DNA of 64,000 bases from positions 1-64,000 of IMG/VR virus record IMGVR_UViG_3300034220_000029; one strand, given 5' to 3'. The notes under the pieces are model-generated. The model was not told the DNA's origin, searched no databases, and saw nothing but the letters and a program-made list of their open reading frames with translations. Both the position numbers and the translations under genes were made by a program. This document shows positions 1 through 64,000 of this stretch, in pieces. Source of the DNA: a virus. Numbering within the stretch: the stretch's first letter is position 1; every line of letters starts with the position of its first letter.

Positions 1-53
1 GGTAGGGGGTCTGGAAACCCGCATGGATAGGGCCTTCCAACCGGCTACTCTGC

Positions 54-97
54 TTGCAAATCCGAGTAGGTCGGTTCGACTCCGGCCCGCGCCTCCA
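54..97 (+). tRNA. 3' half of a tRNA-Cys(GCA), probable att core
   Basis: The sequence holds a GCA anticodon loop (anticodon 56-58), a perfect T-arm (GTCGG at 70-74, loop TTCGACT, CCGGC at 82-86), an acceptor 3' strand CCGCGCC at 87-93, a discriminator T and an encoded CCA. It closely resembles the 3' half of bacterial tRNA-Cys. No matching 5' acceptor strand (GGCGCGG) or proper anticodon 5' stem lies upstream, so this is a partial tRNA. Temperate phages often carry the 3' end of a tRNA so that integration rebuilds the host gene, and an integrase lies about 180 bp away. I infer an attP or att-half site rather than a functional tRNA. Confidence 0.72.
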
Positions 98-121
98 CTC
101 TAAGCCTTATAAACATTGACG

Positions 122-157
122 CGGCTGCTACGGAAACGATAGCAGCCGTTTCTTTTT
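122..157 (+). terminator. Rho-independent terminator after the tRNA segment
   Basis: A 9-bp perfect stem CGGCTGCTA/TAGCAGCCG (122-130 with 140-148) with a 9-base loop is followed by TTTCTTTTT. This is a textbook intrinsic terminator reading rightward. It may have been carried over with the tRNA 3' end as part of the attachment identity block. Confidence 0.85.
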
Positions 158-275
158 GCGCGTCGTTGTAGGCATAGTCAGGCATGCTTGCGCCCCATAT
201 CGGTAGCAATGCTACCCGCGATCGGATCGACTTGGCCGTGTAGTCGGGTATGATCGCTTCCATTTTGGGGTGGCC

Positions 276-1418
276 ATGGCGAGTGTTCAGGAACGAAACG
301 GGAAGCATCAGTTGCGGGTCAAACACCGGCTGCTGGTGAAGCCCTACCACCAGACCTTCGACACCGACGCTGAAGCGCGCTCGTATGGCTACAAGCTGGA
401 GGCGATGCTTGCCAGCGGGGTCGTGCCGATCGACATGCTGGCGGTGGAACCACGGGGCATCGATCCGACGATTGTCAGCCTGATCAAAGACTACCGCGAG
501 CGCGCGCCCATCACCGACTCCGACAACGTGCTGCTCAATGCCGTGGAGCCGGAGGTGAAGGCCCTGCGCGTGTCGGGGGTCACGTTCCTCTGGGCCGAAA
601 CCTATGTCAAAGACTTAAAGCTGGTGAAGAACCTGGCGCCAGGCTCCATCAGGAAGCGTGTGGGCGTGCTGGCGCGAATCCTGGACTGGCACTTCCGCCG
701 CAGCGCCGTGAACGGCCAGGTCCCGGGCAACGCCCTGCGCCTGCTGCCGATCGGCTACAGCCAGTACAACCAGATTGACGAGTCGGCCCTTGGCAAGGGC
801 AAGGTGGCCAAGGTCGACGTCAAGCGCGATCTCAGGCTGCCGCCCGAGGACGAGGCGCGGGTGAGGTTGGCGTTGTCGGGGGTCAAGCGTAAGGATCGGG
901 AAAGGGGATTGACTCCTGACGCCGAGTTCACTCTTCTTTTCGACTTGATCATCGACACGGGCCTCAGATTGTCCGAAGCATACCGTCTCAGGATCGCTCA
1001 AATCGACTTCGCCATGGGTGTCATAGCGGTGGAAGGTTCCAAGGGCGCCAGGGGGCGCCTGAAGCCTCGTACGGTGCCGATGAAAAAAGAGCTGCGGGAG
1101 AAGCTGAAGAAATGGTGCACCGACCGCGTCGGCCTCGTGTTTTCGTTCTGGGACGGCACGAAGGAGGGCAGGGCACGGGCTACGTCGAAGCTGTCGGTGC
1201 GCTTTGGCAACCTGTTCGATTACGCCGGGGTCGAGAGACTCACGGAGCATGACTTGCGGCACGAGGCTTGCTGCCGGTGGGTCACGCTCCGTGGTTCTGA
1301 CGGGAGATGGGTGTTTTCAGATACGGAGATTTGCAAGATCATGGGGTGGACCAGCGCCGACATGATGCTTCGGTACGCCAGCCTCCGCGGGGAGGACCTG
1401 GCGAACCGCTTGCTCTAG
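276..1418 (+). CDS. int: Tyrosine recombinase / phage integrase
   Basis: This 380-residue protein has the fold order of phage tyrosine integrases: an N-terminal arm-binding region, a core-binding region, and a catalytic domain from about residue 190. Catalytic residues are visible as Arg231 (GLRLSE), the HxxR box (HDLR, His325 and Arg328), the tryptophan at GW (358) and the nucleophile Tyr367 (MLRYAS). I chose ATG at 276, behind GGGG-TGG; a GTG at 270 is in frame. It should integrate and, with the excisionase at 1971-2312, excise the phage at the neighbouring tRNA-Cys. It is the only rightward gene in the left arm. One copy of the dispersed motif (872-881) lies inside it, in a frame reading Leu-Ser-Gly. 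Confidence 0.93.
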   Translation: MASVQERNGKHQLRVKHRLLVKPYHQTFDTDAEARSYGYKLEAMLASGVVPIDMLAVEPRGIDPTIVSLIKDYRERAPITDSDNVLLNAVEPEVKALRVSGVTFLWAETYVKDLKLVKNLAPGSIRKRVGVLARILDWHFRRSAVNGQVPGNALRLLPIGYSQYNQIDESALGKGKVAKVDVKRDLRLPPEDEARVRLALSGVKRKDRERGLTPDAEFTLLFDLIIDTGLRLSEAYRLRIAQIDFAMGVIAVEGSKGARGRLKPRTVPMKKELREKLKKWCTDRVGLVFSFWDGTKEGRARATSKLSVRFGNLFDYAGVERLTEHDLRHEACCRWVTLRGSDGRWVFSDTEICKIMGWTSADMMLRYASLRGEDLANRLL

Positions 1419-1567
1419 TGTCCCCTGGCCTGCATGAACAGGCCGATGTTGCCAATCGCGTAACCCCAGAACGCGATGCCCAGGCCGGTCTGGTGTTTGA
1501 CGAAGACCTGGTCATACCCGATGTAGGCATAGGCCACGCCGATGATAGCGATCAACTCAGCGCTCAT
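1415..1567 (-). CDS. Small membrane protein (50 aa)
   Basis: The gene reads from ATG at 1567 to TAG and overlaps the integrase stop tail to tail. The peptide begins MSAELIAIIGVAYAYIGYD and has a second hydrophobic stretch (GIAFWGYAIGNIGLFM), giving two short membrane-type segments. Its ATG overlaps the stop of the upstream gene as ATGA, which supports real coupled translation. I recognise no family. It is the last gene of the leftward arm. Confidence 0.6.
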   Translation of the reverse strand: MSAELIAIIGVAYAYIGYDQVFVKHQTGLGIAFWGYAIGNIGLFMQARGH

Positions 1568-1974
1568 GGCCACGTCCCTTCAGACGTGAAGCACTTCAGC
1601 AGGATCGCGTCGTCGACGGTGACCGTGATCATGGGCTGGGCCATGCCGTCGAAGCTGTCGAGCGCGAGGGTGGCCAAGGCCCTGAGCCCATCAGTCCGCT
1701 CGAGATAGCGGCTGCCTCTGGCCTCGACGCGCTGCCACGCCGACCACTCCCCCCAGCCACTGGGCTGAGACTTGAGAAACACCCGGGCCTGCAGATCGTT
1801 CGGCCGACTCTGCCCACGCTTGACCGTCCCCCACCAGTGGCGCTTCGGCTTCCAGTCGCGGATGTATTGCTGGACGAGTTCCTCCCGCTCACGGATGATG
1901 CGCCCCTCGCGGGCAGCTTGACGCGCGTCGAGCTGCTCAAGCACCTGGTAGGCAGGAACCTGGGCGGTGCTCAC
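1564..1974 (-). CDS. Hypothetical protein (136 aa)
   Basis: This protein has an acidic, helical N-terminus (about residues 8-45, rich in Glu, Arg and Gln, likely a short coiled coil), then a Trp-rich segment (KPKRHWWGTV, GWGEWSAW). No family is recognised. It is coupled on both sides: its stop overlaps the next ATG (1564-1567), and its own ATG overlaps the excisionase stop (1971-1974). It therefore belongs to the integration/excision end of the leftward operon. Confidence 0.7.
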   Translation of the reverse strand: MSTAQVPAYQVLEQLDARQAAREGRIIREREELVQQYIRDWKPKRHWWGTVKRGQSRPNDLQARVFLKSQPSGWGEWSAWQRVEARGSRYLERTDGLRALATLALDSFDGMAQPMITVTVDDAILLKCFTSEGTWP

Positions 1975-2312
1975 GCGTTACCCCCGACAGCGCTGGTGGC
2001 TGTGAGATTGTCCAGGTTCGGCCGCGGCTGCCGCTTGCGGCCTGAGTGCTTTGGCGCCTCGATGGTGGTAGAGACAAGCACGCCGCCCGGTGCCGGCGGT
2101 GTGCCAGTCCCTGAGCGCCGAACAGCCGCCTGCAGAAGCGCCAGCTCGTTCAGGCGGGCGATGACAGCGCTGCGTGGGAATATCCAGGGCTCGCCAAGCT
2201 TGAGGCCTGGGATGTTGCCGGAGCGAGCGTGCTCCTCGATGGTTCTGGCCGTGCACTTGCAGAGCACTGCCAGGTCCTCGCTGACGAGGATTTCATTTTG
2301 TGTGTCGTTCAT
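1971..2312 (-). CDS. xis: Excisionase-like helix-turn-helix protein
   Basis: Residues 6-50 match the winged-helix of the excisionase/AlpA group: VSEDLAVLCKCTARTIEEHA is the recognition-helix region, followed by GNIPGLKLGEPWIFPRSAV. The remaining half is Pro/Arg-rich and has no recognised domain. With the integrase 550 bp away it is the natural recombination directionality factor. Unlike a lambda-type xis it is transcribed convergently with int. The leader carries an A-rich tract (AATAAAAAGATCGG) instead of a good Shine-Dalgarno sequence, a trait shared with several genes of this block. Confidence 0.75.
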   Translation of the reverse strand: MNDTQNEILVSEDLAVLCKCTARTIEEHARSGNIPGLKLGEPWIFPRSAVIARLNELALLQAAVRRSGTGTPPAPGGVLVSTTIEAPKHSGRKRQPRPNLDNLTATSAVGGNA

Positions 2313-2336
2313 AGCCGATCTTTTTATTTGGGAGAA

Positions 2337-2350
2337 GGCCCCGAAGGGCC
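2337..2350 (-). other. UUCG-tetraloop hairpin between genes
   Basis: Read leftward the sequence is GGCCC-TTCG-GGGCC, a five-pair stem with the very stable UUCG loop. It sits between the stop of the small membrane protein and the excisionase start. No U-run follows, so it is more likely an RNA stability or processing element than a terminator. Confidence 0.5.
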
Positions 2351-2355
2351 GGGGA

Positions 2356-2586
2356 TCACCTGAAGGTTTTGCGCACCACCTGCTGGAGGAACAGCACGAT
2401 CACCCAAGCGCCGCAGAAGACCCAGTAACTAGGGTCCGTCCACGCCGGGTTGCTTGAGGGGAACATTGCCGGCATCACTGATGTCCAGAGCATCCACATG
2501 AGCCACCAGATACCGAGGACTATCGGGACAATGGCGGCCATCAGCAACAGCCAGGCGGCGATGGCGAAGGGTTTGTTGCCCCTCAC
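2356..2586 (-). CDS. Membrane protein (76 aa, GTG start)
   Basis: There are two strong hydrophobic segments (PFAIAAWLLLMAAIVPIVLG and, near the end, YWVFCGAWVIVLFLQQVV) around a Trp-rich middle. I chose the GTG at 2586 because it overlaps the stop of the TAXI-type gene as GTGA; a longer in-frame ATG at 2625 would overlap that gene by over 40 bases. Two membrane spans directly behind a TRAP-type solute-binding protein raise the thought of a small TRAP membrane subunit, but the sequence does not show the TRAP-Q signature to my eye. Confidence 0.62.
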   Translation of the reverse strand: MRGNKPFAIAAWLLLMAAIVPIVLGIWWLMWMLWTSVMPAMFPSSNPAWTDPSYWVFCGAWVIVLFLQQVVRKTFR

Positions 2587-3515
2587 TTTTTCGCTGCCTT
2601 GGCGGGCAAGTCGTACCAGGCCCACTTGCCTTTGTTGGCGGGGTCAACAGCCTGCCACGCAGGGTGCGTGCCGGTGGCTTCCTTCATCTCATCGATCTTG
2701 CCGATGACGCAGCCGCGGAAGCTGGCCAGCGAGTCAATCATCTTTGCTGTTTTGTACTCGCGGGTGACGAGCAGCGCATCGGTGGAGACGGTCGTGATAC
2801 CAGCAGCATTCAGCTTCGAGTAGTTCAAGCGGGCGGGGCGGTACACATGCTTCAGACGCTCAGCGATGGGGCCGGTGATAGGCAGCAGCTTGAAGTTCGG
2901 GCCAAGGTCCGTGATCAGCTTGACGGGCGCACCACCGACGATCAGGCCGGCGCTGACTTCACCGCTTTTGATAGCAGCGACGACGAGGTCGTTGGTTGCG
3001 AATTCCACCACGTTGTAGGTGATCTCGGAGTTCATGCGGATCACCTTGGCTGTGATCGCGGAGCCGCCAGAGGCACCGATCTTCAACCCAGCCAGCGAGG
3101 TCAAGTCGGTCAGCACGACCTCCTTGGACCCCATACCCATGACGCCGCCGACCTTGATGCCGGAGTTCACGGGCGCGACGATGTGAATCTGCTCGTTGTG
3201 AAGCGCCAGCAGCGTCTTAAGGTTGCCCAGCTCCTCGTTCTTCGCGCGCAGGTACAGCACGTCGGACTGGACGAAGGCGGCGTTGACCTCGTTGCCGATC
3301 AGCCGGTCGACATTGTCCATCGAGCCGTTCGAGTTGATCTCGACCATGGCCACCTCGTTGCCGCAGGCATTGACCATCTCTTTGTAGAGAGTGGAGTACG
3401 TCAGCTTGGCGCCGCCGGTGGCGACCTTCAGTGTCTGCGCGGCCACCGGGGCAAAGGAGCAGGAGGCGACGAGCATTGCCGCAGCGAGGGAGAAAATTCG
3501 TGTGAGTTTCTTCAT
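2583..3515 (-). CDS. TAXI-family TRAP-type solute-binding protein
   Basis: This 310-residue protein has a clear signal peptide (MKK, hydrophobic core, APVAAQ cleavage region). The body resembles periplasmic TAXI/NMT1-like substrate-binding proteins: LKVATGGAKLTYSTLYKEM at the mature N-terminus, NGSMDNVDRLIGNEVNAAFVQSD, GSGG-like motifs (IGASGGSA) and a typical C-terminal domain. Such proteins normally bind small carboxylates for a TRAP membrane complex. No TRAP large permease is visible here, so the protein would have to use a host permease or have another role, such as ligand capture or surface alteration. It is very unusual cargo for a phage. It is the first gene of a coupled pair with the membrane protein downstream. 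Confidence 0.75.
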   Translation of the reverse strand: MKKLTRIFSLAAAMLVASCSFAPVAAQTLKVATGGAKLTYSTLYKEMVNACGNEVAMVEINSNGSMDNVDRLIGNEVNAAFVQSDVLYLRAKNEELGNLKTLLALHNEQIHIVAPVNSGIKVGGVMGMGSKEVVLTDLTSLAGLKIGASGGSAITAKVIRMNSEITYNVVEFATNDLVVAAIKSGEVSAGLIVGGAPVKLITDLGPNFKLLPITGPIAERLKHVYRPARLNYSKLNAAGITTVSTDALLVTREYKTAKMIDSLASFRGCVIGKIDEMKEATGTHPAWQAVDPANKGKWAWYDLPAKAAKK

Positions 3516-3541
3516 TTGGTTTTTCTTTTTATGGTGAAGAG

Positions 3542-3829
3542 TTAATAGGCGTTGGGGGTGATCAGTGGATTGATCGACGTAGCTCGGGTGGCGTCCTGGT
3601 CGGCAGCAACCTTCGCTCGGTGGTCCTCGCGCGCTTTGCGCAGGACCTTTTTCATCTGCCGGGTGCCGATCGCGTCGGTCAACTTACGGCGCACCTGCTT
3701 TGACAGCGAGGCTTTGTGGCCCTTGAGCAGCTTGCCGTTCTTGGCGACCAGGCCCGACACATAGAGCCGGTGGTGGTAGCGTTCGAGCGACTCGCCTGCA
3801 AGGCGTTCGGGGGTGTGGAGGTCCTTCAT
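3542..3829 (-). CDS. Basic hypothetical protein (95 aa)
   Basis: The protein is Lys/Arg-rich (KGHKASLSKQVRRKL, QMKKVLRKAREDHRAK) with no membrane segment, as in small nucleic-acid-binding phage proteins. No family is recognised. The start ATG at 3829 follows GGAGATAAGAAG, an acceptable ribosome binding site. It stands alone between two short gaps of about 26 bases. Confidence 0.6.
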   Translation of the reverse strand: MKDLHTPERLAGESLERYHHRLYVSGLVAKNGKLLKGHKASLSKQVRRKLTDAIGTRQMKKVLRKAREDHRAKVAADQDATRATSINPLITPNAY

Positions 3830-3856
3830 TTTTCTTCTTATCTCCGGTGGTTGAAA

Positions 3857-4150
3857 TTACGGTCGCGACAGGTAGGCCTGAGCCTGGTCCGGCGTGCGGG
3901 TGATGGCAATGGCACGAAGCAGCAGATCGGCTGTGATCCCACCGGCTGCAGCTGCGGCCTGCTCGTCAACGGCGCCGACGTCGACGTTGCCTGATCCCAA
4001 TGAGACGGCGCAGCGAACCCCATTGATGCTGTAGACCATGATGAAAGTGCTCGTGCGTGGGTTGCGGAAGAGGCCGGTCGACGGGTAGAGCGCCGCCTGG
4101 TACTCCTGCCCCGCACCGGGGTCGAAGTCCTTGAGGGGGATGGCCTTCAC
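3857..4150 (-). CDS. Hypothetical protein (97 aa)
   Basis: A beta-rich centre (TFIMVYSINGVRCAVSLGSGNV) is followed by an alanine-rich helical C-terminus. The ATG overlaps the stop of the preceding gene (ATGA at 4147-4150). It is a small soluble protein with no recognised family. Confidence 0.6.
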   Translation of the reverse strand: MKAIPLKDFDPGAGQEYQAALYPSTGLFRNPRTSTFIMVYSINGVRCAVSLGSGNVDVGAVDEQAAAAAGGITADLLLRAIAITRTPDQAQAYLSRP

Positions 4151-4386
4151 GCCGCCGCCTTGCTGAAGTCGACGTAGTATTCCCGGCCAACCTCGAAGAA
4201 CGCCGCCGCAGGCTTGTCCTTGTGGATGTTGAGGATCACGCTGGCCGATGGGGTGGCGTCTGTGAAGGCCTTGTTTTCGCTACCTGGCACGTCGCTGTAG
4301 ACCGCCAGCATGTAGACGGCTACGTGGTCCCCCGCAGTAGGGAGGGAAGCGCTGGTAACCTGCATTTTTGCACGTACTGTGTTCAT
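4147..4386 (-). CDS. Conserved phage protein, unknown function (79 aa)
   Basis: I chose ATG at 4386, behind AGGAACACC; an upstream ATG at 4404 lacks a site. The protein looks like one compact beta-rich domain: VRAKMQVTSASL, then HVAVYMLAVYSD, then ASVILNIHKDKPAAAFFEVGREYYVDFS. I recall this pattern in other phages but not with an assigned function. It directly follows the small membrane protein at 4397-4552 in transcription order. Confidence 0.62.
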   Translation of the reverse strand: MNTVRAKMQVTSASLPTAGDHVAVYMLAVYSDVPGSENKAFTDATPSASVILNIHKDKPAAAFFEVGREYYVDFSKAAA

Positions 4387-4396
4387 GGTGTTCCTG

Positions 4397-4552
4397 TTAT
4401 TCAATCTTCAAGGACTTCATTGCTGCATCGTCAGGACCCGCGGAAGCCGGCGCGGAAACTGACGTTGAAGGGGAGGAGCCCCCTTCGAGGAAAAATGCCA
4501 GGCCACCGAGGATGGCGATCAACGTGATAGACGCGAGGATGCGGTACAACAT
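4397..4552 (-). CDS. Small single-span membrane protein (51 aa)
   Basis: MLYRILASITLIAILGGLAF forms one N-terminal membrane segment, followed by a Ser/Pro/Ala-rich, slightly acidic tail. The start ATG immediately follows the stop of the next gene upstream (TAA-ATG), with GAAAGGG as ribosome binding site. It may belong with the neighbouring membrane proteins at 4553-5520. Confidence 0.6.
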   Translation of the reverse strand: MLYRILASITLIAILGGLAFFLEGGSSPSTSVSAPASAGPDDAAMKSLKIE

Positions 4553-5314
4553 TTAGCGGACCCTTTCAGCAAGAGGCGCGGCGGTGTAGATGCCGGCAGT
4601 GGCCTTTTGGGCGTCGATGACATGCGCGGTCAAGCCGAGCTCTGAAGCGGACAGGCCGATCACGGGCGTCTCGTCCATCAGCGATGTCTCCAGCTCGGCG
4701 AACGCGCGGTTCAGTGAGGTCTGGACGGCGTCAATTGCGGTCTCGGTCTTGATGCGCGCGAGGAAGTCATCCTCGTTCATGCCGGCGGCCTTGTTCAAGC
4801 GCTGCGCGGCCTGGCTCATCTTCCAGATCGCTTCGGCGCGGTTGATCTCCAGCTGGAACTTCTCAAGCTCATCTTTGACGCCCTTGTAGCGCGCCTCGCG
4901 CACCTGCAGGAGCCGCTCCATCTGGCGTTGCTGCTCTGCAAACTTCGGCGCGTCTGCAGGGAACGAGACGGCGAAACCTTCCACCTGAGAGGCGAAGTTG
5001 GCAACCTCAGTGCGGAAGGTCGTGATCGACTCCTTGAACTTGGTCAAGGCCTCCCGCTGCGCCTGCCACTCATGCTGCAGTGTCTCCACCGGGTTGCGGG
5101 ACGCCTCATGCCTGATGCCCTTGAGCTTCAGGTTGGCGGCCTTCATCGCCAGCACCGGAGCGCCGTTGATGAGCACCAGGCCCACGACAAGGGCAAGGCC
5201 CAAGCCGATGATCCCTTTGACGGCCAGGAAGATCACCGGGGAGATGAGCACTGCTGCCGTCAGGCCGAGGCCCCACTTCAGCGCTTTTGCTTTTGCTTCG
5301 TTTGTCATGATCAT
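4553..5314 (-). CDS. Membrane-anchored coiled-coil protein (253 aa)
   Basis: Two adjacent hydrophobic segments lie near the N-terminus (WGLGLTAAVLISPVIFLAV and IIGLGLALVVGLVLINGAPV), followed by a long helical region (about residues 65-215) with heptad-like charged runs. The start at 5314 overlaps the upstream stop (ATGA); a second ATG at 5308 is possible. It is probably anchored in the inner membrane with a large coiled-coil domain. No family is recognised. A role in envelope modification or lysis control is conceivable but unsupported. Confidence 0.65.
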   Translation of the reverse strand: MIMTNEAKAKALKWGLGLTAAVLISPVIFLAVKGIIGLGLALVVGLVLINGAPVLAMKAANLKLKGIRHEASRNPVETLQHEWQAQREALTKFKESITTFRTEVANFASQVEGFAVSFPADAPKFAEQQRQMERLLQVREARYKGVKDELEKFQLEINRAEAIWKMSQAAQRLNKAAGMNEDDFLARIKTETAIDAVQTSLNRAFAELETSLMDETPVIGLSASELGLTAHVIDAQKATAGIYTAAPLAERVR

Positions 5315-5520
5315 TTTCCCTTGTTGGCCAGAACGACACAAAGCGTCGCGTCGGTGGCGCTGTTGGACGCGCCCTTGAGGGCGCAGCGCGCCTTCTGAGG
5401 GTCCACGCCGCTGGCCACCATCCTGGCGATGGTGCGGTCCTCGTTGATCGAGCAGGCCACAGGGGCCAGCAGCACGAGCGCGGCCATCGCCGCGACAAAA
5501 TACTTGAATGCAGATTCCAT
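5311..5520 (-). CDS. Small exported protein or lipoprotein-like (69 aa)
   Basis: MESAFKYFVAAMAALVLLAP is a signal-type segment ending at VAC, which is close to but not a canonical lipobox. Two more cysteines lie downstream (ARCALKG, TLCVVLA). The gene is translationally coupled to the coiled-coil membrane protein. The leader is A-rich (AAAAGAAGAAAAAC). Its function is unknown; a spanin-like lipoprotein is possible but the neighbourhood is early, not lysis. Confidence 0.55.
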   Translation of the reverse strand: MESAFKYFVAAMAALVLLAPVACSINEDRTIARMVASGVDPQKARCALKGASNSATDATLCVVLANKGK

Positions 5521-5532
5521 GTTTTTCTTCTT

Positions 5533-6423
5533 TTAGTTGTTGATGAATGATTTCGCCGCAGCACGGATGCGGTCCTGCACGTCTTCACACCTGGCCTGCG
5601 CCACTTGCCAGAGGTCGTCGTCGATGTACCGCTCGATCGCCTCGCGCGCGATCTTCACGAGTTGGGGTGGTGGGATCGCGTCGAGCTCCCAGCTCTTCGT
5701 GCCGTACTTTTTGCGGTAAGACGCAAAGCGGGAGTCGGTGGCCTTCGCAGGATTCGGCGGAGGCTTGAGCTTGGCGATCTGCTCGAAGTTCAGGGCCAGT
5801 CGGTCGAGCTCGATCGGCGTGTCGTACTCCTCGGCGAACAACTTGATCCGCTCCTCAAGGTCCCGGCTCATGTCGATGCCGCTGGGGTCGTGGTCCCCCA
5901 AATGCAGGATGACGATCTCCTGCTCACCGCGTGTGTCGGCGACATCTTTCTCGACGAACTCGCGCAGGACCGTGCCGCTGGGGTAGCCGCGAGCCGCCAA
6001 CAGCGGCACATCGAACTCGTAGCAGACCTGCTGCAGCACCCCGACAAGGGCTTCCTTCTCGACGATGACGATGGGTCGCGTGTACTGGTTGTCCCACATA
6101 TCGATGTGGAAGCTGCGGGCCGACGCCTCCAGAATCTGGGCGCCGTCGGTCCAGCGCTGACGCCGCACGAAGTCGCGGGTGCGGTCTTCGATGGCGTCCC
6201 AGTCCAGCAGGCCGGCCATGCGGCCGTCGTTGACAACCCCGGTGATCGTCTTGTAGCTCTGGACCGTGTTGGGGATCAGGTCCTTGGCCACCAGTTGGTA
6301 GTACAGCTGCCGGACGGTGAGCGTGAAGCCCATCCGCTGGTAGCTTTCGATGATGTCGTTGCAGGTCTCGATCATCCGCAGGGTGGCGGGCTTGAAGGCG
6401 ATGTTCTTATATTTTTGCTTCAT
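5533..6423 (-). CDS. Spo11 / TopoVI-A-like protein (mini-A type)
   Basis: The 296 residues show the two-domain layout of type IIB topoisomerase A subunits and Spo11. The first is a winged-helix 5Y-CAP domain with VRQLYYQL (Tyr41/Tyr42, the place of the catalytic tyrosine). The second is a Toprim domain with the acidic motif VEKE (Glu122/Glu124) and LGDHDPSGID (Asp177, Asp179), the DxDPxG hallmark. No B (GHKL ATPase) subunit is encoded nearby. Stand-alone A-like proteins called mini-A are described from mobile elements. The next genes upstream encode Rad50/SbcC and Mre11/SbcD homologues, the eukaryotic partners of Spo11 in break processing. I chose ATG at 6423 (after TAAAGGCTCCC); a longer reading frame overlaps SbcC. 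Confidence 0.8.
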   Translation of the reverse strand: MKQKYKNIAFKPATLRMIETCNDIIESYQRMGFTLTVRQLYYQLVAKDLIPNTVQSYKTITGVVNDGRMAGLLDWDAIEDRTRDFVRRQRWTDGAQILEASARSFHIDMWDNQYTRPIVIVEKEALVGVLQQVCYEFDVPLLAARGYPSGTVLREFVEKDVADTRGEQEIVILHLGDHDPSGIDMSRDLEERIKLFAEEYDTPIELDRLALNFEQIAKLKPPPNPAKATDSRFASYRKKYGTKSWELDAIPPPQLVKIAREAIERYIDDDLWQVAQARCEDVQDRIRAAAKSFINN

Positions 6424-6431
6424 GGGAGCCT

Positions 6432-8558
6432 TTACAGCTGGATCAGGTGGTCGGCAACAGACTGGCTCACCTCCTCGTGCGTCACCAGCAGGATTTGCTG
6501 GAAGGAGCACTGAGCAAGGAAGCCGAGCATGTTGTCGGTGCGGTCGTGATCCATGGCAGCTGCTGGCTCGTCAAGGATCAGGAACGGGGCGGCCGGCAGG
6601 AACGTCCGGACCAGGGCAACCCGGATGGACAGGCCCAGGGCGTCGAGCGTGGAGCCGCTCATCGAGGTGACCGAGTGCCCGTCGACCTTGAAGCCGTCGG
6701 ATTCTTTGGTCACCTTGGAAGCGGTGCCGCGGATGTCGCTGAAGTAGCTGCTGACGGCTGTCAGGACGATGTTCCACAGCTTGTCTGCGATCAGAGGCTT
6801 GCACTGGCGCACCCGCTTGAGCAGGGCGTTGTTGAACTCAAGCGTCTCCAGATCGCGTTCGCGCTGGGCCAGAGCCTCGGTGCAGTCGGCCACAGCCGCC
6901 ACAGCCCGGTCGTAGGAGGCCTGCTGGTCCTTCAGGAACCGCTCAGCATCGCTCAGGGCGGTCACGGCGGCTGTGTGGGCTGCCCTGGCACGCTCTGCAG
7001 CGCCGCGGGCCGCTGTGAGGGTGTCCTGGGCGTCCTGCAGGGTTACTTCCGGCAGGGTCAGCAGGGCGTCCTGTGCATTGCTGTCCTCTTCCTGAGCCAC
7101 CAGCAGCTGGGCCTGAAGGCCTTCGAGGCGCACCACGTCAGCGTCATAGGCACGCTGGGAGGCCTGCAGCGCCTCGATCTGGCGCTTCAGGGCCGCCGTA
7201 TCGACCACCGCGCCAACCACTGGGCCCTTCCAGCGCAGCACAGGCGGCAGCTCGCCGTCGGCCAGCTCGCAGTAGTCAGGGTGCTGGTCCAGCACCTTCA
7301 GGGCGCCCGTTGAGGCGTTGCGGATGGCCCGCATGGCAACGAGGTCCTGCTGCACCGTAGCGATGCAGGTCTGCTGCTCCGCCCGATCAGCAGTCGCGGC
7401 GTCGAGCGCGGTCTGAGTCTCGGCATTTTTGGCCGCGACCTCTGGCACGCCGCTAAAGTCCTTGCCGCAGAAGGTGCAGCTGCCGTGCGTCAGCGTCTGC
7501 TTGAGCAGCCGGATGTCGCCGTCAAGGCGCGCAGCCCGGGCCTGCGTCACGGTCACGAGGGTGTCGAGCGCGCCGATCTCCGTGTCGAGCGCTTCGAGCG
7601 TGCCCTCGTAGGTGGCGCTGTCAGCGACCCGCGCAGCCGTGTAGGGCCCGACTTTTGCGAAGGCGGCGGCAATCGCGATGCCGTTGCCGGCGTCGGCGAT
7701 CTGCCGCTGCAGGGCCTCGACCTGGCCAGCGACGTTGTCGGGGGCGACACGGGTGCCGAGATTGCTGATCTTCTCCCGCAGCGCCAGCACAGCGCCTGCC
7801 GTGCGGGCAGCGTTGCGGATGGCGTTGTCCCGCTGCACCACGCGCTCGCGGGCCTCGGCGTGAGCTTCCTGGGCCTTCTGCTCGTCGGCTGTGAAGCGGT
7901 CCACGTCGAGCACTACCGACTGCAGCGAGAGCTTGGCCGAGTCGATGCGCGCTGCGGCAGCGTCTGCATCGAACGGGACGGCGTCTGCCTTGGCGCGCTC
8001 CAGCAGCTCCTGCGCAGCCTTGAGGGTCAGCTCGGCGGAGCCGGTGTTGCCAAGGGTCAGCTTCTCCTGCATCAGCTCAATCAGCCGGTCGATCTGGTCG
8101 AACTCGGCAAGCTTCTCGATCAGCGCGGTCGTCTCCTTGGCGCCAGACTCGAGGGCCCCGCGGATTTCGTTCTGGTTGGACAGGGTCAGGCGGGCGGCGG
8201 CGCCAGCGTCGACCTTGAGCAGGCGGGAAATGAATGCGGTGCACTCGTTCTGCCCAGTCACGATGCCGCCGTCATAGTTGATCTCGGCGCCAGACTTGCC
8301 GCGCTTGATCGTGTAGACGACGCTGTCGATGACGACCTCCAGCTCGACCTTCAGCGAGCCGACGGCCTCGCCCCAGGTCACGCAGTCTTCGAGCGCATCG
8401 CGGATTGCCTTCACGCCGAACAGGGCGTAGGAGATTGCTTCTAGCAGCGTGGACTTGCCCTGCTCGTTGAGGGCGCGGATGGCTGTCATGCCGGCGCCGA
8501 ACGTGACGCTGAGGTCACGGTGGCGGCGGAAGTTTGTCAGTGTGATTTTGTTAAGCAT
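6432..8558 (-). CDS. sbcC: Rad50/SbcC-like SMC ATPase
   Basis: This 708-residue SMC-type ATPase has Walker A NEQGKST (about 31-37), long coiled-coil arms, a zinc hook CTFC near 361-364, an ABC signature-like SGSTLDALGLS, Walker B LILDEP near 660-665 and a final histidine switch (LLVTHEE). This is the Rad50/SbcC architecture, shorter than the roughly 1050 residues of E. coli SbcC, as in T4 gp46 and other phages. It should pair with the nuclease at 9392-10507. ATG at 8558 is best placed behind GAAGG. It overlaps the thyX stop. The dispersed motif (7731-7743) lies in the arm-coding part, encoding Pro-Asp-Asn-Val. Confidence 0.92.
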   Translation of the reverse strand: MLNKITLTNFRRHRDLSVTFGAGMTAIRALNEQGKSTLLEAISYALFGVKAIRDALEDCVTWGEAVGSLKVELEVVIDSVVYTIKRGKSGAEINYDGGIVTGQNECTAFISRLLKVDAGAAARLTLSNQNEIRGALESGAKETTALIEKLAEFDQIDRLIELMQEKLTLGNTGSAELTLKAAQELLERAKADAVPFDADAAAARIDSAKLSLQSVVLDVDRFTADEQKAQEAHAEARERVVQRDNAIRNAARTAGAVLALREKISNLGTRVAPDNVAGQVEALQRQIADAGNGIAIAAAFAKVGPYTAARVADSATYEGTLEALDTEIGALDTLVTVTQARAARLDGDIRLLKQTLTHGSCTFCGKDFSGVPEVAAKNAETQTALDAATADRAEQQTCIATVQQDLVAMRAIRNASTGALKVLDQHPDYCELADGELPPVLRWKGPVVGAVVDTAALKRQIEALQASQRAYDADVVRLEGLQAQLLVAQEEDSNAQDALLTLPEVTLQDAQDTLTAARGAAERARAAHTAAVTALSDAERFLKDQQASYDRAVAAVADCTEALAQRERDLETLEFNNALLKRVRQCKPLIADKLWNIVLTAVSSYFSDIRGTASKVTKESDGFKVDGHSVTSMSGSTLDALGLSIRVALVRTFLPAAPFLILDEPAAAMDHDRTDNMLGFLAQCSFQQILLVTHEEVSQSVADHLIQL

Positions 8559-9243
8559 TGGCATCCTTCAGGGTGTGGCGTCGGAACGCGGCTGTGGCGA
8601 CCGGGACCAGCGGCTCGATGAGCTGCAGCATGGCCTCGGCGTAGACACGAATTTCGTACTGGCTGTGGCTATGCAGGCGCAGCTGTAGGAACTTCATCAG
8701 GTTGTGCAGATTCACGGTGGCGAACATATGGCTGTAGGTGCCGACCGGCAGCACGCTGCGAGCAAGCTCCCGTGGCACGCCTTCGGCCAGCATCTCGTGG
8801 TAAACGAGGAACGCCGACTCGCACGCACCTGCGATTACCTTCTGCCAGACCCCAGCATCCGCATGCTGCTCGTGCGTGCGCATCTGCTTGTTAGAGTCGC
8901 TCTGCGTCGTGATCTGGTCCAGCTCGGGCACGTAGAACTCTTCTGGCAGCTCGGCGTAGCGGGCGGAGATTTCGTTGAATCCCCAGGTGCGGTGACGATG
9001 CCACTGACGGAACACGAAGATCGGAGCCTTGACCTCGAAGGTGAACGACACGGCCTCGAAGGGGGAGGTGTGGTGGTTCTTGACGAGGTAGTCGATCAGC
9101 TTGGCGTCCTTGCCCTCGTCATCGCCTGTGCGCCACTCGGCGTTGTAGGAGACGCGAGCGTTGCGAACGATGGAGAGGTCGGACCCCATGTGATCGATGA
9201 GCCGGATCAGCCCGTGGTTGAGAACTTTAATTGCTTCGGTCAT
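8551..9243 (-). CDS. thyX: Flavin-dependent thymidylate synthase ThyX
   Basis: This 230-residue protein carries the ThyX signature RHR-x7-S (WHRHRTWGFNEISARY) and SPFEAVSFTFEV, HSHSQYEIRVYAEAM and other ThyX blocks. It makes dTMP from dUMP using FAD, NADPH and methylene-tetrahydrofolate. Its place between the two halves of the Mre11/Rad50 pair suggests dTMP supply is expressed together with repair and replication. Its ATG overlaps the stop of the 51-residue membrane protein (ATGA). Confidence 0.93.
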   Translation of the reverse strand: MTEAIKVLNHGLIRLIDHMGSDLSIVRNARVSYNAEWRTGDDEGKDAKLIDYLVKNHHTSPFEAVSFTFEVKAPIFVFRQWHRHRTWGFNEISARYAELPEEFYVPELDQITTQSDSNKQMRTHEQHADAGVWQKVIAGACESAFLVYHEMLAEGVPRELARSVLPVGTYSHMFATVNLHNLMKFLQLRLHSHSQYEIRVYAEAMLQLIEPLVPVATAAFRRHTLKDANA

Positions 9244-9395
9244 TTGCTGGCCTTCTCGATTAGTTTTTGTTGTAGTTGGAGTTCGGCGGGGGTCCTGAAT
9301 TGCCAGAGGTGGGTGTCGATTCCGTGCAGGGTGACCACCACTTCGCACACGACGAGGACGGCGCACAGCAGCCAGAAGGCTGCCCACTCGTTCAC
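9240..9395 (-). CDS. Small membrane protein (51 aa, GTG start)
   Basis: The peptide starts MNEWAAFWLLCAVLVVCEVV (one membrane segment) and ends in a charged helix (ELQLQQKLIEKASK). It is coupled on both sides: the GTG start overlaps the SbcD stop (GTGA at 9392-9395) and its stop overlaps the thyX start (ATGA at 9240-9243). Such precise packing argues for a real microprotein. Its function is unknown. Confidence 0.68.
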   Translation of the reverse strand: MNEWAAFWLLCAVLVVCEVVVTLHGIDTHLWQFRTPAELQLQQKLIEKASK

Positions 9396-10507
9396 GTCGC
9401 CGCCTCTGGCGTTGAGTACAGCGCCTGGACCGCTGCACGTTGCTTGGGGTCGACAAGCATCTCCAGCAACATCTCGATGACGTTGACGGAGCGGATGTCC
9501 TCAATCGATTCGGCAAGTTCGTCGACGCCTTCAAGCTTCTCCGCCTGCACCGCGTTGGTGATGACGAATGACTGGCTGCGCTGGCGGAAGGCGGCGATCG
9601 CTTTGATGGCGGCAGCGGACTCGGCGCTGTTGGCGGTGCCTTCGACGCGGATGAAGCCGCGGCCTTCCTCTTCAGTGGCGCCGAGATCGCGCCAATCGAT
9701 CTTCTCGAACCAGCCGTCGGCAGCGTCAGGCCTCCACGTTTCGATGAACTCGAGCTTTTCAGTCTCGGGGTCATTGGTGTGGTTGATCACCAGCGCGCGC
9801 TTCGTGCCGTTCTTCTGGCCGTCGCCGTGCGAAAGGCAGTCAGCGATCGAGGTGGGGAACTGGTTGCCCACGATCACGACTGCGCCGCCCAGCACCTCGC
9901 GGCCCTGGTGCTCGTGGCCGAAGATCATGGTGATGCCCTTGGCCTTCAGGGCCTTGGCCTGGTCCCGCGAGAGGTTCAACGAGTGGTCAGATGCGCAGGC
10001 AAAGATGTTGTCGAAATTGCAATGCAGCAGCAGGTACTTCGTGCTCTCGGGGACCCTGCCAAGCTCGTACTCGAAGAGGTCCTGGTTGGCGACGTGCGGC
10101 AGCACGTAGGTCTCAGCGTCCAGAGCCTGCGCGCCTGAGATCAGCTGGAAGCGCCCGGGGTGCTTCATGGCCAGGATCATTCCGATGAAGGCGACGGTGC
10201 CAAGGCGGGAGGAGTCCTTGGACAAGTCGTGATTGCCCAGCGCCCAAACCAGCTCGATGCCGGGGTTGGCCATCAGGAAGTTGTCGGTGTCTTCATAGAC
10301 CCGCAGGGCGTGGAGCAGGGGAATGTCATAGACGTCGGTCAGGTCGCCGTTGACCACCACACGCTCGCAGCCGTTCTGCGGCGCGAGGGCCAGCAGCTTG
10401 GCATGCTGTTCGTGGCCCCAGTCGCGCAACGCTGCTGCCGAGGAGATGGTCGTTCCGCCTGTCCGCTGCACACCCAGGTGCAGGTCATTGATCACAAGTG
10501 TTTTCAC
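9392..10507 (-). CDS. sbcD: Mre11/SbcD-like nuclease
   Basis: The calcineurin-type phosphoesterase motifs appear in order: NDLHLG (Asp8, His10), NGDLTD, GNHD, LLLHCNF and GHEHQG, the metal ligands of Mre11/SbcD. The 371-residue length fits SbcD/gp47 proteins. With SbcC it should form a double-strand end-processing complex. I chose GTG at 10507, behind AAAGGAAAAAAC; the frame is open further upstream but unlike protein. The gene overlaps the start of the zinc-finger gene upstream by 23 bases. Confidence 0.92.
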   Translation of the reverse strand: MKTLVINDLHLGVQRTGGTTISSAAALRDWGHEQHAKLLALAPQNGCERVVVNGDLTDVYDIPLLHALRVYEDTDNFLMANPGIELVWALGNHDLSKDSSRLGTVAFIGMILAMKHPGRFQLISGAQALDAETYVLPHVANQDLFEYELGRVPESTKYLLLHCNFDNIFACASDHSLNLSRDQAKALKAKGITMIFGHEHQGREVLGGAVVIVGNQFPTSIADCLSHGDGQKNGTKRALVINHTNDPETEKLEFIETWRPDAADGWFEKIDWRDLGATEEEGRGFIRVEGTANSAESAAAIKAIAAFRQRSQSFVITNAVQAEKLEGVDELAESIEDIRSVNVIEMLLEMLVDPKQRAAVQALYSTPEAAT

Positions 10508-10745
10508 GTTTTTTCCTTTGTTCAATTCCGCGTTTGGTGGCCTCGGAGATGGCCTTTCGTTTCGCCTCGCCCTCATCCGCAGCAAGCTTCACCAGCTCTG
10601 CCCGGGGGCGTTTGCGCGTCTCTTGGCAGGGGGTGCACTGCATCCGCTTGCTGCCGGTGGCTGGGTGGAGCACCACCTTGAAGCCCTCGTCAGTTTTGAA
10701 GCAGCGGCAGTAGGGGCAGAAGCGCTCCTTGACCGCCAGCGTCAT
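10485..10745 (-). CDS. Small zinc-ribbon protein (86 aa)
   Basis: Two CxxC pairs (CPYCRCF at the N-terminus and CTPCQET about 30 residues later) form a likely zinc ribbon, followed by a Lys/Arg/Glu-rich helix. The start overlaps the stop of the nuclease-like gene (ATGA at 10742-10745). It is probably a nucleic-acid or protein adaptor of the recombination cluster; the exact role is unknown. Confidence 0.7.
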   Translation of the reverse strand: MTLAVKERFCPYCRCFKTDEGFKVVLHPATGSKRMQCTPCQETRKRPRAELVKLAADEGEAKRKAISEATKRGIEQRKKRENTCDQ

Positions 10746-11239
10746 CGGATCACCTGCCCGGTGGCGGCGGTTAGGGCTGCAAGGGCGGTGGCGTGCAGCG
10801 GGACCTTGCTCAAGTCCCACGAGCCCCCGACAGCGTTGTCGGCAAGCAGGAGGGCAAGGGGTAGGCCACGCCACAGGTTCTCCGTGGAGTGGTAGACCAG
10901 CACGCAGCAGACGCCGCCGCAGTTGGCACGCTTGCGGAGCCGGGCCAGCTGTGTCACACGCTTGCGCTCAAGGCGGAAGGCATGCTTCGTTTCTTTGACC
11001 TCGATCAAGCCGTGGAAGGTTAGGGTCGTGTCCCCGCGGGGCCCACAGTCCTCGACCTTGCAGAAGAACTCGAAGTCCGCCGCTGCAGCCTTGATGGTGC
11101 GGCCGGCAGCCTTGGAGTCGACCATCCGGTTGAACTCGTGGTGCGGGTGCTGCGCCCAGTCGGTGAGCGCCCTCTGGGTGGCCTTCTCGGCGACCTCTCC
11201 GCGATCAGCGAAGACGTTGATCTTTTTGAAGTGGGTCAT
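10742..11239 (-). CDS. RecU-like Holliday-junction resolvase / PD-(D/E)XK nuclease
   Basis: The 165-residue protein contains the core DFEFFCK...GLIEVKETKHAFRL followed by GGVCCVLVYH and a short WRGLPL. This parallels RecU-type resolvases, which have an acidic residue, then (E/D)xKET, then a hydrophobic strand. The predicted catalytic residues are the Asp of DFEF and Glu/Lys of EVKETK. It likely cleaves branched DNA during replication or recombination. ATG at 11239 overlaps the upstream stop (ATGA). It could also be a general restriction-fold nuclease; the RecU assignment is by motif only. Confidence 0.62.
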   Translation of the reverse strand: MTHFKKINVFADRGEVAEKATQRALTDWAQHPHHEFNRMVDSKAAGRTIKAAAADFEFFCKVEDCGPRGDTTLTFHGLIEVKETKHAFRLERKRVTQLARLRKRANCGGVCCVLVYHSTENLWRGLPLALLLADNAVGGSWDLSKVPLHATALAALTAATGQVIR

Positions 11240-11529
11240 GCCGGTGCCCCCTGACGGGAGTTGCCGCGGCCTGGCCCAGAGGGTTTGCAGGCTAGCGCTG
11301 CACCGATGTCGCGGTCCTTCTGGGCTGCACGGGTGCAACCGCAGGAACGGCTCTGGCCGCCCACCAGGTAGTCATGGCGGATGGCGCGGGTTGTGCCGCA
11401 GTCGCACTGACAGCGCCAGCTCTTTTTGCTGGCGCCAGGCGCGGCGGAGATGATTGTGAGTTTGCCTAGCTTTACGCCGGGGGCAGGGCGCGGCGGAACG
11501 TACGCCGGCCGCGAGAGCTTGTCGCTCAT
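11236..11529 (-). CDS. Zinc-binding DNA-binding protein (97 aa)
   Basis: The block GKLTIISAAPGASKKSWRCQ, then CDCGTT, then SCGC is the small zinc/beta domain often found at the N-terminus of phage HNH and AP2-like DNA-binding proteins; here it occurs alone. Cysteines CQCDC and CGC are probable metal ligands. The leader contains AATAAAAATAATAAGAA rather than a strong Shine-Dalgarno sequence. Confidence 0.62.
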   Translation of the reverse strand: MSDKLSRPAYVPPRPAPGVKLGKLTIISAAPGASKKSWRCQCDCGTTRAIRHDYLVGGQSRSCGCTRAAQKDRDIGAALACKPSGPGRGNSRQGAPA

Positions 11530-11566
11530 GTGGCACCACTTTCTTATTATTTTTATTGGGCGCGGA

Positions 11567-11606
11567 AACCGACAACGCTTCGCTCGTTGGCTTAGTCGTT
11601 GTCGGG
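11567..11606 (-). repeat. Inverted repeat made of two motif halves
   Basis: CCGACAACG (11568-11576) is matched by CGTTGTCGG (11597-11605), a 9-bp inverted repeat with a 20-base spacer, lying in the 84-base gap between the polymerase stop and the zinc-protein start. The arms are the core of the dispersed motif, placed head to head. It could be a paired binding site or an RNA hairpin. Confidence 0.6.
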
Positions 11607-11613
11607 ATTGAAA

Positions 11614-14600
11614 CTATACCTCAAAAGCCTTACTGACGGCAGCGGCAATCACTTCGCTGTCAACAGTTTCACCACACTCGATCTGCTGGTGGAAGTCACG
11701 CCCCAGCGAGATCGAGCTGATGATCGGGATCACCTTGCCGCCATACGGCTGCGTCATGCACCCGTGGACGATCTTGATGACTTCGTAGGCATCGTCGCGG
11801 TGCACGGAGAACACCACCTCGTCGTGGACCGGCGCATAGAACCGGGCACGGAACCTGCCGGTGAACACGCCTGAGCGCCACATTGAAGCCATCGCCAGCT
11901 TGGTCTGCTCAGCGCCGGAGCCTTGAATCTTGAAGTTCGGGCCCTGCCGGCCGGCCTTGGAAGCCTCCCAGCGGTTGTCCGACATCAAGGTTTCACGCAG
12001 GTGGCGCCGCGCTCCCATGCGGGTCGTGGCGTAGCCGTCACGCTCGACCTGAGAGCGCACGTTGTCCTTCCAGATCATGATGCCCGGCATGGCCAAGTCC
12101 TTCGCGTCGAGGAAGGCCTGCGCGGTCTCCTCGTCGGACAGCAGCTCCTCGGCGATCTTCGGGGCCATCGCGTCGTACTGGGATGCGAAGTTCACGGTCT
12201 TGGCGTCGCCGCGCAGGTCCTTGGCTTTCTTCGCTTTGACCGGGTCGCTGCCCTTGAGCATGGCGATGAACGGGTCGTACTCGATGGCCTCGCCCCACAG
12301 CAGCAGCGACGCAGCCACAGCTGTCAGGCTGTGCGGGTCCTTCAGGTTGTCGCCAACGTAGCAGGCTGTCAGAGCCTCGTCGCCTGACCACTCAGCCATG
12401 TCGCGCAGCTCCTGACCGGAGAAGTCGAGTGAACCCACGAGAGCGTCTGCCATGTGCGGCTGGACCACGCCGCGGAACTCGACGCCTTCTCCAAGCTTCG
12501 GCATCTGCTGGATGTTGGGGTCGCTAGCGCTGTAGCGCAGCGTCACAGCCTGGCACTGGTTCAGGGAAGGGTGGATGTACCCGTCACGCCAGTGCGGCAG
12601 CGCTTTGTACGGCCGGTAGAACAGGTTGCGGCGGGTCATCACCGTTCGCACCGTCTGGTAGGCCTTGAGCACTGCCCGCTGCTCGTCGGTGACGTTGTCC
12701 TTCTTCAGAGCCCACTCGACAGCCGTGTCGTCGGTCGAGGCCTTCGAGATCAGCGCCTCCATCTCCTCAGCTGAGAACTCGACTTCCTTACCATCCTTCT
12801 CCCGCCGCATCTTCTTGAAGGCGTTGCGGAAGACCTCGATCTCGCGCTGTTTGTCGGTCAGCTTGTTGAAGATGCGAGGCTTGATCTTGATGACGTGGTA
12901 GAACAGATTCTGCATCTGCTTCGGGCTGCCGAAGTTGATCTTCGGGTCGCCCGTGAAGTTGTCCTTCATGAGCTTGTTCAGCGCGTGCACGTTGCCGTCC
13001 TCGATGACCCTGGCCAGGATGGTGGCCATGTCGCTGTCGGGGAACTGCTCGCACAGATCGAAGGCCATGCCGTCGAGCTTGCGCTTCTTCGTGGTGAACT
13101 GCACCTCGTCGGTGTCGACCAGCATCGCTGCGGCTTCCTTGACGGCTGCCGGCGACATCTCGGTGAACTCCGGGCAGACCGTGCCGGTCCAGCCGTGGCC
13201 CAGCAGGTAGGTCTTGAGCGTCGCCCAGGCCGCCTCGTAGGCCACTTCGTCACGCGCCTCCATGTTGCGCAGGTTTTCCAGCGAGACCGGGATGCCCTGC
13301 ACGTAGGCAAGGCTTGTCAGGTACTCGGGCAGCTGCTCGACCTCCAGGTAGACGCCCCACGTCTGCTCCAGCTCCATGACAAGGCGGTAGTGCGTGTGCA
13401 GCGCCGCAGTGCAGATGGTGTCGTCGCAGCCGTAGTCGAAGACTTCGCGGCCGGTCAGCTCGTTCATCTTGTACTGGCGTCGCTCCCACTCCTGCACCAC
13501 AGGGGCGACGAGCAGCACGTCCTCCGCCTCCTCGCCATCCCGCGCCGGGCTTGGCCCCCACACTGCCGCCACGATCTCCTTCTCGAAGGTCTTGAGCACC
13601 TCACCACCCTTGAGGCTGCCGACAGGGCCTTCCTTGCAGGTCGTCTGCTCGTAGGTGGCCTGCGCGTAGTCAAGGTGCCGCAGGCTGCGGTCCTTGAGTC
13701 CCTTGGGGTAGTTCTCGTTGGTGTACGAGGCACCGATCTTCGTGTCGACCGCGTTCGGCACCATGCCGTGCCAGCCGTTGTCTGCCCACTTGCCGCCCCA
13801 GGTGCGGTACAGCACGGAAAATTCAAACTGGCGATTCTGGATCACCGTGTGAATCTTTTGGGGGATCAACTCGGCCATCTGACGGCACTGGTCGACCGTG
13901 ATGTTGTCGGTGTCCTTGTGGTCAACCGGCATGTAGATCGTGTGCTGGCTGTTGTCGCCGAAGGTCAGGGACATGCCGGTCAGCTCGTGGCCAAGCACGT
14001 CGATGCGCGCCCGGTCGTTCTCGGTGAGCGACTTCAAGCGGCTGATCCACTCGTCCGATTCCTCGCTGCTGGAGGTCTCGATGTCGAGCGCGGCGAACGG
14101 GCTGAGTGACATCTGGGCTTTGACCTGGCCGTAGGCCTTGTCATAGTTCGCGGCCGTCACCAGCGTCTTAGTGCCGTAGAAACGCCGCAACTCAGGCACG
14201 CGCTGCTCGTCGGCCAGCTCTGACCACTGCTTGACCATCCCGGGGATGAGCTCAAGTGGGCGCTTCTTCGTGTTGACCTCGTTGATCAGCAGGCTCGCAA
14301 CGCGCCAGCTGGTGGCCACACCTTGCTTGTCGTCGATGAGCTTCTGCAGGTGCGGGAAGTCAGCGATGTCTTCCTTCAAGCGGTCCAGCTGGTCGTTCTG
14401 AATCAGGTCGGTCAGCATGTCCAGGCCGTCGAGGCCGAAGATGCGAACCAGGTCGACGAACTTCGTGTCGCCGAAGCCCTTGGCTCCAGGAATCTTGTCC
14501 CCCGGGTCCCCGACAAGGGCCTTGTACAGGGTGATGTATTTGTGCGGGAAGCCGCCGAACGGGTTCTTGTTGAGCTCGCCAAGGCGCCAGACGCTGGTGT

Positions 14601-15066
14601 TCTCGTCGACCAGAACGGAGAGGTCGCCGTCAACTGTGGCCACGACGTTCTTCTCGTTGCGCAGATTCTTGCAGAGGTAGCCGATCACGTCGTCAGCTTC
14701 AAGGCCTTCCTGCTGCGCGATGTGCACGCCGAGATCGCGCATCATCTGTGTGGCACGCTCGCGGGCGATGTTCAGCTGCTCGCTGACCGCGTCACACTTG
14801 TCGCGGCCAACCTTGTAGGTGGGGAGGAACGAACGGCGGCGGAGCTTGGCGTTGCGCCCGTCCCAGACCAGAATGGCCTGGCGGGGGGCAAGGTCGAACT
14901 CCTTCAGGTGGTCGCTGAACTTCTCGAAGAAGCCGTCGATGCCGTACTGGGCGCCGTTGACCTGCACCGGTTTGCCGTCCACCTGAATGACGCGGCCTTC
15001 GTCATGGTCGACCCCGCGCAGCAGGGCCTGGTTCATCCAGCTGTTGCCGTCGATTATGAGACGCAT
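11614..15066 (-). CDS. polA: DNA polymerase I (family A) with FEN and 3'-5' exonuclease domains
   Basis: The 1150-residue protein starts with a 5'-3' exonuclease/FEN domain (IIDGNSWMNQ; EGLEADDVIGYL; VDGDLSVLV; GDPGDKIPGAKGFGD), continues with a 3'-5' exonuclease domain (FAALDIET near residue 330), and ends in a Pol A palm: SASDPNIQQMP, motif A LDFSGQELR, motif B RGDAKTVNFASQY with Phe at the dNTP/ddNTP-selecting position, and motif C PVHDEVVF. This is the replicative polymerase of the phage. It is larger than E. coli Pol I (928 residues), with an insertion between the exonuclease and polymerase parts. It overlaps the preceding gene by 13 bases. Confidence 0.95.
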   Translation of the reverse strand: MRLIIDGNSWMNQALLRGVDHDEGRVIQVDGKPVQVNGAQYGIDGFFEKFSDHLKEFDLAPRQAILVWDGRNAKLRRRSFLPTYKVGRDKCDAVSEQLNIARERATQMMRDLGVHIAQQEGLEADDVIGYLCKNLRNEKNVVATVDGDLSVLVDENTSVWRLGELNKNPFGGFPHKYITLYKALVGDPGDKIPGAKGFGDTKFVDLVRIFGLDGLDMLTDLIQNDQLDRLKEDIADFPHLQKLIDDKQGVATSWRVASLLINEVNTKKRPLELIPGMVKQWSELADEQRVPELRRFYGTKTLVTAANYDKAYGQVKAQMSLSPFAALDIETSSSEESDEWISRLKSLTENDRARIDVLGHELTGMSLTFGDNSQHTIYMPVDHKDTDNITVDQCRQMAELIPQKIHTVIQNRQFEFSVLYRTWGGKWADNGWHGMVPNAVDTKIGASYTNENYPKGLKDRSLRHLDYAQATYEQTTCKEGPVGSLKGGEVLKTFEKEIVAAVWGPSPARDGEEAEDVLLVAPVVQEWERRQYKMNELTGREVFDYGCDDTICTAALHTHYRLVMELEQTWGVYLEVEQLPEYLTSLAYVQGIPVSLENLRNMEARDEVAYEAAWATLKTYLLGHGWTGTVCPEFTEMSPAAVKEAAAMLVDTDEVQFTTKKRKLDGMAFDLCEQFPDSDMATILARVIEDGNVHALNKLMKDNFTGDPKINFGSPKQMQNLFYHVIKIKPRIFNKLTDKQREIEVFRNAFKKMRREKDGKEVEFSAEEMEALISKASTDDTAVEWALKKDNVTDEQRAVLKAYQTVRTVMTRRNLFYRPYKALPHWRDGYIHPSLNQCQAVTLRYSASDPNIQQMPKLGEGVEFRGVVQPHMADALVGSLDFSGQELRDMAEWSGDEALTACYVGDNLKDPHSLTAVAASLLLWGEAIEYDPFIAMLKGSDPVKAKKAKDLRGDAKTVNFASQYDAMAPKIAEELLSDEETAQAFLDAKDLAMPGIMIWKDNVRSQVERDGYATTRMGARRHLRETLMSDNRWEASKAGRQGPNFKIQGSGAEQTKLAMASMWRSGVFTGRFRARFYAPVHDEVVFSVHRDDAYEVIKIVHGCMTQPYGGKVIPIISSISLGRDFHQQIECGETVDSEVIAAAVSKAFEV

Positions 15067-15413
15067 GAGTTGGCTTTCGATTTGTTCCTGACGTCAGAGC
15101 CGTCGAGGAAAACACGACGCGTGGTCGTGTTTGGGATGAATCTTGGTTCGAGCCACTCGGGGTAGACCCCGGCGGCCGGCAGCTCCACAACGACGAGTGC
15201 GCTGATCTGGTAGCTGGGTGGCTTGGTGCTTTTGAGCTCAGCCACGATCCCCGTGCGCAGCTGCTCAGTGAGCCAGCCAAACACGAAGTGCTTTGAAATT
15301 TTGGCGGAGGCCACGCAGGCGATGAGGCCTGCGCGGGTCTTCGGTGTACGAAGGAGGCCGTTCAGTGTGGCCTCCGCTTTGCGCACCTGGGCGCGGCGCG
15401 ACTCCGGCTTCAT
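15054..15413 (-). CDS. Hypothetical protein (119 aa)
   Basis: Starts MKPESRRAQVRKAEATLNGL behind GAGG; the N-terminal half is basic and helical, the rest beta-rich (YQISALVVVELPAAGVYPEW). The longer open frame upstream is unlike protein and overlaps the TraR-like gene. Located directly upstream of the polymerase, it may be an accessory replication factor. No family is recognised. Confidence 0.62.
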   Translation of the reverse strand: MKPESRRAQVRKAEATLNGLLRTPKTRAGLIACVASAKISKHFVFGWLTEQLRTGIVAELKSTKPPSYQISALVVVELPAAGVYPEWLEPRFIPNTTTRRVFLDGSDVRNKSKANSCVS

Positions 15414-15655
15414 CGGTGAAACCTCTTTGTCTTTTCGGAATCGCCCTGGCACCCGACGCAGCGAGTCTTCCCCAGCGCCAGACGGAGCGGGGGAATATCG
15501 ACGCCGCAGTCGACGCACTCGGTGATTGGCCAAGTCCCGTCTGCGGCTTGGACCTGCTCAGGCTTGGCCTTCTCGCGGGTGTTGGCGATGTACGCATCAG
15601 TGAGCTTCTGGGTCAGCTCGCTGGCGACGTCGAGGTCGTCTGCGACCGCGGCCAT
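15410..15655 (-). CDS. TraR/DksA-family zinc-finger regulator
   Basis: The 81-residue protein has the DksA/TraR C4 zinc finger: CVDCGVDIPPLRLAL, then CVGC. The N-terminal helix (DVASELTQKLTDAYI) contains an Asp in the place of the TraR tip. TraR proteins of plasmids and phages bind the RNA polymerase secondary channel and mimic DksA plus ppGpp. It could redirect host transcription early in infection. It is coupled to both neighbours (ATGA at 15410, TGATG at 15653). Confidence 0.85.
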   Translation of the reverse strand: MAAVADDLDVASELTQKLTDAYIANTREKAKPEQVQAADGTWPITECVDCGVDIPPLRLALGKTRCVGCQGDSEKTKRFHR

Positions 15656-16203
15656 CAGTGAACCGCCTCGTGGAACGTCTCAGCCATGCTGCGGCCCGCG
15701 TGGATCAGGTCTTCCATCGTGTGGTCGTTCCGCACAAAGATAGAGATGCGGTTGATGGAGACGCCGTTTTCGGATTCGTGCTGGGCGGCAGCTCCGGTGA
15801 GGCCGACGTTGTCGGGGCGCTCGATGCGGACGATGATGCCGCCCAAGGCGATCACTGCGTCGGCTTCGTTGTCATACCGGCAGTCGGTGATGACGCTGTC
15901 CGGCCGGCCGTCGGCGATCCAGCGGCGCAGTGCGCGGTTCACCCAGGTCTCTTTGCCGAGCGTGTTGCGGATGCCGCTGCCGACTTCCTGCAGAGCCATG
16001 CGGCGGGTCTTGCCCAAGGCTTCGCTGTACTGCTCCTTGCCCAGGTTGTCGTGGTACAGGGCAGGGTCCTCGTCAGCGATCATCGCTGTGACATCCTTCA
16101 GTGCGTCGGCGAACGCGAGGCGGATGAAGCCTTTTTCGATCAAGCCTTTGGCAAAAGTATCTTTGCCGCTATGGGCGAGGCCCGTGATTGCGATCAATGT
16201 CAT
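15655..16203 (-). CDS. Deoxynucleoside monophosphate kinase-like P-loop protein
   Basis: The P-loop GLAHSGKDT lies at residues 8-16, followed by an acidic/aromatic dNMP-kinase-like body (FADALKDVTAMI; VITDCRYDNEADAV). It resembles T4 gp1-type kinases, which phosphorylate dNMPs for replication. I chose ATG at 16203; upstream TTG options fall inside the neighbouring gene. The dispersed motif (15805-15817) encodes ERPDNVG here. Confidence 0.82.
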   Translation of the reverse strand: MTLIAITGLAHSGKDTFAKGLIEKGFIRLAFADALKDVTAMIADEDPALYHDNLGKEQYSEALGKTRRMALQEVGSGIRNTLGKETWVNRALRRWIADGRPDSVITDCRYDNEADAVIALGGIIVRIERPDNVGLTGAAAQHESENGVSINRISIFVRNDHTMEDLIHAGRSMAETFHEAVH

Positions 16204-16435
16204 GGCTGTGCTTCTTATTATTTTTATGGTCAAGCCAGTTGAAGAACCTTCTCCATGCGTAGGAGCGGACGATGCTGATGACGGTGAAAACCATCACTAC
16301 GGTGAAGTTTTGTTTTGTGTTGGACTGAATCTCCAGGAAAGGCGTGATGATGTAAGCCCAGGTCAGCATCGCGAGGATGAAGCCTGAGGCGGTGTTAAAA
16401 AGCTGCTCAATTAACGAGCGGGTTCGTGTCTGCAT
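16169..16435 (-). CDS. Small membrane protein, DUF7220-like (88 aa)
   Basis: Two hydrophobic segments surround a polar turn (GFILAMLTWAYIITPFLEI and VVMVFTVISIVRSYAWRRFFNW). The pattern SLIEQL...ISIVRSYAWRRFFN matches a small membrane family common in phages (DUF7220 as I recall). Its last codons, KNNKK, are the A-rich leader of the kinase gene that begins inside it. Confidence 0.7.
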   Translation of the reverse strand: MQTRTRSLIEQLFNTASGFILAMLTWAYIITPFLEIQSNTKQNFTVVMVFTVISIVRSYAWRRFFNWLDHKNNKKHSHDIDRNHGPRP

Positions 16436-17397
16436 CGCAGGTCACCTTCCTTCAGATCGAGAAACTCGTGGGCCTTCTGGATCAGCGCGGTGTTTAGCCG
16501 GCGGTTGCTGTCCTTCCATGCAGGCGCCAGCAGATCGGAGAAGTCGGCACCTGACATCAGGATCGGCACCGCAACGCGATACAGGTCCATCAGCAAGGCT
16601 TGTTCGTCGAGGAGCTCACGGCATGCCGCGATTGCCCCGACAACGTCTGCAGTAGTGCCCACAACCTTGCTCTTGCTACGCTTTTTGCGCGGCACGAACC
16701 CGACGTGAATCGGTTTGATCGTGGGGATGGCTTCAGCGCTTTCCGTGCGGATCGCGCTGTTGATTGCCCAGAGCACGGCCGGCGAGAGGTTCTCGCCAGC
16801 CACAGCCTTGGCAAGTGGATGATTCGTGATCAGCAGCGGCACGCGCAGCCCGTCCATGCTGGCGTCGTGCGCCAGATCGGGGGCAACCCTCACGCGCTGC
16901 ATGAAGTTCGACCAGCAGCCGTCTGGCGCGGCCGACATGCGGCAGTCACCAAGGTCCAGGCTGACCGACGTCTCGTAGTACACAGCGGGGGTACGTGTCA
17001 TCGACGATGCAATGGCGACAAGCTTCGCGGCGGGGGTCCACCAGTCGCCGTCAGCGCAGCGCGGGCCAAAGAACGTGTCAGCCGCGGCGCCGGCATAGAC
17101 GCGCCTTGCGACGCGGTCAGGAACGGGCAGACGGCCAAGCGGCCGGTCCACGTACTCTTCGTAGATCATGACGACCTCGTCCCGATCCACCCGGGGGCGG
17201 GGGACGCACCAGTCAGCGGCAAAGATGCCGTTGCAGTGGTCGAAGATTGTGAAGCCCGGCAGCATGACTGGTTTCGCATCTTTGGGTTCGTCGAGCATGC
17301 GCGCCTGAACTGTGTAAGTGAGCCCCAGTTCACCCAGGGCCTTCGCAACAATGTTCAGGGCGCGCCGCCCGTCGACCCAATTAGGCGCCGGAAGCAC
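16411..17397 (-). CDS. Hypothetical protein (328 aa)
   Basis: This is a soluble protein with alternating hydrophobic and charged regions, a basic cluster PRKKRSKSKVV around residue 240 and a helical C-terminus. No catalytic motif is recognised. It overlaps the MazG-like gene by 17 bases. A copy of the dispersed motif (16635-16647) sits here in the reverse orientation, encoding Ala-Asp-Val-Val-Gly. Confidence 0.65.
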   Translation of the reverse strand: MLPAPNWVDGRRALNIVAKALGELGLTYTVQARMLDEPKDAKPVMLPGFTIFDHCNGIFAADWCVPRPRVDRDEVVMIYEEYVDRPLGRLPVPDRVARRVYAGAAADTFFGPRCADGDWWTPAAKLVAIASSMTRTPAVYYETSVSLDLGDCRMSAAPDGCWSNFMQRVRVAPDLAHDASMDGLRVPLLITNHPLAKAVAGENLSPAVLWAINSAIRTESAEAIPTIKPIHVGFVPRKKRSKSKVVGTTADVVGAIAACRELLDEQALLMDLYRVAVPILMSGADFSDLLAPAWKDSNRRLNTALIQKAHEFLDLKEGDLRCRHEPAR

Positions 17398-17995
17398 TTT
17401 CCAGCACAGCGCGCTCAGCCACCAGGTCGCGGTTGATCGCGCGATCCAGCGTGAACTGCATGCCGTTGTAGCGCTCGAGCAGCTTCTCCACGTTGACCCG
17501 CTCCAGCTTGGTCGTGTTGGTCGTCGTGTTGGTGTCTTCGAGGCTGGTCAGCACCACGAACAGCGCCTTGCACAGGTCGCCGGTCAGGTCCGGGGGGACC
17601 TTGCCGTAGCCGGCCCAACGCTTGGCGCTGTCCAGCAGTTCGTTGCACAGCTTGTCCACGTAGGTGGACATCGTGCCGACGTGCGCTTCCATGTGGCGCT
17701 CGATGTACTCGTCGATCTCTTCGACGGTGACATGGTCTTTGCCGGTGAAGTCGTTGATGACTTGGCCAAGCGCCTGGGTGTAGAACGTGAGGTCGCCACC
17801 TTCTTCGATGGCGTTGACTTTGTCAGGGGCCTGACGAAGTTCGTAAATCTCGGTGACGATGCCGAGGACCGCGTGAGCGAAGTCCTTGGCGGGGTCACCA
17901 GATCGGTTGAAAAGGGAACGGACGAAGCCGTCATAGCCGACGGTGTTGAACACCTCGTCAGCCGTCATGCGTGCAGGGGTTTTGTTATCGCTCAT
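17381..17995 (-). CDS. MazG-like nucleotide pyrophosphohydrolase
   Basis: The segment FAHAVLGIVTEIYELRQ followed by NAIEEGGDLTFYTQAL is the alpha-helical MazG/dUTPase-fold metal site (E...E, then EEGGD). These enzymes hydrolyse NTPs/dNTPs, and phage MazG has been proposed to alter the dNTP pool or (p)ppGpp levels. The protein has an extra C-terminal helical half (about residues 120-204) not assigned here. The leader is A-rich (ATAATAAAAAGAAAAA). Confidence 0.75.
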   Translation of the reverse strand: MSDNKTPARMTADEVFNTVGYDGFVRSLFNRSGDPAKDFAHAVLGIVTEIYELRQAPDKVNAIEEGGDLTFYTQALGQVINDFTGKDHVTVEEIDEYIERHMEAHVGTMSTYVDKLCNELLDSAKRWAGYGKVPPDLTGDLCKALFVVLTSLEDTNTTTNTTKLERVNVEKLLERYNGMQFTLDRAINRDLVAERAVLESASGA

Positions 17996-18708
17996 TTTTT
18001 CTTTTTATTATCGAGGGCGAGTTGAACAGTGTATGCCAGGTCGTAGTCAAGGTCCATGTTTCCTTGCATCCAGCGGAAGTACGATGAGGGCACATCGGCG
18101 AACGCGTCGCCCTTGTGTTTGCCCATCGGCATCTTCGCCATCTCGAACGGCGGGGCCGAGGCCTGAGCCAGCTCACGCAGGGTCATGCCCGTGCGCTCGC
18201 AGAGATGTTTGGTCAAGTGAAACGCGGTCATCACGTCTGCCATCACCCTGTGCGCACCAGTGGAGCGCGGCAGGTTCAAGGCGTAGATCATGGTTGACAA
18301 CTGGTGGTTGCCGGACTCTGGGTAGAGTCGTCGTACCCAACGCAGCGTGCATAGCTCCTGCACGATGTTGGGCATGTAAGGCTTCAGGAACCGATGGTCG
18401 AATGCGATGCGGTGCCCAATGAGCACTACAGGGTCTTCGATCTTCGAGCCGAAGCAGCTTGGGTCGTCGAGGCCGAAAAATTCCTCGATGGTCGGTGAGT
18501 TCTCGACGTCCGCGTTGACGAGGTGGTGTACACCTGACGACTCCGGCGAGATGAATCGCTCAGGGTCGATCAGGCTTTCCACTTCCCGGATCACGTTGAA
18601 GTGCTCGTCGATCTCCAGCCAGCCCACCTCAACAACTTTGTCGTCTTCTTCGACTCCAGTTGTCTCAGTGTCACAGACCAAATATCTGACGTTGTCGGGG
18701 AGGCTCAT
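17992..18708 (-). CDS. DnaQ-like 3'-5' exonuclease with DUF3820-type tail
   Basis: DEDDh exonuclease motifs are present: CDTETTG (Asp13, Glu15), IGHRIAFDHRFL and GAHRVMADV. The C-terminal MPMGKHKGDAFADVPSSYFR is the DUF3820-type GKxKG...P.xYxxW domain often fused to such nucleases. It probably proofreads or trims DNA. The dispersed motif occupies codons 3-7 (Leu-Pro-Asp-Asn-Val), next to the start codon. Confidence 0.85.
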   Translation of the reverse strand: MSLPDNVRYLVCDTETTGVEEDDKVVEVGWLEIDEHFNVIREVESLIDPERFISPESSGVHHLVNADVENSPTIEEFFGLDDPSCFGSKIEDPVVLIGHRIAFDHRFLKPYMPNIVQELCTLRWVRRLYPESGNHQLSTMIYALNLPRSTGAHRVMADVMTAFHLTKHLCERTGMTLRELAQASAPPFEMAKMPMGKHKGDAFADVPSSYFRWMQGNMDLDYDLAYTVQLALDNKKKK

Positions 18709-18719
18709 ATTGAGTTTTC

Positions 18720-18746
18720 AAAAGGAGCCCCGAAGGGCCCCTTTTT
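18720..18746 (-). terminator. Bidirectional UUCG hairpin terminator
   Basis: Stem AAAAGG/CCTTTT plus GCCC/GGGC around a CGAA (UUCG on the minus strand) loop, with T-runs on both sides. It lies just past the stop of the 18749 gene in transcription order, before the exonuclease gene. It likely reduces read-through between these two units. Confidence 0.65.
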
Positions 18747-18748
18747 AC

Positions 18749-19594
18749 TTACGGCTTGAGCGGCAGAATGGCCGACAGACGAATCTTCGTCCACGAGTTC
18801 TTGCCCTTCGATGCGGCCTCGCGGATGAAGTAGATCGTGAACGGGTCTTCAGGCAGCTTGTAGCCAGGCAGGCCCATGGCGACGCACTTCGCAGTGGCCT
18901 CCAGGTCGTTCTGGTACTTGCGGAAGGCCGGGATGCTCGACGACGCCAGCGTGATCTGGATCACGCCCATGAAGTCAGGCTCTTCCTCCGCGCCCATCGC
19001 CGCCACCTGCGTGTCGATGAACTCGCGGCAGGAGGCTTTGTCGAAGTCCTCCTCGGTGCGCAGGTACTCGAGGTATTCCTGCACGGGCTTGCCTTCCCAG
19101 GCCTTGTTCTCCTCGCCGACCACGTTGTCGATCGTCACGCCGTCGCCCGAGTAGGCAACGAACGCGCCGCTGGAGGCGCCTTCTTCACCTGGCGACACCT
19201 CGAAGTGACGGTCCCAGGCCAGCAGGCGGCCCTTGACCCACTTGCCGAGCACAAGCTTCTCGCCGTTCATTTCCTTGATCACGCCGTCCCCAGCCTTGAA
19301 CACGCGGTGGCTGCCGTACCCGAAGTCAGCGGCGCCCTGCATGGCCTCCACTTCCTTCTTGAACTGCTTGGCCGCGGCTGCCGCTTCGTTCACCGCGCCG
19401 ACGCTGCTTGTGGCAGCCTTGGCGATGGCGGTGCTCGTCACCTCGGCCGCCTCTTTGGCGTCCACGGTTGGAGTTTCTGCAGCTGCGGCAGGTTGTGCCG
19501 GCTGCTCAGCGACTGCGGTTTCGCCAGTGTCCGGCTCCTGCTCGAAAGCAGTTGCAGGGGTCTTGGCTTGGGATGTTGGCTTCTTGAGTGCCAT
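18749..19594 (-). CDS. Conserved phage replication-region protein (281 aa)
   Basis: The N-terminal ~85 residues are low-complexity (Ala/Glu/Pro/Thr), followed by a folded domain (about 90-281) ending TIYFIREAASKGKNSWTKIR. The position beside the primase-helicase and the disordered tail recall phage single-strand-binding proteins, but the tail is at the wrong end and no OB-fold signature is visible. Start chosen at 19594 with AAAGGAA nine bases upstream. Confidence 0.65.
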   Translation of the reverse strand: MALKKPTSQAKTPATAFEQEPDTGETAVAEQPAQPAAAAETPTVDAKEAAEVTSTAIAKAATSSVGAVNEAAAAAKQFKKEVEAMQGAADFGYGSHRVFKAGDGVIKEMNGEKLVLGKWVKGRLLAWDRHFEVSPGEEGASSGAFVAYSGDGVTIDNVVGEENKAWEGKPVQEYLEYLRTEEDFDKASCREFIDTQVAAMGAEEEPDFMGVIQITLASSSIPAFRKYQNDLEATAKCVAMGLPGYKLPEDPFTIYFIREAASKGKNSWTKIRLSAILPLKP

Positions 19595-19631
19595 AATTTT
19601 CATTTCCTTTTACATTGACATTAAAAATTGC

Positions 19632-22505
19632 TCAGGACGCTTTCGTCTTGAACATCTCGACGCCTTCCATGACCAGCTTTTCAAGGCTGAACCGGAAGAC
19701 CCTCGTCTGCCCGCTGACACGCAGCGGACTGGACAAGCACAGTTTGTCCATGAGCGCAGGCGACTTGCCCATCGCGCTCATGAACGAATCAGCGTTGGAG
19801 TAATAGGGCGTGAAACCCTTGCGTTTACACCACGCGTAGTATTTGACGAACACCTCTCGCATGCGCAGCTCGACATACCCGTCACGGACCAGGTACTCGT
19901 CGCCTTCGCGCATTGCGAACTCGCCGTCGCTCGCCTCGGTCCTGGAGATCAGGCCGATGTCGTTCAAGGTCTTGGCGGCTTCGCTCATGGCCATCACACT
20001 GATGTCAGCCTTGTGCTCGTAGATCGACTGGCGCAGCACATCCATGTCAGCGCGCAGCGCGTCACCGTAAACGGTGCGCAGCACGCCGTCGAGGTAGTTC
20101 AGGCCCTCCAGCACGATGGCAAGGTTGTAGACCTGGCGGTCGACGACACCCTTGTCGAACGAAGCGCGCAGCTCGGCCCGGATCGGCTCAAGCGCCGCGC
20201 GCCGGCTTGCCACCGTCTCACGGTACGAGAACTTCAGCAGGGACCTGCCAAGGCTGCTCATGTGCTCCTGGCCAGCGACAGCCTGATCGAAGAACTTGGT
20301 GTTCTTCGTCGAGTCGTCGGGGTTGAAGCCCACCGGCAGCGACCGCTGCACCACCGCCGTTTGCATCTCCTGCGTCTCAGCAAGGAATGCGATCGGCGTC
20401 GAGTACGAGTAGTCGGTGATGTCGCGGAACGACGAGCTGGCGTTGCCTCGTGACATGCCACCTGAGGACCCGGTGCCCTGGTTGTAGGCAAGCCTGAAGG
20501 CTTGCAGCAGCAGGTCGGTGCGGATCGAGCCCATCTCCGTCGGCTTGTACTCATCGAGGATGAGCGGGATGCTGGCGGAGCCCGTAAAGGCGGCCTTCAA
20601 GGAGAAGGCCGTGGTGGTGGTCGCACACGATTTGATGACGACGTCCGTGGTCAGGTAGAACATCCGGGCGAACAGGCTCGTGGTGAGCGTCTTGCCGCAA
20701 CCTGCAGGGCCATTCGGGTGCAGCAGCGGGAACTGCTGGAACGCCTGATGGTAGAACTGCCGGTGAAAGCACGACACAGACCAGCCCAGCATCTGCGCCA
20801 CGATCGTGGGGTTGTTGACCTTGAGCAGCGCCCGAATCCAAGCCAGCGAGTCCGGCGTGTTTTCCAGAGGCTTGGCGTTGTGCACGTCAGCGTAGAAGAT
20901 CGGCCGGGTGGAAACGGCTGGCTGGAACACGTAGGCCGCGTCAGCGTTCTCGGTGAGGACGCTGTCGGGGTGAACCCAGACCACATCCTTGATCGACCGA
21001 TCTTTGATCAGCGGGTTCTGGATGATGTCCAGCCCCTCTTTATGCAGGGCGTACACGATACGTCCTCCTTTCTTTGCGGCGCGCGACAGCATCAGCTGAA
21101 CCGCGCCGGCTTGGGTGTCTGTGCCAGAGAAAATGCCGCCGTAGTCCGAGCAGTAAGCGCTCAGGTTGGCGCGCGACGTGAAGGACTTGCCTGGGATCGA
21201 GTGGCGCCCGGCGCCGATGCCGTCGCACATGACGTCGGCCTCGATGCCCAGCACCTTCAAATCCTCAGCGTCCATCATCAGCGTCGGTTTGCGGAAGGCG
21301 ATGTTGCTGATGGTCTTGGCACCCTCGGCGGTCCGCTTGTGGATGCCGGTGGTGGTGATCATCAGGCCCTCAAGCAACGCCGATTGCGCGGAGTTGATCT
21401 CTTGGGCAAGCTCTTCGGTGAGCTCCTCTTCCTCCGCCTCAGGCACGCTGCCAACGCCTGCGCCGGCTGACAGGCCGTCGAGGTCGCCGGTAGGCGAATC
21501 GACGTCGACCAGCGAGCGAATGGCGCCGCGTGAGTAGCCGTAGCATGGGTTGTCGTGGGTGTATTCCCACATCCGCCGCAGCTCCTCCTTACGCTTGCGC
21601 GGGGAGTTGTAGCGGGCAGAGTCGCCCTCATGCGTTTTGCACAGCCCTTCGGCCGCCTCGACGAGCTGCTCGGCAGACTTGCCCAGCGCGTTCGCCGTGA
21701 TGGCAAGTTGCATGGACAGCTTCTGGAAGCCGACGCCCGGGGCAAGGCCCTCACCGCGCATGATGCGCTCGATGGTGGGTGGGAACTGACCCTTGAACTT
21801 GGCGAGGAGCGCCGTGTCGGCGCTGCCTTTGGAGCGGCGCTTCAGACCCTCTTCCATCTTGGTCTGGCACTTGTTGAACATCGCCGCGAGGGCGGTGCTC
21901 ATCTCAGGCAACTCACGCTGTGGCTCCGGCGTCGGCTGACTGCAGAGCTTGTTGTAGAGCTCCACGGTCATCGACATCGCGTCGTCAACAGAGATGGGCA
22001 CCTTGTACATGCCGTTGCTGCGAACCACGCCAGGCGTGCGCCACATCCTGCCGCGGCGCCCGGTGTAGACCCGCAGGTCCAGGGTGTCGACGACCATCTG
22101 CATGGCCATCTCGCGGTAGATGTAGGGCAGGGCGACGACGCCGGCCTTGGGGACCTTGGCCATCAGCACCACTGCGGGCACCTCAAGGTGGAAGCCTCGG
22201 CCGCCAGTGGCATAAAGCCGCAGGCTGCGCAGGTTCACGCCAAGGTCTTGAAGATTGGTCAGGAACTTTTGGAACTGAGGTATTGTGGCCTCGACGTTCT
22301 CGGCGTCCCAATCAAAATACAGCGGACCGCTGTACTTCATCTTGGCGTATTCGTCGCGATCCCAACTATCGTCGGGTGACGAGTGAGCATCGAGGACGGT
22401 CACGAAGGCCGGCTGACGCTCACGCAAAATCTTCTCTCGGTGCTCGGACAGGGCCTCAACCCATGCGTCCTCGCCTCCGGTCATCTGATACCAGAAAAAA
22501 CTCAT
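19632..22505 (-). CDS. AEP primase fused to AAA+/SF3-like helicase
   Basis: This 957-residue protein begins with an archaeo-eukaryotic primase-type domain: LYFDWDAEN (two metal-binding Asp) and GGRGFHLEVP. A long linker leads to an ATPase domain with Walker A HPNGPAGCGKT near residue 600 and Walker B LILDEYKP. A winged-helix-like C-terminus follows. It probably starts and unwinds at the phage origin. The leader has ATAAAAATAATAATAG and no clear Shine-Dalgarno sequence. Confidence 0.85.
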   Translation of the reverse strand: MSFFWYQMTGGEDAWVEALSEHREKILRERQPAFVTVLDAHSSPDDSWDRDEYAKMKYSGPLYFDWDAENVEATIPQFQKFLTNLQDLGVNLRSLRLYATGGRGFHLEVPAVVLMAKVPKAGVVALPYIYREMAMQMVVDTLDLRVYTGRRGRMWRTPGVVRSNGMYKVPISVDDAMSMTVELYNKLCSQPTPEPQRELPEMSTALAAMFNKCQTKMEEGLKRRSKGSADTALLAKFKGQFPPTIERIMRGEGLAPGVGFQKLSMQLAITANALGKSAEQLVEAAEGLCKTHEGDSARYNSPRKRKEELRRMWEYTHDNPCYGYSRGAIRSLVDVDSPTGDLDGLSAGAGVGSVPEAEEEELTEELAQEINSAQSALLEGLMITTTGIHKRTAEGAKTISNIAFRKPTLMMDAEDLKVLGIEADVMCDGIGAGRHSIPGKSFTSRANLSAYCSDYGGIFSGTDTQAGAVQLMLSRAAKKGGRIVYALHKEGLDIIQNPLIKDRSIKDVVWVHPDSVLTENADAAYVFQPAVSTRPIFYADVHNAKPLENTPDSLAWIRALLKVNNPTIVAQMLGWSVSCFHRQFYHQAFQQFPLLHPNGPAGCGKTLTTSLFARMFYLTTDVVIKSCATTTTAFSLKAAFTGSASIPLILDEYKPTEMGSIRTDLLLQAFRLAYNQGTGSSGGMSRGNASSSFRDITDYSYSTPIAFLAETQEMQTAVVQRSLPVGFNPDDSTKNTKFFDQAVAGQEHMSSLGRSLLKFSYRETVASRRAALEPIRAELRASFDKGVVDRQVYNLAIVLEGLNYLDGVLRTVYGDALRADMDVLRQSIYEHKADISVMAMSEAAKTLNDIGLISRTEASDGEFAMREGDEYLVRDGYVELRMREVFVKYYAWCKRKGFTPYYSNADSFMSAMGKSPALMDKLCLSSPLRVSGQTRVFRFSLEKLVMEGVEMFKTKAS

Positions 22506-22550
22506 TGTGGCCCACTATTATTATTTTTATAGGGCTCAGGTGAGGAGCCG

Positions 22551-23054
22551 TCAGTACCTTACAGGCACCTCCGGGAATCGCTCCCTGAATTTATTCAGAG
22601 TCACACAGTACGTATCTCCCTCGACCTGATGGTGCTCTTTGCTCCGGGTCTTTAGAAGTATTGCGTAATGAGGCACGAATTGTACGCCTTTGCCGGGAAT
22701 TTGCTTGCCTTTCCACTTCAGAATGAAGTTCTGTGGCACCTGCATGAACAGGTCACGGCCGCGCCAGCGCTGAGGTTTGACACTCAGCACCACGGGACCC
22801 TGTTCGTCGATCATGGTGAGCGTGGGACCGCCGATCCGAGTCATCTCCATGTCGCCCATCAGCACCATGGAAAGGTCGCCCGGCTGCCCGTCGCGGAGGG
22901 TGTAGACCACCATCCTGCGGTTGGGAAAGCCAGACTCCAGACTCAGGGCGCCATAGCTCTCATAGACCTCACGCTCCCCTGGCAGCAGTGTCTGGATCAG
23001 CGCAGCTAAACTCTCCGCGTCGTCCAAAAACCTGCCGCTATTTTTATCCGCCAT
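22551..23054 (-). CDS. Hypothetical replication-region protein (167 aa)
   Basis: A beta-rich protein with SVKPQRWRGRDLFMQVPQN in the middle. The start overlaps the helicase stop by 11 bases, so it is expressed with helicase and primase. No family is recognised. Confidence 0.65.
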   Translation of the reverse strand: MADKNSGRFLDDAESLAALIQTLLPGEREVYESYGALSLESGFPNRRMVVYTLRDGQPGDLSMVLMGDMEMTRIGGPTLTMIDEQGPVVLSVKPQRWRGRDLFMQVPQNFILKWKGKQIPGKGVQFVPHYAILLKTRSKEHHQVEGDTYCVTLNKFRERFPEVPVRY

Positions 23055-24453
23055 AAACGGCCCTTCTCAAATCTTTGTATCCTCCTTGGACACTGTTCGC
23101 CAGCTCATCATTGTCCAGAAGGTTTCTGAACATGCCTACCTGAACAGTTCCCTGCGCTATCGCCAAGCGGCAGTGAACCACGTCATCCTGGCCGTCGCGA
23201 TCCAACCTCGCCACCACCTGATGGAAGGGCGTTGGCGTTGTCGGGGCCTCAACAATGAGCATATCAGAGCACACATGCTGTAGGCCGTCGACCCCAAAGC
23301 CTGCGCTCTGTGGCTGAATCTGGATGACCCTGCAAAGCGGGTCGTCGATAAAGCGCTCGATCGCCGCGAGCTTGGCCTTCGGAGAAACGTCCCCGTAGAC
23401 CGCCACCGCGTTGTATTTGGTCAATGCCCCCTGCAGGTACTTGTTGGTGCGGCGAAAGTTCGCCACCACAACTAGCTTCTTCTCGCCAATCTCTTCCAGC
23501 GTCTCCTCGATCATGTCGAGCACCGCCGGCCGCCGGTCGGGATTTTCATCGAATTCCCCCCAGTTGACAATAATTTGTTGCAGGGCGGATCGCAGCTTGC
23601 TCGCCGAGATCGCGTCAATTTCCTTGCCGTTATCGAACTCCACGAGGCGTTCCTCAGCGATACGGTGGTAGAGCTTCAGGTGAGCATCCTCAAGGTTGTA
23701 AGGCCTTGGGGTAAAAATAACATCCGGCAGGTCCTTCTTAACCTCCCTGCGGAGCACGCGCGACGTCTGCACCTTCATGTTCTGGGCCAGCAGGTCAAGG
23801 TTCACCCAGGACGTCACGTTGTCATACTCGTCCTTCTCGCCGACGTGCAGCCGCTCGAAGTGCCGTTTGTTCCTGTACAGGCCCGGGGCGATGAGCTTCA
23901 TATAGGCGTAGGAATCGCCAGGCTTGTTGACGGGCGTGCCGGTCAGCGGCAGCAGCGGGCGCTCCTCCGACATCAGCGCGATCGCCTTGTGGTTCTGGCT
24001 CTCGATGTTCTTGATCGCGGTGGCCTCGTCGGCAATGATGCCGAGCCGGCGACCTTCAAAATAGCCGTGCAAGTGCTCGAAGTCGTTCTTCAGCATGCCG
24101 TAGGTCAGCAGGATGAAGTCGGCGCTCAGGTCAAGCTGGAGCCGCTTCTTGGGGGCACCCGCGTAGAGCGTGGCGGACAGGGCCTTGCCCGTCTTGAGGT
24201 TCGTGATGCTGCCGAGCCACAGGTACCACTGCACCAGCAGGATAGGCGGCAGCACGACCAGCCATTGAGCGTAGCCGTGCTGGATCATCCAGTACAGGGC
24301 GTGGTGGGTGGAGCCGGCGGTCTTGCCGGCCCCGGGGTCCCAGTAGTAGCCGGCCCGAGGGTACTGGGCCAGCTCGTTCACCTCCTCTATCTGGAAGGGA
24401 TACAAGACAAACGGAAATTTGAATTGCTCCCTGACTGCTTCGTAAGGCGTCAT
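23044..24453 (-). CDS. SF2 / SNF2-like DNA helicase
   Basis: Helicase motifs in order: YPFQIEEVNEL (Q-motif-like), DPGAGKT (I), ADEATAIKN (II, DEAx), LTGTPVNK (III), and in the second RecA domain QPQSAGFGVDGLQ (V) and HQVVARLDRDGQ (VI, SNF2-type QxxxRxxRxGQ). The 469-residue size suits a phage replication or recombination helicase. A motif copy (23237-23246) encodes Ala-Pro-Thr-Thr here, a different frame from the usual Pro-Asp-Asn. Confidence 0.9.
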   Translation of the reverse strand: MTPYEAVREQFKFPFVLYPFQIEEVNELAQYPRAGYYWDPGAGKTAGSTHHALYWMIQHGYAQWLVVLPPILLVQWYLWLGSITNLKTGKALSATLYAGAPKKRLQLDLSADFILLTYGMLKNDFEHLHGYFEGRRLGIIADEATAIKNIESQNHKAIALMSEERPLLPLTGTPVNKPGDSYAYMKLIAPGLYRNKRHFERLHVGEKDEYDNVTSWVNLDLLAQNMKVQTSRVLRREVKKDLPDVIFTPRPYNLEDAHLKLYHRIAEERLVEFDNGKEIDAISASKLRSALQQIIVNWGEFDENPDRRPAVLDMIEETLEEIGEKKLVVVANFRRTNKYLQGALTKYNAVAVYGDVSPKAKLAAIERFIDDPLCRVIQIQPQSAGFGVDGLQHVCSDMLIVEAPTTPTPFHQVVARLDRDGQDDVVHCRLAIAQGTVQVGMFRNLLDNDELANSVQGGYKDLRRAVYGG

Positions 24454-24475
24454 GTTGGTCTTTGGGAACGGTTGA

Positions 24476-24928
24476 TCAGAAGTGGGCGAGAGCCTGCTGG
24501 GCCTGCCCGAGTTGGTGGATGGGTCGGTCGAGAACCGGGTGCTCCGGCACGCGGTACCAGCGCGCCCAATAGCTCATGGTGTCGATCCAGGCGTGGCCGT
24601 AGGCCTCGTACAGCGGCATCTGCATGTGAAGGTCCAGCTCAACGATGCGCTTGAGCACCGCGGGCGGTGGCAGGCCCATCAGCGACCGCACGAGGCGGCA
24701 GTCGGGGACCTGGCCAGCCAGCGCGATCTCGCCAGTCGCCGGCACGAACTGCACCGTCTGGAAGACCAGCGAGGTGAAGTTCGGGTCAGGCTGCTCGCCG
24801 GGGTACAGGCCGCAGGGCCTGGACATCCATGCGAGGTTCCAGGCCTCGCGGTCATGCTTGAGCAGCGGTGAGCTGAAGAGCCCAGTGACATCAGGCGGGG
24901 CGGGGGTGTAGAGGATGGTTTTACTCAT
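24476..24928 (-). CDS. Hypothetical protein (150 aa)
   Basis: A Trp/Tyr-rich soluble protein (AWIDTMSYWARWYRVPEHP) with no recognised motif. Its ATG overlaps the stop of the next gene upstream (ATGA at 24925-24928), placing it in the helicase operon. Confidence 0.65.
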   Translation of the reverse strand: MSKTILYTPAPPDVTGLFSSPLLKHDREAWNLAWMSRPCGLYPGEQPDPNFTSLVFQTVQFVPATGEIALAGQVPDCRLVRSLMGLPPPAVLKRIVELDLHMQMPLYEAYGHAWIDTMSYWARWYRVPEHPVLDRPIHQLGQAQQALAHF

Positions 24929-25221
24929 GCAGCTGCTGCCTGCGGGGCGTTGCCAATCAGCGTCTGGCCAAGGTGCACGATCTCGCCCATCTGGCCCCCG
25001 GTCTGCCGCAGGTCAAGCTTGACCCGAGCGACCTTGATCTCGGCGTTGAGTGAGTTGGAAATTGCGTCGAGGCCCTTGCCCATCGCCTCCACGTCGGTTG
25101 CACTGATCTCCTTGCGGGCCAACGCCAGAAGGCTGTTGCCCACGACCCTGCGAAGGTCGCCGAGCGTGGAGATTTGGTCGAGGTCCTGCAGACCTTCAAG
25201 GACTGTTTTTGATGGTTTCAT
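24925..25221 (-). CDS. Conserved phage protein (98 aa)
   Basis: An all-helical protein: LGDLRRVVGNSLLALARKEI and DVEAMGKGLDAISNSLNAEI, then KLDLRQTG. I recall this pattern from many phages, next to zinc-finger and replication genes, without a known function. It overlaps the zinc-finger gene by 26 bases. Confidence 0.7.
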   Translation of the reverse strand: MKPSKTVLEGLQDLDQISTLGDLRRVVGNSLLALARKEISATDVEAMGKGLDAISNSLNAEIKVARVKLDLRQTGGQMGEIVHLGQTLIGNAPQAAAA

Positions 25222-25780
25222 TCTTTGCTCTCTTCAGTTGTTTTGAAAGGCGGTGGATGGTGAGCTGCTCACGCTTCAAGTCAAGCAGCTCGGGGGTTAG
25301 CCGTGAGATTGGGATGCCCAGCCGTTGGGCAACGTAGGTGGGCTCCAGGGCCTGCCGGGCGCCCCAGGCTTTGAGGTCTGCCTCAGCGGGCTCAGGCCAG
25401 CCCGGGTGGGAGGCTTGCCACAGGGTGTAGGTGGCCTGGATGGCAACCTCCTCTGCTTCAGCCTTCACCCCGACGCAGCGACGGCATGTGTTCGCACCTT
25501 TGTAGAAGTGGCTGGGTTGCCGCCGCTCAGCGCACTCGGCGCAGACCTTGTAGAGCTTTTGGTGGCCCCGTGGTGACCTCTTAAATCCCCAGCGGGCCAG
25601 TTGCCTCCCCAAGGCCCTACTGGCTGCTGCACCCACGATGCGTGCGGCGGCGGAGGCTTGAACACGCGCCATGTCGTCAGCTAGCATCTGATCGAAGCAG
25701 CACGAGCACATCCACCACCCGAGGTAGTGCCTCCCCTGTTCAGTGGTCCCCCCGCAGCGAAGGCACTCATGGCTAGGCAC
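25196..25780 (-). CDS. Multi-zinc-finger phage protein (194 aa)
   Basis: Three CxxC-type pairs are seen (CLRCGGT; CSCCFDQ; CAECAERRQPSHFYKGANTC) with RCVGV. The C-terminal helix LEPTYVAQRLGIPISRLTPE is conserved among phages. It is probably a zinc-stabilised nucleic-acid-binding protein. It overlaps the ligase stop by 8 bases. Confidence 0.68.
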   Translation of the reverse strand: MPSHECLRCGGTTEQGRHYLGWWMCSCCFDQMLADDMARVQASAAARIVGAAASRALGRQLARWGFKRSPRGHQKLYKVCAECAERRQPSHFYKGANTCRRCVGVKAEAEEVAIQATYTLWQASHPGWPEPAEADLKAWGARQALEPTYVAQRLGIPISRLTPELLDLKREQLTIHRLSKQLKRAKNETIKNSP

Positions 25781-27122
25781 AGGCCGCCTCGAACTGGGCG
25801 ATCACCTCGGGCAAGGTGTCAGCTTCGTACTTGTCGTTGCGCAGCTCGACGAACCGCGGGTGGAACAGCGAGTGCTTGACGTTGCTTTCGGAAGGCAGCG
25901 ACACCTCGTTGGCGCGGACGCACATGATCTTGCCCAGTACCGAGTCACGGTTCTCGTGCAGGTACAGCTCCATCTCACGCTTGAAGCCCGACACAGCGAC
26001 CTCCAGCTCGCCATCGAGCGACTGGCAGACCACGGAGCCGAACGTGTCGGCAGTGCGCTTGCCGTCGGTGCCCTCGCGGAAGCCAGTGATCTTCAGATCG
26101 ACATCGACCTCCAGCTTGAACTTGACCTGGTCCTTGCTGTCACCGTCGCGCCAGATGGCGTCGGGGTGCTTGACCACGGTGCCTTCGAGCTTCTGGGCCA
26201 GGACCTGCCGGTAATGCTCCATTGCCTCGGCCTTGCTGAACACAAGGCGGGACTCGATGGCTTGGATGCGCGAACGGCCGGCGGTGGTGATGTGCCCCAG
26301 CAGCGTTTGATAACGCCCCTTGTACGGGAGCTTGCAGGAGCCCTTGACCACAGCGGCGGCCAGCGGGATCAAGTCCCACGCGTCGAAGCGAATGTCGTAG
26401 CCGACTGGAATTTCGCCATCGTTCTGCAGGCTGTTGAGCAAGCCGTTGCCCTCGGCGCGGCTCTGCAGCACCCCACCCTTCCAGACGGTCAGCTCGCCAT
26501 GGATTTGGGTGCCGCGCGGCGTCGTCCACTGCACGTCCTCGGCCAGCAGGTTCAACGCATCCCGGGGGAAGGTGTTGCCCTGCCGAGTGGTGATCAACAC
26601 ATTGCCGTCGCTGTCGTGGTCGATGCGGGCGAACATGCCGTTGGCCTTGAGCTGGCTGATGATGCCGACAGACCAATCCCACTTTTCGTAGTTGGAGTCC
26701 TTCGGCAGCGTGCACCGCATGTAAGCAAAGTCGGGGATCAGCCCGGGGAACGCGGCGTTGGTGATCGTCGTGCCGGCACCGCAGCGCAGGTCCTTCAGAA
26801 TGACGCGGCGCAGCAGCTCGCCAGAGTCAGGGCTCAGCTCGCGCAGCGAGAACCCAATCTGCTCATGGGCAGCGTTGCCGCCGATCCTGCGTGCTGCGAG
26901 GTCCGCCAACAGCTTGAATTCAGCCTCCTCCCACTCCGCGGTCCCAGACGTTGTCGGGGGCGGCAACTTTTTGATGTAGTAGTTGACGGTGGGGTCGAGG
27001 GCAAGCTTGACGATGCTCCGCTCGTATTCGGAGAACTGGGCGACGAGCGCCTGCTTGTCCTTCTTGCCCGGCGTCAAGGCGATGGCTTCGATTTTTGCAA
27101 AGAGCAGGTTAGTGGAATCCAT
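25773..27122 (-). CDS. lig: ATP-dependent DNA ligase with altered motif I
   Basis: The 449-residue protein has nucleotidyltransferase motifs: QLKANG (motif I, adenylated Lys159), HGELTV (III), EGTVVKHP (IV), KFKLEVDVDLKI (V) and an OB domain, like phage T4-type ligases. Motif I reads KANG rather than the usual KxDG, so Asn161 replaces the normal Asp. The start at 27122 follows CAGGACAACCC. It overlaps the upstream stop by 14 bases. The dispersed motif (26947-26959) encodes Pro-Thr-Thr. Confidence 0.88.
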   Translation of the reverse strand: MDSTNLLFAKIEAIALTPGKKDKQALVAQFSEYERSIVKLALDPTVNYYIKKLPPPTTSGTAEWEEAEFKLLADLAARRIGGNAAHEQIGFSLRELSPDSGELLRRVILKDLRCGAGTTITNAAFPGLIPDFAYMRCTLPKDSNYEKWDWSVGIISQLKANGMFARIDHDSDGNVLITTRQGNTFPRDALNLLAEDVQWTTPRGTQIHGELTVWKGGVLQSRAEGNGLLNSLQNDGEIPVGYDIRFDAWDLIPLAAAVVKGSCKLPYKGRYQTLLGHITTAGRSRIQAIESRLVFSKAEAMEHYRQVLAQKLEGTVVKHPDAIWRDGDSKDQVKFKLEVDVDLKITGFREGTDGKRTADTFGSVVCQSLDGELEVAVSGFKREMELYLHENRDSVLGKIMCVRANEVSLPSESNVKHSLFHPRFVELRNDKYEADTLPEVIAQFEAACA

Positions 27123-27510
27123 GGGTTGTCCTGTGAGTGATGTGATCAATGAAGTCGTCCATGTCGAGGTTTTCGGTTGGACGCCAAGGCGTGTGGAGGC
27201 CGTCGAGGTACTCCTCGACTTCTCCGCAAAGGTTTTCCGCGGCGGCTACCACGGTGGCGGTGTTCGACCAGAACCGACGCCACAGCACCGGCCCTTGGTT
27301 GCCGATGTTTTCGTATGCGTAGATCAGATAAACGCCGCCCTCGAACTCGGCGTAGCCGAGCATGATCTGCAGATTGCCCGCCTTTGCTGAGAAGCCGTTG
27401 GTGTTGTTCAGGGCGACCTTCCCCTCCCAGGCGAACTGGTCGGGTCGCAGCTCCGGAACTTCAGGCTGTACTTCGGCAACGCCGGGTTGTAGTTCGGCAA
27501 CTTCGCTCAT
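27109..27510 (-). CDS. Hypothetical protein (133 aa)
   Basis: The N-terminus holds a short Pro/Glu/Val repeat (VAELQPGVAEVQPEVPEL), followed by a compact acidic domain. It has ATGA coupling with the gene upstream. No family is recognised. Confidence 0.62.
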   Translation of the reverse strand: MSEVAELQPGVAEVQPEVPELRPDQFAWEGKVALNNTNGFSAKAGNLQIMLGYAEFEGGVYLIYAYENIGNQGPVLWRRFWSNTATVVAAAENLCGEVEEYLDGLHTPWRPTENLDMDDFIDHITHRTTHGFH

Positions 27511-27827
27511 CGCTGTGCCCCGGTGACTCGTCCGCCGGGCATGAGGTGTAGCTTGCCGAGTGATCTCTGGGCTGCCGGCACGGCATGGGCCCTGAGGTGT
27601 GCGCCAATCCCAAGCGACGCCAGCTCGTGGCGCCCAAGGTGTTGTGCGATTTCCATGTCAATTCCGTGAACGGCAACGATGTGGCCCTCCACAAAGTTAT
27701 CGCCACGGGCTGTTGCGTTAACAACTGCTCCGTCGATTTTGATGCCCGCTGTCCCCGGGTTGAATGGATCAAGGATGATCCATGAACCTGCGCGCCATTC
27801 GATCTTAAATTTCTGGTTTGTTTTCAA
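27507..27827 (-). CDS. Hypothetical protein (106 aa)
   Basis: Begins MKTNQKFKIEWRAGSWIILD and has a beta-rich central part (GHIVAVHGIDMEIAQH); no recognised domain. It is the first gene after a terminator and probably the head of the ligase-to-excisionase segment. Confidence 0.6.
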   Translation of the reverse strand: MKTNQKFKIEWRAGSWIILDPFNPGTAGIKIDGAVVNATARGDNFVEGHIVAVHGIDMEIAQHLGRHELASLGIGAHLRAHAVPAAQRSLGKLHLMPGGRVTGAQR

Positions 27828-27850
27828 GGTGTACTCTTCGTAAGAAGGTG

Positions 27851-27922
27851 ACGGGCCGTCAAAAGTCAGCCCGTAGGGATTGGAAAAATCAAAAGTTTTC
27901 CGGGCAGTCCCCTACCGCCCGG
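27851..27922 (-). terminator. Two tandem hairpins with U-run
   Basis: Read leftward, CCGGGC/GCCCGG (27900-27905 with 27917-27922) is followed by AAAACTTTTGATTTTT. A second stem ACGGGC/GCCCGT (27851-27856 with 27869-27874) comes next. This is the clearest intrinsic terminator of the leftward arm. It separates the accessory block (above 27.9 kb) from the replication block. Confidence 0.75.
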
Positions 27923-27927
27923 TCCAC

Positions 27928-28836
27928 TTACAGGTGGCTAAAGGCGGTCACTTCTTCGCACGCAGGGTCTTCGCCCTCCGGCGTGTAGACCAAATACAGT
28001 TTGTTGTCCGCAACGATCGTGCAGACCTCGTGGAGCGCACTGAGCTTCGTGGTGGCAGCAACGAGGCGCTCGTCTGCTGTCAGCGCTGCATCAAGTTCCA
28101 ACCACTCGATGTCAGAGCAGGGCACGGACCACGGATCAGGCGTCGGCGCGTCGTCGGAGGCGCAATCGACCCGGCTGCCCTGGAAGTCCCAGTAGTGCTC
28201 CCCAGCGCCGACGCTCTGGACTCTCGCCAGGTCAAGCGCCTCGTAGTATTCGCGGGACAGTTTGAAGCACTTCGGGGCGGTGTAGCCGCCGCGAACATCG
28301 CATCCGCCGTGGACGCTGACGATCAGGTGGGAAGGCTCGTGGCTGTCCTCGAGGTAGAGCTGCACGTACTGCAGCACCTGCGAGCAGTCCCAGTTGTCCG
28401 GGTCGTTGTACGTGTTGATCACGTTAGGCGCGGCCTCGTAGCGGCCTTCGTTGTGCTCGTGCTCGGCGAACATCTCCTGGATGCCCAGCCACGACTCGTC
28501 TTCGAGGCCCTCGTTCGCAACATAGGCGTCGAGCCGCTGCTGCATCACGGCGTCGAACTCCAAGCAGCCCACCATCCAGTGGTACAGGCTGATGGTGGCC
28601 AACATCTCGGGCCGGGGGACATGCTCAGGCTTGTCCTCGTAGCGCCAGGTGCTCCAGCGGCACGTCACTTCAGGCTGGTCGGCGAGTGACTTGCCGGCAT
28701 TGCGCGACCAGTTCCTGCCGTAGTGGTCGCCGCTGTCGCACAGGCCGCGGCCGGTGTTCTCTTTGAGCATCTCCTCGACTATCTGGGCCGTGGTGACCCC
28801 GGTGTAGTCGCGAGTCTTGATCTCGGTTTCTGTCAT
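27928..28836 (-). CDS. Conserved phage protein of unknown function (302 aa)
   Basis: The N-terminal segment MLKENTGRGLCDSGDHYGRN is a pattern I recall from many large phages. The protein is acidic, with a DVRGGYTAPKCFKL block and no membrane segment. It has its own leader hairpin and probable promoter. Function unknown. Confidence 0.72.
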   Translation of the reverse strand: MTETEIKTRDYTGVTTAQIVEEMLKENTGRGLCDSGDHYGRNWSRNAGKSLADQPEVTCRWSTWRYEDKPEHVPRPEMLATISLYHWMVGCLEFDAVMQQRLDAYVANEGLEDESWLGIQEMFAEHEHNEGRYEAAPNVINTYNDPDNWDCSQVLQYVQLYLEDSHEPSHLIVSVHGGCDVRGGYTAPKCFKLSREYYEALDLARVQSVGAGEHYWDFQGSRVDCASDDAPTPDPWSVPCSDIEWLELDAALTADERLVAATTKLSALHEVCTIVADNKLYLVYTPEGEDPACEEVTAFSHL

Positions 28837-28852
28837 GTGAACTCCAAAAATT

Positions 28853-28865
28853 CCGCAAAGCGCGG
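28853..28865 (-). promoter_or_regulatory. Leader hairpin (CCGC-GCTTT-GCGG) before SD
   Basis: A four-pair stem with a five-base loop GCTTT, then TTTTTGGAGTTCAC and the ATG at 28836. It is one member of a family of near-identical leaders in the accessory block. Confidence 0.65.
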
Positions 28866-28870
28866 TTGAT

Positions 28871-28909
28871 GGGACCCATTCCTTAAATAGGTCCCGGGGT
28901 GCCTGTCAA
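28871..28909 (-). promoter_or_regulatory. Probable leftward promoter with overlapping inverted repeat
   Basis: On the minus strand TTGACA (28904-28909) is followed 16-17 bases later by TTTAAG/TTAAGG. The -10 area is enclosed by GGGACC/GGTCCC arms (28871-28876, 28890-28895), a possible operator. A degenerate motif copy (GTTGTCGGTT, 28912-28921) lies just upstream. Confidence 0.45.
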
Positions 28910-29202
28910 GTGTTGTCGGTTTGCCTTTCCATCTGCTTGTCGATCCGGGCCCTCAGCTCCCGCAGCTCACCAGTCATGCGACCCTGCGCCTGGCGGTAGT
29001 CGTCGATGGTTTCGTCGCGCTCGTCGATGATTGCCTTCTGGTGGTCCATGAAGTTCAGCGCGGCGTGCCAGACCTTGCTGCCGATCAGCTCCTGAGTCAT
29101 GGCAGGCCAGGGCTCACCGTGGCGCAGTGCCTCGACCTGCATGGTGGTGTCGTCACGGATGAAGACGTACTTGCCTTCGCAAAATTCGTAGCGTGTTTTC
29201 AT
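28906..29202 (-). CDS. Hypothetical protein (98 aa)
   Basis: Starts MKTRYEFCEGKYVFIRDD; the C-terminal 50 residues form a highly charged helix (IIDERDETIDDYRQAQ), likely coiled coil. ATGA coupling with the gene upstream. No family is recognised. Confidence 0.62.
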   Translation of the reverse strand: MKTRYEFCEGKYVFIRDDTTMQVEALRHGEPWPAMTQELIGSKVWHAALNFMDHQKAIIDERDETIDDYRQAQGRMTGELRELRARIDKQMERQTDNT

Positions 29203-29438
29203 GGGAATCCTGGGAAAGGGCCGTCGACGATTTCTACCGTTGTGTCCATCGATTCGACCGAGCCAATGATCTCGACGGACGGCTCAAGCTTGAGCAGCCC
29301 TTCGTTGTGGGCGTCAAGCAGTTGCTCGACGTACTGCTGCTGATCCTCGTCAGCGACGTTGTCGGGGATGGGTATGTGGAAGCGCTCGCGCTCCCACACC
29401 GCCTGGATGCGGTCGACGGTGTAGAGGCGGGCTGTCAA
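29199..29438 (-). CDS. Hypothetical protein (79 aa, TTG start)
   Basis: The start is TTG at 29438, behind GAGGAG at five bases, right after the stop of the upstream gene; longer open frames overlap that gene. It has DRIQAVWERERFHIPIPDN and an acidic C-terminus. The motif at 29355-29367 encodes Pro-Asp-Asn-Val. Confidence 0.58.
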   Translation of the reverse strand: MTARLYTVDRIQAVWERERFHIPIPDNVADEDQQQYVEQLLDAHNEGLLKLEPSVEIIGSVESMDTTVEIVDGPFPGFP

Positions 29439-29439
29439 T

Positions 29440-29895
29440 TCAGCTCCTCGCCAGGTAGGTGACGCCAGCGAACTCGACCTCGCTGTAGTCGGCCTTGATG
29501 TTGTCGGCGGTAGCGTCCCAGTCAATGACGAGGTAGTTGGGCAGGTCCTGCGGGAGATCGCCGATTTCCTTCAGCAGCTCTTGCGTGTACTCGACGAAGT
29601 GGTCCTCGCGGATCAGTGTGGCGCCGTGTTCCCAGTCGGAGACGTTCGATTGGGCCTCGTCAGCCAGGCCCTGCAGTTTCAGGAACTCTTCGGCTTCCTC
29701 GTTCAGGATGTGGCTTGAATCGTCTGCAACGTGCTGCAGCCAGTCGTCGTAGCTGAGCTGGTTCTTCTCGTCAACGCCCTCGTTGTCGGGGAGTTCGCCG
29801 TACGCATCTTCGAGCTCGCTATCGAGCTCCTCCATGCGGGCGATGACATCCCGGCTGTCAATGATTTGGTCAAATTCATTTACTTCTCGTGCCAT
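29440..29895 (-). CDS. Conserved acidic phage protein (151 aa)
   Basis: FDQIIDSRDVIARMEELDSE and the C-terminal IDWDATADNIKADYSEVEF are conserved in many phages and plasmids as I recall; the strong acidity recalls DNA-mimic antirestriction proteins, but this is inference. Start ATG at 29895 follows GGAGGCCAAC. The motif copy at 29782-29791 encodes Leu-Pro-Asp-Asn. Confidence 0.68.
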   Translation of the reverse strand: MAREVNEFDQIIDSRDVIARMEELDSELEDAYGELPDNEGVDEKNQLSYDDWLQHVADDSSHILNEEAEEFLKLQGLADEAQSNVSDWEHGATLIREDHFVEYTQELLKEIGDLPQDLPNYLVIDWDATADNIKADYSEVEFAGVTYLARS

Positions 29896-29912
29896 GTTGG
29901 CCTCCAAAAATT

Positions 29913-29927
29913 GCCGCAAAGTGCAGC
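29913..29927 (-). promoter_or_regulatory. Leader hairpin (GCTGC-ACTTT-GCGGC) before SD
   Basis: A five-pair stem (one G-U) with loop ACTTT, followed by AATTTTTGGAGGCCAAC and ATG at 29895. It belongs to the same leader family as at 28853 and 33178. Confidence 0.65.
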
Positions 29928-29936
29928 GGGGTTAAA

Positions 29937-30068
29937 TCAGTCGCAGCTGCCGCCCTCGGTGTCCTCGGGCTTGACGCGGTTGAATTCCGATGCGGGCAGG
30001 TGCCCACATTCCATGCCATAGAAATATTCCACGGCGGCCGGCGGAGGGCTTGCCGGCGACTCAGTCAT
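29937..30068 (-). CDS. Small protein (43 aa)
   Basis: The peptide MTESPASPPPAAVEYFYGME, then CGHLPASEFNRVK, has two cysteines and a Pro-rich start. The start overlaps the stop of the gene upstream (30061-30068), which supports translation. No family is recognised. Confidence 0.5.
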   Translation of the reverse strand: MTESPASPPPAAVEYFYGMECGHLPASEFNRVKPEDTEGGSCD

Positions 30069-30294
30069 TGGTTTTTCTTCCTTGACCATTTGAGATTTCC
30101 TTCAGGCGGTTGTGCGCCCACTGGACCCCTTCAAAGAGGCCGGCGCTTCGGTGAATGACTTGCCCTCGGCGCTTGATTGCGATGAGGGACTCAGGTGTCG
30201 GCTCATACTCAAGGTGGTACGGCCCCACGATGCAGGCCCGCTGCGAGGCCTGCTCGTCGACTTGCGGCGGTGCTTCAAGTTCGAGGGTAGTCAA
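30061..30294 (-). CDS. Hypothetical protein (77 aa, TTG start)
   Basis: The TTG start overlaps the preceding stop as TTGA (30291-30294), with GGAAGGGG upstream. A compact domain (CIVGPYHLEYEPTPESLIAI) is followed by HRSAGLFEGVQWAHNRLKEI. No family is recognised. Confidence 0.58.
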   Translation of the reverse strand: MTTLELEAPPQVDEQASQRACIVGPYHLEYEPTPESLIAIKRRGQVIHRSAGLFEGVQWAHNRLKEISNGQGRKTND

Positions 30295-31439
30295 GGCGTC
30301 TTCACCCCTTCCTTGAGGGCAGCCACAGCTGGGTTGAAGAACTCCGACTCCAGCGCTTCCATCGCATCGTCGGAGCCGATGAAATTCCAGCAGCTGTCGT
30401 GGTCGTCGCGCGGAATCCAGCCGATGCCGTCGCCGTCCCCAGTCACGTCTGGGTCGAGGTCGAACACCTCGACGACGCAGCCGTAGACGTCGCCGCTGCA
30501 CCACTTTGCATACTCGCTGCAGACGGACTCTGCATACTCTTCCGCTGCACGGCGCAGGTCAGACTCGTCGGTGGGCGGATACTCGTTCGCAATATGCAAA
30601 CGGCATACGCCCCAGCTGCCCCGGAAGACTTCCACCTCGCCATGAAAGACACCGTAGACGCTGTCGGGGTGAGGCGTCACCTGCCTCATCGAGATGCCCG
30701 GCGGGTACGGCGTCAGGTTGTCGATGGCGCCCTTGTCTGCCACCCACACCGCGTTGGGGAGGTCGTTGTGGTCACCGTCCCAGTCATGCAGGGAGATGCT
30801 CGTCTCGCCGCGGCCGTCGCTGTAGTGCATCGGGATCACGTAGGGGCCGACGATCTGCCTCCAGTAAACCGTGTAGAGCTGGATCGCCCGCTCCTGTATC
30901 GGGTCCCAGAACACGCCGTTCGGGTCCTCGAGGTCTTGCCACAGCTCGTTGCGGTGAGCGACGAGCGCCTGATCAAGCGTCTCGCCCTCTTCAAGTTCGA
31001 GGTCACGGACCTCAAGCCAGTTGCCGAACAACTCGAAGTCCCCCTCGACCTTGGCAAGCCACTCAAGGGCGGCGATGTCGCGCAGGCAGTGGCTCGCCAC
31101 CTGTAGACCGCGGTGCCCGATGTAGGGGTCACACGCAAACAGGTGGTCGATGTCGGGTTGGTCGTAGCTGTCAACACGTAGTGCCCGCCGCAGCTCCGAC
31201 TCGTCGTCAGTGATGACGCCCTCGTTGTGGGTGTACAGGTCGCCTTGGCAATCGCCGTCGGTCATCGGGTTGCCACTGCCGTCGTTATCCTGGACCAGGT
31301 ACGCGATGACGAGATGGTCGCCGACGCGCTCGGCCATCATGTTGTCTTCGGAGACCGGCTCGAAGGTCAGGGGTACTTCGACGCCCTCGACCTCGACACT
31401 GTGCGTGGTGCGGGTTCGGGTTCGTGTTCTCAGGTGCAT
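30291..31439 (-). CDS. Large acidic phage protein (382 aa)
   Basis: An Arg/Thr repeat at the very start (LRTRTRTRT) precedes a long acidic protein with WVADKGAIDNLTPYPPGISM and a DLDPDVTGDGDG stretch resembling a calcium-binding loop. It shares an overall style with the 302-residue protein at 27928. A degenerate motif copy (GACGCTGTCGGGG, 30657-30669) lies inside. Confidence 0.68.
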   Translation of the reverse strand: MHLRTRTRTRTTHSVEVEGVEVPLTFEPVSEDNMMAERVGDHLVIAYLVQDNDGSGNPMTDGDCQGDLYTHNEGVITDDESELRRALRVDSYDQPDIDHLFACDPYIGHRGLQVASHCLRDIAALEWLAKVEGDFELFGNWLEVRDLELEEGETLDQALVAHRNELWQDLEDPNGVFWDPIQERAIQLYTVYWRQIVGPYVIPMHYSDGRGETSISLHDWDGDHNDLPNAVWVADKGAIDNLTPYPPGISMRQVTPHPDSVYGVFHGEVEVFRGSWGVCRLHIANEYPPTDESDLRRAAEEYAESVCSEYAKWCSGDVYGCVVEVFDLDPDVTGDGDGIGWIPRDDHDSCWNFIGSDDAMEALESEFFNPAVAALKEGVKTP

Positions 31440-31450
31440 GGCGGCTCCAG

Positions 31451-31747
31451 TTAAACGCTGAAGCGTGGTGAGAAGAGGTTGGTCATGTGCCCAGTGCTGC
31501 GGTCGATGCGGTTGCAGATGCCTGCAACGTCGTGGGCGAAGTTGAAGCCGTCAGCATCGAGCAGCTGCTGCAGCTTCAACGGGTTGCCGTTGGCGTGGCA
31601 TGCCGTGATGTCCATCTGCATGCCCAGGACGTCGGTGAAGCCGCTGTCGGGGAACTCCTTCATGAAGCGTTGGACGATCTGGTCGATGAGGGCGGAGTCG
31701 GCGGGGCAGACTCGGAAGGAAACTCGTTCTTTGCGTGCGGTGGTCAT
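31451..31747 (-). CDS. Conserved phage protein (98 aa)
   Basis: Starts MTTARKERVSFRVCPADSAL behind AAGGACCACAC; the first 30 residues look like a ribbon-helix-helix-type segment, then QLLDADGFNFAHDVAGICNR, a pattern I recall from other phages. It might bind DNA. Confidence 0.62.
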   Translation of the reverse strand: MTTARKERVSFRVCPADSALIDQIVQRFMKEFPDSGFTDVLGMQMDITACHANGNPLKLQQLLDADGFNFAHDVAGICNRIDRSTGHMTNLFSPRFSV

Positions 31748-31767
31748 GTGTGGTCCTTGGTAATGAA

Positions 31768-33162
31768 TCAACCTACCGCCCGGTCAAGCCTGTACCCGGC
31801 GGTGGTGGCGATGCCAGCCACATCGACGTTGCGCAGGCATTGCCCGACGCGCTTCATCAAGGCGATGACCATGCCGGGTGCAACGCCCTGGCCAAGCGCG
31901 ATGTGCTTGTCGGTGTTGGACATGCCGGCGACCAGCGCCGGGTTGACACCCTTGATCCGTGCATGCTCGTCGCCGCTGAAGAGGCGCAGCAGGTTGGGGT
32001 CAGTCGGGTGCTTGAGCAGCGGGTCGGTCGAGCCGCCCTTGTGATAGCCCTTGCGCAGCGTCGGGACCTTGGTGGAAGTGGGGTCGACGATCTGCATCTG
32101 GAAGCCCTTGCCGGCTGCCTTGTCGGTCACAGCCTTGTCCTTGAGGTACTGGAAGGTGCCCCAGTGGTGGTCGCCGTGCCGGTCGAGGATGTCAGCCACG
32201 GTGCGAACTGGGCGCACAGCTGGAGCCAGGCCAGCAAGGTCCAGCGTGATGCCGCGGGTGACGGCCACGAGGAACCAGCGGATGCGCTTTTCGAGGGCGC
32301 CGAAGTCCTGCGAGTCCAGCACCACTTCGTGGGTCGAGTAGCCCATGTCGCGCAGCTGCTGGCGGATGATCGATGCCGAGGCGGAGGTGGCGTACTCAGG
32401 GACGTTCTCCAGCAGCACCACACCGGGCTGAAACTTCTGGACGAACGTCAGGAAGGCGTGGGCAAGGTGGCCGACCTCGGGGTGGTCTTCCATCATGGCG
32501 ATCCCGTGCTTGGATTTGCCGGCCTTGCTGGCGCCGCTGCAGGGGATGCCAGCCACCAGCACGTCGGCGTAGGGAAGGGAGGCCATCAGCGCCTCGTCCT
32601 GGATCGCTTCCTGCATCGGTGCTGCGATCGTCATCGTTGTCGGGGTGATGGCGTCGTTGGCGGAGCTGGCATGCTCCAGCAGGTCGGCGTCAATCTCGTT
32701 GACGACCACGGCATGCGCGGCGATCCCGACCTGAGCCAGACCGGCGTGGGCGGCGTTGTCGAGGATGCCGGCGCCGAAGGCCAGGCCCGCCACCGTCAGG
32801 GCCGCACCGCTCAAACCGGTGCGCAAACGTGCGAGGCGGGTCGTGGCGGCCTTTTCGGAGGCCAGCTGGGAGATCAGGATCTCGCCGTCGTTGAATTCGA
32901 CCTTGACGGCCTCCATGCCCTTGAAGGCGCCGAGCACCAGGTCGGAGTTCAGATCGATCACCGGGACCGACTTGGCACCCTCACCCTTGCCGGACACAAG
33001 GAATCCGCCCTCAGGGTTGCTGTACAGGCGCACAGCGTCTTCCTTGACGTCGATGGAGTAGCGGTCGCCCCGCTTGAATCCGCAGCCTGCAAGGCGTTGG
33101 GTCTGGAAGTAAAGGCGTGGCCGGCCGCGGTGCGACCCGACCTGTTTGGTCTCGTAGTGCAT
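31768..33162 (-). CDS. DNA (cytosine-5) methyltransferase
   Basis: C5-methyltransferase motifs are present: motif I FGAGILDNAAHAG, motif IV GIPCSGAS (catalytic Cys), motif VI LLENVPE, motif VIII EKRIRWF, and a C-terminal GQGVAPGMV (motif X-like). About 120 N-terminal residues form an extra beta-rich domain. No restriction partner is nearby, so it is an orphan enzyme that may protect phage DNA or mark regulatory sites. A motif copy (32636-32645) encodes Thr-Pro-Thr-Thr. Confidence 0.88.
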   Translation of the reverse strand: MHYETKQVGSHRGRPRLYFQTQRLAGCGFKRGDRYSIDVKEDAVRLYSNPEGGFLVSGKGEGAKSVPVIDLNSDLVLGAFKGMEAVKVEFNDGEILISQLASEKAATTRLARLRTGLSGAALTVAGLAFGAGILDNAAHAGLAQVGIAAHAVVVNEIDADLLEHASSANDAITPTTMTIAAPMQEAIQDEALMASLPYADVLVAGIPCSGASKAGKSKHGIAMMEDHPEVGHLAHAFLTFVQKFQPGVVLLENVPEYATSASASIIRQQLRDMGYSTHEVVLDSQDFGALEKRIRWFLVAVTRGITLDLAGLAPAVRPVRTVADILDRHGDHHWGTFQYLKDKAVTDKAAGKGFQMQIVDPTSTKVPTLRKGYHKGGSTDPLLKHPTDPNLLRLFSGDEHARIKGVNPALVAGMSNTDKHIALGQGVAPGMVIALMKRVGQCLRNVDVAGIATTAGYRLDRAVG

Positions 33163-33177
33163 AGGACTCCAAAAGCT

Positions 33178-33192
33178 GCCGCAAAGCGCGGC
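33178..33192 (-). promoter_or_regulatory. Leader hairpin (GCCGC-GCTTT-GCGGC) before SD
   Basis: A five-pair perfect stem with loop GCTTT, then AGCTTTTGGAGTCCT and the methyltransferase ATG at 33162. Confidence 0.68.
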
Positions 33193-33211
33193 GGGTTGTG
33201 TGATGGGCTGC

Positions 33212-33484
33212 TCAGTGATGCGAGATCGGTGGGCGCGAGCTGCCCCAGCTCGACGAGGGCGGGGCGACAGGCGGGGTCACTGGCTCAGGCATCGGGCCGC
33301 GCAGACGCTTGACCCGCGCAGCCTGATACCGAACCTGGGCCCTGGCCAAGTCGAGGGAGTCGAGGGCTTCCAGCTCGGCGACCAGGGCGGCTTGCAACTT
33401 GCGATCCCGCGCTTGCTCCTGGGTCAGTGGCCGCCACACTTCGAGGAAGGGCTGGATCAGTTTTCGTTGGAGGTAGTTAAGCAT
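33212..33484 (-). CDS. Hypothetical protein (90 aa)
   Basis: The body is helical, Arg/Leu/Ala-rich (QARDRKLQAALVAELEALDS, LARAQVRYQAARVKRL), with a Pro/Ser-rich tail. It overlaps its upstream neighbour by 8 bases. Confidence 0.58.
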   Translation of the reverse strand: MLNYLQRKLIQPFLEVWRPLTQEQARDRKLQAALVAELEALDSLDLARAQVRYQAARVKRLRGPMPEPVTPPVAPPSSSWGSSRPPISHH

Positions 33485-33752
33485 TGTCTGGATACTCCTG
33501 GGGAAGGTCGGGTCTCACGCATTCGACGGCTGCGTCACGGCCAGTGGCCAGCAGCAGCAGAACGCCGGGGTTGAGTTGTTGGTTCGGAGCTACTAGCTCC
33601 AGTGCACCCATCGCGCCGATGAAGAAGTGCAGTTGCGCCTCGGCGTGTTTTTTGGTGCCGGGCTTGAGGCCTTGGGCTTCCCTCCGGCCTTTCCACTTCA
33701 GCGCGAGGCGGTGAAGCAAAATGGCGTGGGCTGTGTGACTGTGGGCGATCAT
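33477..33752 (-). CDS. Hypothetical protein (91 aa)
   Basis: Basic N-terminal half (LHRLALKWKGRREAQGLKPG), hydrophobic middle (ALELVAPNQQLNPGVLLLLA). ATGA coupling at 33749-33752. No family is recognised. Confidence 0.58.
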   Translation of the reverse strand: MIAHSHTAHAILLHRLALKWKGRREAQGLKPGTKKHAEAQLHFFIGAMGALELVAPNQQLNPGVLLLLATGRDAAVECVRPDLPQEYPDNA

Positions 33753-34243
33753 TCCTGATACCTCCAGTCAGCCGGCACGTCGTACGCTGTGACGTCGCCG
33801 TCGCAGGTGTCGATGATCCCGGCGTTGGGCACGCAGGGTGATGCGCGGCGGGCTTTGTCCGTGGAGAACGGAGACATCAAGATGAAGAAGTGCAGGGCGC
33901 CACCCATCCAGCTCGATTGGTACTGCACCGGGTTGGGCGGGTAGCCCTCGATCTCGATCTCGCCCGCCGTGATGGCGCTGTCGCATTCCCATTCGTCGCC
34001 GAACTCCTCGGTGGCCGCGTCCTCGTCCAGCGCACCGTTGCCGTCGAGCAGCCGCTCGGGTACGAAGTCGCCGTTGTCAATGTCGGCCCGGAGCTCTGTG
34101 AGGAACTCCTGGAGGCCTTCGACGTAGCTCAAGTCTCGCGCATGGCTCCCGTACAGCAGTGTTTCCACGATGTCCGGGTCCAGGCTGGCCGCGCTGATGT
34201 AGCCGTAGGCGATGCCGCTGTCGGGGTTGACGTTGGGAGTCAT
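33749..34243 (-). CDS. Acidic hypothetical protein (164 aa)
   Basis: Strongly acidic around residues 65-95 (NGALDEDAATEEFGDEWECD), followed by IEGYPPNPVQYQSSWMGGAL. Coupled on both sides by ATGA. No family is recognised. Confidence 0.6.
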   Translation of the reverse strand: MTPNVNPDSGIAYGYISAASLDPDIVETLLYGSHARDLSYVEGLQEFLTELRADIDNGDFVPERLLDGNGALDEDAATEEFGDEWECDSAITAGEIEIEGYPPNPVQYQSSWMGGALHFFILMSPFSTDKARRASPCVPNAGIIDTCDGDVTAYDVPADWRYQE

Positions 34244-34485
34244 GAAATCTCCCCGCGGCAGTCGCCGCAGTGTGTGTGCAGTTCCGCATCCGTCGTGAAC
34301 AGTGGGTGAATTAAGTTGCCCTCGCGGTCAACGAGGTCGTACTCCACGCCTTGGTCGTCCTTGCAGGACTCACCCATGGCGTAGGGGTGGTTGTGGTCGA
34401 GCTTCATCCGCTGCGTTGCCTTCTGGGTACAGGGCACGCAGTGGGCATCCGCCTCGAAGGCGTAGCCGTAGATGCGGTCGGTCAT
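34240..34485 (-). CDS. Zinc-binding phage protein (81 aa)
   Basis: Cys/His residues at both ends (HCVPCTQ; HTHCGDCRGE) could bind one zinc ion. A similar protein is common in phage and plasmid accessory regions; function unknown. Confidence 0.62.
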   Translation of the reverse strand: MTDRIYGYAFEADAHCVPCTQKATQRMKLDHNHPYAMGESCKDDQGVEYDLVDREGNLIHPLFTTDAELHTHCGDCRGEIS

Positions 34486-34664
34486 GCCGGCTCCAGCTCA
34501 GGCACAGGCTCCGCCACCGTCTCGCGCTCGAAGATGAGTGCAAGCACCGGGCCGGTCGGCTTGGGCGTTTCTTCGAGCACCATGTTGATGGCCTCGACGT
34601 GATCCTCGCAGTCGATCTCGTAGCGGGCAAGCTTGCCGGCCACCCTGCCGAAAACCGAGATCAT
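34482..34664 (-). CDS. Small hypothetical protein (60 aa)
   Basis: MISVFGRVAGKLARYEIDCE followed by an acidic tail. It is coupled to neighbours on both sides (34482-34485, 34661-34664). Confidence 0.58.
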   Translation of the reverse strand: MISVFGRVAGKLARYEIDCEDHVEAINMVLEETPKPTGPVLALIFERETVAEPVPELEPA

Positions 34665-35002
34665 GCTTTCACCTTATAGCCATACGCACCCATCAGCAGG
34701 TTGCCGGCATGGACCCAGGCCTCGGTGATCAAGTCCCTTGTGAAATCGCACTCGATGTCAAACTCGAAGCCCATGAAGCTTGACGCCAGCGCGTTGAGCA
34801 TCAGCTGGTTGGCATCGACGAAATCGTGCAGGTAGTCGATCCCCTCACCGGGTTCGCGCAGCGAATTCTTCAGCACGCACAAGTCAAGCTGGGCGACGCT
34901 GAGGCCTGTGGTCAGTTCCACAAGGAAGTTGGCCGACACGGTGGCGACAGCGTGCTTGCGCATGACCGCCGGGTGTTGTTTGACGTCTTCGAGGTTCATC
35001 AT
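34661..35002 (-). CDS. Hypothetical protein (113 aa)
   Basis: Begins MMNLEDVKQHPAVMRKHAVA; helical, with EFDIECDFTRDLITEAW near the end. The start ATG (35002) overlaps the stop of the HTH gene upstream; ATG at 34999 is an alternative. Confidence 0.6.
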   Translation of the reverse strand: MMNLEDVKQHPAVMRKHAVATVSANFLVELTTGLSVAQLDLCVLKNSLREPGEGIDYLHDFVDANQLMLNALASSFMGFEFDIECDFTRDLITEAWVHAGNLLMGAYGYKVKA

Positions 35003-35307
35003 TGAGTGACCTTGTCTTTGAGGTAGAGGCGGACTTGGCTCAGGCGGTACAGGTTGCAGCCGCCGCTGTTGGAGCGAAGGGCGGGTGCCGGTGAGGCCAG
35101 GCCCACGGAGTTTTTGCCGCGCAGCTTGCCGCGCAGCGTGTTCGGTTTCATGCCGAGGCGGTCTTCGCATTCAGCGAGCGAGTACAGTGGCTCCTTCGGC
35201 CTCGCTGTCGGGGACGGCTTCGGAGGCTGCGAGAACCGGTGGGCGATGCACGGCTCGCTGGGGTAGTGCGGTGGGTTCGGGAAAACCGTGCTAGGGCTAT
35301 GCAGCAT
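34999..35307 (-). CDS. Helix-turn-helix protein (102 aa)
   Basis: A Pro/Ser-rich N-terminal 40 residues lead to PLYSLAECEDRLGMKPNTLR and NLYRLSQVRLYL, a small winged-helix like excisionase or phage regulators. ATG at 35307 is six bases after GGAGG. A candidate DNA-binding regulator of the accessory block. Confidence 0.62.
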   Translation of the reverse strand: MLHSPSTVFPNPPHYPSEPCIAHRFSQPPKPSPTARPKEPLYSLAECEDRLGMKPNTLRGKLRGKNSVGLASPAPALRSNSGGCNLYRLSQVRLYLKDKVTQ

Positions 35308-35629
35308 GGGCAACCTCCAGCTTCCCGACCGTGATCAGGTGCGTGCGCAGCGCGTTGGTGGCGGCGGCGTAGCAGCTGTGCGAATGGAACTCGCCGACGG
35401 TCTGGATGTTGCCGTTGTCGGGGTCCTGGCGCCGCACGCTGAAGCCGACCACGCCCGAAGGGTTGGTCTCTTGCGTGACGAAGTAGTTGCCGTGGTCAGT
35501 CTTCACGCCGACGCCGGGCAGCACTGTGCGGAAGAACACGAGTGTTTCGGTGTCGAACCAGTGGCGGAACTCGCCGGGGCGGTACAGCCGCTTGATCTCG
35601 GCCATGGAAATGGCGGGGTATCCAAGCAT
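35297..35629 (-). CDS. Conserved phage protein (110 aa)
   Basis: MAEIKRLYRPGEFRHWFDTE, TLVFFRTVLPGVGV, then YFVTQE and FSVRRQDPDNGNIQTVGEFH resemble a small phage family (DUF7447-like, from memory). The motif copy at 35414-35423 encodes Asp-Pro-Asp-Asn. It has its own leader hairpin. Confidence 0.62.
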   Translation of the reverse strand: MLGYPAISMAEIKRLYRPGEFRHWFDTETLVFFRTVLPGVGVKTDHGNYFVTQETNPSGVVGFSVRRQDPDNGNIQTVGEFHSHSCYAAATNALRTHLITVGKLEVAHAA

Positions 35630-35646
35630 GTTGATCTCCTAAGGTT

Positions 35647-35684
35647 GCCCAAAGCGGGCGGTGTTCACGAAAGGTGAACGGGTG
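35647..35684 (-). promoter_or_regulatory. Two leader hairpins before SD
   Basis: GCCC-AAAGC-GGGC (35647-35659; loop GCTTT on the minus strand) precedes TTAGGAGATCAAC and the ATG at 35629. Just upstream, GTTCAC-GAAAG-GTGAAC (35668-35684 region) is a six-pair stem with another five-base loop. Confidence 0.6.
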
Positions 35685-35698
35685 GGTTTGCTGAACGG

Positions 35699-36055
35699 TT
35701 ACAGGTACGCGGGGTATTGCTCGATGACCCTCCTCACGAACGTGCGGTGGATCGCCGCCTTCATTTCCGCGTCGGCCGGCAGGCCCCACTTCATCACGTT
35801 GTAGAGGTAGATGAAGCGGACATCATCGTCCCCGGGGTCGTCGCCTTCGTCGCGCTCGGCAGTGATGTCCACCCAGCGGTACGCGTCGCTGAAGCACATT
35901 CGCGCCAGCTGGCAGCTGGTGCTCTCCTTGCGTCGCTGATTGCTGGGTCGCTCACGCACCCAGCCGTCGACGTTGTAGTCGGATTCGAGCTGGGCGTGGG
36001 CCTGGCAGATGTCGAAGACGCTGACGGGGTTGCCGTCGATCTTGAGGTAGTTCAC
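35699..36055 (-). CDS. Hypothetical protein (118 aa, GTG start)
   Basis: Beta/alpha protein with a Cys pair (STSCQLARMCF) and an acidic loop (DEGDDPGDDD). GTG start one base beyond the preceding stop. No family is recognised. Confidence 0.6.
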   Translation of the reverse strand: MNYLKIDGNPVSVFDICQAHAQLESDYNVDGWVRERPSNQRRKESTSCQLARMCFSDAYRWVDITAERDEGDDPGDDDVRFIYLYNVMKWGLPADAEMKAAIHRTFVRRVIEQYPAYL

Positions 36056-36056
36056 G

Positions 36057-36431
36057 TCAGTGTTCCGTGATCAGGATCAACGCGAACCTCACCGACTCGT
36101 TGGCCAGCATGAAGTCGAACTTGCCGTCGGGCATGTCGGTGTAGGCAAGCTCGTGCTTCCAGACTGGGGGCGCATCATCTTCAAGCGTGAGCTCGACGTG
36201 CCCCTTGTTGTCCTTCACGATCAGCGAGACGATGCCTTGCGTGGCACCGGTCTCAATCATCACGGCCGGCAGCTCGGTCGCCAGCATGTCAATCAGCCAG
36301 TAGCAGCCCGCTTCTGCACAGTCCTTGACGCCGTCGCTGTACTCGAAGCGCGGGTCATACCAATGTGAGTAAAACGCGTTCGCGCCGTTGCGGCTCTCGT
36401 TGAATGCCGCGTTGAATGCCTGGATGTTCAT
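36057..36431 (-). CDS. Hypothetical protein (124 aa)
   Basis: Starts MNIQAFNAAFNESRNGANAF; contains CYWLIDMLATELPAVM and a beta-rich end. The block DCAEAGCYWLIDMLATELP recalls a DUF6876-like phage family. ATGA coupling upstream. Confidence 0.6.
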   Translation of the reverse strand: MNIQAFNAAFNESRNGANAFYSHWYDPRFEYSDGVKDCAEAGCYWLIDMLATELPAVMIETGATQGIVSLIVKDNKGHVELTLEDDAPPVWKHELAYTDMPDGKFDFMLANESVRFALILITEH

Positions 36432-37042
36432 GTTGGTTCCTTGATGTCGTTGTGTTCGCCGTGTATGACCATGATCACTTCGTAATCAAGGTGCTCGTCA
36501 CCCACTGGAGGGTTGTCTTCCAGATCATCACGTTCGTCTGGGCTCATCGCGGCTACATACGCTTCGGACTGCGCCATCGTCTGGGCCTCGAGCACCGTTC
36601 GCGCCTCGACGGTTGCCATGTACGTGTCAGTGCCGAAGTTGTCGGTGACGTGCTCGGGGTAGAGGACCAGCACGGTGAACTTGCGCATGCCGTTGGGGAG
36701 CTTCCCCTCAAGTGCCGCGAGCCTCGCCTGCAGAACGCGGTACGGCGGGTTGGCCGCGGCCTCAGCCATCGCCTCCGCTGCCTCGGCCTGGGCGTCCTCG
36801 ATCGTGCCGAAGTACATGCTGACGCTGGCTGATGCCTTGCTGCCGTCGTGGTAGCGCACGCTGATCGAGCCCCATGTGCCCCCGGGACTTATCATGTGCT
36901 CGGTCACCGTCAACGGGTGGATGTCGACCCTGAGGAGGACGCTGTCGGGGTCCCCGTTCTCCCAGATGTAGTCGAGGTCGTAGGCGGTGAAGGGGAGCTT
37001 CTGCTGAACCAGAAACTCGTGGGTCATTGCGCGTGATTTCAT
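36428..37042 (-). CDS. Hypothetical protein (204 aa)
   Basis: A beta-rich N-terminus, an Ala/Glu helix (EDAQAEAAEAMAEAA) and MSPDERDDLEDNPPVGDEHL near the end. A degenerate motif copy (36938-36950) lies near the start. No family is recognised. Confidence 0.62.
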   Translation of the reverse strand: MKSRAMTHEFLVQQKLPFTAYDLDYIWENGDPDSVLLRVDIHPLTVTEHMISPGGTWGSISVRYHDGSKASASVSMYFGTIEDAQAEAAEAMAEAAANPPYRVLQARLAALEGKLPNGMRKFTVLVLYPEHVTDNFGTDTYMATVEARTVLEAQTMAQSEAYVAAMSPDERDDLEDNPPVGDEHLDYEVIMVIHGEHNDIKEPT

Positions 37043-37389
37043 CGGTCGTCCTTGTGCTCGTTGATGGTGGCCTTGAACAGATGCTTCAGCTTCTCGATGT
37101 CTGGCCTGTCATAGAGTCGGTTGGTGTGACCGCAGTGTGGGCACTTGAAACGGCCTTCGCCGCTGTGCCAGGTGTCGCCACCCATGCAGCCGTGAGGCTG
37201 TTCGTACCAGTGGGTCTGGATGTAGTCCAGGTCCTTGATTTGCATGCCCATGCCGCAACCCTTGCCGAAGTTGTTGCTGGTGCACTGCACGAGGGTCCGG
37301 CTCAGCATTTCGCTGATGGCCTTCTGGGTCGCGCTCAGTTCAAGCTTCTTGGCCGTCTCCTCCGCGCGGAGGTCTTCGAGTGTTTTCAT
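37039..37389 (-). CDS. Zinc-ribbon protein (116 aa)
   Basis: N-terminal coiled-coil helix (LRAEETAKKLELSATQKAI), then cysteines CTSNNFGKGCG and CPHCGHTNR forming a probable zinc site. Likely a small adaptor. The leader GGACGACCGATGAAA is repeated almost exactly before 37042. Confidence 0.62.
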   Translation of the reverse strand: MKTLEDLRAEETAKKLELSATQKAISEMLSRTLVQCTSNNFGKGCGMGMQIKDLDYIQTHWYEQPHGCMGGDTWHSGEGRFKCPHCGHTNRLYDRPDIEKLKHLFKATINEHKDDR

Positions 37390-37415
37390 CGGTCGTCCTT
37401 CATGTTGTCTCCGTG

Positions 37416-37934
37416 CTAGTCTTCATCGGTAACGTCAGCGAACTGCCCAACGAACGCGTCCACTTTCGCCGTGAGGCTCTTGTGAGCCGCCTCGACCTCT
37501 GTGAGCCTGCGCTGGTAGTACGTCAGCGCTTCGACGAACGCATCGGTGCTGCTCTTCGCCTTCATGGCGAGGTTCATGCCGCGGGTCTCGTCGTAAAGCC
37601 AGAAGCCGTTCGTACAGTTGGAGAGGGTGAGGGTCTCGCTCAGCTTCTCGTGCGTCTCCAACAGCTTGCGCGGCGGCTCAGGCTCAGGCACCGGCAGGGT
37701 CTCGGGCAGGGCGAACTCGCCGCCGTGCAGCTTGGCGTGCTCGTACAGCGCGCGGCCTTCCTTCGTGGGCACCCAGATGCGGTTGCCGTGATAGCCCGGC
37801 TCATCGCGCTTCTGCCAGTAGCACGCCGCCAGGAAGGTGAACTTCGACGCCATGCTGTAACGGTCAAGCAGCCAGTGCAGCACTGGCTGGTGCTCAGGTG
37901 CTGCGTACTTCGTGATCTCGTCGCGGGTTTTCAT
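37416..37934 (-). CDS. Hypothetical protein (172 aa)
   Basis: A helical N-terminus with IWVPTKEGRALYEHA (winged-helix-like), then a Pro/Glu linker (LPVPEPEPP) and a long C-terminal coiled coil. Start behind GGAAGTTGAT. No family is recognised. Confidence 0.62.
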   Translation of the reverse strand: MKTRDEITKYAAPEHQPVLHWLLDRYSMASKFTFLAACYWQKRDEPGYHGNRIWVPTKEGRALYEHAKLHGGEFALPETLPVPEPEPPRKLLETHEKLSETLTLSNCTNGFWLYDETRGMNLAMKAKSSTDAFVEALTYYQRRLTEVEAAHKSLTAKVDAFVGQFADVTDED

Positions 37935-37946
37935 ATCAACTTCCTT

Positions 37947-38183
37947 TCAGCCAACAATTTCAAAGGCACTGCGCAGCGTGAACTCGCCCTCGTGGGGGCA
38001 GTAATAGGTGATGCAGTCGTCCCCTATGTACTCCTCAAGGTCCCTGTTCAGCCTGTGGGGGAAGGCCTCGCACGTCCGGGAGTTCATGACGCGCCGCTCA
38101 CGGTTGCCGAGGACCTGGTTGAGCCCGTCAGGGATGTGCCACGGACCGCGGTTGCGAGGCACGTAGATGTCCTTGATCCTCAC
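37947..38183 (-). CDS. Hypothetical protein (78 aa, GTG start)
   Basis: A basic protein (RNRGPWHIPDGLNQ, RRVMNSRTCEAFPHR) with an acidic middle; the GTG start overlaps the stop upstream as GTGA (38180-38183). Confidence 0.55.
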   Translation of the reverse strand: MRIKDIYVPRNRGPWHIPDGLNQVLGNRERRVMNSRTCEAFPHRLNRDLEEYIGDDCITYYCPHEGEFTLRSAFEIVG

Positions 38184-38353
38184 GCGAGCTCCTCGGGCGG
38201 GGGCGCCACCTGGCAGCGGCCCTCGGCATAAGCGTCGAGCAGGGCAATGGCCAGCTCCCTGTTGTTATCAAAGTAGTCGTTATCACCTTCGAGATAGCCA
38301 GGGTAGGTTTCCTCGTCGTAAGGTCTGCGAGGTTTGTGCTCAGGCAGCTTCAT
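38180..38353 (-). CDS. Small acidic protein (57 aa)
   Basis: MKLPEHKPRRPYDEETYPGY then acidic, ending CQVAPPPEELA. The EELA ending is shared with the two genes upstream (38350, 38853), and all three stops lie in the same GAGCTCGCGTGA-like context, suggesting local duplication of gene ends. Confidence 0.55.
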   Translation of the reverse strand: MKLPEHKPRRPYDEETYPGYLEGDNDYFDNNRELAIALLDAYAEGRCQVAPPPEELA

Positions 38354-38856
38354 GCCAACTCCTCGTAGGCCTTGGCCTTGATGTAGCACTCGTCGACAAG
38401 CGGTTCGGGATGCAGATAGACCACAGAGTTGCCGTCCACCTTGCGCCGGAAGAGCAGGTAGCAGCTGTAGTCGACGCCGCCGTGACACTGGCCGTTCTGC
38501 AGGTAGCATTGGTTGCCGATGGTCCCGACGACGTGCATCCCACTGGGGGCGTGGCCCGCAACCTCAATTGATTCGGCGAGCCGCATCATGTCCAGCATTG
38601 CGCGCACCTTTGCCTTGTGGAACGGCAGCATCTTGTTGCTGGTCATCTCCTTGAGGTAGCCCTCGGCACGCAGACTCTTGATGGGGATTCTGATTTTGCG
38701 CAGCACCTGGCGCAGTGCCATGCGCCCGTAGTAATCAAGGTTCTCTTTGGACATGCCGCTGATGTCAATGACAGTGCCGATTGGCAGCTTTGGCTTTGGC
38801 AGCGCAACTGGGTCGCCCAGGTACTGGATTTGATCCAGAGGAGACTTCGCTCTCAC
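38350..38856 (-). CDS. Hypothetical protein (168 aa, GTG start)
   Basis: The GTG start overlaps the upstream stop (GTGA at 38853-38856). The protein is basic, with MALRQVLRKIRIPIKSLRAE and a Cys-rich segment (NQCYLQNGQCHGGVDYSC). No family is recognised. Confidence 0.58.
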   Translation of the reverse strand: MRAKSPLDQIQYLGDPVALPKPKLPIGTVIDISGMSKENLDYYGRMALRQVLRKIRIPIKSLRAEGYLKEMTSNKMLPFHKAKVRAMLDMMRLAESIEVAGHAPSGMHVVGTIGNQCYLQNGQCHGGVDYSCYLLFRRKVDGNSVVYLHPEPLVDECYIKAKAYEELA

Positions 38857-39254
38857 GCGAGCTCCTCGGGCACTTCCACCTCTTTGCCGAGCACCGACGC
38901 CACGTAGCAGCGCATGGCTGCAATGAGGAACGTCTCGCCGTAGTAGCAGTGAAAATCCCCGCCCTCGTGGCGCAGTGAGGCGTATGCGAACCACTTTCTG
39001 TCCGGGGTCACAAGATCGGCGATCGCCGGTGATGCGTCAGCCGAACCACGCACCCAAGGGCGTTCACGCTCAATGATCGGCCACGCTATGGCCGGGTCGA
39101 TGCATGGGGCGTAGTTCGGGTCCGCCGAGTACAGTGCCCGGCGCACGAGGTGTGGGTACTCGTTGCCGGTTGCGATCCAGACCGGGGTGCCTTCACACTT
39201 CGCAACCAGCCAATCGATCTGGGCCAGCGTTGCGTCTGCGACTTTGATTTTCAT
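38853..39254 (-). CDS. NinX-like protein (DUF2591)
   Basis: MKIKVADATLAQIDWLVAKC with ETFLIAAMRCYVASVLGKEV is the pattern of the NinX/DUF2591 family found in the nin region of lambdoid phages. Function remains unknown. ATGA coupling to its upstream neighbour. Confidence 0.68.
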   Translation of the reverse strand: MKIKVADATLAQIDWLVAKCEGTPVWIATGNEYPHLVRRALYSADPNYAPCIDPAIAWPIIERERPWVRGSADASPAIADLVTPDRKWFAYASLRHEGGDFHCYYGETFLIAAMRCYVASVLGKEVEVPEELA

Positions 39255-39502
39255 TTGGTCTGCCTTTCAAAGATGGGCTCGAAGACTTCGCTGATGTCGT
39301 TGTCGGGGACCAGGTCGTCGTTGACCGTGTCGCCACAGCCGACAGCGAAGTCCTCGATCGCGTCGAGCACGGCGTCATGGACGGGTCCAGGCCACTCTTC
39401 GCCGATGACAGTCACGCGCTCCAGCTCCCCAAGGGCTTCCCAGAAGGCGACCTTGGCGGAGATCACCGCACGAGCTGCGGCACATTGTTCGGGGGTCATC
39501 AT
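39251..39502 (-). CDS. Hypothetical protein (83 aa)
   Basis: Helical N-terminus (CAAARAVISAKVAFWEALGE) and an acidic C-terminus (DTVNDDLVPDNDISEVF), in which the dispersed motif (39296-39308) encodes Val-Pro-Asp-Asn. No family is recognised. Confidence 0.58.
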   Translation of the reverse strand: MMTPEQCAAARAVISAKVAFWEALGELERVTVIGEEWPGPVHDAVLDAIEDFAVGCGDTVNDDLVPDNDISEVFEPIFERQTK

Positions 39503-39774
39503 GAGTCTTGCTCCAGCGTCACGTCGGCGTCGGCGCAGAGCACCGAGACCTTGATGCCCATCTCGTCAAGCTTGCCGTAGCCTTCGATGAAGTCGTTGTT
39601 CCAGCCAGCGATGCGGCCGGTGGCCGCCAGCTCGCCGATGTGGGCGACGTGTTCTTCGATCGTGTCGAAGGCGTAGAAGCTCTTGCGGAACTCCTCCATG
39701 AACTCCGGTGTGAATTTGGTCTCGTCGATCGAGACATCGACGAGCACGTCGACGTTGACAGTAAAGTTTTTCAT
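39499..39774 (-). CDS. Conserved phage protein (91 aa)
   Basis: MKNFTVNVDVLVDVSIDETK, then FRKSFYAFDTIEEHVAHIGE and a helical C-terminus; a pattern I recall from other phage accessory regions. It has its own leader hairpin. Confidence 0.6.
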   Translation of the reverse strand: MKNFTVNVDVLVDVSIDETKFTPEFMEEFRKSFYAFDTIEEHVAHIGELAATGRIAGWNNDFIEGYGKLDEMGIKVSVLCADADVTLEQDS

Positions 39775-39790
39775 GTTGAACTCCGTTGTT

Positions 39791-39805
39791 GCCGCAAAGC
39801 GCGGC
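39791..39805 (-). promoter_or_regulatory. Leader hairpin (GCCGC-GCTTT-GCGGC) before SD
   Basis: A stem and loop identical to those before the methyltransferase gene, followed by AACAACGGAGTTCAAC and ATG at 39774. Confidence 0.68.
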
Positions 39806-39807
39806 GG

Positions 39808-39996
39808 TTATTTGACTGCGGCCTTCTTCACTTCACGGCACGCCGACCAGCGGGCAGACTTGCCGATGTCAGCAACCAACTCCATGCAGTCGGCCTTGGT
39901 TGCGATGTTGTCGATGACGACCGGGCCGCCGCTGGCAGCGTGGTAGCCGGTAAGGTCGAAGTAGGCGATGAACACCCAGACAGCGATCGTGCTCAT
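39808..39996 (-). CDS. Small exported or membrane protein (62 aa)
   Basis: A hydrophobic N-terminus (MSTIAVWVFIAYFDLTGYHA) and a Cys pair (DCMEL, ACREV) in the rest, suggesting a secreted disulphide protein or a membrane-anchored one. ATGA coupling at 39993-39996. Confidence 0.55.
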   Translation of the reverse strand: MSTIAVWVFIAYFDLTGYHAASGGPVVIDNIATKADCMELVADIGKSARWSACREVKKAAVK

Positions 39997-40241
39997 GCCG
40001 CAGCCCTCCAGTCAGCGATGGCCTTCTGCCCTGCGTCGAAGTGGGCCTTGGCCTGCTCTTGGAATCCGAACAGGGCGGTGATGCGCGCCAGTTCCTGAAT
40101 GGCCTGCAGGAACACGACCTCGGGGCCATGCTCTGCCGGCAAGTCGCTGCTGTCGTGCTTCTGGCTCATCTGGTACTGGTCGTTGGACGCGTAGTCGATG
40201 ACATACCGTGTCCGCGTCAACTTGGGTTCAGCGCGGCTCAT
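39993..40241 (-). CDS. Hypothetical protein (82 aa)
   Basis: N-terminal polar segment, C-terminal helical EVVFLQAIQELARITALFGF. Coupled on both sides. No family is recognised. Confidence 0.58.
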   Translation of the reverse strand: MSRAEPKLTRTRYVIDYASNDQYQMSQKHDSSDLPAEHGPEVVFLQAIQELARITALFGFQEQAKAHFDAGQKAIADWRAAA

Positions 40242-40429
40242 TCCTTCATCCCTCCCAGAGCGAGGCCCAGCCAGATCAGGCCGAGGCCGATCCTGTTCAG
40301 GCCGTACCGCACCGGGGACGACAGCAGCAGCCAGCCGGTGAACCAGTAGCCGTCACACTTGATGCTGTGCTTCAAGGCCGGGTTGAACTCGCCCCAGAAG
40401 GTGCGCTTTGTTTTGATGGATTTAGGCAT
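40238..40429 (-). CDS. Small protein with hydrophobic C-terminus (63 aa)
   Basis: MPKSIKTKRTFWGEFNPALK then RIGLGLIWLGLALGGMKE, a short membrane-type segment at the end. Start at 40429 overlaps the preceding gene by 8 bases. Confidence 0.52.
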   Translation of the reverse strand: MPKSIKTKRTFWGEFNPALKHSIKCDGYWFTGWLLLSSPVRYGLNRIGLGLIWLGLALGGMKE

Positions 40430-40790
40430 CGTTGGCTTTCTTGGTGGTGTTGAGACGCTGGGCCTGCAGCTCAGCCTCCATGGCTGGGAACTCGTTGAAG
40501 CGCCGGCAGATTTCATCGATCGTTTCCCGCAGGTTCCATGCGTCGTCGCCAATGCCGAGCGTCTCGGGAATAACGGCGATGGTGGTCTCGGGCCGGTCGT
40601 GGTACGTGGTGAACAGCTGGCCCTCAGCCAACACCAATTTCTGGTGGTGGTCGGTGAAGCGATCAGCAGCAGGCTTGTAGATCAAGCGGAACGCCTCCAG
40701 AAACTGGGCATCGTCGGTGAAAAAGATGTTGCCGTCGCGGTGGACGATGCCACCTGCTGCGCGGATGGCGTCCTTGATCTCCTGGCTCAC
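40422..40790 (-). CDS. Hypothetical protein (122 aa)
   Basis: The domain IKDAIRAAGGIVHRDGNIFF is typical of small phage proteins; a helical C-terminus follows. ATGA coupling at 40787-40790. Function unknown. Confidence 0.6.
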   Translation of the reverse strand: MSQEIKDAIRAAGGIVHRDGNIFFTDDAQFLEAFRLIYKPAADRFTDHHQKLVLAEGQLFTTYHDRPETTIAVIPETLGIGDDAWNLRETIDEICRRFNEFPAMEAELQAQRLNTTKKANDA

Positions 40791-41032
40791 TCCGGCACCT
40801 CATCGGCGAAGCGCGAATAGACCACGCCGTGGGTATCGCCGTTGAGGGCGATCTCCCGCAGGCTGGGGAAGTAAGCGAAGGCGTCCGCCACCCACTGCGG
40901 CACGCCGCCGTCGTCACCAACAGGCTGCGGACCCGAGGCGTAGAAGTTGCCGCGAATCTCCAGCTTGGTGTGGCTGTGGGCGCCGTGGAACGTGGGCTTG
41001 GTGCTGCCCTTCATTGCGAACGAGAGGCTCAT
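40787..41032 (-). CDS. Hypothetical protein (81 aa)
   Basis: A compact domain with HTKLEIRGNFYASGPQPV and IALNGDTHGVVYSR. Coupled to both neighbours. No family is recognised. Confidence 0.58.
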   Translation of the reverse strand: MSLSFAMKGSTKPTFHGAHSHTKLEIRGNFYASGPQPVGDDGGVPQWVADAFAYFPSLREIALNGDTHGVVYSRFADEVPE

Positions 41033-41340
41033 GCTTTTTCTCCTGGTTTGAGCGCCGCGATCTGGGCAAGCAGCGCGGGGTCGGTCTTGAAGTTGGCGAT
41101 CGCGGACAGGTCCACGGTCGGGCTCAGGCTGTCCGGCAAATCACCGGCAGGCGCAGCGGCGTAGCCCCTGCCGGCTTCCTGCTCGCTGCGGATGTTCCAG
41201 GCGCGGGCGAACCCGGCCTCGAAAGTCCGGCGGTTGGCGATGGTGTCAAGCATCGGATGGCGCGCCGTGAAGTACGCCTCGGCCGCGTCGTTGCGGTGCG
41301 CCTCCATCAGTGCGTGGTCTCGCTCGAATCGGTCGCTCAT
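41029..41340 (-). CDS. Hypothetical protein (103 aa)
   Basis: Starts MSDRFERDHALMEAHRNDAA; contains RRTFEAGFARAWNIRSEQEA. The start overlaps the upstream stop (41337-41340). A longer frame upstream is not supported. Confidence 0.6.
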   Translation of the reverse strand: MSDRFERDHALMEAHRNDAAEAYFTARHPMLDTIANRRTFEAGFARAWNIRSEQEAGRGYAAAPAGDLPDSLSPTVDLSAIANFKTDPALLAQIAALKPGEKA

Positions 41341-42149
41341 GCGGGTTCTCCAGTGGAGTGCACGGTGCCTTTGAATTGCAGGCCCGGGCAGGGTTTCTTG
41401 TGCGAATAGTCGGTGCCGGTCTGAATCTCGCCGGAGCCGCCACACAGGTGGCAGGGTGTGCACTCGTCGGCGTCGTAGTCGAGGATGTCGGGCCTTGTGG
41501 TGGTCTCGCCGATGATGTGGCGCATGCGATCAGCCTCGTACCGAACCCGGTGCGGGTACTCGGAGCGGTCGATCGTGAAGCACTCCTCTTTGTCCGCGCT
41601 GTATAGCAGGGCTGTCCAGTTGTTCCGGCCGTTCGACTCGGGCATCTTCCCGTACCAGACCGAGAGGCCTCCGGCGATCAGTTCGGGATGACCGTCGAGC
41701 TCGCCGCGAATCTCCAACTCCTCCTTGACCGCCCCTTCCACGCTCTCGGTGATGTGGTCATCGATCACGGACATGATCACGGAGGGCAGAGTGTTAACCT
41801 TGCTGATCCGGCCGCCAGTGGCGTGGCACAGCACGATCGGGTAGGAGTGCAGGATCATGCTGAAGTCGCTCAGCTCCTTCTTCAGCAGATCGATGTCGAT
41901 CGTGCCGTCCTCCTTGAGGATCAGCTCGGACCAGAACTTCCAGGCATCCTCCACGCTCTCGATCGCGTCGACATCGCCGAGCCGCGGCAGCGCCGTCACG
42001 TCCGGCAGACCGTCAATCGTGGCACGCTGGATGCGGCGCACGATGTCGCGTAGGAATTTGCTCTCGGCCGGTGGGTAGCCGCTGAACGCTGTGGCGTGGC
42101 GGAGGTCGGTGGCGATGACGGCCAGTGTCTGTGCAGTTTCTTTTTTCAT
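41337..42149 (-). CDS. Hypothetical protein with DnaJ-like Cys cluster (270 aa)
   Basis: Most of the protein is helical and unassigned. Near the C-terminus CTPCHLCGGSGE and, after about 12 residues, KPCPG resemble half of a DnaJ zinc centre (CxxCxGxG). Leader AAAAAAGAAACTGC is poor. ATGA coupling upstream. Confidence 0.62.
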   Translation of the reverse strand: MKKETAQTLAVIATDLRHATAFSGYPPAESKFLRDIVRRIQRATIDGLPDVTALPRLGDVDAIESVEDAWKFWSELILKEDGTIDIDLLKKELSDFSMILHSYPIVLCHATGGRISKVNTLPSVIMSVIDDHITESVEGAVKEELEIRGELDGHPELIAGGLSVWYGKMPESNGRNNWTALLYSADKEECFTIDRSEYPHRVRYEADRMRHIIGETTTRPDILDYDADECTPCHLCGGSGEIQTGTDYSHKKPCPGLQFKGTVHSTGEPA

Positions 42150-42379
42150 TTTGGTTCCCGGGTTGTGTTGAGGACGGCTTTCTGGATCGCCTCAGCCGCG
42201 TCGATCCACTGGAGCTTTGCGCACAGCCCTGCCTGAGCCCATTCGGGCCCTTGAAGCGGGGCGACAACACCAGCGCGGTGGGCGCTGTAGCCGATCTCCG
42301 CGAGGCGTTGCCACTCGTCGACCTCAGCGTCGGTAGGGATGCCGGGGAGAGTGGCTGTCGGTATGGTTGGATTGGGCAT
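42146..42379 (-). CDS. Hypothetical protein (77 aa)
   Basis: A Pro/Thr-rich start, then DEWQRLAEIGYSAHRAGVV and GLCAKLQWIDAAEAIQKA. GGAGCTGAC precedes the ATG. No family is recognised. Confidence 0.58.
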   Translation of the reverse strand: MPNPTIPTATLPGIPTDAEVDEWQRLAEIGYSAHRAGVVAPLQGPEWAQAGLCAKLQWIDAAEAIQKAVLNTTREPK

Positions 42380-42390
42380 GTCAGCTCCAG

Positions 42391-42780
42391 TTAGGCGCGC
42401 ATCGTGCGCAGTTCGTCGTACAGGCGTTGGGAGGCTCCAGGGTCGCCGTCGTCAGCTTCTTCGACCTCGGCGGCCACGTACTCGTCAAGTCGACGCCAGA
42501 AGGCTCGGCGGTCGGGCAGTGGGCTGTCGGCCTGGCCCTTGGTGGTGATGGCCTCGACGCCGTTGGTAGGCACGTCAGCGGGGCGCCAGACGTGCCCACA
42601 GCCGTCGCACAGGTGCGAGCGGTGGGGTGGGTTGGTCCAGCGAGACTCAGGGCAGATGCACTGGTCGTCGAAGGTGCCGCCGCCGGGGGTCAGGCAGGAT
42701 CGTGTGTGCGGCTCCGGCGCGTCGATGTGCTGCCGGCCGCAGGCCGGGCAGTGCAGCACCATGTCGATCGGGGCGTTCAT
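42391..42780 (-). CDS. Zinc-ribbon phage protein (129 aa)
   Basis: Two Cys pairs (VLHCPACGRQHIDAPE; SHLCDGCGHVWRPADVPTNG) form a well-known phage zinc-ribbon pattern. Probably binds nucleic acid or a protein partner; function unknown. The start overlaps the upstream stop (42777-42780). An extended open frame upstream runs into the non-coding region and is rejected. Confidence 0.72.
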   Translation of the reverse strand: MNAPIDMVLHCPACGRQHIDAPEPHTRSCLTPGGGTFDDQCICPESRWTNPPHRSHLCDGCGHVWRPADVPTNGVEAITTKGQADSPLPDRRAFWRRLDEYVAAEVEEADDGDPGASQRLYDELRTMRA

Positions 42781-42992
42781 CCATTCCTCGCAAGCTTGCG
42801 CAGGGCGAGCATGTCGCGGCCACTCACGAGGACGTCGAAGTTGAGCTGGCGTCTGGCCGCGCGGCGCAGCTTGCGCAGGGCCGTGGTGCGCCCCATCAGA
42901 TGGCGCGGGCCGCCACCCCACCGGGCGTGAAGCCGCAGGTCGTACGTCAGGTTGATGACGACGTAGGGTTTGCGTTTGAGGCTTGAACTCAT
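42777..42992 (-). CDS. Small basic protein (71 aa)
   Basis: Very Arg-rich (GRTTALRKLRRAARRQ); likely nucleic-acid-binding. Preceded by TTTTAGGAGTCCAA and a leader hairpin. Confidence 0.6.
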   Translation of the reverse strand: MSSSLKRKPYVVINLTYDLRLHARWGGGPRHLMGRTTALRKLRRAARRQLNFDVLVSGRDMLALRKLARNG

Positions 42993-43040
42993 TTGGACTC
43001 CTAAAACAATAGCAACAAGGTGTTGCGGGTAAAGGGCTGG

Positions 43041-43092
43041 GCCCTCTCCAGTACATCCGGTGCACTGGGGAGGGCACCCCCGAAGGGGTGCC
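43041..43092 (-). ncRNA. Candidate structured RNA element
   Basis: GCCCTCTCCAGT (43041-43052) pairs with ACTGGGGAGGGC (43064-43075), 12 pairs with two G-U. GGCACCCC/GGGGTGCC (43073-43080, 43085-43092) closes a CGAA loop, which is UUCG on the minus strand. Neither stem is followed by a long U-run, so this may be a processed or stable RNA. Confidence 0.4.
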
Positions 43093-43343
43093 GTCTCTCA
43101 TTAGCTGGCTATCGCCGTTTCCAGGCCAGCGCTGGTTACCCAATCCCGCCTTCAGGGGTCGGCGACTGAGGTGAAAGCGAGGGGTGCGTTAAAGCCCAGT
43201 GGGTCAGGGCGCACCTTCCTCAGCAGCGGTGGGTTGGACGGTCGCGCCTCTCATCCCATCCCGGTCTACCGCTCAATGTCTCCCCGACCCTAAGTTCCGT
43301 TTAAATTTTGTGTGATGTTGTGCTCCTAAAACAATAGCTAGCA

Positions 43344-43380
43344 GCCCTTACTGGGCGGTGCGGTACCGCCCATTTCGGGC
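43344..43380 (-). promoter_or_regulatory. Three overlapping hairpins, mutually exclusive
   Basis: GCCC/GGGC (43344-43356), GGGCGGT/ACCGCCC (43353-43371) and GCCC/GGGC (43368-43380) each have five-base loops and share arms, so the middle stem competes with both outer stems. On the minus strand they precede TTTTAGGAG at 43322. The base after the expected spacing is ATC instead of ATG. Confidence 0.45.
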
Positions 43381-43730
43381 GAAAAAATCTACTCCAAATA
43401 CGGCGCTCTCTCGTGCACAGATCGCGCCGCATTCAGGCTAGGTTTTGCATCTCGCGGATGGAATTAACGTCTTCTGTTGACGGCCCTCGAAGGGCGGTTT
43501 GGCCGCTGATCGTGCTGGCCGTGACAGTGACCCCTCGGGGTATGCAGGGCTATGCAGTCAGCGCTCCTCACCCGGAACACAGGTGATCTGGAGCGGTTGG
43601 CTTTGACGGCGTGATGCAAGTTTGTCTGCTGCCGCGTGAGGTGGGTCAATATTTCATGTCGTTCTCCTTGTAAATGCCAAGCAGGCCGAAAGGGTTCCCA
43701 CTTGGATCACCCAGCCTGCTTTTTCTTCAA

Positions 43731-44123
43731 TCACTCCTCGTCGAAGTACGGCCCTCCCACTTGTCCGGGCAGCGTGTTGCTGCGCTGAACCACAGCCCAC
43801 TCAAGGCCTGTGGCGCCGGGCACCCGACGAATTTCAAACTCACCTTCAAGGAAGATGCTGCGGTAGTCCAGCAGCGCGTGCTCGGCGCGAGACTGGTCCC
43901 TGCCGAAGCGCTCAACCACGGTAAAGCCAGCCCGAAGGTTGACGGCCTCGCAGGTGAGCACGGTCATGGTCTTCTGGTCGATTTCCAGCCGCAGCACCAC
44001 GTTGCACGGGCCGTGCTTGATGCAGTCCTCTGCGTCAAGCTTGTGGTCGTGCAGCGAGGCCGTGATGACGTTGCTCAGATCGGTACCCAGCACGAGTCCC
44101 AGCCACTTGACGGACGGGCTCAT
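43731..44123 (-). CDS. Hypothetical protein (130 aa)
   Basis: MSPSVKWLGLVLGTDLSNVI, CNVVLRLEIDQKTMTVLTCE and LEGEFEIRRVPGATG suggest a beta-rich fold. Start overlaps the upstream stop (44120-44123). No family is recognised. Confidence 0.6.
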   Translation of the reverse strand: MSPSVKWLGLVLGTDLSNVITASLHDHKLDAEDCIKHGPCNVVLRLEIDQKTMTVLTCEAVNLRAGFTVVERFGRDQSRAEHALLDYRSIFLEGEFEIRRVPGATGLEWAVVQRSNTLPGQVGGPYFDEE

Positions 44124-45055
44124 GCGACCTCGGTCCTTGCGCTGACCACGGCGAGCGTCTCGACGTCGAGCTCGAGCCGCACCAGGTGCGTCCGCTTCGC
44201 GGAAGTGAGGCTGGCTTGATCGCGGTCGATGCGCAGGTCGCCCATGAGGACCTGCTCGCCGTCGCGGTGGGCAGCTGCAGCAATCCAGCGGACCGCTGTG
44301 GGCTTCATGCGGTACTCGAAGTCCGGGTCCTCCGGGCACGGTGTCGCAGCCGGCATCCATTCACGGTTCGGCCCCCTGCGGAACTCCAGGCGATGCTTCA
44401 GACCCCTGAGCTCGGCCAAGGTGATGACCTCCTTGTTCGCCCTGACGCGGGCCTCGTCTGCCGCCTTGATCTGGGCGACCCGTTTCGCAGCGGCCCGGCG
44501 GGCAATTTCAGCCCGGACGCCGACGATCGACAGGCCCCTGGGAGGTTGAGGGGACTGGACCTCGAACGCGCCCTCGGCGCAGAACGTGACGCCGTCGTTG
44601 ACGCCCATGACGTTGAGAGAGGCAGCCAGCTGCTCGTCAGTCGCGTCTATCAGGCCGATCGGCTCACGGGCAGACGCCGGGGTGTTATTGAGGCAGCCGA
44701 TGACGCCGCCGGAGAGGTCAGCGCCAATGACGCGCATCAGGTCGGTGATGATCGTCTCGAAGGAATCGGCGGGCCTGGCCGGGCCGAGGTCAGCGACGAT
44801 CCGGCTGCCATCCTTCTCGGCGTCGCCGGTGCTGTTGAAGCGACCGTCTGCGGAAAAGGACTGGTGTCTGTTAACCCAGGCCGGACTGCCGCCCTTGGGG
44901 CCAAACGCCACGAAGTCAGCGAGGATCGGGTATTCGTCGATCGAGCCGGTGGCGTCGTCATCGCCCATGGTGCGTGTCAGCGCTGTGACCCGCACAATAT
45001 CGCCGTTGGCGCAACGGTAAAAGTTACCAACGACTGGGTTGAATTTGAATGTCAA
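44120..45055 (-). CDS. Hypothetical protein (311 aa, TTG start)
   Basis: The TTG at 45055 lies six bases after CGGAG, matching the leader of related genes where ATG is used. The protein has a beta-rich N-terminus (GNFYRCANGDIVRV), a helical middle (RRAAAKRVAQIKAADEAR) and an LKHRLEFRRGPN block. No family is recognised. Confidence 0.62.
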   Translation of the reverse strand: MTFKFNPVVGNFYRCANGDIVRVTALTRTMGDDDATGSIDEYPILADFVAFGPKGGSPAWVNRHQSFSADGRFNSTGDAEKDGSRIVADLGPARPADSFETIITDLMRVIGADLSGGVIGCLNNTPASAREPIGLIDATDEQLAASLNVMGVNDGVTFCAEGAFEVQSPQPPRGLSIVGVRAEIARRAAAKRVAQIKAADEARVRANKEVITLAELRGLKHRLEFRRGPNREWMPAATPCPEDPDFEYRMKPTAVRWIAAAAHRDGEQVLMGDLRIDRDQASLTSAKRTHLVRLELDVETLAVVSARTEVA

Positions 45056-45073
45056 TTTGAACTCCGAAAATGT

Positions 45074-45086
45074 GAGCAATTCGCTC
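45074..45086 (-). promoter_or_regulatory. Leader hairpin (GAGC-GAATT-GCTC) before SD
   Basis: Four pairs and a five-base loop, then ACATTTTCGGAGTTCAAA and the TTG start. About 30 bases further upstream TATATT and the 9-mer GTTACAACT (45128-45136) mark a probable promoter region. Confidence 0.55.
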
Positions 45087-45161
45087 GGGTTTGCCTCTGA
45101 AGAAGCAAGTGAAATATACCTTTAGCGTTACAACTTGTTGCAGGTTTCCTTTGTGACTTAA

Positions 45162-45416
45162 TTACACCGGGCGGTGTGCTTCTTTATTGATAGCTGCCTG
45201 TGCCCGTGCGACAAGGGCTCCAGTGTCACCGCGGGTATATACCACCAGTGGTTTTTCAAACACAGTGGGCATTACCTGCGCGTAGATGGCGACGTTGTCG
45301 GGGCAGTCCTCATTGCCGTCGATCTCGAACGAGGCGAAGACCGGCGGGTCAAGCCGGCGCAGCGCCGTGCTGCGCAGCCAGGCCACGTCCTCACGGTCAT
45401 TGAGGAACTGGATCAT
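45162..45416 (-). CDS. Hypothetical protein (84 aa)
   Basis: MIQFLNDREDVAWLRSTALR, then FASFEIDGNEDCPDNVAIYA with the motif (45291-45303) encoding Cys-Pro-Asp-Asn-Val. ATGA coupling upstream. No family is recognised. Confidence 0.6.
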   Translation of the reverse strand: MIQFLNDREDVAWLRSTALRRLDPPVFASFEIDGNEDCPDNVAIYAQVMPTVFEKPLVVYTRGDTGALVARAQAAINKEAHRPV

Positions 45417-45676
45417 GCTGGCGCCCGCTTCTTGATGTAGTAGCCAAAGCCTGTCACCCAGGTGATGTCGAGTGGAATCTTGTGGTGCACTGCGTGCTCC
45501 ATCAGGACCCAAACCGTGCTGCCGGAGGAGGAGTGCGTCGAGTGCCCGAATTGCTCGAACAAATCGATCAGGGTGCGAGCTTGAGCCCGCGTCACCGTCC
45601 GAGAGACGAGACCAAATGCAGACGTTGTCGGGTTGAGTTTGATGCGGCCGTCCCCGCTGAACATGCCGTAGTCCAT
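45413..45676 (-). CDS. Hypothetical protein (87 aa)
   Basis: IKLNPTTSAFGLVSRTVTRA carries a motif variant (GACGTTGTCGGGTT, 45621) in the Pro-Thr-Thr frame. The C-terminus is beta-rich. The start overlaps the upstream stop as TGATG. Confidence 0.6.
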   Translation of the reverse strand: MDYGMFSGDGRIKLNPTTSAFGLVSRTVTRAQARTLIDLFEQFGHSTHSSSGSTVWVLMEHAVHHKIPLDITWVTGFGYYIKKRAPA

Positions 45677-46140
45677 CACATCTTCCCCAGCAGCTCGTCT
45701 TCGATGGCCTGGCGCCGGGCCTCCATCTCCTCCTCGATCCGGGTCCTCAGTACCTGCCGGGTCGACTCGTGGAACATGCTCGCCACCGACTGCACCACCA
45801 GTGGGTGCATCCACCACTCACCGGCGAAGGTGTAGGTGGAGCGCTTGGTGGTGCGCTCACCCCACAGGTTGTCCCCGTTCCAGACGGTGAGCTCAAGTAG
45901 CCCCGTGTCCTGCCGCAGGCACAGGTCGGTGCACTTGTCGTAGGTGCTGGTCGAGCTCTTTTCCTCGAAGGGGACGGGCGTCGCCCTGTAGTTGTCGTGG
46001 CTCTCGCCCTTGACAACCCTGAGCTGCCCGGTACGCACCGCTTCACGCAGCGGGCCCACCAACTTGTGGTTGTAGTCACTGCAGTGCACGTCGTGGCCCC
46101 AGAGCTCGAACTTGCGCTTGAGGGTGTTGACCTCGTTCAT
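45676..46140 (-). CDS. Hypothetical protein (154 aa)
   Basis: N-terminal MNEVNTLKRKFELWGHDVHC, central Thr/Ser-rich beta region, C-terminal coiled coil (RTRIEEEMEARRQAIEDEL). ATGA coupling upstream. No family is recognised. Confidence 0.6.
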   Translation of the reverse strand: MNEVNTLKRKFELWGHDVHCSDYNHKLVGPLREAVRTGQLRVVKGESHDNYRATPVPFEEKSSTSTYDKCTDLCLRQDTGLLELTVWNGDNLWGERTTKRSTYTFAGEWWMHPLVVQSVASMFHESTRQVLRTRIEEEMEARRQAIEDELLGKM

Positions 46141-46550
46141 GCTGGCGCTCCCGGTGGGTTGTAGATCAGGCCCCTCAACTCAGCGAGGGCTTGCATGCGC
46201 GCCTCGAAGCGGGTGAGGAAGTCTCCGCTGCCGGAGAAGCTGTCGTGGGCCCGCTGCATATCGCAGAGCAGGTCCAGCGCTGCGTTGCCTTCAATCCCCG
46301 CGGCCTTCAGTGCCGCCTCGAACCTGTTCCTGGTTAGGGACTCGGGGCGCAGGTGCATCCACACCGTCGTGCCGTCACCCTGCTCGTCGAAGACTGGGTC
46401 GTAGGCGTTGTCGGGGATGAGGCCGCCGACAATGCACTTGTCACCGTTCGGTGCCCGGTACATGCAGGCGCCGTCTTCGTCATGAGAGGCGCGGCCCTGC
46501 GTCCTGATGTGGTTCAGGCCTTCGTCGAAGATTTGCTGTAGCGTTTTCAT
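46137..46550 (-). CDS. Conserved phage protein (137 aa)
   Basis: LQQIFDEGLNHIRTQGRASH, CMYRAPNGDKCIVGGLIPDN and LDLLCDMQRAHD match a family common in phage accessory regions whose function is unknown. The motif (46407-46416) encodes Ile-Pro-Asp-Asn. Confidence 0.66.
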   Translation of the reverse strand: MKTLQQIFDEGLNHIRTQGRASHDEDGACMYRAPNGDKCIVGGLIPDNAYDPVFDEQGDGTTVWMHLRPESLTRNRFEAALKAAGIEGNAALDLLCDMQRAHDSFSGSGDFLTRFEARMQALAELRGLIYNPPGAPA

Positions 46551-47494
46551 TCCTCGTCCCCTATGGCTTTGCGAATCTCAACTGGCACATGGTCGCCGCG
46601 GTAAACGGCGTCGCAGACGGCTTCGGTCGTAGCGGCGACGCTCAGGCCCTCTGGGACCTTGACCTCGAAGCGGGTGACGCTGCTGCAGGCGTTGCCGGGA
46701 GCCTGCGAATCGATCGTGAAGCGCGTCTCAGCCTCTTCCTGAGTACGGAACCACATGACGTGCTCGTTGCGGGTCACGGGGCGCTCGATCACCACACCGT
46801 GCACCACCGAGGTCTTCTCCTTCGTGCCGGTGACGCGCTCGATGACCGAGTCGATACGCTCGGCAGACTTGTCGATGAAGGCACGCAGCTCGTCGAGCTT
46901 CTCGACAAGGTCGTTATGCTTGTTCACGCACATGGCGATGTAGTCAACCTGGTTGCGGTTGCGCGGCCCGACGGTCGACAAGATCGGCTCACCGTCGCCG
47001 TCCACCAAGGCCCATCCGTGGCCGGTCGTTCTGATATGCACCGGCAGTGCGAACGGCGCAGCATCGAGCTCGGCCACAGGCTCAAGCACCCGCGGCATCA
47101 GCTCGTCAAACGTGGTGGGCAGCACGCAGTAGCTGCTGTTGCCCCAACGCACAGCGCAATCGAAGTCAAGGCCTGCAGCGCGCTCGATGAACGCCCCCGC
47201 CGTCTCGTTGTTGTCTAGCGCCTTGAAGCGCTTGCTGTAGTTGGCCAGAACGATGGTCATGCCCTCGACACGCTGGGCCAGCCCGATCACGTCCGCAACG
47301 TATTTCTCGCGCGGTGTCGGCTCGGCAGACTCATCAACCACCAGCACGAGGTCGCTGCTTGAGAAGCAGTGCTGCAGGCCCGCCCTGTCTCGCACCCGCG
47401 CCCAGTTGGCGGAGATTTTCGTGTAGAGGATGTGGGTCACGTTCGATTCAAACTCGTCATCCACCGCTATCGAGTCAAAGCGTACGGTTTTCAT
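46547..47494 (-). CDS. Hypothetical protein (315 aa)
   Basis: A soluble mixed protein with VRFDSIAVDDEFESNVTHIL at the start and a helical centre (LVEKLDELRAFIDKSAERID). ATGA-type overlap on both sides. No family is recognised. Confidence 0.62.
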   Translation of the reverse strand: MKTVRFDSIAVDDEFESNVTHILYTKISANWARVRDRAGLQHCFSSSDLVLVVDESAEPTPREKYVADVIGLAQRVEGMTIVLANYSKRFKALDNNETAGAFIERAAGLDFDCAVRWGNSSYCVLPTTFDELMPRVLEPVAELDAAPFALPVHIRTTGHGWALVDGDGEPILSTVGPRNRNQVDYIAMCVNKHNDLVEKLDELRAFIDKSAERIDSVIERVTGTKEKTSVVHGVVIERPVTRNEHVMWFRTQEEAETRFTIDSQAPGNACSSVTRFEVKVPEGLSVAATTEAVCDAVYRGDHVPVEIRKAIGDEE

Positions 47495-47853
47495 GCTGGT
47501 GCCCTTTCGATGGCGGTGTCGAGCACCAGCAGCACGTCGGCGTGCTTGGTGTCTTGGTGGTCGTTGAACTGGGTCATCAGCCAGGAGGGTGCAAACGCGG
47601 TGCCGGTGTCGTGTTTCCGGGTAGGAAACAACTCAAGCAGGATCGGCGCGACAGCCTCACGCACCTCAAGGGCCCTGCCGAAGTGCCCTTGCGTCGCGAC
47701 GTCCACACCACCGAAGAAGCAATAGCAAACCGCGTCAGCCTCCAGGGACGACGTGGGCCCACCAAGCGCGTCCCGGCCGAAGGCGCCCTTGGTCCAGCGC
47801 TCCTTGTCAGCGAGGACCTCGCGTGTGGCGATCAGGTCAGATTTGAGTGTCAT
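47491..47853 (-). CDS. DUF6197-like protein (120 aa)
   Basis: ERWTKGAFGRDALGGPTSSL, DAVCYCFFGGVDVATQ and MTQFNDHQDTKHADVLLVLD fit a small family I recall as DUF6197, seen in phages and actinobacteria; function unknown. Confidence 0.58.
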   Translation of the reverse strand: MTLKSDLIATREVLADKERWTKGAFGRDALGGPTSSLEADAVCYCFFGGVDVATQGHFGRALEVREAVAPILLELFPTRKHDTGTAFAPSWLMTQFNDHQDTKHADVLLVLDTAIERAPA

Positions 47854-48242
47854 GCTGCCACCTCTTCCATCGTGACGGGCAGGGTGGCATTGACGGGGGT
47901 TTCAGCCGGCGCGTCCATGTCGATTTGAACCTCAGCCGCAAGGCGCAACGACCAGCCACCCTCGACAAGGGCATAGGCAAGCATCCGGCCGGTCGTGGCG
48001 TAGCGCTCACGCAGGGTGCGGGCCACCTTGTACAGGGGGCCGAACTCGACTCGTGCGGGGCCGTCGTGGCCGAGCATGAAAGACTCGATGGTGGCGCGCA
48101 AACGCTGTGACAATGGGCTGCGCTCCAGTACCAGACGGTGTCGGTGGTACGGGCCAGACCCAGGTAGGGCAATGGCCACCATCAAGGTAAAATCGCCATC
48201 CCCGGGGATGGGGGACGTGGCTGTCGCTCTGACTTCGTTCAT
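47850..48242 (-). CDS. Hypothetical protein (130 aa)
   Basis: Starts MNEVRATATSPIPGDGDFTL; beta-rich N-terminus, basic centre and acidic C-terminus. It has a leader hairpin and is probably first in a transcription unit. Confidence 0.58.
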   Translation of the reverse strand: MNEVRATATSPIPGDGDFTLMVAIALPGSGPYHRHRLVLERSPLSQRLRATIESFMLGHDGPARVEFGPLYKVARTLRERYATTGRMLAYALVEGGWSLRLAAEVQIDMDAPAETPVNATLPVTMEEVAA

Positions 48243-48261
48243 AGTCGGACTCCAAAAAGGT

Positions 48262-48297
48262 GCAACAAAGCGTTGCGGGGTGTGAGCGATTGTGCTC
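48262..48297 (-). promoter_or_regulatory. Two tandem leader hairpins before SD
   Basis: GCAAC-AAAGC-GTTGC (48262-48276; GCTTT loop on the minus strand) precedes CTTTTTGGAGTCCGACT and the ATG at 48242. GAGC/GCTC (48284-48297) with a six-base loop lies just upstream. Confidence 0.6.
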
Positions 48298-48350
48298 GGG
48301 TCTGTAGGACTGTGCTAACTATTTTTGTAGGACAGTCTTATTTTCGTGAA

Positions 48351-48839
48351 TTAGTTATCGGAACGCGGCTTGCTCCCCAAGCGGTTTGACCGGCAGGAAC
48401 TCAAGAATCTGCGAGCCATCTGGATCATGGGCAGCGAGACAAGGATTTGGCGGGCGCCCCGCACAGCGTTCAAGAAGGCGACCTTGTCTTCGAGGTAAAC
48501 CGTGTCGTAGCTCCCGTTCCACGACGGGTTCGCCACCAGCTTCATCGGCGGAGCGTCATCGAATCGCACGGTCACGATGCACTGCTGGCTGCAGTTAATC
48601 ATGCCTTTGCTGACTGCGACGCTGACCCCAGTGCCCCGCTGCATCCACCCGAGGCTCAGCACACCGTGCACGGGGCCGTCGAAGGGCGGCTTCAGGCTCA
48701 GGGTGTTGCTGCGGACGGTGGCGCCGTGCGACACCTCGTTCGTCATCCGGTCAGTTTTGGACACGAGAGTCCATTCAGCCTGTGCCGAGAAGCAGCACAG
48801 AGCGGCGATCAATGCGAGGGTACGGGGCAGGGTCTTCAT
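48351..48839 (-). CDS. Exported protein with a probable 3'-end frameshift (162 aa)
   Basis: MKTLPRTLALIAALCCFSAQ is a signal peptide; the mature part (VRSNTLSLKPPFDGPVHGVL, NCSQQCIVTVRFDD) resembles a periplasmic protein family of Proteobacteria. After ARQILVSLP the annotated frame gives an Arg/Ser-rich tail, while the -1 frame from about 48430 continues as HDPDGSQILEFLPVKPLGE, a plausible family ending, and stops at 48355, four bases from the other stop. Either a real frameshift or a sequence error in the CCC at 48429-48431. Confidence 0.58.
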   Translation of the reverse strand: MKTLPRTLALIAALCCFSAQAEWTLVSKTDRMTNEVSHGATVRSNTLSLKPPFDGPVHGVLSLGWMQRGTGVSVAVSKGMINCSQQCIVTVRFDDAPPMKLVANPSWNGSYDTVYLEDKVAFLNAVRGARQILVSLPMIQMARRFLSSCRSNRLGSKPRSDN

Positions 48840-48903
48840 GGTGGCTCCAGTAAAAGTGGTCACTGAATGTACAGTCTGGCGCCAGCCCCGTATATGGACA
48901 AAT

Positions 48904-49119
48904 TTACAGTCCCTGGCCTTTCAGCTCGCGCACCTTGCGCAAACCAGACTTGGCCTGCTTCAGGGTTGCGTCGAACTCCTCAAGCGTCGCACGGTGCGAT
49001 GAATCAAGGCCTGCAGCCTCCGCCAGTGCGGCGCGTGTGGCCAAGGTGTTGCGGTACATCCTGCTCAGCGCGCTCACTTCGGCGTTGGTCAGCGGTTTGA
49101 ATTCGGGGTCGGTTCTCAT
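48904..49119 (-). CDS. Small helical protein (71 aa)
   Basis: MRTDPEFKPLTNAEVSALSR followed by a single coiled-coil-like helix to the end. It is separated from its upstream neighbour by TGA-C-ATG, and the reverse-oriented motif copy at 49126-49138 lies across that junction. Confidence 0.58.
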   Translation of the reverse strand: MRTDPEFKPLTNAEVSALSRMYRNTLATRAALAEAAGLDSSHRATLEEFDATLKQAKSGLRKVRELKGQGL

Positions 49120-49120
49120 G

Positions 49121-49390
49121 TCAGTCCCCGACAACGTCTGAGCCTTGAACTGCGGCGAGATCAACCTTCACCTTGGCGTGAAGGCCCCGCATGCCGAGGG
49201 CGTGGCGCAGTTTGCTGGCTGCCTCAAGGGCATAGGCCCTGCTGCGGCCGTTCACGCCGCCCAGCAGGTCGTGGATGGCTTCGAGCCCGGCTCGCATGGC
49301 CACGGTGTCTCGGTCGGTGGCGGCGCGGGCCGCAATGTTGTCGACGAGCTGCCGGGCTACGGCAGCGCGCTCAATGTTTGGGTCAGTCAT
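49121..49390 (-). CDS. Hypothetical protein (89 aa)
   Basis: MTDPNIERAAVARQLVDNIA; Ala/Arg-rich and helical (RSRAYALEAASKLRHALGMR). It overlaps the upstream gene end by 8 bases. No family is recognised. Confidence 0.58.
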   Translation of the reverse strand: MTDPNIERAAVARQLVDNIAARAATDRDTVAMRAGLEAIHDLLGGVNGRSRAYALEAASKLRHALGMRGLHAKVKVDLAAVQGSDVVGD

Positions 49391-49610
49391 ATTTGTGGTT
49401 CCTGTGTGATTTCAGTCCGGGAGCGATCTTGCAGCAGGCCGAGTAGTGGGCTTCGGCGCCCTCCACATCGTCACAGCGCACCTTGGTGTGGACCTCGCCG
49501 TCGGGGTCCCTGAGGAGCACAGCGTACATGCCCCGGACACCGGCCTCCCGCTCCACGCTGACATGCGCCCCGTTTTTGTAGGTGCGGCTCTTTGGTTTTC
49601 GCATCGGCAT
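49383..49610 (-). CDS. Basic hypothetical protein (75 aa)
   Basis: MPMRKPKSRTYKNGAHVSVE, beta-rich centre, CCKIAPGLKSHRNHKYD tail. Start ATG at 49610 follows AAGGACACGCC. First gene downstream of the motif-rich zone. Confidence 0.6.
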   Translation of the reverse strand: MPMRKPKSRTYKNGAHVSVEREAGVRGMYAVLLRDPDGEVHTKVRCDDVEGAEAHYSACCKIAPGLKSHRNHKYD

Positions 49611-49891
49611 GGCGTGTCCTTCATGTTGGCGTTGTCGGGGCGTCGCGGGTATCGGCTGTGACCCAGGTGTGTCGCGTAGGCGAGGGGCACAGCGGGTGAG
49701 GGTGAGGGTGACAGGGGCGGTGACGTTGTCGGGGTTGTCGCCGGATGGCGACAACTTTGACGTTGTCGGGGTGCGTTTCAAATGGGAAACGACCTTAGAC
49801 CGTTGATTTCATTGAAGAATAAAAATTCCTGATTTGCAAAATAGGGGTGCAGGGTAAAACGGCCTTTTTCATGAGAAAGTTACAAAGTACG

Positions 49892-49906
49892 TTTCACATT
49901 ATGAAA
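49892..49906. repeat. Palindrome related to the inverted repeat at 50214
   Basis: TTTCACATTATGAAA is self-complementary at its ends (TTTCA/TGAAA) and differs from TTTCACATTGTGGAA at two positions. Possibly a third operator of the same kind. Confidence 0.45.
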
Positions 49907-50213
49907 TGAAGTAAAAAAATAAAAGTGATTCCACCAGCTTCGGGGGACTTATATTTAACTACTCTTTTTTCTGTTTCTATTCAACAACTTGATCGCGTTT
50001 TTCTGCAAAAATGTGCCTCTTTTTTGAGCACAGCTGGATACTTGTCCAGTGGTTTTTGTCTGTTACAACTGTAACGATGCTATCAATTTTGACGTGAGTA
50101 AGCGCTAATTTAAGGCGTTTAATTGGGGACAGAGTAGCGATTTTGTTACAACTTGCGCTCCAGACCTGCCCCCGACAACGTCATGCACCAAATCAGTGCC
50201 AAAACTATGCAAA

Positions 50214-50283
50214 TTTCACATTGTGGAACGCCCAGGACCTGCCCCCGACAACGTCAAGCGCAGGAAAATTCCACAATGTGAAA
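50214..50283. repeat. 15-bp perfect inverted repeat
   Basis: TTTCACATTGTGGAA (50214-50228) and its exact complement TTCCACAATGTGAAA (50269-50283) flank 40 bases that contain one motif copy. It may be a paired operator or a hairpin. Confidence 0.75.
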
Positions 50284-50317
50284 TGTCGAGGGCCCAGCCC
50301 CCGACAACGTCACCGTC

Positions 50318-50569
50318 TCAGGCAAAGACGGCGGCCTGATTCCTGGCCGCCCAGTACGTGCGGCCTGCCAGAACGGGCGCTGGTGCCGGTTCTTGGTAGA
50401 AGTCAGCCACCAGCACTGGGTTATGCCCGTCCGTGGCGTACAGGCGCCCTGAGCAGGCCCTGGCGCGGCTTTCCGATCGAGCCCTGTTCTTGCTCAGTAC
50501 ACCGTAGCGGGTGAAGACAGCGCCGGGCATGGTGACGTTGTCGGGGCGCATGACGTAGTACAGCATCAT
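50318..50569 (-). CDS. Hypothetical protein (83 aa)
   Basis: MMLYYVMRPDNVTMPGAVFT carries the motif (50534-50546) in the Pro-Asp-Asn-Val frame; an Arg/Ala-rich middle follows, then ADFYQEPAPAPVLAGRTYW. The start overlaps the stop of the 21-codon leader gene (ATGATG). Confidence 0.55.
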   Translation of the reverse strand: MMLYYVMRPDNVTMPGAVFTRYGVLSKNRARSESRARACSGRLYATDGHNPVLVADFYQEPAPAPVLAGRTYWAARNQAAVFA

Positions 50570-50631
50570 GCACCCAGCAAGGCGGTCAGGGCTTCGTCGA
50601 GGACAGGCAGCTCAGGGGTGTAGTCGATCAT
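50566..50631 (-). CDS. 21-residue leader peptide gene
   Basis: MIDYTPELPVLDEALTALLG-A, directly behind a good site (TTTGGAGTTCAAC) and the leader hairpin. Its stop overlaps the next ATG, so it may control translation of the 83-residue protein. Confidence 0.5.
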   Translation of the reverse strand: MIDYTPELPVLDEALTALLGA

Positions 50632-50647
50632 GTTGAACTCCAAATGA

Positions 50648-50662
50648 GGCGCAAATCGCGCC
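50648..50662 (-). promoter_or_regulatory. Leader hairpin (GGCGC-GATTT-GCGCC) before SD
   Basis: A five-pair stem with five-base loop followed by TCATTTGGAGTTCAAC and the 21-codon gene. Confidence 0.65.
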
Positions 50663-51555
50663 GGGTTGCGGGACAAGGCAAAGAGCAGGGTCCGTGTGCA
50701 GGGCCCTGTTATTTGCCCCCGACAACGTCAATGCCTCTGGCGGCGGCGTTGTCGGGGACTCAGGTTTTAAACCGCGTCTCAAAGCGAGACGGTTGGCCGG
50801 CCAGTGCCGGGATTCCACAGTACGCGCCCTGTGTTATGGCGTTGCATATACCCTTGCGATCGGGTTCGTTATTCAGCTTATGCGACCACCTCCCGCCCCG
50901 TCGTTGTCGGGGTTTGCCGGAGTTGCTGCATATTCCTTTTTCAGGTTCAGCACGGCGCTGCAGAACAGCGCGCTACTCGTGGGGATGTGTCATCGCACCT
51001 GGCCATTGCTTTCGCGGGACCATGGGCTCAGCAGTGGTGTCTGCTGGTTGCGGGCTTTCACCGGCTAGGCCTCTGTGATGTGCATGGGTCAGTCGATCGG
51101 TCGGCCTGTTGTGAGTGACTTGGCCGCCGTCAATGCTGGTTCAGCATCACATAGCGTAGGGCTGCCACGGGTAGCCCGTCAGGGCCCGCAATGGTGGCAG
51201 CTTGGCAGTGCCTGCACAGCAAGCCCCGACAATGTGAGCGCCTTCGAGCGTGAATCCGGATGCTGCAACTGGTGCGGGCAAGGGGACAAACGCTGTCCAG
51301 GTGGGGGCCATAGAGGCCGCCACGGGGCAGGGGCGCCGACGGTACTAGCGCTATGCGCGCTGGCGTTGTCGGGGATACTGTGCAAACTTTTAAGGGGCGG
51401 CCCGGGTAACGGATTCACCGGGCATGGGCTTAGCGCCGATGCTGGGGGAAAGCGTTACCGTATCCCTTTCGGGGGGCGAGCAGTGCGATGACTGGCTTTA
51501 GGATGCTATCATTTTGATAGCATGCTAAAGCCTGCTTTTGCAGGCTTCAGGGTGT
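50663..51555. other. Probable non-coding region (~0.9 kb)
   Basis: Several reading frames are open on the plus strand at once, but none has a convincing start site or protein-like sequence, so I call no gene. It holds four perfect motif copies (50717, 50748, 50903, 51365), one degenerate copy (51224) and the stem CGTCTC-AAAGC-GAGACG at 50775-50791, whose loop on the minus strand is GCTTT, as in the gene leaders. Confidence 0.5.
51503..51547 (-). terminator. Two hairpins after the 51556 gene
   Basis: AAGCCTGC-TTTT-GCAGGCTT (51528-51547) and ATGCTATCA-TTT-TGATAGCAT (51503-51523) are perfect stems just past the stop of the regulator-like gene in transcription order. U-runs are short, so termination may be partial. 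Confidence 0.6.
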
Positions 51556-52080
51556 TTATGCTGTGATGGCCTCCTTTTTGGCAAGGGCAGCGCGCAGGCT
51601 GTCGCGTTCAATGAGCACGCTCGCCAGCTCTGCCTCAAGGCGCGCGATTTTCTGCGCTGGTGTTTCCGCTGTCGGGTCTTTAGGCTTCTTCACTGCGTCC
51701 TTGAAGAAGCCGCACCACATCCCGGACAGCTCTACCATGCGTGCATCATGGTCGTCCTGATCCTTGGCGCGTCCATTGGCAGTGAAGTCCTGCAGGGCAT
51801 GAATGCAGGTGGCACGCCACGCGCGGGCACGGGAAGACTTCAGGGTGTCGGAGTGCAGGCGCTTGAATACCTCAGCTGTAGCAGTGAGGGCGGAAAGCTC
51901 AGCCTTGCTACCACCGGAGGCAATCATGCTGCTGAAGACAGGCGCTACAGCGTCGAAGGTGGCAGGGCCTACCTCTGCACCCTTGAGGGCCAGCAGGGCA
52001 GCGGCAATGCTGAGGGGGGAGTATTTGAGGGACACGACAGCAGGACGCTTGGCGCTTGGGGCGGTAGTGGTGAGGGACAT
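51556..52080 (-). CDS. Possible regulator, first gene of the leftward arm (174 aa)
   Basis: MSLTTTAPSAKRPAVVSLKY, an Ala/Leu helical body (LSIAAALLALKGAEVGPATF) and a C-terminal coiled coil (AQKIARLEAELASVLIERDS). No clear HTH is visible, so DNA binding is only a guess. It is transcribed alone, ended by hairpins, from the divergent region that also serves the late genes, a typical place for a control gene. Confidence 0.55.
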   Translation of the reverse strand: MSLTTTAPSAKRPAVVSLKYSPLSIAAALLALKGAEVGPATFDAVAPVFSSMIASGGSKAELSALTATAEVFKRLHSDTLKSSRARAWRATCIHALQDFTANGRAKDQDDHDARMVELSGMWCGFFKDAVKKPKDPTAETPAQKIARLEAELASVLIERDSLRAALAKKEAITA

Positions 52081-52099
52081 AGTAAGGACTCCTAAGTGT

Positions 52100-52112
52100 G
52101 GGCAAGGTGCCC
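52100..52112 (-). promoter_or_regulatory. Leader hairpin (GGGC-ACCTT-GCCC) before SD
   Basis: Four pairs with a five-base loop, then ACACTTAGGAGTCCTTACT and the ATG at 52080. The loop matches that before the basic protein at 42992. Confidence 0.62.
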
Positions 52113-52317
52113 GGTGTAGGGATGCGTTATTGCTTCCCATGCCCGCAATTATGTACCCATTTATTAGGTCATAGTGTTGTATTTAAGGGAATGCAAGAAT
52201 AAAAGAATAAATAAATGTAATGAGTTGTAACAACTGACGTATAGCCTTTATTGGGTCATTTTCGGGGCCTGGCCGTCCCTGGGCCCAAATCCGCGGCGGA
52301 AAAATTCTAGAAACTTT

Positions 52318-52347
52318 CTGACCTAATAAATGTGTTCCATGTATAAT
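52318..52347 (+). promoter_or_regulatory. Rightward (late) promoter
   Basis: A perfect TATAAT at 52342-52347, seven bases before the start ATG of the first late gene, with a weak -35 (CTGACC/TGACCT, 52318-52324) inside the repeated operator. The very short leader suggests a nearly leaderless start or a downstream initiation site. Confidence 0.6.
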
Positions 52348-52353
52348 CGGCGC

Positions 52354-52785
52354 ATGCCTAAAATTGCACGCCCTCGTCCAGAATACGAAGCCCTCGTCCA
52401 GCGCATTGCGCGCGGCGAGATCACGCGCCCCGAAGCGGCCACACTTGCCGCTTCCAGCACCGGTCTGAGCGCGAACACCTTCCTCAGCTGGCTGCGCAGC
52501 TCCGGCAGGGTGAAGGACTTGATCGACCGACGCGGTACCGTTGGCCAGAACAGCATCCACGCCCACAAGGACCCCGACAAGGTCCTCGCCTACGAGAACG
52601 CCCTCAACGCGGTGATGGGCGGAGACCTGACCATGGTCGCCGCGGCCAAGAAGTTCGACGTCTCGTACCGCTACCTGGTCAAAAAGGTCCACAAGGCGAA
52701 GGAAAACCTCGACAAGGCCCTCGTGGAGGAGCCGATCCCGAACCTGGAGCGGGCCATCTACGAGGCCTCGGCGGCCCACCTGTGA
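52354..52785 (+). CDS. Two-HTH DNA-binding protein, first late gene (143 aa)
   Basis: Two helix-turn-helix regions: GEITRPEAATLAASSTGLSA with NTFLSWLRSSG, and GDLTMVAAAKKFDVSYRYLV. This resembles small-terminase or transposase-type N-termini. As it heads the morphogenesis operon it could be a terminase small subunit or a late regulator; the helical protein at 53467 competes for the terminase role. Start at ATG 52354; no strong ribosome site is visible. Confidence 0.68.
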   Translation: MPKIARPRPEYEALVQRIARGEITRPEAATLAASSTGLSANTFLSWLRSSGRVKDLIDRRGTVGQNSIHAHKDPDKVLAYENALNAVMGGDLTMVAAAKKFDVSYRYLVKKVHKAKENLDKALVEEPIPNLERAIYEASAAHL

Positions 52786-52970
52786 CAGCGCGGCGCACGC
52801 GCACAGCCAGGCGCACCCCGACAGGGGTAGCCAAACCGCCCCAGACAGCCCCAATATCCTTCGTGGAAGGGGCCGAAATCGCCGCAGATCGTCAAGAAAC
52901 CAGCGAAATCCAACACGATTTCAGCGAAAAGTGCCCCGAAAAGGGCGAAAACAGGGCTAAAGGGCCCTGA
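52782..52970 (+). CDS. N-terminal ORF of a possible +1-frameshifted HNH nuclease
   Basis: GTG start overlapping the preceding stop (GTGA at 52782-52785). The 62-residue product is basic at its start (MTARRTRTARRTPTG) and ends at CCC-TGA (52965-52970). The HNH domain follows in the +1 frame without its own start codon, and AAAGGG directly precedes the CCC-TGA, as in known +1 shift sites. It may be made alone or as the first part of the nuclease. Confidence 0.5.
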   Translation: MTARRTRTARRTPTGVAKPPQTAPISFVEGAEIAADRQETSEIQHDFSEKCPEKGENRAKGP

Positions 52971-53415
52971 AATCGTTGAAACTGGGCCCCAGAGAACGAA
53001 AAAGCAGAAGGAGCGCCACAACGAGGCCCGGCGGCGCCGCTACCACGCGCTGACGCCGGCCGAGCGCTCCGTCAGGCGCTGGCGCCACGAGGCCAAGCCG
53101 CCGATCCCGCGCCCCGGCACCGTTCGCTCGCGCCACCCGCGCCACTGCGCGCTGGCCAACGCCTTCTGCGACTATTCCGACATCGAAGACGTCATCCGCA
53201 CGTACATCGCGTGCGCGGTGATGAACGAGCTCGGCTGGGGCGTGGTGTACACCGTCGACCACCTGGTGCCGCTCACGTCCCCGCTTGTCTGCGGCTTGCA
53301 TGTGCACTGCAACTTGGCCGTCGTCGCGCACCTGGAAAACTCCCGCAAGGGCAACTCGATCTGGCCGGGCATGTGGCCGATGGATTGGGGGACGCTTGAT
53401 TTGCTGCTGATGTAG
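52969..53415 (+). CDS. HNH endonuclease (start uncertain)
   Basis: The frame reads GPQRTKKQKERHNEARRRRY, then DYSDIEDVIRTYIACA and the HNH core TVDHLVPLTSPLVCGLHVHC followed by NLAVVAHLENSRKGNSIWP. HNH nucleases beside the terminase genes often assist packaging. The first in-frame ATG/GTG (53218/53215) would cut off much of the domain, so translation probably enters from 52782-52970 by a frameshift or from a non-standard codon. Confidence 0.65.
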   Translation, partial: EIVETGPQRTKKQKERHNEARRRRYHALTPAERSVRRWRHEAKPPIPRPGTVRSRHPRHCALANAFCDYSDIEDVIRTYIACAVMNELGWGVVYTVDHLVPLTSPLVCGLHVHCNLAVVAHLENSRKGNSIWPGMWPMDWGTLDLLLM

Positions 53416-53466
53416 TCCCAGTATGGTCCCGCTTCAGAACAACAAGAGCCGCTCAGCGGCCTGCCC

Positions 53467-53904
53467 ATGGATGATGTCCCCGATCTGCCAGTAGCCGCGT
53501 CCAACGCGGCGCCAGGCAAGAAGACCAGCGTAGCGCAGTTCGACCTCACGGCGATGCCGGTGAACGAGCTGCTGTCGTTGCGTGCGCAGATTGAGGCGCG
53601 GCTGCCGGCCAAAGACCTCAAGGACATGGACATGGCGCGCGAGCTGGTGCTCCAGGTGCTGGTGCTGCAGCAGATGCAGCAGGTGGTGCTCGACGACGGC
53701 GACACGCCGGCCAACCAGAAGGCCCAGGTGGCCAACAGCCTCTCGGCCGCGCTGATCAACCTCGTGCGGCTCCAGACCGACGTCTACACGAGCGAGCGGC
53801 TCAAGCAAATCGAGCAGGCGCTGGAGGAGACGATCAACGGCCTCGATGAGCCCGTGCGCACGCTGTTCATGGACCGGTACGGTACCGCGCTGGGGGTCCT
53901 GTGA
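53467..53904 (+). CDS. Terminase small subunit-like protein (145 aa)
   Basis: An all-helical protein (NELLSLRAQIEARLPAKDLK; VLVLQQMQQVV; QVANSLSAALINLVRLQTDV) immediately upstream of and overlapping the large terminase start. Length, position and helix pattern fit small terminase subunits that form DNA-binding rings. It lacks a visible HTH, unlike the protein at 52354. Confidence 0.6.
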   Translation: MDDVPDLPVAASNAAPGKKTSVAQFDLTAMPVNELLSLRAQIEARLPAKDLKDMDMARELVLQVLVLQQMQQVVLDDGDTPANQKAQVANSLSAALINLVRLQTDVYTSERLKQIEQALEETINGLDEPVRTLFMDRYGTALGVL

Positions 53905-55622
53905 GCCTTGAGCTGGCGGACCAGCATTACAAGCGCCTGCTGTCGAAGACGACGCGGCGCCTGTCCCGCGCCGACCTTGCCAAGTGGATCACCGACAACA
54001 CGTACATCGGCGGCCGGCCGTTCTCGTTCAAGGACCACGAGTTTCAGGAAAAAATCCTGCAGGACACGAGCCAGGAGATCGTGATCATGAAGTCGGCCCA
54101 GCTGGGCCTGTCCGAGATGAGCCTGCGCATGGCGCTGGGCCTGGTGATGCTCATGCCGGGCAACTTCGCCATCGGCTACACGTTCCCGACAGCGTCCTTC
54201 GCGTCGCACTACTCGAAGACCCGGTTCGACCCCATCGTGCGCGGCTCGCCGAGCCTGCGCGCCGCGGTGCGGCTGACCGACCTCGACAACGCCGAGAGCA
54301 AGGCCTTCGGCCCCGGGCGCTTCATCTTTTTCAAGGGCGCCGCGGTCGGCAACGCCGCCATTTCCGACTCGCTTGACCTGCTGATCCACGACGAGCTTGA
54401 CTTCAGCGACCCCGACATCGTCGGCGACTACACCAGCCGCTTGATCCACTCGCCCTGGAAGATGAAAGTCAAGCTGTCCACGCCGACCTTCCCCGGCGGG
54501 CCGATCGACAGCGCGTTTGGCCAGTCCCGCAAGCACTTCAATTTCTGCCGGTGCCAGCACTGCAACACGCGGTTCATCCCGAATTTCTACGAGCACGTCA
54601 AGATTCCTGGCTGGGACAAGCACCTCGACGAGATCACGCGCGACAACCTGCACACCGTCAACTACGCCGCGGCGAAGCTGCTGTGCCCGAGCTGCTTCCA
54701 GGCGGTGGACCTGAACCCCGAGCACCGCGAGTGGGTGTGCGAGAACCCGGAGGAGCCGCACATCGCCGCCGGGTACAAGGTCAGCCCGTTCGATGCCCCG
54801 AACGTCATCACGCTGTCCAACCTGATCGAGGCGTCCACCAGCTACGCCAGCAAGGCGAAGTTCCGCCAGTTCTCCCTGGGCATTCCCGCGGCCGACGCCG
54901 ACAGCGGCTTGACCGAGGAGGACCTTGAGCGGATCGGGGTGCAGATGGTGCAGAGCCCGTTCACGACGCACGTCATGGGGATTGACCTGGGCTTGACCTG
55001 CCACTTCATGGTGGGCAGCTTGACGCCGGAGGGCCAGCTCGTCGTGGTGCACTACGAGCGGGTACCGCTCAAGGCCTTCCGCGAGCGGTACACCGCCCTG
55101 AAGTCGCAGTACCGCATCTCGATCGTGGTGAGCGACATCCAGCCGTACACCGACCTGATCATGTCGATGAGCGCCATTGACCACAACCTCTTCGGCGCCA
55201 GGTACGTGACGCGCCAAGGCCTTGAGGTCTACGACGTGAAGGTGCAAGACCCCGACAACGACAACGCCATCGAGGGCGTCCGCGAGATCAGCGTCAACCG
55301 GAACGCCATCTTCGACAAGATCATGTCGGAAGTGCGCCCGGCCGATGGCGAGGCCCCGCGCGTGGTGATCAGGAAGCTGGAGGACTGGGAGCTCATCAAA
55401 TCCCACATGACCGACATGAAGCGGGCCTCGGCGACCCTGCGCAACGGCGAGTTCACCAGCGTCTGGCAGAAGTCCAGCAAGGGCAACGACCACTACCACC
55501 ACACGCTGGGCTACCTCTGGATCGCCGCCCAGCTGCGCGGGATCGCGATGGGCGGCATGGCCACCGGGATGCCTGGCGTCAGCACTTTCAAGATCAAGGG
55601 CTCCACGCCGGTCCGTAGGTAG
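53901..55622 (+). CDS. terL: Terminase large subunit (GpA-type)
   Basis: GTG start overlapping the preceding stop (GTGA). The ATPase has a Walker A-like MKSAQLGLSE (residues 63-72) and Walker B LLIHDELD near 160; a zinc-ribbon-like insertion (CRCQHC, CPSC) lies between 215 and 275; the nuclease part begins at GIDLGLTCHF. This is the lambda GpA type, which makes cos ends or headful cuts. It drives DNA into the prohead with the portal encoded next. A motif copy (55250-55259) encodes Asp-Pro-Asp-Asn. Confidence 0.93.
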   Translation: MSLELADQHYKRLLSKTTRRLSRADLAKWITDNTYIGGRPFSFKDHEFQEKILQDTSQEIVIMKSAQLGLSEMSLRMALGLVMLMPGNFAIGYTFPTASFASHYSKTRFDPIVRGSPSLRAAVRLTDLDNAESKAFGPGRFIFFKGAAVGNAAISDSLDLLIHDELDFSDPDIVGDYTSRLIHSPWKMKVKLSTPTFPGGPIDSAFGQSRKHFNFCRCQHCNTRFIPNFYEHVKIPGWDKHLDEITRDNLHTVNYAAAKLLCPSCFQAVDLNPEHREWVCENPEEPHIAAGYKVSPFDAPNVITLSNLIEASTSYASKAKFRQFSLGIPAADADSGLTEEDLERIGVQMVQSPFTTHVMGIDLGLTCHFMVGSLTPEGQLVVVHYERVPLKAFRERYTALKSQYRISIVVSDIQPYTDLIMSMSAIDHNLFGARYVTRQGLEVYDVKVQDPDNDNAIEGVREISVNRNAIFDKIMSEVRPADGEAPRVVIRKLEDWELIKSHMTDMKRASATLRNGEFTSVWQKSSKGNDHYHHTLGYLWIAAQLRGIAMGGMATGMPGVSTFKIKGSTPVRR

Positions 55623-55660
55623 GGGATTGCTTACGGCATTGACGCGGCCCTAGTGTCTTC
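55622..55660 (+). promoter_or_regulatory. Repeated element before the portal gene
   Basis: GGGGATTG at 55622 and, 24 bases on, GGCCCTAGTGTC at 55646, followed by TTC. The same two blocks with the same spacing occur at 63045-63080, before the tail tube gene. Probably a late promoter or processing signal. Confidence 0.5.
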
Positions 55661-55663
55661 GCA

Positions 55664-57193
55664 ATGTTCGGCAAACTGAAAACCTTTTTCCTGGGTGCGG
55701 GGGCCACTGTCGAGAAGACGGGTGCCGCCGCGCTGCCGCCTATCGTCGACCCGAAGGTGCCCAACCGCCCGCAGGGTGTCCAGTCGGCCAGCAAGCGGAC
55801 GGCAACGTCCACCGGGGACCTGAAGCTTTCCGCGACCGACCGGCGCACCGCAAACCTTGACCTGCTGACGCTGCGCAACGGCACGTCCACCAAATCGACG
55901 ATCCGGGACCTGGCGGCAGTCAGTCCCGACCTCTCCGCCAGCGTCTGGGCGTACCAGCGCATGGTGGTCACGCGGAACTTTTCCGCTGTGGCCCGCAACA
56001 TGGACGGCACGATCAACGTGCCGGCGACCGAGCTGGCGCAGCAGCTGCTGTCCCGGTTCAACTTCCTGACCGACTACAACGACGGCTTCTCAGGCGTCTC
56101 ATCGATCCACTCGGTGGCCGAGAGCCTGGCGCTGGAGCTGCGCCTGTACGGCGCCTGCTCGATGGAGCTGGTGCTGGACAAGGCCCGCGTGCCCAACCGC
56201 CTGCAGCCGATCTCCACCACGCAGATCGAGTTCTTCGAGGACAACACCGGCTACGTGTACCCGGTCCAGAAGGCCAACGGCGAGGAGATCAACCTCGACA
56301 CGCCCGCGTTCTTCTACGAGGCGCTTGACCAGGACCTGCTGACGGCTTACTCGAACGCCCCAATGGAGGCGGCGCTGCAGGCGGTGCTTGCAGATACGGA
56401 ATTCACGAATGACGTACGCCGCGTGATCAAGCGCGCGCTGCACCCGCGCCTCGACGTCACCATCAATTCCGAGCTGTTCCGCAAGAACGCCCCGATCGAC
56501 GTGATCGGTGATCCCGAGAAGATGCGGGCCTACCAGGAAAACTTCATCCGCGACGTGGAGTCGACTGTCAACGGCCTGGAGCCGGACGACGCGCTGGTGC
56601 ACTTCGACTCGGTCGAATTCGACTACCTCAACAACGGCAACGTCACGCTCAACAAGGAGTACGAGACGCTGCAGGGCATGGTCAACGCGAAGACCGCCAC
56701 CGGCACGAAAGCGCCTCCCGCGGTGCTTGGCCACGGCGCCACGTCCCAGAACATCGCCTCGACCGAGACCTTGCTGTTCATGCGCTACTGCGAGGGCGTG
56801 CAGAACAAGATCAACTCGATCCTCTCGCGCGCCATGACGCTGGGTGTGCGCCTGCTTGGCCAGGATTGCTACGTGCAGTTCGCGTTCGACCGCATCGACC
56901 TGCGCCCCGACGCCGAGCTGGAGGCCTTCCGCTCCATGAAGCAGAGCCGGGTGCTCGAGCAACTGTCGATCGGTTTCATCTCCGACGAAGAGGCTGCCAT
57001 CGAGCTGACCGGCCGGCTGCCTGCGGCCGGCGCGCCGAAGCTGAGCGGGACCTTCTTCAAGGCCGGCGCCAGCGACCCCAACGCGGTCGAAGAGAACCCG
57101 ACCAGCAACACCAGCACCGGCCCCGAGGGCCCGCGCGACACCAAGACCCAGACACCGACACAACCAAAAGGCCCCGTCAAACGGGTGAAGTGA
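55664..57193 (+). CDS. Portal protein
   Basis: The 509-residue protein follows the terminase and precedes the protease, as in lambda-type gene order. The central region (ELRLYGACSMELVLDKARVP; IEFFEDNTGYVYPVQK; HPRLDVTINSELF) is typical of phage portals, and the C-terminus is Pro/Thr-rich. Twelve copies would form the DNA entry channel. Confidence 0.85.
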   Translation: MFGKLKTFFLGAGATVEKTGAAALPPIVDPKVPNRPQGVQSASKRTATSTGDLKLSATDRRTANLDLLTLRNGTSTKSTIRDLAAVSPDLSASVWAYQRMVVTRNFSAVARNMDGTINVPATELAQQLLSRFNFLTDYNDGFSGVSSIHSVAESLALELRLYGACSMELVLDKARVPNRLQPISTTQIEFFEDNTGYVYPVQKANGEEINLDTPAFFYEALDQDLLTAYSNAPMEAALQAVLADTEFTNDVRRVIKRALHPRLDVTINSELFRKNAPIDVIGDPEKMRAYQENFIRDVESTVNGLEPDDALVHFDSVEFDYLNNGNVTLNKEYETLQGMVNAKTATGTKAPPAVLGHGATSQNIASTETLLFMRYCEGVQNKINSILSRAMTLGVRLLGQDCYVQFAFDRIDLRPDAELEAFRSMKQSRVLEQLSIGFISDEEAAIELTGRLPAAGAPKLSGTFFKAGASDPNAVEENPTSNTSTGPEGPRDTKTQTPTQPKGPVKRVK

Positions 57194-57194
57194 C

Positions 57195-58634
57195 ATGGAC
57201 ATTTTTGACATCAAGATGTGGGCCGGCACCGAAGAAGCTCTCGCCGGCTACCTGCTGACGCTCAAGCGGATCACCGCCGATGGTGCGCTGACCAAGAAGG
57301 CCGACATCTACGGCGACGGTGACCGCGCCGAGCGCCCACCCCGCCTGTTCTCCAAGCAGGGTGACATCGGCGTGATCTCGATCTCGGGCTCGCTGAACAA
57401 CTCCAGCTCGTGGATCAACGAGTATTACGGCATGACGGGGTACCCGGAGATTCGGGCGGCCCTTGTCCACGCGGCCATGCAGGAAGACATCAAGCACATC
57501 GTGCTCGACATCAAGTCCGGCGGCGGCGCGGTTTCCGGCTGCTCCGACACGGGCGACCTGATCAAGACCATCGACGGCCAGGTGAAGCCGGTCAGCTCGT
57601 TCTCCGACGGCATGATCGCGTCCGCCGCGTACTGGCTTGGCGCGTCGGCCCGGGACTTGACCATCGGCAAGGTCACCGAGGCTGGCTCCATCGGCGTGCT
57701 GGTGATGCACCAGGAAATGAGCAGGATGCTGGCCGAGGCGGGCATCACGATCAACGTGATCCGCTCCGGCAAGTTCAAGGCTCTCGGCAATTCGATGGAG
57801 CCGCTGAGCGAGCTTGGCAAGGAAACCATTCAGGCCCAAGTCGATGAGATGAACGATATGTTCGTCGCCCACGTTGCCGAGTGCCGCAAGACGACCCCCG
57901 CTCTCGTCGAGAGCCGGATGGGCCAGGGCCGCGTGTTCATTGGGCAGACCGCCATGGACGTCGGCCTGGTCGACGCGATCTCCAACTTCGACACCTTCAT
58001 GTCGAAGAAGCAGGGGGAGATTGACTCTACAAAACAACAGCCCAAGTATGGTGCCAACCTTCCAAAAGGATCTATTTTGAAAACAGCATTGACACAACAA
58101 GCAATCGCCGCGATGGCCGCGGGCGCCGTACTGCTGGAGACCCCCGTGGTTCCCGGCGCGACTGCTCCGGTCGCTGAGGTTCCTGCCCCAGTGGCTGAAG
58201 TCCCAGCTCCCGCTGAGATCGCCCCAGTCGCCGAGACGCCCGCCGCGAACGCCGATGTGGTGTCTTTGCTGCAGGGCCAATTGGCCGCTGCACAAGGCCA
58301 GGTGGTCACCCTGAACGTCGAGCTGCAGACCGCAAAGTCTGCCGCTGCTGGCGTCACTGCCGCCGCCGAAAAGATGCGCCCTGTCGTGCGCGCTGCCGTC
58401 GGCAACCTGCGCATCGCGCTGGGTGGCACTGACGCAGGCGTCGAGGCACTGGACGACGCCGGCCTGCTCGCTGAGCACGCCAACCTGGCGGCCCAGTTCG
58501 ACAAAAAGTTCAAGGCTGGTGGCGTGGCGGCAGTGCCGTCCGCCAACGCCGAAAAGGAGAGCGAAGTTGGCGTGGATGAACCACGCCGCCAAGCTCGTTT
58601 GGCAGCCACCCTCAACAGCAACAGCAAAAAATAA
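57195..58634 (+). CDS. S49-type prohead protease fused to scaffold
   Basis: Residues 1-275 form a ClpP/S49 peptidase: GDIGVISISGSL, SGGGAVSGCSDTG, the nucleophile Ser143 in MIASAAYWLG and a Lys of SGKFKALG (193/195). From about 290 the protein changes to an Ala/Val/Pro-rich linker (APVAEVPAPVAEVPAPAE) and a coiled-coil end, the scaffold. As with lambda C/Nu3, an internal start at 58077 may give scaffold alone. The start ATG at 57195 follows the portal stop by one base. Confidence 0.88.
   Translation: MDIFDIKMWAGTEEALAGYLLTLKRITADGALTKKADIYGDGDRAERPPRLFSKQGDIGVISISGSLNNSSSWINEYYGMTGYPEIRAALVHAAMQEDIKHIVLDIKSGGGAVSGCSDTGDLIKTIDGQVKPVSSFSDGMIASAAYWLGASARDLTIGKVTEAGSIGVLVMHQEMSRMLAEAGITINVIRSGKFKALGNSMEPLSELGKETIQAQVDEMNDMFVAHVAECRKTTPALVESRMGQGRVFIGQTAMDVGLVDAISNFDTFMSKKQGEIDSTKQQPKYGANLPKGSILKTALTQQAIAAMAAGAVLLETPVVPGATAPVAEVPAPVAEVPAPAEIAPVAETPAANADVVSLLQGQLAAAQGQVVTLNVELQTAKSAAAGVTAAAEKMRPVVRAAVGNLRIALGGTDAGVEALDDAGLLAEHANLAAQFDKKFKAGGVAAVPSANAEKESEVGVDEPRRQARLAATLNSNSKK
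58077..58634 (+). CDS. Internal scaffold protein (in-frame TTG start)
   Basis: An in-frame TTG at 58077 lies six bases after AAAAGGA, a good ribosome site within the protease-scaffold gene. It would produce the 185-residue scaffold (LKTALTQQAIAAMAAGA...). Lambda makes Nu3 in the same way from gene C. Confidence 0.55.
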   Translation: MKTALTQQAIAAMAAGAVLLETPVVPGATAPVAEVPAPVAEVPAPAEIAPVAETPAANADVVSLLQGQLAAAQGQVVTLNVELQTAKSAAAGVTAAAEKMRPVVRAAVGNLRIALGGTDAGVEALDDAGLLAEHANLAAQFDKKFKAGGVAAVPSANAEKESEVGVDEPRRQARLAATLNSNSKK

Positions 58635-58648
58635 GGAGCTAGTTAATC

Positions 58649-59137
58649 ATGCCTAAATTCAAGTTTGGCGTAGTCATGGACCTGGCGGAGGCACAAACCG
58701 CCCGCCTGGCAGACGGCGCCTCCGGCTCGGCCACCCAGCTGGCCAAAGAAGACAACGACAAGTTCGTCAAGCTGATTGGCGACAGCCAGTACGGCTTGTG
58801 CGCTGTCGGCAATGAGATCGAGGGCGTCGTGTCCGTCGCGAATGACATCGCGCCCGGCGACGGTTTCAACCTCGGCTCGATCATCAACAACGTCCGCGCC
58901 CGCGTCAAGGTCACCCTCGACGGCCTGCAGGCAACACCCGGCACCGGCACCCTCGTGGTCGGCGACTACGTGGTCTGCGGCACCGTGACCGCTCGCGGCA
59001 CCGTTCTGCCAGGCCCACCCAAGGTGTGCAAGGCGACGGCAGCAGCAACCGGCATCGTCTTCAAGTGGCGTGTTGTGTCCTTCATCTCGGGAACTGGCGC
59101 AGTTGGCCAGACCGCGCTGATCGAGCGCGTGTCCTAA
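58649..59137 (+). CDS. Capsid decoration/stabilisation protein
   Basis: MPKFKFGVVMDLAEAQTARL, then a compact beta-rich body (VGNEIEGVVSVANDIAPGDG) of 162 residues between scaffold and major capsid, the position of lambda gpD-like trimers. A TAAGGAGC ribosome site precedes it. Confidence 0.72.
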   Translation: MPKFKFGVVMDLAEAQTARLADGASGSATQLAKEDNDKFVKLIGDSQYGLCAVGNEIEGVVSVANDIAPGDGFNLGSIINNVRARVKVTLDGLQATPGTGTLVVGDYVVCGTVTARGTVLPGPPKVCKATAAATGIVFKWRVVSFISGTGAVGQTALIERVS

Positions 59138-59164
59138 ACCCAAAAAGAAATCAAGGAGCGAATC

Positions 59165-60346
59165 GTGAGCAAACAAGAACTCGTAATTGTCGACGCGCGC
59201 GGCGACAAGAAACCAGTCGATCTGAGCGTTGCCCTGTACAAGGACGCCGCTGAAGCAGGCTTGAGCCTGGGTCAACACATGGCCAACGTCTACCCGACGA
59301 ACGCCAACAAAGACGGCACTGCCATGCAGCAGGTGCTCGAGCAGTGCGGCATCTTCGTCAAGGGCAACAAGGAATTCGGCATCCGTGCTTCGAGCATGGA
59401 CGACATCCTGAACCCCAAGGAAGCCGCATCGGCCATCACCCGCGACGGCATCCCGGCTTCCCGCCTGCTGTTCCCGGCCGTGATCCTCGACATCATCGAG
59501 GACAAGCTGCAGCGCGACTACTCGACCAACCCCAACGCCTTGACCAGCATGGTTGCCGTCGACGACAGCATCCAGGGTGATCGCTGGGAGCGCCCGGTCC
59601 TGAACTTCGACAAGCCTGAAGAGGCCCGTTCGGCACCCGTGAGCCAGCTCTCGCTGCCAAACAGCATGCTGACGATCACTGCGTCGGACAAAACCATGCG
59701 CATCCCCAACTGGGCGATCGGCATGACGATCTCTGAGCAGGCGCTGAAGTCCACGACCCTTGACCTGGTTGGCCTGGCCGTGAGCCGCCAAGCTGCTGTC
59801 GAAGGCAACGAGCGCGCCAACGGCTACATCCTGTCGCTGCTGCAAGGCGACACGGACTACAGCATGGTTGCTCTGTCGGCAATCGCTGGCAAGGTGCAGA
59901 CCGCCGTGTCCCTGGACTCCGCAGCCTCCGCCGGCCTGACCCAGAAGGCCTGGCTGACCTGGTTGTCGCAGCGTTCCGAGAAGCGTGTCATCACCCACGT
60001 CGTGACCGACCTGGCTGGCGCCATGGCCATCGAGAGCCGCGTCGGCAAGCCGGTGGTGGTCGGTGACAACCCAACCAGCGTTCGCATCGACACGCTGATG
60101 GAAGTCATCAACCCAATGTGGCCCGCCAAGGTCAAGGTCTTCCTGACCAACGACGTGAACTGGCCTGCCAAGACCATCATGGGCATCGATCAGCGCTATG
60201 CGATCCACCGCGTCAACTCCTTGACCGCCCAGTACAGCGCCATCGAGCAGTTCGTGCTGAAGCGTGCCACGTCGCTGCGTATCGACAAAGGCGAAGCAGT
60301 CGTCCGACTGTTTGACGAGGCCTTCGAGGTTCTGACCTACGCGTAA
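59165..60346 (+). CDS. Major capsid protein
   Basis: A 393-residue protein with GTG start after CAAGGAGCGAATC. The N-terminal part (DARGDKKPVDLSVALYKDAA) and the long A/P domain (GNERANGYILSLLQGDTDYS, VVVGDNPTSVRIDTLMEVIN) fit HK97-fold capsid proteins of the lambda gpE group. It is the most strongly positioned structural gene. Confidence 0.85.
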   Translation: MSKQELVIVDARGDKKPVDLSVALYKDAAEAGLSLGQHMANVYPTNANKDGTAMQQVLEQCGIFVKGNKEFGIRASSMDDILNPKEAASAITRDGIPASRLLFPAVILDIIEDKLQRDYSTNPNALTSMVAVDDSIQGDRWERPVLNFDKPEEARSAPVSQLSLPNSMLTITASDKTMRIPNWAIGMTISEQALKSTTLDLVGLAVSRQAAVEGNERANGYILSLLQGDTDYSMVALSAIAGKVQTAVSLDSAASAGLTQKAWLTWLSQRSEKRVITHVVTDLAGAMAIESRVGKPVVVGDNPTSVRIDTLMEVINPMWPAKVKVFLTNDVNWPAKTIMGIDQRYAIHRVNSLTAQYSAIEQFVLKRATSLRIDKGEAVVRLFDEAFEVLTYA

Positions 60347-60365
60347 TAGCGTCGGCTGACTGACC

Positions 60366-60396
60366 CGGGGCGAGCATGCGAAAGCAGCCCGCCCCG
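60366..60396 (+). terminator. Hairpin after the major capsid gene
   Basis: CGGGGCG (60366-60372) pairs with CGCCCCG (60390-60396) in the 74-base gap behind the capsid gene. It has no U-run, so it probably tunes the ratio of capsid to downstream mRNA. Confidence 0.55.
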
Positions 60397-60420
60397 TTCC
60401 CATAACCTGAGCCCAATAAA

Positions 60421-60747
60421 ATGACAAAACCTACCCTGACCCTGAACGGCCAAGCCCCCACAACCGCCGCGCCTGCAGCCACCGCCCCCGCCCCCGAGGT
60501 AACCGCGCCTGCGGTCACCACGCCTGCGGCCGACGCGCCCGACGCTCCCGCTGCCGATGCTCCTGTGCCCGAGCGCGAGACGCCGAGCCTGCTGGGTACC
60601 CGGCAGCGCATCGTGACGAAGAATGGCCAGCCCTCACTGCACCTGGTGCTCAATGAGTGGTTCGGCGCCGACTCGCGCAAGACGCTGGTCGACGACTTCA
60701 CCCAAGCCCAGCTTGACGCGGGTAAATGGCTCGTGTCCGAAGAATAA
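60421..60747 (+). CDS. Pro/Ala-rich head protein (108 aa)
   Basis: The first 50 residues are an Ala/Pro/Thr repeat (TTAAPAATAPAPEVTAPAVT), followed by a short folded end (LHLVLNEWFGADSRKTLVDD). It lies where many phages carry a small head accessory protein. Exact role unknown. Confidence 0.6.
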   Translation: MTKPTLTLNGQAPTTAAPAATAPAPEVTAPAVTTPAADAPDAPAADAPVPERETPSLLGTRQRIVTKNGQPSLHLVLNEWFGADSRKTLVDDFTQAQLDAGKWLVSEE

Positions 60748-60765
60748 TCCCGCAGGGCTTACCGC

Positions 60766-61266
60766 ATGTCTTTGACCACCTACTGTGAATACGATGAGGT
60801 TCGGGCCGCCCTTGGCGTGAATGACCTTGAGTTGAAGGAGTCGGTGCTGAGCCTTCCCGTTTACGAGATGGGCTTGGTCCGGGAGCTTTCTAAGGTCTCG
60901 ACGTCACTGAATGCGATTTTTTCCACTGTCCACTCCCTGGACGCGGCGTCTCGCACCGTGCAGGAGGCCGGGCTGCACGACGCGGTCCGCTTGTTCAGCG
61001 TTTACGCTGCCGCCAAGCAGGTGGGCGTCTCCCTTGCCACCTTCGCTCCGAAGGATGTCGGTGACGGCAAGGCCACGGTGTCCCGCTTCGCGGGCACCCC
61101 GTTCCTCGACACGCTGGAGCGGATCGACCGCTTCTACACCGAGCTGCGCGGGTCCCTGGTAGACGCCTACGAGGCGTACACGGGCGCGGCCACCTCCTTG
61201 GCCTCCACGGTGCCAGCCACCGCTTTCCTGGCCTCACCGCGGGCCTACGACCCGGTGACTGGCTGA
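60766..61266 (+). CDS. Head-tail connector-like protein (166 aa)
   Basis: Helical protein (YDEVRAALGVNDLELKESVL; RLFSVYAAAKQVGVSLATF) in the position and size of gp6/adaptor connectors. It overlaps the next start by one base. Confidence 0.6.
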   Translation: MSLTTYCEYDEVRAALGVNDLELKESVLSLPVYEMGLVRELSKVSTSLNAIFSTVHSLDAASRTVQEAGLHDAVRLFSVYAAAKQVGVSLATFAPKDVGDGKATVSRFAGTPFLDTLERIDRFYTELRGSLVDAYEAYTGAATSLASTVPATAFLASPRAYDPVTG

Positions 61267-62105
61267 TGCTGTCCCTGACGGACGCGGCGACCTACTTCGA
61301 CCGCACGCAGGTCCTCGACCCCGACACCGGCACGGTCCTGTTCCTCGGGCAGGTCGACCCCTACGACGATTCCAAGAGGGATGCTGGCGGCGCTTACCGC
61401 CGCATCCTGTCCCTGGCGCCAGGCACCGCGGTGCCGGCCAGCCGGGCCGTGCGCATCTTCGGCCAGGTCTGGCTGATCGGCAACAAGGAGGTCGACGGCC
61501 TTGAGCTCGCGCACCGCGACAAGTACGTCCTCCAGCCGGCCGGCCAGCAGCTGAGCATCGGCCGCCTCTCTGGGTACCTCGGCGCTGTGGCTGCCGGCAC
61601 GGCCTGGGCGGGCGTTGAGTGGATCAAGGACGGCAAGGAGATGGGGGCCTCTTCCGAGGTGGTCCGCATGCACAACATCTTCCTGGCCACGGGCTTCGAC
61701 GTGCGCGCGCGGGATGTGGTTTGGAACAGCAACGGCGCCTACCTCGTGCTATCAATTCATGAGCAGCCGAGCGGCTACAAGCTTGCCTCCACGGCGCAAT
61801 TGGATTACCCCGTGGCAACCGCCACCCTTGTCCCGCGCGTGTACAGCCCGACGCTGGGTGCGTACACACCGGGAGCCCCTGCCAGTGTGGCGGCCTTGCG
61901 CGTGCGGTGGCAGAACCTCTTCGCCTATGCCGATGAGGCAGCGGCGCGGTATCAGGAGGGGGACGACACAATCGTCCTGCCTGCTGGCACCGCGGTGGAC
62001 ACGGCGAGCCGGATCACGCTTGATTCCGAGGAATGGACCGTCCTGGCCGTCAATGCCCTGGGCGGCGCCGTCACTGTGCACGGGCGGCCGGCGTGGGCCA
62101 CGTAA
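61266..62105 (+). CDS. Head completion/neck protein (279 aa)
   Basis: A beta-rich protein (TGTVLFLGQVDPYDDSKRDA; VRIFGQVWLIGNKEVDG) with many Val/Gly turns, placed between connector and tail terminator. Likely a stopper or head-closure protein. The family was not identified. Confidence 0.58.
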   Translation: MLSLTDAATYFDRTQVLDPDTGTVLFLGQVDPYDDSKRDAGGAYRRILSLAPGTAVPASRAVRIFGQVWLIGNKEVDGLELAHRDKYVLQPAGQQLSIGRLSGYLGAVAAGTAWAGVEWIKDGKEMGASSEVVRMHNIFLATGFDVRARDVVWNSNGAYLVLSIHEQPSGYKLASTAQLDYPVATATLVPRVYSPTLGAYTPGAPASVAALRVRWQNLFAYADEAAARYQEGDDTIVLPAGTAVDTASRITLDSEEWTVLAVNALGGAVTVHGRPAWAT

Positions 62106-62635
62106 CGAATCTCGCCAGGTTCAACATCGGCGTGGACCTGGCCTTCAAGCAGGTCGCCGCGCTGGGCACCCAGGCCTATCGGGATTTCATCTGGCAGGTG
62201 TTCCTCCGCATCCTCCGCGAGACCCCGCAGTGGTCCGGCAAGGCCGTGGCGAACTGGAACATCAGCATCGGGGCCCCCAACTTCGATTTCATCGACAACC
62301 TCGGGGACCCGGTGGACAACTTTGGCGTCGCCCACGAGAAGGGCGATGAGCGGTGGATGCGGATCGCGCGCACGCGCAACAAGCCCATCATGCAGAGCAT
62401 CCGCTATCGGGACAAGGTCTTCATCTCCAACGGTGTGACCGGGGATGACGACGGCGGCAAGTCGGCCAACACCTACCTTGAGTCGCTGCAGGACCCGGGC
62501 TACTGGGCAAGCAAGCTGCGGGCCGTCAACCAGCCGTACGAGACCGCGCAGGAGAGCGTGATCGTCATCGGGACCAAGTTTGGAAGCAAGGGCTTCGCAC
62601 TGCCGCGCATCAGCGGTGAGGACTGGAAATCATGA
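62093..62635 (+). CDS. Tail completion / neck protein (180 aa, GTG start)
   Basis: GTG start overlapping the previous gene end by 13 bases. FKQVAALGTQAYRDFIWQVF, SGKAVANWNISIGAPNF resemble HK97 gp10-like neck proteins. It couples to the next gene (ATGA at 62632). Confidence 0.6.
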   Translation: MGHVTNLARFNIGVDLAFKQVAALGTQAYRDFIWQVFLRILRETPQWSGKAVANWNISIGAPNFDFIDNLGDPVDNFGVAHEKGDERWMRIARTRNKPIMQSIRYRDKVFISNGVTGDDDGGKSANTYLESLQDPGYWASKLRAVNQPYETAQESVIVIGTKFGSKGFALPRISGEDWKS

Positions 62636-63039
62636 ACACAAAAGAGTTTCGCGCGGCCTTGTTTGCCGACATCGTGGCATGGGGCGCCGCGGCTTTTCCG
62701 GCCATGCCGCTGATCTTCGAGAACGGCCCGGTACCCGACGAGAACAGCATCGGTCAAATCTGGCTTGACTGCGAGGTGCGCTGGTACGGAGCCAAGAACG
62801 TCAGCATGGGCGTGACGCCGCGCGGGCGCCACAGCGGCGCGGTTTCCACGCAGGTGTTCTATCGCCAGGCCGCAGGCACTGGCCAGGCCGACGACGTCGT
62901 CGACAGCCTCGAGACCCTGCTGAAGAACAAACGCCTGGGCGCGGGGCAGCTGCAGTTCCCGCAGAGGACCGCCCCGACACACTTGAAGGGCTGGTACAAA
63001 ACCGGGCTCCTCACCCCGTTCTACCTAGACCGGGATTGA
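62632..63039 (+). CDS. Tail terminator-like protein (135 aa)
   Basis: MNTKEFRAALFADIVAWGAA, RRAGTGQADDVVDSLETLL-type helices and a final LLTPFYLDRD. Size and position before the tail tube match the gpU/DUF4128-type tail terminator that caps the tail. Confidence 0.65.
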   Translation: MNTKEFRAALFADIVAWGAAAFPAMPLIFENGPVPDENSIGQIWLDCEVRWYGAKNVSMGVTPRGRHSGAVSTQVFYRQAAGTGQADDVVDSLETLLKNKRLGAGQLQFPQRTAPTHLKGWYKTGLLTPFYLDRD

Positions 63040-63044
63040 CAGTG

Positions 63045-63080
63045 GGGGATTGATCTTCCGATGCGGGTGGCCCTAGTGTC
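63045..63080 (+). promoter_or_regulatory. Second copy of the portal-leader element
   Basis: GGGGATTG at 63045 and GGCCCTAGTGTC at 63069, the same 24-base spacing as at 55622/55646, lying 34 bases ahead of the tail tube start. Confidence 0.5.
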
Positions 63081-63113
63081 CTCAGGAACATACCGCCCAA
63101 CACGGAGATTCCC

Positions 63114-64000
63114 ATGCCTTTTGCATCAAGCGCCTACGGCCAACTTCGCTACATTTCCGAGTCCAGCTACGGCGTCATCCCGGGGGCCGGCAATGGAGTG
63201 AACCTGCGCATGACAGGCCCGACGATGAAGGCGGCTGTGGCCACCACCAAGTCCAACGAGATTCGCCCCGACCGCCTGTCCACAGGCCTGACCCGCACCG
63301 ACCTGAACATCGACGGCGGGTTCAATTTTGAGCTCTCCGGCAAGGAATACGACCCCTTCCTGGAAGGCATCATCGGCGGGAACTTCGCGCATTACGGCAC
63401 CGCCGGCATCGGCACCACCTTCACTGCGACCACCCTGGCCGGCAGTATCACCGCCGGTGTAGCGCCCACCACGACTTCGGCCTTCACCAACATCGGTCTG
63501 GGCTCGTGGATCAAGGTCATCCCGCCCGTCGGCGCTGCAGCCGCGGTCAAGGATTACTTCGCCGACAAGTGGTTCAAGACCCACGCAGTTACCGCCGCGA
63601 CGACCACGGCCATCACCCTTGACGCCAGCACCCCGATCGCCGCCCCCGGCATCGTGACGGGTATTGCTGGTTACTCGATCAGCCAGTCTGTCGTCTCCAA
63701 CGGTGCGGTCGTCAAGTCCTTCGACCTGGAATACGCCCTGACGGACGTGACCCAGTTCCTGACCTTCACCGGCATGCGCGCGAACAGCCTTGAGCTGAGC
63801 CTGGAAGTCGGCTCGATCATCACCGGCTCGTTCGGCTTCATCGGCGCCGGCCACACGATCCAAGGCACAACCCTGCTGCCCGGCTCGCCGGTCGCTTCGC
63901 AGTCGCTCGAGGTGATGAATGCTGTGGCCGACGTCGGCTTGATCTACGAGAACGGGACGAACTTGCTTGGGGCCACCAGCTTCATCAAGAGCGTCAAGTT
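63114..64000 (+). CDS. Tail tube protein (partial, runs off the window)
   Basis: From ATG 63114 the frame is open to the window end. It starts MPFASSAYGQLRYISESSYG and continues with Thr/Gly/Ala-rich beta sequence (KEYDPFLEGIIGGNFAHYG; SFDLEYALTDVTQFLTFTGM), the style of phage tail tube proteins (Phage_tube-type). At least 295 residues are present; the C-terminus lies outside. Confidence 0.78.
   Translation, partial: MPFASSAYGQLRYISESSYGVIPGAGNGVNLRMTGPTMKAAVATTKSNEIRPDRLSTGLTRTDLNIDGGFNFELSGKEYDPFLEGIIGGNFAHYGTAGIGTTFTATTLAGSITAGVAPTTTSAFTNIGLGSWIKVIPPVGAAAAVKDYFADKWFKTHAVTAATTTAITLDASTPIAAPGIVTGIAGYSISQSVVSNGAVVKSFDLEYALTDVTQFLTFTGMRANSLELSLEVGSIITGSFGFIGAGHTIQGTTLLPGSPVASQSLEVMNAVADVGLIYENGTNLLGATSFIKSVK

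Follow-up and report, generated by a model that had tools for sequence, protein, structure and literature searches.

Why should one short DNA word recur in exact copies across a phage genome, and is it maintained for the protein it encodes or for the DNA itself? In the window analyzed here, a 64,000-nt stretch of an 84,353-bp viral record, the core GTTGTCGGGG occurs 27 times on the two strands, whereas dinucleotide shuffles produce 0.25 copies on average and 2 at most, in agreement with the original prediction that composition alone would give far below one. Each of the 27 predicted coordinates and strands was recovered exactly on recount, as were the 15 full 13-mers among them and three GACGCTGTCGGGG variants at 20958, 30657 and 36938. 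The word ranks first in enrichment at each k from 8 to 13 over an order-3 Markov background. The whole record contains 30 core copies, the three outside the window being located at positions 80,786, 82,626 and 82,675. The word is non-palindromic, its sense-strand reading being 5'-CCCCGACAACGTC-3' with the core CCCCGACAAC.

Full 13-mers in plus orientation are found in an SbcC-like gene (7731..7743) and in gene 15655-16203 (15805..15817), both in the frame reading Pro-Asp-Asn (PDN), in codons 3-7 of an exonuclease gene (18688..18700), in a DNA ligase gene (26947..26959, Pro-Thr-Thr or PTT frame), and in genes 29199-29438 (29355..29367) and 45162-45416 (45291..45303). Another plus copy is located in an SNF2-type helicase gene (23234..23246, PTT frame). 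The core 10-mer, also in plus orientation, is present in a C5 methyltransferase gene (32633..32645, PTT frame) and in genes 29440-29895 (29779..29791), 35297-35629 (35411..35423), 39251-39466 (39296..39308) and 46137-46550 (46404..46416). Antisense copies include GGCGTTGTCGGGG on the plus strand within the integrase gene (869..881) and a full 13-mer on the minus strand, read as DVVG, within gene 16411-17397 (16635..16647). The minus copy in the terminase gene (55250..55262) is sense to rightward transcription. A further minus-strand full 13-mer (49126..49138) falls where genes 49121-49390 and 48904-49119 meet, immediately upstream of the start of the latter gene.

Shuffling codons while holding the protein sequence and codon usage fixed yields about 3 sense and 0.1 antisense in-gene copies in this phage, against 16 and 4 observed; a codon-aware null giving about 27 copies, the outcome that the original prediction had named as counting against it, did not appear. 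In the early arms of all word-bearing genomes, the codon-preserving null predicts 21.4 sense and 0.23 antisense copies, and 81 and 10 are found; the word-lacking relatives G014 and G015 have 0. The copies had been described as falling in different frames, and several frames are indeed used, but unevenly: 12 of the 16 sense copies encode Pro-Asp-Asn and four Pro-Thr-Thr, with four more copies antisense. PDN tripeptides are themselves in excess (this phage has 14 against an expectation of 2.4, and G024 has 21 against 2.9), and are coded exactly CCC GAC AAC in 12 of 14 and 18 of 21 cases, respectively. Judging from this excess, the word appears to be maintained despite altering proteins. In-gene copies at most 30 nt from the gene start number 16 vs 6.8 expected, an excess inflated by the exonuclease gene recurring across several genomes. 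Codon and protein preference alone, with Pro-Asp-Asn written in preferred codons, would explain why the PDN frame holds most in-gene copies and why the null yields a few copies by itself. It is ruled out as an artefact by the codon-preserving shuffles, and we give it practically no credence: sense and antisense counts lie far above the null, 11 copies belong to a non-coding zone, and relatives of similar codon usage lack the word. Since the codon nulls are exceeded, the coding of PDN is biased, the main cluster is non-coding and the exact word is conserved in distant relatives, selection acts on DNA rather than on protein, as had been proposed.

The cluster occupies a non-coding control region. 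Three plus copies (49628..49640, 18 bp upstream of gene 49383-49610, and the full 13-mers 49722..49734 and 49759..49771) lie to the left of an AT-rich (60-68%) non-coding block at 49780..50160, and three minus copies, all full 13-mers (50170..50182, 50243..50255 and 50299..50311), lie to its right. They are followed by a plus-strand full 13-mer (50534..50546), an inverted pair with its left half on the minus strand (50717..50729) and its right half on the plus strand (50745..50757), and plus copies at 50900..50912 and, in the non-coding zone, at 51362..51374. The assignment of eleven copies to non-coding DNA holds over 49,628-51,374, except that the 50,534 copy falls inside a weakly scored 83-aa reading frame (50318-50569). 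A control-region cluster of words in two orientations recurs among relatives; a similar arrangement around an AT-rich block is seen in G027, and inverted word pairs are also present in G022, G024, G025, G026, G027 and G030.

Orientation relative to transcription differs between classes of copies. On gene calls made with a custom script, isolated intergenic copies are sense in 36 cases and antisense in 7, and the sense copies often precede a start codon by 8-100 bp. The in-gene bias mostly reflects codon fit, because the codon null is itself heavily skewed to sense in all word-bearing genomes, and the clusters of these genomes are divided 14:15 (sense:antisense). The earlier claim that most copies outside the cluster share one orientation relative to leftward transcription therefore has to be divided: isolated intergenic copies keep a bias, and that of in-gene copies follows from codon fit. 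The late arm holds few copies.

The phage is temperate, since it encodes a tyrosine integrase (PF00589 domain match, 336..1418, plus strand). At 54..97 (plus), 44 bp reproduce the 3' half of tRNA-Cys(GCA), the sequence that serves as attachment core for the G022 prophage, itself flanked by a duplicated tRNA-Cys end. Integrases are found in 9 of the 10 word-bearing viral records of the integrase search, G031 being the exception, and none was found in G009, G014 or G015. Strong enrichment of the same word extends to about a dozen relatives, with terminase identity of about 48-53%; among them are prophages of Variovorax paradoxus, of an uncultured proteobacterium and of a Methylotenera genome with 43% GC. 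Word-bearing genomes, which belong to temperate phages infecting soil and water bacteria, carry 10 to 30 copies each. The exonuclease-gene copy occupies the same place in G003, G019, G021, G024, G031 and G032. In more distant relatives the word is absent or rare, as it is in one nested subclade (G028, G029 and G034), where the canonical word is missing and CCCCAACAACG occurs five times in the three records vs 0.1 expected. In G028, CCCCAACAACG stands at the place homologous to the SNF2-type helicase copy; it is possibly a one-base variant of the word. A search for another dispersed word in G029, which has an integrase, returned repeats confined to single genes or late-arm elements, with only CCCCAACAACG suggestive. 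No DNA-level match to isolated phages was found for this phage. A literature search for the word showed no phage-related title among the 15 papers listed out of 84 hits, except one on chloroviruses of algae, and no published description was found.

The best explanation, which we favor tentatively, is that the copies are asymmetric binding sites through which a phage-encoded protein controls the early arm in a clade of temperate phages. The word is probably a docking site for such a protein, which would recognize it sequence-specifically. The non-coding control region heads the leftward early arm, and the roughly ten copies clustered there in both orientations are probably operators. Single copies in early genes, whether intergenic or within codons, mostly point with transcription and are probably oriented roadblocks or regulatory sites; the dispersed copies probably help to silence the early arm in the prophage. 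A bolder version, possible but held with less conviction, is that one fixed word, kept through deep divergence with many copies in replication-gene codons, serves one dedicated protein acting along the early arm, in a code-within-code silencing or genome-organizing role distinct from that of fast-changing immunity repressors. Among candidate binders, presence of an all-helical 150-aa protein of unknown fold (24476..24928, minus) tracks the word best; its predicted fold matches nothing. An HTH_psq-domain gene, the first of the rightward arm (52339..52785, plus), may encode a regulator. A 119-aa winged-helix protein (15054..15413, minus) belongs to a family found in all nine word genomes first compared and not in word-lackers, but was rejected: G023 has the word without the protein, and G028, G029 and G034 have the protein without the canonical word. 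A DNA methylation target was likewise discarded: of the word phages, this one (G000), G024 and G027 alone gave a match to the C5 methyltransferase, and the word-lacking G014 gave a weak one.

The both-orientation cluster bordering the 380-bp AT-rich block could alternatively be a phage replication origin with initiator boxes, the dispersed copies being secondary sites of the initiator or of a replication or recombination protein. In this phage the cluster copies adjoin the 60-68% AT block as repeats adjoin an AT-rich region in iteron origins; the replication genes and most copies share the early arm, and word orientation would also fit fork direction if replication started near 50 kb. Near 52 kb the GC skew reverses sign, but skew also tracks gene direction; iteron-type boxes are not usually spread over 50 kb or retained in codons, and no initiator was identified. 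We regard this origin as rather unlikely. A role as promoter or activator, or as a signal read in the transcripts for processing, antitermination or translation control, would suit the sense copies ahead of start codons and the excess close to gene starts. It is less probable still: no -10-like or other companion element stands at constant spacing from the word, a promoter scan was near chance, Rfam gave no match, the cluster is evenly divided in orientation, and antisense in-gene copies are selected too.

Two further parallels of the original prediction, Chi-like and parS-like sites, both appear highly improbable. The word is polar, G-rich and dispersed, as a Chi-like or other host-read sequence exploited by the phage would be, but the host chromosomes are not enriched, and for this reason the reading is rejected, together with that of an uptake-like host word. 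Outside prophages, copy numbers in the hosts examined are 29 over about 3.2 Mb and 32 over about 6.5 Mb, or about one per 100-200 kb, against the host-wide enrichment that had been named as contrary evidence; the G022 prophage holds 20 of its genome's 49 copies within 78 kb of 3.3 Mb. An asymmetric word, both clustered and dispersed, would also suit partition sites. This reading is unsupported because nine clade genomes show no match to the ParB_N domain (PF02195), and the phages instead encode integrases and integrate.

Asymmetric words in many copies are known from other phages. Nostoc cyanophage N-1 carries 21 asymmetric copies of motifs with an 11-bp core, not consistently aligned with flanking genes; these lie between reading frames, in an unrelated phage (PMC4916379). 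Coliphage T1 and Citrobacter phage Stevie carry 22-bp repeats of unknown function that are likewise asymmetric, with about 16-20 copies in one direction relative to transcription, but these are longer, AT-rich and predominantly intergenic, and the phages are lytic (PMC4319613). Closest are the stoperators found in mycobacteriophage L5 and in cluster A phages, asymmetric 13-bp sites in more than 20 dispersed copies, mostly in one orientation relative to transcription, in temperate phages (PMC9283540, PMC6550527). Like them, the word of this phage is asymmetric, spans about 13 bp and recurs in 20-30 dispersed copies; the clade also shares the temperate lifestyle, marked by integrase and by the integration of G022. 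Stoperators occupy promoters and short intergenic spaces, and their motif drifts with the repressor (PMC9283540, PMC6550527); here most dispersed copies are within genes, the control-region cluster is bidirectional, and the 10-11-mer is unchanged down to about 48% terminase identity, apart from the possible one-base variant of G028, G029 and G034. An L5-type repressor is monomeric, with a two-domain HTH and stoperator-domain architecture, and its binding to the site halts transcript elongation and confers immunity; none was recognized among the subset of proteins scanned. Of the three parallels originally offered, a stoperator-like system is the best remaining, as an analogy that departs from its model in intergenic placement and drift. 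Dispersed, oriented protein sites have so far been characterized mainly in actinobacterial phages, and temperate phages of Betaproteobacteria now show a comparable layout, built on a word constant enough to mark the clade and apparently selected strongly enough to alter proteins. The word could be used as bait for finding its protein, and would offer a testable system in which a temperate phage silences or organizes an 80-kb genome via one short word.

The original prediction listed 27 places of the core GTTGTCGGGG in the window, and all lie exactly where it put them, against 0.25 expected from dinucleotide shuffles; 15 of the 27 have the full form GACGTTGTCGGGG. The word tops enrichment at k = 8 to 13 over an order-3 Markov background, and three further copies lie past the window in the 84,353-bp virus record, whose first 64,000 bases make up the window. 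On the coding strand it reads CCCCGACAACGTC. All copies were mapped onto gene calls from our own script (129 genes, 93% coding). Genes of this genome (G000) contain 16 sense core copies against 3.0 in a within-gene synonymous-codon shuffle (maximum 8 in 500 shuffles) and 4 antisense copies against 0.08. Pooled over the early arms of all word-bearing genomes, the codon null gives 21.4 sense and 0.23 antisense copies, where 81 and 10 are observed; G014 and G015, relatives that lack the word, show 0 against about 0.3 each. The shuffles, sense and antisense alike, rule out codon usage as the source of the word. The word has also altered the proteins, which inflates the codon null itself. Sense copies in G000 encode Pro-Asp-Asn (12 of 16) or Pro-Thr-Thr (4 of 16), and PDN tripeptides number 14 against 2.4 expected in G000, 21 against 2.9 in the word-bearing G024, and close to expectation in G015. 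CCC GAC AAC encodes 12 of these 14 and 18 of these 21, where codon usage predicts about a quarter, and 2 of 6 in G014.

Eleven copies, on both strands, are clustered in the control region (49,628-51,374). Three plus-strand copies lie to the left of an AT-rich block and three minus-strand copies to its right, followed by an inverted word pair (50,717/50,745). The order of elements is similar in the relative G027, which has about 100 bp beside the inverted pair in common with G000. Such pairs recur across several genomes, and the word is the chief conserved element of otherwise divergent control regions. Inverted pairs of the word, searched for as exact matches in viral_contigs, turned up in six contigs, each a known clade genome or a carrier of terminase and portal genes of the clade. 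The AT-rich block and the DNA beside it also carry three copies of another inverted-repeat element around TTTCACATT (49892-49906, 50214-50228, 50269-50283), possibly operators of G000's own repressor.

The remaining copies are spread over the leftward-transcribed early arm, with few in the late arm. Their sense bias within genes is as codon fit predicts. Isolated copies between same-direction genes are 36 sense vs 7 antisense, and clustered ones 14 vs 15, counts in which some 'intergenic' stretches may contain genes the script overlooked. In-gene sense copies within 30 nt of the gene start number 16 against 6.8 expected, an excess due in part to the exonuclease gene, which recurs in several genomes. 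Seven genomes have a copy at one and the same position at the start of that gene, where CCC GAC AAC is fixed and adjacent codons vary; the homologous site of G029 reads CCA GAA AAA. We found no companion element at constant spacing from the word and no RNA-family match for it, and a promoter scan around it was near chance.

Relatives from terminase-based searches stand at about 48% identity. The same word is the top k-mer of G003 and G019, is strongly enriched, not always as the single top word, in G024 to G027 and G030 to G032, and is enriched in prophage DNA of Variovorax paradoxus (G021), an uncultured proteobacterium (G022) and a 43%-GC Methylotenera genome (G023). G014, G015, Pseudomonas phage PMBT3, Vibrio phage K45 and a Methylobacterium phage-like plasmid lack the word; G009 has three copies. 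Polymerase and primase trees require three changes of the word label. G028, G029 and G034 form a nested word-less subclade in both, and the word-bearing G023 sits near the word-less G009, G014 and G015 in the polymerase tree and deeper in the primase tree. CCCCAACAACG occurs 5 times in the three subclade records against 0.1 expected, with 2 of the 5 at homologous word sites, and is a possible variant of the word. In the Methylotenera-genome phage, a single in-frame TAG stop lies within the primase gene (L254 about 10,122-12,974, that is, G023:C5:30122-32974).

Phages of the word clade are temperate. Of the 10 word-bearing viral records searched, 9 (all but G031) have an integrase. G009, G014 and G015 have none; G029 has one and lacks the canonical word. 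The G022 prophage extends over 78 kb, from a tRNA-Cys(GCA) at its start to a 48-bp copy (91.7%) of the tRNA 3' end. The same tRNA-Cys end lies at 54-97 in the window, adjoining the integrase. This prophage holds 20 of the 49 word copies of its 3.3-Mb genome, and the word is therefore the phage's, not the host's. The ends of G000 (1-97 and 84,280-84,353, the latter L024 4280-4353) have about 70 imperfectly matching bases in common, including the tRNA-Cys fragment, as if the record spanned one attachment site to the other. Nine gene starts of the G022 prophage (C1 707.7-728.8 kb) carry TTTGGAGTTTCACAT(G), an extended ribosome-binding and start sequence resembling start-associated sequences of other phages.

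Two genes were weighed as encoding the putative binder. All nine word genomes in the comparison have the 119-aa protein (15054-15413, minus strand), and its predicted structure is a winged helix (core pLDDT about 90), with winged-helix regulators as best Foldseek matches (E about 0.01). We rejected it, as its co-occurrence with the word is broken by G023, which keeps the word and neighbouring genes and lacks the protein, and by G028, G029 and G034, which keep the protein and lack the canonical word. The 150-aa protein (24476-24928, minus strand) tracks the word better; its predicted all-helical fold gave no structural match.

Other repeats occur in these genomes. The distantly related Vibrio phage K45 (OZ196709, L199/L200) has 31 copies of the near-palindrome TTTGGTCTSAGACCAAA from 4,739 to 75,729, mostly immediately upstream of early-arm genes, a different, operator-like dispersed element. 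The palindrome CGTTACCGGTAACG has five dispersed copies in G024 (L158 4585, L158 5417, G024 1208, 65202 and 81401). Two of these lie at the ends of gene 4693-5451, whose product may be G024's own repressor. GGGGATTTACTT lies at or near late-arm gene junctions in G029 (66,083 and 73,310) and G000 (77,980 and 79,821), and in G025 predicted genes at the two ends of the record contain an 18-bp tandem repeat around CCGTACACCC (L167 14-203, L170 about 16,516-16,723).

The best-supported reading of the word is an asymmetric site for putative binding by a phage protein, similar to L5 stoperators. The cluster would be a set of operators, and the dispersed early-arm copies would be oriented sites, as in L5. 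In the nearest competing reading, the cluster would be a replication origin and the outlying copies initiator sites. A literature text search for the word gave no bacteriophage paper among the 15 matches listed; similar undefined repeats have been described (PMC4319613, PMC4916379). No L5-type repressor was identified among the proteins scanned. The word is not assigned to the L5 type itself: L5 stoperators are characterized by intergenic sites and a drifting motif (PMC9283540, PMC6550527), whereas in the G000 clade, tested for both, most dispersed copies lie within genes and the word hardly varies.
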